From NCBI GenBank assembly GCA_963921795.1, contig OY997642.1, positions 29,789,337-29,853,336 on the forward strand: a stretch of DNA of 64,000 nt. Direction: 5' to 3'. Positions 1-64,000 of the stretch are shown piece by piece. The translations under genes and the position numbers were made by a program. The notes under the pieces are model-generated. The model did no database searches and was not told where the DNA came from. It saw nothing but the letters and a program-made list of their open reading frames with translations. The number at the start of each line of letters is the position of its first letter. The stretch's first letter is position 1. The stretch comes from Nannobrachium achirus. Its lineage: Eukaryota; Chordata; Actinopteri; Myctophiformes; Myctophidae.

Positions 1-117
1 ACACACACCATTGTGCTGTCAGCCTTTCCTCTATATTGCATCAATTACAGTATCAGTTACATAACAAAGACAAGGGCCGAAATTTGAAATTCTGATTAAA
101 TGCACTCTCAAAGAGAC

Positions 118-119
<2 letters not shown>

Positions 120-213
<94 letters not shown>
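120..213 (+). repeat. (GA)n microsatellite
   Basis: Uninterrupted GA dinucleotides, about 47 units. The reading frame of repeated Ser-Leu across it is not a gene. Confidence 0.97.
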
Positions 214-215
<2 letters not shown>

Positions 216-1606
216 GTATTAATACAAGGTCAAGATGGGTCTGCGGCCCAAACATGGTTACCTAACCAGTTTTGAGAAACACTGGTCTAGACTAATCCTT
301 CAGAGAACCTATAAACAATATTTAATAATAAATAAATGTCTAACACCATCTTTGATCTTTTGACCAGACAGTTTATTCAAACATCAAGGAGCTGAAATCC
401 AGAGTGATGCTCATGCATTTTAAGGTTCTGACAGCCCGCCTAGATCTATAGGCTACTCCAACAAAACAACTTCAAACTAACTTCTGACTGATATTAGGTA
501 TTCTGAATACAGAATGATTTCCATGCTCTCTCATGATGAGAGACTACTCTGTGACTCTGGTCTATTGTCATTCAGCAGAGAATCCACAAGGACAACACTG
601 CCTTCAGCAAACTCCGTTCATTCACTGGAGAATTGAGTCGATATACACAAACTCGCCTCTCACTGTCTTCTCACTGTTGCTTAATTATGCCCGCTTGGCA
701 CACACTCGCACTCCCAATAGTAGAGCTAACCTCAACTTCAACTCTTTCAAACGTAATATGAGATAAGGATAAGGTAAGCCTTTATTTATCCCCGTGGGGA
801 TATTCAGGTGTTCACAGCTTATGTTTGTTATGCGTGTGCAGCGTGCATGTGTGCACGCACACACACACGCACACATGCCCATCAATATTAAGCCCATATG
901 CCGATACAATAGAATCCCTTTTATGCCATAAATATTAGCTCATATCTGGGAATGCCCATATATGGACATATTGTGTTAGTTAAATTAACCAGTCCAATTT
1001 AAACAACTAACCGTAACTCGAATCACACTTGCAAATGAATTCTGTCCTCTGCGAATTCCATCCTGCGTGACCTCTATCTTTAGGACGAGGTCGCTTTTCG
1101 CCCTTAGGTGTCTTACTGATATAGTATAGTATAGTATACATGTACAGTATAGTATGTATATTAACACGATGACTGCCAAGGGCCACAAGAGGCCGCTAAA
1201 GTGCCAGACATTCTCCCGTAGGCCATCACTATAACATACGGGTACCCACGCAGAAGTGGATTGTCATTTCACGTTGAACAGTGTTATGAACATGACCCGG
1301 ATGAAGAGAGCTAACAGTTAGCTATAGGCTTTTTTTTTTTTAGAAGCCCGATTTGAGGCCATTAGCCGCAAAAAAAAAACGTTTTCGCTTCCATAGGAAC
1401 ACAGTTCAGAGAAAAAGGGCTATAAAGATGTGAGAATGTATTGGATTAGGCGGCGCGATGCGGCGGCGTTACCCGATTACGGGCCGGTGGAAAGAGATTG
1501 CGGTTTTCGGCCTGGATGAATATTTAGACGGGGGCTTCGTTGAGGCCTCCGATTATTTAATTCATTTTATTAAAGAAACCGGAATTCTTCGGTTTCGGCA
1601 CCTCGG
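214..1606. other. intergenic, no gene seen
   Basis: AT-rich. A short hAT-type end remnant (CCAGTTTTGAGAAACACTGG) at about 269-288, a retroelement tail word at about 774, ACGC-type patches, and a GC-richer stretch at 1440-1600 that I cannot assign. Confidence 0.5.
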
Positions 1607-2220
1607 TCTATAGTATAGTATAGTATAGTATAGTATAGTATAGTATTAGGGGCGGCTCCAGGGGGGGCTAGAGGGGGCTTTAGCCCCCTCTGGTGAAGGC
1701 TTAGCACCCCCTAACCCCCCCCCCCCCCACCTCACAGACCCAATTGTGATGAAAAATATTTAAGGAATAAATAGATAAAATATATATGAATATGTGAAAG
1801 ACAATTGACTGACTTCTATGTAAACCATGCTATAAAATCATACTTTTTATGCTGGAAAGCATCTTACGCCCCACAAAAACCCTATCTGTTAACCTACAGT
1901 CCTCAGATTTGGAGCTGGAAACTACCTATGATCTGGTCTGTTCAGTTATCCATAACCTATAGGTGCGAGTGAATCATGTTTGTCATATTAGTACTATTCA
2001 TTATTGTTTGTTGCCTAAATTAATTAGCCCCTGCTCTAAAAAAACAGCTCCCCCATAGCCCCCCAGTCACAATTTTCTGTAGCCGCCACTGTATAGTATA
2101 GTATAGTATAGTATAGTATAGTATAGTATAGTATAGTATAGTATATAGTATAGTATAGTATAGTATAGTATAGTATAGTATAGTATAGTATAGTATAGTA
2201 TTAGGCCTATAGTATAGTAT
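1607..2220 (+). repeat. (ATAGT)n satellite
   Basis: Pentanucleotide arrays at 1607-1646 and 2092-2220, split by the hAT-like element. A smaller patch lies at about 1117-1155. Confidence 0.9.
1647..2091 (+). mobile_element. hAT-like element inside the ATAGT satellite, 445 bp
   Basis: Left TAGGGGCGGCTCC, right (reversed) CAGTGGCGGCTACAG. Flanked by TATAGTAT on both sides; since that is the satellite unit, the duplication itself is weak evidence. Carries a C run and repeated GGCT...GGGGGGCTA motifs. Confidence 0.6.
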
Positions 2221-2522
2221 TCTTGTACAGTAGTAGGCCTACTTGTAATTTACTGCTGTGTTCTTTGAACGTCTCTCTCTACCACTACTGAGGTCACAAC
2301 CCTGAAATCCTCACTGGCAATTAGTCAGTCGTAATTCCATGTTGCTAATCTTAATCCTGCAGTCTACACAAATACACTCCCGCAAACATGAGAACAAAGC
2401 ACTGAGTCCTATACCTGCCTTTGTTTAGGGTCTACTCCAAATGATTTTACTCACTTGCAGGCCTAAATATAGCCTAATATAAAATAATAAAATAACAGGC
2501 TATAAGATATAATTCTACTAGG

Positions 2523-2524
<2 letters not shown>

Positions 2525-2570
<46 letters not shown>
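2525..2570 (+). repeat. (TA)n microsatellite
   Basis: 23 TA units. Confidence 0.97.
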
Positions 2571-2573
<3 letters not shown>

Positions 2574-3359
2574 TTCTAATATAAGTTAGTAGTTGCAATG
2601 TCACTTTGTGCATTATACAAAGGTGTTACACTTCTTTAAATTGTTTGAATATTTAAAGGTTGTTTCTTTGACATGGTTGGCCACTCATTGAATACCTTCA
2701 TACATGCAGGAGAAAGCAAACCAAATCAAGTCACTGACAACTTTTTGAGCCACAGCCCTTGCATATCGCCCACATGATGCTGGAAACACTTTTAAATGAA
2801 AGGTCACACTGTAAAAAAAAAAGCTTAATTTATTTTTATATAATTATGCTATAATAAATAAATTGGCTAAAATGGGAAAAAAAAAATATATAGGTCTATA
2901 TATAGACCTAATTGGTCCTAATTGGACAATGTTATTTTGTTGTTACCAGCAGATAGTTTAAAGAGAGACACATATTATTTATATTAAATTGCATTGTGGC
3001 TTGTGGGGCTGTATTAATTATCCATAAAAACTACAGCCTACTCACCATAGTAAGGTCCGGACTGCGTCTCGTTTGTAACAGCGGCAGCATTCTGTTTCTG
3101 TGTCACGTATCTGTGGGACGACATGCCTGGTTGTAGTGGAGGACAGGTGGCGAATGAAACACGCACACACTGGAATACAAGTTTATAACGGACCGTAACA
3201 ACAACACCTCTATCTCTCCCCCTCTCTCTCCTCCTTCCCTCCTCCCTCACCACCAGGCAGTCACCGATGCTCCGTCAATTTCTAGTAATAACGCTCGTCA
3301 ATCTCTGCCTATGGAAGCTAAAGGGATTTCCGGTGGGATTTCAAAATAAGATAATTAAT
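2571..3359. other. intergenic, nothing recognised
   Basis: AT-rich with A runs near 2812 and 2878. A CT-rich patch at 3210-3255. No coding signal. Confidence 0.5.
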
Positions 3360-3720
3360 GACCAAGTACAAAGTACAAGTTTGAGATATTTGTACTTTAC
3401 TTGAGTAGCCTATTTCCAATTTCCAATACTTTTTCTACTCCTCTACATCTCAGAGGCAAATATTGTACTTTTACTCCATACTCCACTACATATTAGAAAA
3501 CTTTAGTTTCTTGTTAATTTATAGATTTTGAACATACAATAACCACTTCAGCCGGCAGCCCTATGTTACATTTCAGCCATTTGGAAATAGCAGATCTACA
3601 AGCTCACAATGGGTCGCTATGCAACGCATGAGCTTGAATATCTGAAGATCAAAAGAATTTCATACATTTGAAAACTTGGGGAATAGGACATTCTGCATAA
3701 TGAGAACTTTTGGTACTTTA
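3360..3720 (-). mobile_element. AAAGTA-type hAT element copy (reverse)
   Basis: TACTTTACTTGAGTA and TACTTTTACTCC words, then AACCACTTCAGCC...CCCTATGTTACA next to a degenerate hairpin at 3582-3641. It is the reverse of the arrangement at 36435-36720. Confidence 0.55.
3582..3641. repeat. palindromic hairpin repeat, copy H1
   Basis: GGAAATAGCAGATCTACAAG then CTCACAA, loop, GCATGAGCTTGAATATCTG. The right arm is decayed. Located in an AAAGTA-type element. Confidence 0.7.
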
Positions 3721-3875
3721 AAGGAGTATTTCACCCCCAAAATTCATTTTTTTCCCTATTGATTACTCACAACAAGGAGACTTGAATTCATGGATATTTT
3801 TTTGTATTTGTCGCATTCTTAAGACAATAATTTGATTATAGTAAATGTACCACCATTGATTACGCATGGGGACCC
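3718..3875 (+). mobile_element. fragment of a TTAA-associated repeat
   Basis: TTAAAGGAGTATTTCACCCC then CAAAATTCATTTT...TTGATTACTCACAACAAGG. A related copy in the opposite orientation ends at about 20571. The other end was not found. Confidence 0.5.
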
Positions 3876-5289
3876 AAATGCATACCTGGTCTGAGGCAAG
3901 ACCAGGCCAATGAGAGTCGGAGCCTCGGAGGAGGGGGTGAGTCTAACAAGACAAGCAAATCAGCAGAAACAGAAAATCAACAGAAACAGTGGAGGGAGGG
4001 AGAGCTCAGCCAGAGCTCTTAATTGCTCCCTTTGAACTTCAATAATGAAAAAAAAAAAACATCACAAGGATGCAACTGGGACGTATCATCAGTGATGTAG
4101 CCTGGGGTCGACGGGTGTTTCGGGTCTCGCAACATCATACACCCTCGCCCAGGTGACCCAGCCGGGGTTGATCAAGTCCCGACTTACGTCCCAGTAGCTA
4201 TCCACGATCAGTCCTATTAGGGAAAGACAGGGTCACTCAATGTGCTGCACCGGAACTACTCTGCCGGGATTGGGGGTACTATTCTGGCGCGTGGAAGAAC
4301 TAGGCTCTGTGGGTTGACTCCTGGCCGGGCTCCTCCTACGTCTCACCAGGTCCACTCCTGCTCTCACCAGGTTCAGAACCTGTGCGTTGCACCAGACCCC
4401 AATCCAAACATTCCATTCAGCTGCTGCAGTTGAATGGCCCTCCTAAAGGCCTCACCGTGGATTTGTCAAAGGGGTTATGCACTAAGGTAATTGATTGGGC
4501 CATAAAAGTGTCAAGTCCTCGTTAGTGATCTCTCTAATCAATGAAAGCATCAAAGACAACGACCTGTTTGATGCCTGTATAGGGGAGGGGGAGGGGGGAA
4601 TGTTTTGTGTACACACAAGTCAAACACAACCCCTCCCACCCTCCCCTTTGAAATCGCTTACAATGGGGACAATGTCAGACTCAATTAAGCACCAGCGCTG
4701 AGTCTGAAATCAGGCTAACTCCTTTATGTAGTCTACATTTTCATTTTCATCATTTGTAGGTAGGCCTACATTTTGAATTACAATTTTACTTGTAACAGAG
4801 TAGGCCTATTTCAGAGTATTAGAGTAGCCTACTTTTCCCACCACATGATGATGACCATGACTAATATGCCTATGCTACACCACAGGTTTCACAATAAATT
4901 GTGAAACTGTTTAATATGAAGGTATATCCTATATGATAAACGAAGTTTGTGACGCTTTAATGTGGTCACATAGAATAGAAAGGTATAGATAGGCTAGATA
5001 GGCTAACTACTCTATGCAGTGCAGCCTGCTGTCTCACTTTAACTGTGAAATGTCGCCCTCTGCTGAATGTAACTGGGGGCTGTTCTTGTTACATCCACAA
5101 CAAATATGTTTCATTGTTTTGAAAGAAAAATGTACGAATGTTTGTCCATTTTGAATTGTTAAATTCATAATACACAGGAAAAATCCTCAATGTTAGTTTT
5201 TATACCTTTAAAATGTTACCCATATCAGTTAAATGAACACAGGTTTTATGCCAGATATAGACATACAGTATGTGTGTAATGATATAGTA
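3876..5289. other. intergenic with an unassigned GC-rich block
   Basis: 4075-4440 is GC-richer (CCCTCGCCCAGGTGACCCAG) and may be part of a retroelement, but no domain could be read. The rest is AT-rich. Confidence 0.4.
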
Positions 5290-5854
5290 ACTGAATTGAA
5301 AAATCGATTTTAATTTGCAATGATCTACATCAATGTGCAAAAGCAAAATATCGTACCGTTTTGTATCGTATCGTTTTACAATGCAGATAATCGGTATCGA
5401 ATCGCTTTGCACTGCAAATAATCGATTGTATGGAAACTAAGTATTTTGCCTTGTATTTAGCAATTTTAAGAGGGAAAATAAAAAAGGGTCTAATTACTTT
5501 TTTTTATAATTCCATTCCAATAGCTATAGGCTCTTGGTCTATCGATAAATATGTGTAATCTCTGTGTCCATGTCAAGGTGCAGATTTGTCCATATGTGTT
5601 GAAATAGGCCTATAATGTCCATGTATTTGCTAGAGAATCAGTGTTTACTTATTTATATCCATAATAATAGATTTTCCCTTAAAAAATATGCACGTTTCAC
5701 ACATATTTAATTTCTTTGCTAAATAGTTACTATATCGATTTTAAATCATTGAATCGTATCGTCATGAATGAACCAATATCGTCCATGTATCGTATCGTCA
5801 ACCATGTATCGTGATGCGTATCGTATCGCTATTAAATGTATCGTTACACCCCTA
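5290..5854 (+). mobile_element. hAT-like remnant with ATCG-rich interior
   Basis: The right end, read in reverse, is TAGGGGTGTAACGATACA, a common vertebrate hAT terminus. The interior has many TATCGTATCGT words. The left end is not clear. Confidence 0.5.
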
Positions 5855-8297
5855 TAGGCAACAGGTATGTACTGTATGTTTTTGTAAAAATCCTATTATG
5901 TCTGTATTCTATTAACGGTATTGTGCTGTTCATAGTCACTCATACAGCATGTGGTCAGTTCTAAACTTTGATGGAGGACAAGTGGAGTGAGTTGCATGAG
6001 CTCTGCAAGAGCCAGGAGGCATTGGGCTCATACAATGTCTGTTTGGCACAGAACATAATTTGCCATCTTTGTTGAAAAAGTCATGATGGGGATTCGCACT
6101 CGGCCCCTGACAGTCAGGGCTGCCCACCTCCTCAGCAATACAGAACCATGGGGGCTGTGACTCTCTTGGACTGTGAATGTGATGACCAATCTAAAGCAGA
6201 ATGCAACTACAAGATACAAGCAAAGATCAATAATTTAGGAAGATACGCCGTCCCACGCTTTAGCATAGGTGCGGAACAAATCAATGGTACACAAAAATGG
6301 TCTCCTGAAAGGTCACCATCTGACATCAGATCTTGCAAACGTCCTATGATATACTGTTGCTAGATACCGCAAGAGTACATCGCTGTGACAGAGAAAGGTT
6401 GATAACAAAGTTGATTTTCTCCTGGTTTGTCTCTCTGAAAAATGCAATTTTTGTGTCAGCATGTTCTGAAGATTTTGTGGCTTGTGAACAATGTCCAATA
6501 TTTAGTTCAGTGACCATGGGGCTAAAGAATGGGTCAGAAACTGTGTTCATGTTCACCTCTCTGATTAGAATTAACTCATGACCATGACCTTTTTCACCTA
6601 ATAAAGTTGGTTCCTACTTTTCCTTATGTATATAAATCTGAGCTATTCTGGTTTGTTTGTTAGATTGATTGACATAATACTTCATTAACAGTTTGCAAAA
6701 AGTACAGTGGTATAGTTATACAATAACGCTGAAATGACAAAGGCTCTGGGGGCTTGTCTCCATTGTGGTGGTTAGCACATTTGAGGTGCTAGAGTACCAT
6801 GACGTTCATGCACAGTCAAAATGACAACTAGTGTCCTCAGTGCATTCCTACTGACCTCCCCTCATCATCCAATCTAAAACTCATGTCAACCCATGCAGTT
6901 GTTTCATGAGTTGTTCCCACCACAAGATGGCAATGGTAGCATAGAAAACAGAGAGAAGGGCTGTTATGATGAGACATAACCCCTTACTCTCCTCCATCTT
7001 GTCCAGTTAGCAACAACCATGCAATGTTACATACATCAAGATGATTACATTATCTTGGGAATCTTTCTCAAAATATCAATCCGGTTATCTGGAAATAACC
7101 TAATGTTGCATTTAATGTGTTGTGTTACCTCCTTTGAGTGGCAGGGGTAAACTGACGTGCATGGTTGCCAGGTCCTTCATCTGAATAACTGCTTAAATGT
7201 TTCTATTCATTGAACATTAAATGTTATTTATTTCAATAAAAAGTTGCACATTTAAGTTTAAAGCAAAAATATGGAGATTATATTGCCTACAGAGCGTAGT
7301 GTCGGCTTCACATACTGTATGTGGTGCATAGTTGTAAAGTGGTGAAAACTGAAAAGTCATTTATAGGGGGGCTTACAATCACATGGGTTCTGAATGTAAG
7401 AATATTGAAGGGGCACAGTGGGGCCCTGAATTCCTGCCACTGGCCCTGTTCATAATGAGCTGTGCAGAGCAACTCTTTGACTGTTAAATACAGAAACCCT
7501 AACCCTAAATCAAATGAAGGTTGCACACATTTCTCAATTAAAATAATTTAATTCAATCATTACACCCACGTGTTTTGGTAATATGCCAATACATGTATTG
7601 CCATGACAACAGTTTATGAAGATTTTCCACAAACAATCAAATGGAAAGTATCTTTTCGAAAACAAAACCTTTTGTTGGGTGTGCATTCCCCAATAACCGT
7701 TGTCAGAGCACTTGGTGCAGTATCCATTATCATAGCTTGGAGGCATGATGTCATGTTTGAAGTCAATCGGTTGGAACTCTTATGTGCGGAAAAAGTCAGA
7801 CGCACAAACAGATTCTGTCAATCAAATATATTAGTCATCAAGATGTTTTTTATTCCAGATTAATACAATAGTTCTCTGACTGGGTCTACAATGAGAACAT
7901 TCTGTTACACATCAAGACAAATCAAAGCACACTAACAAGTTAAATCAAAAGCAAACTCACATGGGTCACAAACACGAGAAAATATTTAGCGCAAATGTGG
8001 CCTGGCAAATCTGCCCACACTACAGCATAACATATGAATATAAAATCTCATACTGGCATACTGGTTATAACATATAAGTGCTATATGATATATGTAATAT
8101 GACATCTTGAATTATAACAGATGATACACTCACATTACTTAAAGTAGTAATAATGTTCTAAAATCATATGGCTCCTGCAACTCTACATTTAAATTACATT
8201 ATCTGCTTTAGTTGTGTTTTCCCAATGATGCCTGCAGGGGGCATTCTCAATGTCAATCTCTACTGACTCTTTACATCATTACTGTTACAGCCATCTC
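5855..8297. other. intergenic, no gene seen
   Basis: Several overlapping frames of 60-86 codons on both strands but none with domain-like sequence, splice logic or codon bias. 6080-6125 has a weak tRNA-like word (GTGCGAATCCCC, reverse strand) that may mark an old SINE. Confidence 0.4.
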
Positions 8298-8769
8298 TTA
8301 AAGGTGATACACCATGAAATTTCACTTTTCCTATTTTAAAACCTTTTTTTGGGGTCCCACTAGCACCTTCTATCCTCACAAAGTCCCATTTCTGACCGTT
8401 GTGTCTTTCTCTGGTTTTGAGAAGGTGAAGGTTAAAAGTATCCCACGGGTTCTCAAAACAGGCTGTTCAGATTTGCTGCCGATTGTGACGTCATCTGCCG
8501 ATTGTGACGTCATCACAAAAAAAAAAAAAAAAATCAAAAAGATTTTTTTTTTTCAAAAAAAATTTTTTTTTTCAAAAAGATTTTTGGGGGGGTGGCGCAG
8601 TTCAGGCCAAAGGTGGTACTGCAGCTGAAATGCTCTGAGAGCCATTCAAAAATGAGAGAGGCTCTCTATTCAGGAGTGGTAATTTAGCCTCAAACCTTTT
8701 GAAAAACGTTTTTGGGACATAAACAATATGACATAAATACTTTTTAAATGCATGGTGTATCACCTTTAA
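8298..8769 (+). mobile_element. TTAA-bounded MITE, 472 bp
   Basis: TTAAAGGTGATACACCATG at the left and its exact reverse complement at the right. Internal direct repeat GATTGTGACGTCATC twice, then A/T homopolymer runs. The short frame at 8314-8628 is accidental. Confidence 0.8.
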
Positions 8770-38988
<30,219 letters not shown>

Positions 38989-39012
38989 GGTGGCTGACGG
39001 GTTGTTTGTGAT
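38989..39012 (-). other. sdr16c5: sdr16c5 5' UTR part of exon with start codon
   Basis: Minus-strand sequence CCCACTAG then ATCACAAACAACCCGTCAGCC leads directly to the ATG. The AG is a plausible acceptor for an upstream leader exon. Inferred, not proven. Confidence 0.5.
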
Positions 39013-39130
39013 CTAGTGGGTCACAGACAGAAACAAAAATTATTCAATTTATTTACAAGGCGTTTCATTGGGGGTTTTTTTTGGCCCACTTGTGCCGATT
39101 TATACTTAAGCGTATGATGATATCATTCTG

Positions 39131-39176
39131 GGAAAATAATTGATCTACAAGCTTGTGATGGGTTACACATCGGCAC
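39131..39176. repeat. palindromic hairpin repeat, partial copy H7
   Basis: GGAAAATAATTGATCTACAA then GCTTGTGATGGG. Left arm only. Confidence 0.5.
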
Positions 39177-40408
39177 TCCAAAACATCACTATTCCGACCA
39201 CCTAACCCTAACCTCAGTAAAACTAACGCTGGTGAATGCTAACCGGTGAGTAGCTAACCTGCCGAAGCTGGTGAATGCCAACCTCGTGATCGGAATGGGG
39301 ATGTGTCGGAATGGAATGGAAACCTGTTACCCTTGTGATGTGATGCATTATGAGCAATATACAGAGGTGAAGAGAGAAGGATGCCATATTTAAGAATGAA
39401 TTCAAACCCATGTTATTGAAACAATGTCTGAGCCAATAGGTATAGGCCTACGTGCTAAAGACTAGTCATTCTGAAAGAGTGCAGGCTTTCGTTCCCGTCC
39501 ACATCACACTAGTCCTTTTCACTACTTACTTTCTCCCTAAGTCTGAAGGTATCCTAATGAGTGAAATCTAGCTTTGGGCTATGTTGCTAGCCTACCGGAA
39601 AACAAGGGGGATTACACCATTGTGTGTCAGAACAAGACGGCTCTCCCCCACCCCTTCACACACAAAAAGACTTAGCCTACAGCAACCAATTATGGCTTGG
39701 CCAGGCGACAACTACATGTGTCTGTGTGTGCAGTTTGGTGTACAAGGAAAAGTCAAGAGCCAAAGCTCAGTTCAGTTCAACAGCCTAGGCTAGAGGTTAT
39801 TTGTGCAAAGCCTTGCCCCTCAACAGTAGGATTTTATTAGGGTAAAACTATCGTGGTGGCTATAGGAACACACCGTCAAACTAATGTTATGCATCTCAGG
39901 CAGTCTTAAGATAAGCAGTTAGGTCTATTCAATGGAAATCAAATCAATGGTAGCTGTGTGATTATTCAACATATTGCTCCATCCATGGTAAAGGACTTGA
40001 ATGGGCATCTTTCAAGTTTAGACCAGTCAGTGATATTTCCGCTGTCATCTATTGGGTGTCTGCAATAGCAGGATAGAATAACAGATAGGCACACCCTGTG
40101 AAGAGAATATGCTGTGACAGCAAGGAACAAATGCCCTTGACAAAACGTGCAAGCTAAATAGGCAAATTGCACAAAAACGTACGGTACCATAACTTTATAT
40201 CCTGCTTCACGATTCGCTTGTAGTTTCAAATCAGTCAATAACAGATATTCCGCTAATCCAGTAATCCTTGAGGTTTTCGCAACACTTTCCAGATGTATAG
40301 GCCTATAAATATACAAGTCGTTAAATGTAAGTATTATGAATGCTATTAATGCAAACTTGGTTAAAATAACCAAACAATCAAGTTACTTGCGTCAGTGCCC
40401 TCACTTAC
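39177..40408. other. intron between putative leader exon and ATG exon of sdr16c5
   Basis: No coding exon. 39170-39310 has repeated GGTGAATGC-AACC words. AT-rich otherwise. Confidence 0.45.
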
Positions 40409-40470
40409 CCCCCGGTCGGTAGCAGCTTCAGAGGAAATGTGATTTACGATGTCTGTCTCTCTTCTTCCTC
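40409..40470 (-). other. sdr16c5: putative non-coding leader exon of sdr16c5
   Basis: On the minus strand a strong donor (G, GTAAGTG) follows a C-rich leader, about 1.4 kb upstream of the ATG exon. A TATA-like word lies about 30 bp before the proposed start. This would splice to the acceptor at 39013. The exact start is a guess from TATA spacing. Confidence 0.45.
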
Positions 40471-40497
40471 AAGTAGAACAACGGCACGCCTCGGCTC

Positions 40498-40505
40498 TTT
40501 AAAAA
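40498..40505 (-). promoter_or_regulatory. TATA-like box of sdr16c5
   Basis: Minus strand reads CCTTTTTAAAGAGCC. It lies upstream of the proposed leader exon at TATA-like spacing and in a locally less repetitive region (about 40400-40800). Confidence 0.4.
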
Positions 40506-41252
40506 GGAGACCTTTGCACTTCATGTATACAACGTTACACACCTGCGCCACACACACCAAGACTGGACTAGGGTCCCTCCCTACAAATAAATACACAGAA
40601 AAGTTGTGACACTTCAGCGTGCGTGTGTACTGTTCGGAGTCACTCAGGGCCGTAACGGTACAGCGTCAGCTGCTCCCTGTTTGCTGTTTACTAGTCGGCT
40701 GGGGCTGTAGTATTATCCCATTGGCCGGAAGGACGACCGCGCCGTGATTGGATAGTTGGTTGTCGGTGGAGATTGTTCGAAGCTGAGGTTGAAGATGCGA
40801 GATTCTCAAGTCCCCACTCTCCAGCCATACAGGGCGGTGCTCAACAATGAATGAAGTAAGCTGAACACACTACAGTTGACCCTGTTGAATTCAGTTTATG
40901 GAATTCACATTGTGTGTGTGTAGTGTACAGTGTATATCTTGTAATAGTTAACAGTCCTCCCGTTTTAATATGCGAGAACTTCTCGGAACTCAGGTAAGGT
41001 GCCGTTCATCACACATACGACGGGAGTGACTTTTTGTTAAGCAAACCAAATGGAGAAAAAAACAACAACAACTGACAGTCATTGTCTATGTTCTATCCGT
41101 CTGTCTTTCAATGTTATATGAGATACTTAAATTGTGGTTCCTGGGGAAATAAGCCTCGGCTTTCTAGGATCTCCTTTTAGTTGACCTTGTACCAGTGATT
41201 TGTACTGTCATGAAACTGTACTTTTTTTCTATTGCAAACTTCTAATACATTC

Positions 41253-41254
<2 letters not shown>
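40506..41254. other. upstream region of sdr16c5
   Basis: Proposed promoter side. 40640-40830 is GC-richer and free of recognised repeats, so it may be regulatory. No factor site could be named with confidence. Confidence 0.35.
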
Positions 41255-41302
<48 letters not shown>

Positions 41303-41303
41303 T
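41255..41303 (+). repeat. (AATC)n microsatellite
   Basis: About 12 CAAT/AATC tetramers. Confidence 0.95.
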
Positions 41304-41667
41304 AATTGAAGTTATCATTAACTAATAACTACTACTATTAGTCAATAGTCATGGATATAAAGAATTAGCTAAATACCCGTGTATTCAAACGAGAGTGATA
41401 GCAACTTCTACAAAGTCTCCCCTCGGGCAAGAAGAGCCGATCAAAGCACGACTTCGCCGGTTCGCCCCTGAGCCTGAGAGGCCCCTCCATGGGCCCCTCC
41501 CGTTTGTGTGCGAGAGACGCGTCTGTCCGGACAATGGGATTAGGCTGGCATTACAAGCTAAACAAGCGCTAGGCATTGTGGTAATTTGATGCTTTTAGGA
41601 ATGGTTCTGCTGACAGTTTGGGTCTCTGTCTCCAGGATACAACACACAGCGTGGGAGAAAACGGTTG

Positions 41668-41725
41668 AAGTAGATGGATAGATACCTTTATTGATCCTTT
41701 AGGGGGGAATTCAGGGCACCAGAGT
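41668..41725 (+). mobile_element. fish retroelement fragment (CTTTATTGATCC tail)
   Basis: ATACCTTTATTGATCCTTTA then GGGGGGAATTCAGG. A diverged relative occurs at about 774-805 (CCTTTATTTATCCCCGTGGG). Confidence 0.4.
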
Positions 41726-41797
41726 TTTACACATAATAAAACACAGGCAGTATTGCCTAGATATTATCCAGTATGCAAATACACCTAAACAGGAATC

Positions 41798-41900
41798 AGG
41801 ATTACAGGGCTTGACATTAAGGCTTGTCTTGTTGTCCAGGACAAGTAACAAATCCTTCCGGACAAGTTCATAAAAAAGTTACTTGTCCATTGGACTCTTG
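41798..41900 (+). mobile_element. hAT-like left end fragment
   Basis: CAGGGCTTGACATTAAGGC followed by GTCCAGGACAAGTAAC and its near-complement. No right end found. Confidence 0.4.
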
Positions 41901-41909
41901 GTAACATGG

Positions 41910-42075
41910 ATAACAGGATAACATGGAGATCTGTGCGCATAATTGTGACTAATTTATTTGGCTAATACATTTGGATCTCCAGATTCTCCACACATGGAGA
42001 TCTGTGCAATTTTTTGGGGGTAATACACATGGAGATCTGTGCAACTTTTTGGGGTTAATACACATGGAGATCCAT
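41910..42075 (+). repeat. short tandem repeat, about 36 bp unit
   Basis: ACATGGAGATCTGTGC followed by TTTTTGGGG-TAATAC recurs three to four times. Confidence 0.65.
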
Positions 42076-42123
42076 AAATTATTATTTTTTTTTGGGGGGG
42101 GGGGCTTAATCTCTCAAGAAACA

Positions 42124-42665
42124 ATCTGGCTCGCCATCGTCAAAGAAAAGTTTGGTTGCTCTTTTCACTTGCAGCAATATGCAGAAGTCTGTAATCGAGA
42201 GACTACTCAAGAACAGACTCTGATGCTAAAGGAACAAAACAGAGAGGGCGCTGTTTTTCCCCTTTCTTTGACGCGTCCACGTTTCCCAATGACCCTAAGC
42301 GCAACGGTGGGGGCGCAGGGGGGCTGCAAGGGAAAGGAGCGCTTGTTTTCGGTGATGACGACGGAGGCGCGCCGTCTCAAGTAACCATGAGCCATGTGAG
42401 GCACCGCAGAGCGGGCGGAAGCGAGCGAATCGCAGTGTCGAGCCTTGCGACGGTCACATTAACTGACTCAGCGCTGTTACCGAGTTATGTGCCGTTATGG
42501 ACAGAATTGTAAATCTTCGCCCCCCCGACTTTCCGCACCTCCGCGGGGTCCAAGTGAACACAGCGAAGCACACCCTATACCTCCTTGCCCACCACTGGCC
42601 CCCTCCGTTGCGCTCAGGGTCCCTTGGAAACGCCAGGTCGCTTCTTTGATGATGGTTAGCCAGAT
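42124..42665. mobile_element. foldback element with about 200 and 120 bp arms
   Basis: Left ATCTGGCTCGCCATCGTCAA pairs with TTGATGATGGTTAGCCAGAT at the right. Further in, CGTTTCCCAATGACCCTAAG pairs with CTCAGGGTCCCTTGGAAACG. Arms are diverged, suggesting an old insertion. Confidence 0.6.
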
Positions 42666-42711
42666 AGGGTGGGGCGTGGCCACCAAACATGGCTGCTGTG
42701 GATGATGGTAA

Positions 42712-43395
42712 GTGTCTCCGCCAGGCAGAAAGGCATGGCTGAGAGTATGTTTTCCCCCCTGTCCGTGTGTCCGCGTCCGTGCGTGTCCTTCCGTCTGTGG
42801 ACAGCTAATCTCCGGAACATTGGCACAATGGCAGCGAAACTGTCCACGCACACTCCCTGGGCCTGTTATTGCGCCACCAGGAGGCGGATTTGTGCAAAAC
42901 ACATTTTTGGACACAACTCCTACAGATGGATTGGATTTCTTTCCTAATCAGCCTCATGGTTGCACTATAACAGGCCTATTAGTATTATTGTTTTTATCTA
43001 TAACTCCCCCGATCAGTGTAAAACGTTGTATGTGCACTCCCTAGAGGCCAAGGAAATACCTTTCTTTTGCCCTACATTTTTCACATCTGACTTTTAGAAC
43101 GCCACCAGGAGGCCAACTTATGTAAAACACACTTTGGGATATTACTCCTTCAGATTTTATCCAAAAATCACGCAAATCAGTACACAGTATCTCTATAGTC
43201 ATGTGATCAAGAAGGATCTGTCAGATATTTCATATTCCTAATTGTCTAACATTGGCTTCCAAAGTTTGCAGGACTGGTCCTTTTTAAACAAAATGCCCTT
43301 AACACAGGGTGCAATTTTTTGTGAAATATTGCACGCAAATTCCAACTAGGTTGAGAAACAAATGCCATCCTTTTCACATTGGCATGTTATAGCGG
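42712..43395 (+). repeat. dispersed repeat (GCGCCACCAGGAGG family), left part
   Basis: AGAAAGGCATGGCTGAGAGT then ATGTTTTCCCCCCTGTCCGT, later GCGCCACCAGGAGGC and TTTTCACATTGG. The hAT element at 43396-45087 is inserted here, and the repeat resumes at 45088-45255. Confidence 0.5.
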
Positions 43396-44054
43396 CAGGG
43401 CCGGATCTAGGCATAGGCAAGGGGGGGCATACTGACTACACTAGTGGGCCCATGGACCCCCCAAAAAAGAGGGAAAAAAAGGAATGGGGTTGGGGCGCGA
43501 GGCTAACAACCCCACCCTGTTAAAAAAGTGTGATTCTGTAGCCTGATGCAGGTGACCTGTTGTTTGTATTGTGTGTTATAGGTATAAGTGTGCCAAAATG
43601 CTTCGTTTTCCATGCTTTTAGGGGGTTTGTCCCCCCCATTCTTTTGGAGGTCACCCCCCTATCATTTCTCCCTGCCCCACCTATTGAGACGGGTCCGACT
43701 GCAGTACTCAGTAGGAGGCGGCCATTGGAGGAGGCGGGCATTGGAGGAGCGGGAGGCGTATTAGAAAGGTTCATAGTATCCAATAGAATCATGGCAATAA
43801 TGTCACGTGCACGCTGCTCTGTCCCAGGTGGGCTTTGAATTCCTCTTCAAACCTTTATTGAACACAGAAACCAACATTCCCAAAAAATAAAACGTTTTTT
43901 TAATAATGAAAAGTAACTTTTAATAATAAATAACTGTATTGCATTCATTCTTATTGCCGAAAATGACTCTTCAAACCATTATTCAACACTAGAAAATAAT
44001 ATTACAAAAAAAGAAAACATTTCCAAATGAAAAATAACTTTTAATAATAAATAT

Positions 44055-44618
44055 TAGCGGCGAGGGATCCCCCCTGAGGACCGGCGGTCCGCGAGAGACA
44101 CCCCGGTGGAGGGTTGACGTGAGTCGGCCACCCTGCGGGAGTGCGGGGGTCTCACGCCGCTGACCACGGGGTGACCGCAGCGGAGGTCCGTGAGTAGTGG
44201 TCTCCCGGTGGTAGCCGTGAGTCAGCCGCAGCGGAGCCGCAGCGGAGGTCCGTGAGAGGTGCGGGGGTCTCGCTGCTGACAGCTGACCCCCGCACCTCTC
44301 ACGGACCTCCGCTGCGGCTGACTCACGGCTACCGTGCGGGGATCTGTCGACCCTCCACCGGGAGACTACTACTCACGGATCTCCCGGCCACGATCTCCCG
44401 ACCACGGTCACCCCGTGGTCGGCGGTGAGAGAACCCCGCAGGGCGGCTGACTCACGGCTACCGTGCGGGGATCCGTCGACCCTCCCCCGGGAGACCCGAT
44501 GGTCACCTCGCCTCGCCGATGACCGTCGCCTCGCCGGTGACGGTCAACGGCTCAACGGCTCCGCCGGGGCTATAGCGGCGGGGGCCTCGCTGCTGACCAC
44601 CGGGGTGTCTCTCACCGC
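44055..44618. repeat. CpG-rich palindromic core of the hAT element
   Basis: Includes a perfect 35 bp inverted repeat at 44235-44269 and 44285-44319 with a 15 bp loop, plus further repeats of CACGGCTACCGTGCGGGGAT and GGAGGTCCGTGAG. The open frame through it is not credible as protein. Confidence 0.75.
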
Positions 44619-44850
44619 TGATTTATTATTAAAAGAAACTTACTATATTATTAATATAGAAACTATTTACTGTATTATTATTATTACTATATTAAAATAA
44701 ACTATTTACTATATTATTAATATAGTAAATAGTTTCTTTTAATAATATTCTTAAAGAAACGTGTTATTTTCCTGTGTTCAATAAGAATTAATAATCCATG
44801 TTGTTGTAGTATTCTAAAAACGACTGGGCACCGGTGGCTGTGTTGGGTGG

Positions 44851-44924
44851 CGAAAACAGCCGATCTACAAGCCCACAAAGCGTTGCGCTTGCTTGTGTTG
44901 TGAGCTTGTAGGTCTGCTGTTTTC
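44851..44924. repeat. palindromic hairpin repeat, copy H8
   Basis: CGAAAACAGCCGATCTACAA with right arm TTGTGAGCTTGTAGGTCTGC then TGTTTTC. AACAGC / GCTGTT is changed on both arms relative to AATAGC / GCTATT. Outer flanks GGTG / CACC also pair. Inside the hAT element at 43396-45087. Confidence 0.8.
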
Positions 44925-45087
44925 AGCACCTCCAAGGCCCGCCTCCTCCATGATTCTATTGGATACTATGAACCTTTCTAATCCGCCTCCAGCTCCTCCA
45001 ATGCCCGCCTCCTCCAATGGCCGCCTCCTACTGAGTACTGCAATCGGACTCTTATGCACCTATTGCTAAAGGCTAGATCCGGCCCTG

Positions 45088-45255
45088 TTATAACGCCACC
45101 AGAAGGTCGACTTTTGCAACACACATTTTTCGCAAAAAAGCCTCAAATCATGAATGCAGCATCAGATTACCGTAAAAGGCAGAAGAAGATATGGCACCCT
45201 TTTCACATTGGACAATTGTAGCGCCACCAGGAGGCCACAATGACATACCTGACCT
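45088..45255 (+). repeat. dispersed repeat (GCGCCACCAGGAGG family), right part
   Basis: TATAACGCCACCAGAAGGTC and CCCTTTTCACATTGGACAAT then GTAGCGCCACCAGGAGGC, continuing the family interrupted by the hAT element. Confidence 0.5.
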
Positions 45256-46469
45256 GACGGGGAAAATCCCAGTTGGGCGGTGTCCCAGTTGGGCGAACAG
45301 ACTGTAATTATTGTCCACGACATTGCAAGCGGCGCGAAGGTTTGTCCAGGTGCAACGAAAACACAAAATATTTATGTAAATTATCTTGACTGGAACCAGG
45401 TGATCGTGTCAATAAAACATTTGATTTTGTGTCAGAAAAGATTTGAATGTTCAATTATAATACTGCTGGTATATTTAATAAATGCTTGTTTGTTTTTTTA
45501 TTTTGTTTTTTGTGTAATAGTTTGGGGAGATGAATGGGTTTTCTATCTGTGACACCACAAAATGTCCGCCACTGCTACAGTATGCCCTATATAGGTCTTC
45601 TCTCTACCCATTGCAGGGATGAACCTAGGCCTTCTTTTTCTACCCATAGCAAGCAGTCACAAAACAGTTGAATAACACTGCTAATTTCTCATTATTACTC
45701 ATATGTGATAAGTTATCATCACCGGTCATATGATTAAATGGTTAATATAAGGTTATCACAGGTGTCGCTATCGTTTCATCTATTGTCTCCTTCATATTAA
45801 TTTATGAGGGCAATTAATCTCCGTGAGAAGACATACTCGACATCCAGATGTTACGTCTACTTCTCTGACCACTTGATTTATGAAAAGCCTGAAAAATGTT
45901 ATCAAGAGACTTCTGTGCCGGAAAACAATGAGGGATAATAGAGCGTTAGTGGTACCGTAGTGTTATTTCAGTAAGACATTTTACAGCAGTAAATCAAAGC
46001 AACATAATATGTTACAGACTCCTGACTGACTGACTGACTGACTGACTGTGTTTAGATGACAGTGGTATGACACTGTGGTGAACCAAATGTTCCTGTGCAA
46101 CGCAATCTGACATGTTGGCTTGTAGGTTTTTCATGGTTTCCACCCAACAGCGACGATATTGTATAAACAAGATGCGTAGCTCAAAGAATGATGCAGGAGC
46201 CGGAGAATGGAGAAGAATGGGAAAAGGATGAAGAGAACAACAGGAAGCTAAGAGCTTTACATAGTGTGTGTTATGTGATAAAAGTGAAATGATATTAGAA
46301 AATGTATCAGATATGTGATGACGCCATATCTCTTACATACTGTATATGTCACTCCTATAAGCTAGACTTTATTTGGTCCATAAAACGAGAGATGTGACGA
46401 TAAGTCTTAAAATAGTTTGCTGTGACTTGACGTGGACATGCTATCTGAGCCCGCTTTATTACCCTGTTC

Positions 46470-46474
<5 letters not shown>
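45256..46474. other. intergenic, no gene seen
   Basis: (GACT)n at 46022-46048. Otherwise unassigned AT-rich sequence. Confidence 0.45.
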
Positions 46475-46556
<82 letters not shown>

Positions 46557-46671
46557 CGTCTTTGTGTGAGTGAGACAGAGAGTACATTGGTGCATCATGG
46601 GTGTGTCCATATTTGCATGAGTTTAAGGCTGGGTTTATGTGCATATACACGCATTGTGAATGGGCATGTAT

Positions 46672-46757
<86 letters not shown>

Positions 46758-46818
46758 ATATTTGCATGAGTTTAAGGCTGGGTTTATTTGCATACACGCA
46801 TTGTGAATGGGCATGTAT

Positions 46819-46875
<57 letters not shown>

Positions 46876-46914
46876 TGTCTGTGTGTCTGTGTGTCTGTGT
46901 GTGTCTGTGTGTGA
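46475..46914 (+). repeat. compound (GT)n arrays with duplicated 66 bp spacer
   Basis: GT arrays at 46475-46555, 46676-46756 and 46823-46874, then GT/CT mix. The spacer TTTGCATGAGTTTAAGGCTG ... GGGCATGTATTTCCGTGTG occurs twice. Confidence 0.93.
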
Positions 46915-47042
46915 TCATGCATTATGTGAACATCTCAATATGCAGGTAGTTGGAAACATGAAAAAGACAATTTGTTATAGACAATTTGTCAGTTATGGGA
47001 AAACAGACATAAGTGAAACCTGCAGTCTCTCTTTTTGCAATG

Positions 47043-47044
<2 letters not shown>

Positions 47045-47093
<49 letters not shown>
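47045..47093 (+). repeat. (AC)n microsatellite
   Basis: About 24 AC units. Confidence 0.96.
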
Positions 47094-47094
<1 letters not shown>

Positions 47095-47879
47095 CAGACC
47101 CACGCTGTGGTTCTTCTGTGGGGTGATGAGTTTATAGTCCTAACTAATTGGCAGGAAAATACTGCTCTGTTTTCATCTGAGCAGGACATAATGACTCCAT
47201 TTCACAGCTGAGAGCCAAATAAACAGTTGTACTGAGATGGATGGAGAGAGAAGGAGATTGAGACAGAGAGAGAGACAGCAGGACGAGAAGAGAGAGGGAA
47301 TCAAATAAAGAGAGATGAGATGTGGAGAAGCAGCATCATGTTTTAATTAAGTAAAAGTATCAATACTGCAATGTAGATATACTCTGTTACAAGTTGTCGT
47401 ATATAAGAAGTACGTATTCAAAATGTACTTGAGTAAAAGTATAAACAAATCGGCATAAACATACTTACATACTTAAAGTACCAAAAGTAAAAGCACTCAT
47501 TGTCTAGATCAGGGCTACTCAACTTTAGATGGCTCAGGGGCCACTCAGCAAAATGCCAAAAGTCCAAAGGGCCGCAAGCTAAAAATGACTGATGTTGTAT
47601 TTTGGACGTTCACAATGATTTTGTAACACACTTCATGACAAGTCTAATAATTAAGGAAACCCACAGAAAACAGCCACATTTCCATCTATATAAGCCAGGC
47701 CAAACCTCATTGAACCAAAAGATTGTCATGGATGGAATGATGAAATTATCACATTTTATCAAATTAGGCTTCATTCACAAAATGTGAAGTGAAAATGAAC
47801 AGATCTGGTTCAATCTTTTTGTAACCGCCCCTTAAATAACACTGAGAAGGACCAGACTAATAGCCACAACAGTGTCTGG

Positions 47880-47975
47880 GAATGCAATGCTTGTGAACTT
47901 TGGCAATGTAAAGCCATGTTTTCTCATGCCAATGAAGCTCCTTTTAATTGAATTGAACAATTTTTTAGGGCAACA
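47880..47975 (+). mobile_element. LINE 3' tail fragment
   Basis: CATGTTTTCTCATGCCAATG then AAGCTCCTTTTAATTGAATT, nearly the same as the tail at about 53007-53047. Confidence 0.45.
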
Positions 47976-48225
47976 ATTCAAATCAATTACTCAAATAATA
48001 TCCTGGAAATTAAACTAAGTCTTGGGTTAGGTAACAAATAAAATAAAGTATAAAATAAAATACAAATCTTGTTTTTCAAGTCTCTAAAAATGACATGGGC
48101 TAATTTGGCTTGAAGCTGTAGCCATGACCTGACAGGCTGTTATTGATCCAGACCTATAAATAGACGTTTATACTTATTATTCAATCACTCAAACCCCAGT
48201 ATCCCTATTCTTGGGGGACATTCCC

Positions 48226-48287
48226 CAAAAATAGCCGATCTACAAGCTCACCACAAGATGTGTTGCTTGTAGATCGGCTATTTTTGA
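48226..48287. repeat. palindromic hairpin repeat, copy H9
   Basis: CAAAAATAGCCGATCTACAA pairs with TTGTAGATCGGCTATTTTTG without mismatch, around a short centre. Located inside the hAT element at 47510-51542. A poly-A run of about 23 follows. Confidence 0.85.
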
Positions 48288-48661
48288 AGAGAGTAAAAAA
48301 AAAAAAAAAAAAAAAAAACATAAGCTCAGTTCAACTCTGCCTCAGTTACACTGTACTTATGAAACAGTTTGATGCTTTGAGCTTTGTAAAACACAACATC
48401 TCGTTGGAGGAGATTTGCGGTAGCATAGTTCCCTGGCTGATGATATCTGTTGGAATGCGGTGCTGACTGGCGGAGCCGCAGCGCAGAGACAAGGGCTAGG
48501 TGTAACGTGCCTACAGGCAGTCCCCTCTTCATTAGCCTGAAACATGACAGTCGCAACCGTTCATATCGCACAACCGCCATGCGCCCAGTCTCCAGTGAGC
48601 CCGACTGCGGTTGTCTGCTGCAAAATCTCCGCAAATGTGTCTGTCTGACTGTCTCGGTGTA

Positions 48662-51310
48662 GGCAGGGCAAAGCGTGTAAAAACCTGATTAAAGGGTGCA
48701 CCAAACCTTTCTCAATTGATTCTTATGTATTTTTTCCTGTAGAATCCATTTCTGCAATATACATTTTTATATCGTGCATAATTAATGAGATAATTAGCAT
48801 TTTTGACTAATTATGCTAATTATCTCATTAATTATGCACAATTCAACAATATACTTTGCAGAAATGGATTCTACGGGAAGAATTACATAAAGATCCACTG
48901 AGAAAAGTTTGGTAAACCCCTTTATCAATTTTTGATGAATTCTTTCCCGTTCTTTCTGCCCATGGGTCAAATTATTTGTAACATGGGTGGAAATGACAGG
49001 ACAAACCCTATTTAAAAAATGATAAAAGGGTTTACCAAACTTTTCTCTGTTGATACTTATGTATTTTTTCCTGTAGAATCCATTTCTGCAATATACATTT
49101 TTGTATTGTGCATCATTAATGAGTTAATTAGCATATTTGAAGCATATTTGACATATGAGGGGAAATAACACAAAAAACCTATAACAATTTGATAAAAGGG
49201 TTTAACAAACTTTTCTCAGTTGATCCATATGTATTTTTTCCTGTAGAATCCATTTCTGCAATATACATTTTTGTATTGTGTATCGTTAATGAGTTAATTA
49301 GCATATTTGACATATGAGCGGAAATAACAGGAAAAACCTATAACAAATTGATAAAAGGCTTTAACAAACTTTTCTCAGTTGATCCTTATGTATTTTTTCC
49401 TGTACAATCCATTTCTGCTATGTACATGTTTGTATTGTGCATATTTAAGGAGATAATTTGCATATTTGACACATGGGCTTTAATAATTGTATAATACATA
49501 TGCGTATGGATAATTTGGCTGTAGGCAGACACAATTATGCAATTAGGCCACAGAATATTTATATTTGATCAAAATGAATCTATTTTTATATCCCTAGTGG
49601 AGGACCCCCGCCACTGCAGCGCACATAAAATGCTGTAACTCGGGCTAGGAGCGACCGGGAGAGCCGGGGCCAGTACCCACGCGTCCGCCTCGGCGGCGCG
49701 GAGACAGCCCTGCATAGAGCCCTGACCGCTGCCACTGCAGCCCCCTAAAAAGCCCATAACTCAGCCCCCCAGCGACTGGGGTGACCTGACGGTCCAAACT
49801 GGGACAAGAACATTGTCTGTCTGTTGCCAGTCTTGTCCCAGTTTGGTTCACTTGCAAACAGTTTCCACCAAGCCTGAGCAGAAAACCTCCCAGGAAATCA
49901 AAGTGCGGGGAGGAAGCTGATGATGAGAGCAACGATGAGAGCCTGGAAAGTCAAAGAAGGAAACCAAAGAGTCAACCTGCTAAAAAGAGGCGGAAAATAA
50001 AAGATGCTACATCCTCTGAAAATGAATCTATATGTACTTCAGAAATGCCTTCTTCCACATCAGAGTCTGACACTGAGTTTGTAATCAGCAGTGATCCAGA
50101 TGCATCAGATAGAGAGAGTGAATACTCAGATGACTTTTAACCAGTAAGACTCCCTAATCGGGAGATAAGCGACCGTCAGGTCACCCCGGTCGCTGGGGCT
50201 GAGTTACAGGCTTTTTTAGCGGGTTGCAGTGGCGGTGGTCTGCCGCTAGGTGGTGCGCAGGGCTGTCTCCGCACCGCCGAGGCGGACGCGTGGGTACCGG
50301 CCCCAGCTCTCCCGGTTGCTCCTAGCCCGAGTTACAGCATTTAATGTTCTCTGCAGTGGCGGGGGTCCTCCACTAGGGATATAAAAATAGATTCATTTTG
50401 ATCAAATGTAAATATTCTGTGGCCTAATGGCATAATTTTGTCTGCCTACAGCCAAATTATCCATACGCATATTTATTATACAATTATTAAAGCCCATGTG
50501 TCAAATATGCAAATGATCTCATTAAATATGCACAATACAAAAATGTACATATAGCAGAAATGGATTGTACAGGAAAAAATACATAAGGATCAACTGAGAA
50601 AAGTTTGTTAAAGCCTTTTATCAAATTGTTATAGGTTTTTCCTGTTATTTCCCCTCATATGTCAAATATGCTAATTAACTCATTAACGATACACAATACA
50701 AAAATGTATATTGCAGAAATGGATTGTACAGGAAAAAATACATAAGGATCAACTGAGAAAAGTTTGTTAAACCCTTTTATGAAATTGTTACAGGTTTTTC
50801 CTGTTATTTCCCCTCATATGTCAAATATGCTTCAAATATGCTAATTAACTCATTAATGATGCACAATACAAAAATGTATATTGCAGAAATGGATTCTACA
50901 GGAAAAAATACATAAGAATCAACAGAGAAAAGTTTGGTAAACCCTTTTATCATTTTTTAAATAGGGTTTGTCCTGTCATTTCCACCCATGTTACAAATAA
51001 TTTGACACATGGGCAGAAAGAACGGGAAAGAATTCATCAAAAATTGATAAAGGGGTTTAACAAACTTTTCTCAGTTGATCTTTATGTAATTCTTCCCGTA
51101 GAATCCATTTCTGCAAAGTATATTGTTGTATTGTGCATAATTAATGAGATAATTAGCATAATTAGTCAAACATGCTAATTATCTCATTAATTATGCGCGA
51201 TATAAAAATGTATATTGCAGAAATGGATTCTACAGGAAGAAATACATAAGAATCAATCGAGAAAAGTTTGGTGCACCCTTTAATCAGGTTTTTACACGCT
51301 TTGCCCTGCC
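48662..51310 (-). mobile_element. 2649 bp foldback element, copy 2 (inverted)
   Basis: Reverse-complement of copy 1 with exactly the same length; any position x in copy 1 maps to 77070 minus x here. Stretches compared at both ends, in both arms and in the loop showed no difference, including arm-specific variants. TA flanks both ends (48660-48661, 51311-51312). It is inserted inside a hAT-type element (47510-51542). Confidence 0.88.
49790..50140 (+). pseudogene. 116-codon open frame in the loop of foldback copy 2
   Basis: Open from just after an in-frame TGA to TAA at 50138-50140. Its only Met is late (in SEMPSS), so it is probably an exon fragment, not a complete gene. The product is strongly charged: RKPPRKSKCGEEADDESNDE, then a nuclear-localisation-like AKKRRKIK, then a Ser/Glu/Asp-rich acidic tail ending SDRESEYSDDF. 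The possible acceptor TTGCAAACAG lies upstream. The family is not recognised. A captured host gene fragment or the N-terminal part of a lost transposase are both possible. Confidence 0.45.
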
Positions 51311-51616
51311 TATAGCTCTAGTGCAGCTGCATCTCGCACTGCTGTCAGTGCTGCGCTATGGCTGCGCTCTGTGTGTTGACTGCATTCGCTTCCTGACTAC
51401 GGAGTGCACCGAGGCTCAAACATCACCGCCTTTGACAGGCTTAGAAAATTAAATTATTTTTTATTTGTATGATCATGACGGGCCGCACAGACATGCGGAA
51501 AGGGCCGCATGCGGCCCGCGGGCCGCGGGTTGAGTAGCGCTGGTCTAGATTCTCTAGTCTAGAATGTCCCATACAACTTTTAGACAATTCAATAAAAAAT
51601 GTATGCAATCTTTTTT

Positions 51617-51669
51617 AATAGCTCACAAGTTCACATTGCGTTGCACTGTGAGCTTGTAGATCATTTTTC
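51617..51669. repeat. palindromic hairpin repeat, copy H10 (decayed)
   Basis: AATAGCTCACAAGTTCACAT, loop, CACTGTGAGCTTGTAGATCA. Right arm conserved, left arm partly lost. Confidence 0.6.
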
Positions 51670-52239
51670 CTCAAAATGGATGAAATATTTATGCTGTACG
51701 GCTGAAGTGGTTAGTGTGTTTTTAATAATAATCAAAATCTACAACGTTTTCAGTGGAGTGTATAATATTGTCCTCTGAGATAGTGTGGTAGAAGTCAAAG
51801 TACCGTATTGAAAATTTTAATATTATAATACTGAAGAAAGTAAAAACACCTCAAAATTGTAATTGAGTACAGTACCTGAGTACATACTTTTAGTTATTTT
51901 ACTTTTCACTGTGGAGAAGGTGAAGGGGGTTAAAGAAGAGAACATGTCAGAGAAATGAGGGAGAGAAAAAGACAGAGTGGGATGACAGGGAGAGATTATG
52001 GATAATTATGATATAACTTGGGAAAGCACCGTCTATCTGATGTTGTGCAACAGCACCCACCGACAGGCTGTCATAAATTACTGCAGCACGACACGTTGCA
52101 GTAAACATTATCTTTAGAGCTATTACATAGAGGTAACTTTTACAGATTCTGCATACAGCTACTGTATATACATGCTACTCATTGTGTTGTTCACTGAAAA
52201 TATTTTTTTATTTTTCTTACATTTTTTATCCCATGATTT

Positions 52240-53050
52240 TGTAACCCATTTGTCACCCGGTGTCAATTATCTAATGTAATCCACAGTCCCTCTCTGCCAA
52301 CCTGGGCAGACAACGGACAGACCTCATGCCCTATGCATGAGAAGTCCAAGTTTCTTCTTTTCACCTGACAGGGGGGAGTTTTCCCTGGTTGGACGTTGCG
52401 CGTGGAAGGAACACCTTATTCCAACCAGTTCCTTTCCCCCCAGTATAGACAACATGCCTGGCCACGCCCCCTACTTCCGACCGGAAGCCCTTTTTTGGGC
52501 TTGATCGTAGCGCGATTTCCTGTTTACGTTCATCTGATCTGATTCTCCTCTTAACTAATGAGACGGGATTGTTTTACTTTGTAATTTTACTTTGTAACTT
52601 ATGTTAACAATGTCACTTAATGGCAACACTCATCCACTCTGCTGATAAATAAATGAGTTGTGACGATACACACCTGTTCTGCCATCATTCAATGTTATGA
52701 GTTGGAGGGAAAAAAAAAGAGATCTCAATTGAAACAATTGCCATAGGCTTTCTTGGGCGTATGCTTTTAGTTGACCTTGTACTAGTGTACTGTCATGAAA
52801 CTACCTTTTTTCATATGCAAACTTCTTAAAAAATAACGCTATTTAAATTGTTTCAAAAGCTTTATACCCTGTATATATATATATAAAATGTCACAATGCG
52901 ACATAGCTTTTTACACAATGCTGTACTCCCTCCAACTGCATGTCATATTATATGTTCGCCATTTTAAACTGTTTTTATTTTATTTGACACTTGCTTTGGC
53001 AATATAAACATGTCTTCTCATGCCAATAAAGCTCCTTTGAATTGAATTGA
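52240..53050 (+). mobile_element. LINE (CR1/L2-like) 3' region
   Basis: AAGTTTCTTCTTTTCACCTG then GGGGGGAGTTTTCCCTGG resembles the conserved 3' part of fish CR1/L2-type LINEs. It ends near GCCAATAAAGCTCC and TTGAATTGAATTGA. No reverse transcriptase frame is present. Confidence 0.5.
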
Positions 53051-54388
53051 TATAGGCCTACAAATAAACAGATTTGTGTATTTGAAAGCAAGCATTGAAC
53101 CTAATCAGTATTTCATGGAAGCGAATGTTGTATGATTTCTAGCTAGCAAACCTTTTCCCTTCAGAACGCTGGTTGATCATGTCAAACGTTGTCATCTCCA
53201 TTCTCCTCTGTTCTGGGATGAAGTCACAGTTGGCTTGTGTTGTGTGATATGCATTAATGTTTTTACAAATAGGCCTGTCAACAACTCAACCCACTCCAGA
53301 ATAGACATAATACACATTAGCCCACCTATTATGTGCATCCTATGCTGTGTTCATTTCACTATATCACTGTAAATCATCGATTTAATCCTAATCAAGGCAA
53401 TATAAATATCCATTCATATTTAATGCTCATTTAATCATTAAATCCTAAACTGTCACGTCAAAACAATGAATACATTTGGCTTTAATAGATACAAAAACAA
53501 ACTGGATTAATTGAAAATGACAAGTGTTTAAAAGCATTCCTTCAAAGCATCATTGGGAACATTCCTTATCTCAATAACACAATATACAGTACAACATTTG
53601 AAACCCTCAACAGTAAAAAAAAAAAAAAGGCATGGACAAGTCAAAGAAAAGTGTGTATAAATATTGTATTGCAATAAATATGATGAGGAGACCCTCACAT
53701 CTGGCTTCATTGGTCCTGGACGTACAGTACAGGTCTGAAAGACAGAAAACAATTGCATTCACAGATACAACACAACAGCGAAGAGCTTGTATTTCAATTA
53801 TAATCAATGTTGTGTTGTCACAAGTGAAAATAACTTGTACTTAGTTGTAACAAGAGTAGTCCCCATACAGTAAAAGATCGTAGCTAACAAGGCTAATTAG
53901 CTAGCATGAGAGTTTTACCTTGTTGTTGTTGTTGTTGTTGTGAGTCGTGCTGCTTCTCTGGGGAGTTTGCTGAGTTTAGGATATGTTAAGGATGTCATCA
54001 ATACTATTAACAACTGGTGTAGATAGAATAAAAACATCGAAGATAGCGGTGCGCTTGCATATCAAGAGACCATGACCGCAGTCACCGCACCATCTGACAG
54101 CTGGAAAAAAAACCTCCGTTGGTTTAACCCTTTCAGTTCATTGTCATAATCTCTTAATCCCTTTCGACTTGGGGGCGGGGCGTCCCTCCTGCAATCGGCC
54201 AGAAATGTTGTCTATAGAGACCAGGATTACTGCATGTTTTTTGTGAGGGTACCTACCTTACGGGACATGGGGAGAACATGCAAACTCGTCACAGAAAGGC
54301 ACTTTTGCCAACCCCACCTAGGGTATGGGCACTTATGACACGGAGGAGAGAACATTATGTAAAAGAATTCTAGGAAAACATCCAGCGA
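53051..54388. other. intergenic, no gene seen
   Basis: Poly-A at 53615-53628 and (TTG)n at 53922-53941. No supported exon. Confidence 0.45.
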
Positions 54389-54392
54389 ACAT

Positions 54393-54445
54393 ATAGAAGA
54401 TCTACAGTATATAAGCTCACAATGTCACAGTGCTACTGTTTTCGC
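54393..54445. repeat. palindromic hairpin repeat, decayed copy H11
   Basis: AGAAGATCTACAGTATATAA then GCTCACAATGTCACAGTG. Mainly the left arm remains. Confidence 0.45.
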
Positions 54446-54688
54446 TGATGAGATTTGGTGTAGAGGAAAAAGTACTTAAAATAAGGTCAACAAAGTATTT
54501 TAGGGTGTAAGTAACTGGAGAAACTGGTGCATTTTAATATACAGTCAATACGACCAGAAACAAAGTTTTAAAAAGCTCAACATTAATGCATTTCTGAATG
54601 TAAAAGATAAAATAGTACAAAAAGCTGTGCAGAGTTATGAAAGGGCTTTGCAGTCATACTGTGGTGGCAGATTGACCAGCATGTGGTA

Positions 54689-54904
54689 TGACATCATTTT
54701 GTAGGCAGAGGAGAATTTCTGCCCCCAGTTTCCGTGAATCGTTTTACCATTTTTACTATTTACACATTTTTCTTCTCTTTGTTGTTGAAAGGAAAGTGTT
54801 AGAATTATACTTTAGTCGTTTTTTTTGTCTCGGATCTGTTAAAATAGCGAGGGACAGAAAATGCTCTGGGGGCAGAGTTCTCCTCTGCCTACAAAATGAT
54901 GTCA
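54689..54904. mobile_element. MITE with 39 bp terminal inverted repeats, 216 bp
   Basis: TGACATCATTTTGTAGGCAG then AGGAGAATTTCTGCCCCCAG, mirrored at the right end with a few mismatches. No clear target duplication. Confidence 0.75.
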
Positions 54905-54920
54905 CGGCTTAAAAGCCCCA

Positions 54921-55716
54921 TAGAGCATCGCAGTGAGGTGTCGGAAGCAAGCTGGCCATTCATATTTACCATAGGATTTTTCATTATCAGCCACAAAGTC
55001 GTAGCAATTCAATGTACACTTACCACTAGGCTGGTGGTTGTAAAATGGTTCCATATGCTCCTGTAGAACCCCCGAGTATGTATGCAATCACTCTAGTTTT
55101 ATTAAAAACACGTTTTAATCAAGATCGCACGGAGAAGAACTGCATTTCCCATGCTGCTAAACGTAAAAACGACGTATGTGATTGGTCTAGCTTCTTCTTC
55201 TTTCACATATCTTGCGGTTACCGCGGAAGTAGCTTACTGCCCCCTGTCTGCCCGGCAGATTATTGCACATCAGCAGAACTGCGTGAGCGAATACTTTCTT
55301 TTACAAATATGATGCACTGTGTTAAAGATGACGATAAGAGAGTCCACAGAGATGACAATCACTACATTTCAGGCCATATGCTGGCCTGGATAACTAAACT
55401 GAGCGTGATTTAAGGGCTGTATTTCAGGAAACAACAACAACATTCGCAAGGCATTCTGGGAGTGTAGTTTCCGCGATTTTAAAAATAATGATGTACACAG
55501 TCTTGTACCCTGCCCTTTTTTTCAGCTTTCTAATTAATCTTTGCATTCAAAAAAATGTGAATATTGACATGATCCCTCTCCAGCCGAGGTGGCTTTGTCC
55601 AAGGCTTAAAAACGTTTAAATAAATACTTTATGAAATGTCTATGGAAGAAATGAATGCGGAAAACGCTTCCGACACCAGAGTGAGGACGGGGTGGGGCTT
55701 CAACTGCGATGCTCTA
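54921..55716. mobile_element. foldback element, about 800 bp
   Basis: Ends TAGAGCATCGCAGT and (reversed) TAGAGCATCGCAGTTG. Second paired block GGTGTCGGAAGC (54937-54948) with GCTTCCGACACC (55666-55677). The 122-codon frame at 55045-55413 inside shows no recognisable domain. Confidence 0.6.
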
Positions 55717-56193
55717 TAGAGGGTATGCACGTCCACTGGGACCCGCCCCCCTAATCTAGACTGAGTGGCAAAACATTGAGCAGCATGGAGCATTGGAGTT
55801 TGCTAGTGCTAGTTGCAAATCACTCAACGGCCCTGCATACCACCTGTTTCTAAATTGCACATAATGCAGGAGGCAGCAGGATGTTGTGTTGTTGAAAACG
55901 AGCGCTTCCTAACTCTGACACTTGGAATAAATAATCCCCTGCACAGAATGTCTTGACAGAAAGTAGCTCATAACATGTCTATGGTGGATTTTTATGAAAC
56001 AAAAAATTAAGAGGATAATTCAAGCTTTCAGTACAGCCGCAATGTTGGTGAGTTTAACTTTGTTTAATACAACCAGAAAGGACTTTTCTTTTTGCATGTA
56101 TGGGCTGTCAATGGCAGAAATTAGTTTTTTTTTGCCACTCAGTAGGCGTTCCCATAACTTCCAGCAACAGTGATGTCACGCGCATACCCTCTA
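55717..56193. mobile_element. TA-flanked foldback MITE, 477 bp
   Basis: TAGAGGGTATGCACGT at the left and TAGAGGGTATGCGCGT (reversed) at the right. Inner paired blocks GAGTGGCAAAA. TA at 55715-55716 and 56194-56195, so Tc1/mariner-like. It directly abuts the preceding foldback. Confidence 0.7.
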
Positions 56194-56195
56194 TA

Positions 56196-56823
56196 GTAAC
56201 TGAAGGATATGTAGGCCTACAGATTATCACAGCTTTCATTGCACGAGGATGATAGCAAGTGCGATGATGAATGAAAGGCAATCATTTATTATGACATGCT
56301 ACATATTCACAAATAATTTAATTTAATATATTAACGTACTGTCAACACGAAAATGTGAATTTAATATTGTAGTCCCACTGGAATGTTCTCAACTGTGAGA
56401 AGAGAGAGTTGGCTGAAAGCATGGACATCATCATCATTACCCAGCCAATCTATGAACCGTCCCAAGTGGCTGTTTTCCACTCTGTATTTTGTCTTCTCTG
56501 TTTCTGGATAAATTCCATTGTTTTTATGTCGGGTTGTTTAATATGTTTTTAGAGGACCACAACAGAAATAAGCCTTAGAGCTTTATAGTGTGTTAATTGT
56601 TGTTCATGGAAGTGCTTTCTTTTTATCCCCAACTAAATTCAGTCAATCATCTTCTCAACCGTGAATTTGATCACACCAACCACAGCAGCTGTGTTTGACA
56701 ACTGTTGTGTTTCGTCTATGTTTTCATCCATATTTACATGGTGAGATTCTTCTGGTGCACGGTGCCACTTTAGCTTGCTCTGACTGACTGGGCAGCTGCC
56801 ATATCATTCCTAAGGCAGATATG
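56196..56823. other. intergenic, nothing recognised
   Basis: AT-rich, no coding signal or clear repeat. Confidence 0.45.
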
Positions 56824-57070
56824 CAGTGGTGGAAAAAAAGTAAAAGTAGGTACTTTTACTTTACTGGAATATTTCCAATTGTCAGTTATTTTACTTCTAC
56901 TCCGCTTCAAATCAGAGGCAAAATATTATACTTTTACTCCTCTACAATTATTTGAAAACATCCATGAACCACGTCAGCCCTATATCTACAATGTGTCGCG
57001 ATGGTATTGGTATTTTAAGTACAATTTAATAATTGATACCAATACCTTTGTACTTTTACCTGTACATTTT
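56824..57070 (+). mobile_element. AAAGTA-type hAT element copy
   Basis: Begins CAGTGGTGGAAAAAAAGTA and is rich in ACTTTTACT words. A decayed, partly deleted form of the hairpin (ATCTACAATGTGTCGCGATG) sits at about 56986-57005, at the family's usual site beside AACCACGTCAGCCCTAT. Confidence 0.6.
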
Positions 57071-57547
57071 TGAATTTCAGACTTTTACGTGTAAGGCTGG
57101 CAACTTATCACACTCTCAGTCCTTAGTGAGCATGATTGCCCCAGGATCAAAACTGATACCGCAACCTGTGAGTGTGCACCTCAGGTTCTCTTCACACTAT
57201 ATACATTTTTATTTCATGGCATTTCTATATTATTTCACACTACAATGGGCAGATAGTGATAGTCAGTGACATCAAACACAGGTCCTTAGGAGACTTCAAC
57301 CCCATTGCATCATGATTTGGTCTGAGATTGTATAATGAACACACTGGCTGAGCGACTGAAATGCCCAGAGGTTCACATTCTTACAAACAGCGGTCCAACC
57401 CCCATACACATATCAACCTCATCATGATGAAAATGGTCATGGCAGGTCTACCAACATCCTGCATCTACACATCCCCTATGGCACTAGTTTTCAACCTCAG
57501 GTTTGGGGACCTTTGGTGGTCCCTAAGTTGAGAAACCTATGGTACAT

Positions 57548-57720
57548 AGGCCGAAAGGCATGGGCGAGACTATGTTTTGCCCCCAGTCCGTCCGTCCGTC
57601 CGTCCGTCCGTGTGTCTGGCCGTCTGATTGCCGTGAATGGCCGAAGAAGACATGTCACCCTTTTCACATTGGCCTGGCCTATTATAGCGCCACCAGGAAG
57701 CCACAACCTGACCCAGTGGA
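57548..57720 (+). repeat. dispersed repeat (GCGCCACCAGGAGG family), short copy
   Basis: GGCCGAAAGGCATGGGCGAG, (CCGT)n at 57587-57611, TTTTCACATTGGCC and TATAGCGCCACCAGGAAG in the same order as at 42712-43395. Confidence 0.55.
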
Positions 57721-58581
57721 GACGTGTGCTCGGAAGAGCACTGCTTCTAGTTTCTCCTCATTTCTCCTCACAATCCCTTACCTTCTTTCTGTTCTCATGA
57801 CTTATACATACCACAGACAGTCCAGCTGTAGGGGGTGTCCATTATGCAGGATTAGGATCATCATTGGTTCTGTACTATTTACAAACTAACATCCATGCTG
57901 AAAATACTCATACGGCCCACAAGTTGCCTGCTATAGTTTTATACTCGAAGACTGCAACTGGCATTGACATGCATGCATTATTCAATGTTGGTTATGACCA
58001 CATATTTAGCCAAATTACATTTACAACTGGCATTAAAATGTCTCCCTGTCATACATATTGATATTGGAGCTCTCTCTCTCTCTCCCATATAAAATGTAGA
58101 TGAATGCACTTGTCATTTCTCTTATTTACATCCTTTAAGGGCTTATCACATGGGAAGCGACTGCATGTGCCTAGTAATTAATTTTCAATGAGAGGCGAGG
58201 TAGGCTGGGAAGCGTGGGCAATTTGACAGGCGGAGCAACAAGCACTCCCGTCAAACTGTCATGTTTTTTAGCTGTTTTTTTCACGTGCCCTTGACAAGAG
58301 CTGGATTGTAGTCAACCTTCTTCTATGCAATGAGCAGGACAATGATCATTTGACACGCTTAGGCGTAGTTTGCCTGCTGTTTTTACTCGCGGAGCAATTG
58401 TATGGCTGACTGTATTCCATGAGAAGCAGGCCCATAGGTCAGGAGCCTCCTAGAAATTATCCCCTTTTTTCTGTTTCCTACATTTATTTCGACTGAGCAA
58501 CTTTCACTTGCTGTTGAGTAATACTTGACCAGTATCTATAAGTCAAGTACTGGGGTTTAGTATTTTGTTGACCACTGGTTG
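57721..58581. other. intergenic, downstream of penk
   Basis: No exon seen. Short (CT)n at 58070-58085. Confidence 0.45.
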
Positions 58582-58610
58582 ATGTGAGATTGTAGATCGG
58601 CTATTTTCAT
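58582..58610. repeat. palindromic hairpin repeat, half copy H12
   Basis: ATGTGAGATTGTAGATCGGC then TATTTTCATC matches only the right arm of the family. Confidence 0.5.
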
Positions 58611-58674
58611 CAAATGTTTGCCCCAGACTTGGGACACTAGGTCCATGTGGTTAAAACACCTCATATTAGTGACT

Positions 58675-58747
58675 AAATAGCAGATCTACAAGCTCAGTCA
58701 CAATGTGACGCATCACAATGCGCTGTAAGCTTGTAGGCTATTTTTGA
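58675..58747. repeat. palindromic hairpin repeat, copy H13
   Basis: AAATAGCAGATCTACAAGCT then CA; right arm TGCGCTGTAAGCTTGTAGGC then TATTTTT. It lies about 90 bp from half copy H12, in the penk downstream region. Confidence 0.7.
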
Positions 58748-58960
58748 ATTTAGACTTTTGTTGTGGTTAAGTAGTTACGGTAAGTACGTAAAGTACCTTT
58801 GAACGAACTACCATCAGGTCCATCACCCTACCTGTTCACCTGTTAGTTATTCTGTATGAGGAAGTTTCAGACAAATTAAAACAATTTTAATATATGCACT
58901 CTGTTGTGTTTCTCCAGTGAAATCACACGCATATTCAACACGTCTCGATCAACAGATTCT

Positions 58961-58966
58961 TTTAAT
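58961..58966 (-). terminator. candidate penk polyadenylation signal (ATTAAA)
   Basis: ATTAAA on the minus strand about 320 bp past the penk stop codon. A common variant signal, but the region is AT-rich, so this is only a candidate. Confidence 0.3.
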
Positions 58967-59281
58967 AAATAATAATAATATCATGATGAAAACCGATAAC
59001 AGACTCAAAATTTTCAGCCCCAAAAAAACAAACATTATTTCTCAAGATATGAATTACGTACATTTCATCTTTTACACACGTTGAAGGACCAAGTTGAACC
59101 TAATGAAGGCAGCCAGCAGCACGTTTTAACAAAGCCAGACGACGGAATTCATGTGGGGATGGCGTTTCAAATAATGACAAGTCCAGACTACTGGGTTTCT
59201 GATTGGTTGTAGGGCAGGAAATTGTGGGGCCAGTGGGTTGAAGAGGGGCACCACTGGGGGAAGCTCGTAATCATACTAGGC

Positions 59282-64000
<4,719 letters not shown>

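Follow-up and report, generated by a model that had tools for sequence, protein, structure and literature searches.

The stretch of DNA analysed here (the window: 64,000 nucleotides of Nannobrachium achirus, assembly GCA_963921795.1, contig OY997642.1, positions 29,789,337 to 29,853,336 of the forward strand) contains multiple copies of a short, dispersed palindromic repeat which is probably an Angel-like MITE module that often resides inside larger elements and whose lineages are founded as palindromes and then decay. The evidence comes from the abundance of the repeat, from the linked states of its two arms, from the covariation of the arms between copies, from its amplification as a passenger of several hosts, and from a count of one-sided and two-sided changes at one arm position.

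A numerous family of palindromic hairpins

The first-pass annotation of the window had claimed a dispersed palindromic hairpin family of about 13 copies, and this family is real. The arm GATCTACAAGCTCACAA has 16 matches on the two strands of the window with at most 3 mismatches, against 0.25 expected from shuffles, and an iterative nhmmer search yields 12 non-overlapping copies at E ≤ 0.01, some of them fragments. Weaker remnants lie close to 39132 and 54393. The copies in the window and the repeats associated with them are as follows.

3582..3646, plus strand: decayed hairpin copy, 3' arm partly gone (arm match, profile search; weakest fold of the six copies folded, z -3.6)
10981..11049, plus strand: old hairpin copy (profile search)
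14404..14480, plus strand: hairpin copy with TAGTG/CACTA flanks (arm match, profile search)
16489..16567, plus strand: H3, A-subfamily hairpin, AAGCACAC/GTGTGCTT, with AGCACAC/GTGTGCT (arm match, profile search, genome search, fold)
17161..17222, plus strand: decayed hairpin copy (profile search)
32723..33085, no strand assigned: MITE, presumably hAT-like, enclosing H5, with ends CAGTGGTTCTCAACC and GGTTGAGAACCACTG (coordinates counted by hand)
32822..32889, plus strand: H5, B-type hairpin (TACATGC/GCATGTA) with a duplication on one arm (profile search, fold)
36536..36606, plus strand: left flank of repeat D, common to most of 30 fetched copies
36607..36685, plus strand: near-perfect hairpin copy within repeat D (profile search, genome search, fold)
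36691..36753, plus strand: right flank of repeat D, common to most of 30 fetched copies
39132..39172, plus strand: weak single-arm remnant (E 0.0006 in the last profile round; outside the set of 12 copies at E ≤ 0.01)
44849..44926, plus strand: H8, hairpin with AACAGC/GCTGTT (arm match, profile search, arm alignment, fold)
48226..48285, plus strand: H9, hairpin with CAAAAATAG/CTATTTTTG (arm match, profile search, arm alignment, fold)
51620..51664, minus strand: truncated hairpin copy (arm match, profile search)
56952..57059, minus strand: relative of repeat D with an apparent collapsed hairpin remnant (flank search)
58581..58607, minus strand: single-arm remnant (arm match, profile search)
58675..58744, plus strand: hairpin copy (arm match, profile search)

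Beyond the window, the hairpin was sought in 20 stretches of 10 kb that were chosen by hand over six contigs of the 1.66-Gb genome (200 kb in total, of which 7.7 kb is N). These stretches contain 58 copies at E < 1e-3, or about 0.3 per kb, in an uneven distribution, with at least one copy in 19 of the 20 stretches and nine in a single one (L043). Genome-wide, 38,257 copies have both 15-base inner arms exact for either the A or the T type discussed below, which sets a firm lower bound on the copy number; a rough extrapolation puts the total at 10^5 or more, and at several hundred thousand if the stretches are typical. The 17-base arm was also found in eight stretches of viral contigs, which by our estimate is close to the chance level for such a large collection.

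Copies with two arms are about 44-86 bp long, often 75-80 bp, and are too short for coding. The family thus shares general features of MITEs, being short, non-coding, dispersed and present in high copy number, and the entire hairpin unit is an inverted repeat. Furthermore, as expected of an Angel-like element, the hairpin is an imperfect palindrome that is predicted to fold on one strand: for six window copies, folding of the DNA strand gives z-scores from -3.6 to -13.0, and in no case does any of 200 shuffles reach an equally good fold. The inverted-repeat structure is also retained across diverged lineages.

Mirrored variants as apparent subfamily marks

All four mirrored variants to which the first-pass annotation drew attention are indeed present, namely H3, H5 (ACATGCTC/GAGCATGT), H8 and H9. 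The matched changes on the two arms are genuine, but the annotation omitted the unmatched ones: if the variable column 9 is disregarded, there are three one-sided changes besides the mirrored one in H3 and four in H8, and in H5 ATAGCAGATCTAC is duplicated on one arm only. So do these variants attest to the maintenance of single copies? To judge from the sequences, all four look like subfamily marks rather than products of single-copy repair, H3 on the strength of genome-wide counts, and H5, H8 and H9 on that of states shared within the sample. The H3 state is an A instead of a T at position 9 of the 15-base arm. At this position, 21,276 copies in the genome are A/A, 16,654 are T/T and only 327 are mixed, compared with about 18,849 mixed copies predicted under independence of the arms, so that the H3 variant is a hugely amplified state. 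Of 61 sampled copies, four have the H5 state on each of the two arms and nine likewise have the H8 state, a C at arm position 5; of 25 contexts, six have the H9 state, a C beside the A run, at each end. The eponymous copy is counted in every case. The four variants therefore lend no support to the maintenance of single copies. The annotation had itself conceded that old subfamilies formed once would weaken its case, and this description fits H3; the states of H5, H8 and H9 are common to other sampled copies.

When H3 with its flanks was used as a query against the genome, 40 of 2011 candidate matches were scored; the self-match is 100 percent identical, and the other 39 are 86-94 percent identical, mostly over query bases 10-88, which correspond to the hairpin alone. 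A flank search at the H3 locus did not find the flank of element A, the host described next, which hints that the H3 type of hairpin can also sit outside this element.

Larger elements that carry the hairpin

Element A has imperfect inverted ends (ATATCGTCGTTGTCGGG..) and a hairpin near its middle. Of the A-type loci, 10 are spanned on both flanks; each of these holds 34-71 nt of inserted sequence, and a host devoid of the hairpin was not found among them (an eleventh row, L046 946, with partial flanks, was set aside). Remnants of element A ends occur in the window at 15813-15860 and 46132-46159, the latter adjoined by a very weak match to the hairpin profile at about 46087-46128 (E 0.1-0.6). 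H5 lies inside a MITE with hAT-like ends, a host link based on two sequences, the copy in the window and a partial relative. Element C is bounded by TTAA-CCC-type ends, each of its terminal repeats contains one hairpin, and additional hAT-like sequence lies inside; from their end motifs, we take the host of H5 to be hAT-like and element C to be piggyBac-like. Most C-type copies share the same arm mismatches, ATATAC facing GTAGATC and CTCAC facing GCGAG, so here an imperfect founder was amplified. In stretch L043, five C-type hairpins follow one another at a spacing of 275-295 bp (3430-4632), and the right flank of the last one differs from those of the others. In a B-type copy in stretch L050 (5186-5371), several GATCTACATGC-like repeat units of the left arm precede the hairpin, which gives the impression of a stem segment copied several times over.

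Repeat D is the repeat around the copy at 36607, with conserved flanks, and its hairpin is identical over 84 bases in all 40 places elsewhere that were scored out of 1203 candidates. Two mirrored variants from the stretches are also multi-copy. For the L041 type, all 40 scored places (754 candidates) are identical over 82 bp, a length that takes in ten bases of flank to either side, and the L042 type, in which a block is duplicated on both arms, is identical over 116 bp in 33 of 40 scored places, L042 itself included (468 candidates). Since L042 and eight fetched copies have nearly all of 150 letters on each side in common, the L042 hairpin is a passenger.

Two observations on these loci and contexts run against the explanation favoured here. 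A clean empty site of the bare hairpin was not found among the repeat-D relatives and the A-type loci; the stretch at 56952-57059 was considered as an empty site of repeat D and rejected on account of its apparent collapsed hairpin remnant. Likewise, a consistent direct target duplication at the hairpin ends was not found in 25 contexts, in which the flanks are mirrored instead: direct repeats occur in three contexts at k=2 (0.6 expected), in none at k=3 (0.2), in one at k=4 (0.08) and in none at k=5, 6 or 8.

The window also contains repeats of other kinds. Two copies of a 2,654-bp element, at 25757-28410 and 48660-51313, lie in opposite orientation and differ by zero mismatches; each copy is an inverted repeat with arms of about 765 bp at 98 percent identity, ends TAGGCAGGGCAAAGCGTGTAAAAACC and TA at both ends, and looks like a recently moved foldback-type transposon. 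At 37246-37649, a 27-bp tandem repeat (GCGTTAGCCTGCAGCTAGCGCTAGCTA-like) forms two blocks, and a 139-bp stretch recurs 183 bp further along at 98 percent identity.

Covariation of the arms between copies

The first-pass annotation had maintained that the arms co-vary and had called for aligning them separately. This test was run on 61 distinct copies with both arms alignable, out of 106 profile hits, taken from the window, from the 20 stretches and from around loci L001-L030, and mirrored changes turn out to be well above chance. The 199 changed cells comprise 143 one-sided changes, 47 mirrored ones and 9 that are two-sided but unlike; permutation of the arms between copies gives 12.3 +/- 3.4 mirrored changes, with a maximum of 25 in 5000 permutations. 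The sample includes related copies, and the covariation is therefore to be read as one between lineages rather than as a tally of events in single copies. Removal of the five subfamily-diagnostic columns leaves 10 mirrored changes against 3.1 expected (p=0.0002). The inner stems of T/T and mixed copies, in lists that represent many lineages (92 of 127 rows with 17 letters), behave similarly. In the GCCTCGC-type rows, 12 changes are mirrored where 3.0 are expected, beside 39 one-sided ones; in the remaining rows, 16 are mirrored where 10.0 are expected, beside 58 one-sided ones. The persistence of the excess in both these cases counts against the reading preferred here.

The mirroring extends just outside the core. 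At flank positions 1-6 outside the A run, 25 contexts (reduced from 44 usable of 60) have 92 mirror matches compared with 51.3 +/- 5.6 expected, a count in which some dependence is left because three of the 25 contexts are A-type. Since the mirrored outer bases differ between contexts (GTG, TTTG, TTTGCC, CG), the palindrome seems to have been kept whole, ends included.

Proposed founding as palindromes, decay and the alternatives

How could a family whose arms co-vary between copies consist of copies with so many one-sided changes? Under the explanation that we favour, the hairpin is a short, non-coding, palindromic MITE-type module, many copies of which ride as passengers in larger non-autonomous elements, namely element A, the hAT-like MITE around H5, the piggyBac-like element C, repeat D and the L042 repeat, such that the amplification of a host multiplies whichever arm variant happens to be aboard. 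New lineages would begin as palindromes through snap-back synthesis, in which an arm that is nicked or single-stranded folds back and a copy of it is made, and the subsequent base changes in single copies would be mostly one-sided decay. If new lineages indeed start in this manner, the covariation of the arms between copies follows. Fold-back copying is most likely the cause of the mirroring, and the hairpin itself would appear to move independently between hosts.

Decay was measured at arm position 12 of the A subfamily, the single paired position covered by the within-subfamily count. Both arms have the consensus base in 21,276 copies, one arm is changed in 466 (226 + 240) and both arms are changed in 29. 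Copies thus decay mostly one arm at a time, given the 466 one-sided against 29 two-sided changes, with a small mirrored excess on top: the 29 copies compare with 3.2 predicted by independence from the single-arm frequency, and with about 4.5 for each of the two arrangements of an unpaired two-position control (9 copies in all), which is comparable if the second position mutates alike. At this position, then, decay dominates, and two-sided changes are about six- to nine-fold above independence, too many for pure independent decay, which weighs against the favoured explanation. As for the earlier claims, the covariation stands, also just outside the core, and the upkeep of the palindrome within single copies finds no support beyond this small two-sided excess within the subfamily, which is the surviving, testable part of the original idea.

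The excess is what lends some plausibility to an ongoing, low-rate arm-to-arm conversion, whereby mismatch repair of a cruciform or hairpin copies a change across in roughly 1 in 20 changed copies, a possibility that we hold to be clearly less likely than the favoured explanation. Seven of the 29 two-sided copies have C->T on both arms and fall into four matched lengths (39, 44, 47 and 48), which speaks for several origins and makes a single clone improbable. Another 18, which would also be counted in favour of conversion, carry a purine (A or G) on one arm opposite a pyrimidine (T or C) on the other, a class that mixes mirrored and unlike pairs, but 16 of these 18 have length 47, and all 18 may represent one small amplified double mutant; the remaining four are unlike pairs. 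Conversion also has to contend with the 466 changed copies that stay one-sided, and with the 44 A/A inner stems (those with a 17-base inner region among 50 listed A/A copies), in which 24 one-sided changes and no mirrored one were found; chance itself gives 0.5 mirrored changes there, so this zero is weak evidence. A more far-reaching proposition, that about one arm change in 20 is mirrored within individual copies and that the same process re-founds subfamilies, taking flank bases into the palindrome, we consider rather improbable.

A third scenario, which we deem unlikely, invokes selection for the folded form, with only palindromic founders being mobilised through recognition by a transposase, a replication factor or an RNA pathway. 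The trace left by selection for founders able to fold would differ little from that of fold-back copying, and such selection would be compatible with the mirroring across the arms, the inner stem and the positions just outside the core, as well as with the strong predicted folding, but amplification via larger hosts needs no folding, and the C-type founder that was amplified is imperfect, as its shared arm mismatches indicate. Finally, the notion that independently decayed inverted repeats were picked out by eye is hardly credible: one-sided changes are, to be sure, the commonest class (143 of 199), but the 47 mirrored ones were unreached in 5000 permutations, and the A/T arm states are linked across 38,257 copies.

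One subfamily alone has more than 21,000 copies in which both inner arms match exactly, so that changes on one arm and changes mirrored on both can be tallied at each position, and such tallies separate founder-level mirroring from per-copy repair. Should the more far-reaching proposition above be true, this hairpin repeat would be numerous enough for arm-to-arm copying to be measured within a genome.

Comparison with known palindromic elements

The present family resembles foldback transposons (for example Tetris of Drosophila virilis) in having inverted repeats that are able to fold, but those transposons are larger and their structured arms are long, whereas the present hairpin spans about 80 bp. 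The Xstir MITEs of Xenopus (Hikosaka and Kawahara 2004), as described in PMC12628747, occur in single, tandem and composite forms, and two neighbouring elements have been proposed to join in a stem-and-loop while the DNA replicates (PMC12628747). Going by this description, the five spaced C-type hairpins in stretch L043 are reminiscent of the tandem and composite Xstir forms.

A search of the literature with six arm strings gave a sole match, which is unrelated. The likeness to Angel is one of described properties. Angel is said to have retained its inverted-repeat structure despite large sequence divergence. In the accounts of this zebrafish MITE (Izsvak et al. 1999, J Mol Evol 48:13-21, PMID 9873073) given in PMC12628747 and PMC2579443, it is a short inverted-repeat element, dispersed in high number, that pairs within one strand in vitro. 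Its copy number is quoted as 10^3-10^4 (PMC2579443), and in the fold-back model for its amplification a strand loops, synthesis re-starts on the nascent strand and an extrachromosomal stem-loop results (PMC12628747). Thus, a fold-back amplification model for palindromic MITEs has been available since Angel, and by analogy the mode of action of the present module would fit that of Angel, this model included. As far as these accounts describe Angel, both are short, dispersed, abundant inverted repeats foldable on one strand, which in our case is a prediction. Unlike Angel, with its quoted 10^3-10^4 copies, the present family has at least 3.8x10^4, and, again unlike Angel, many of its copies are passengers of several larger elements.
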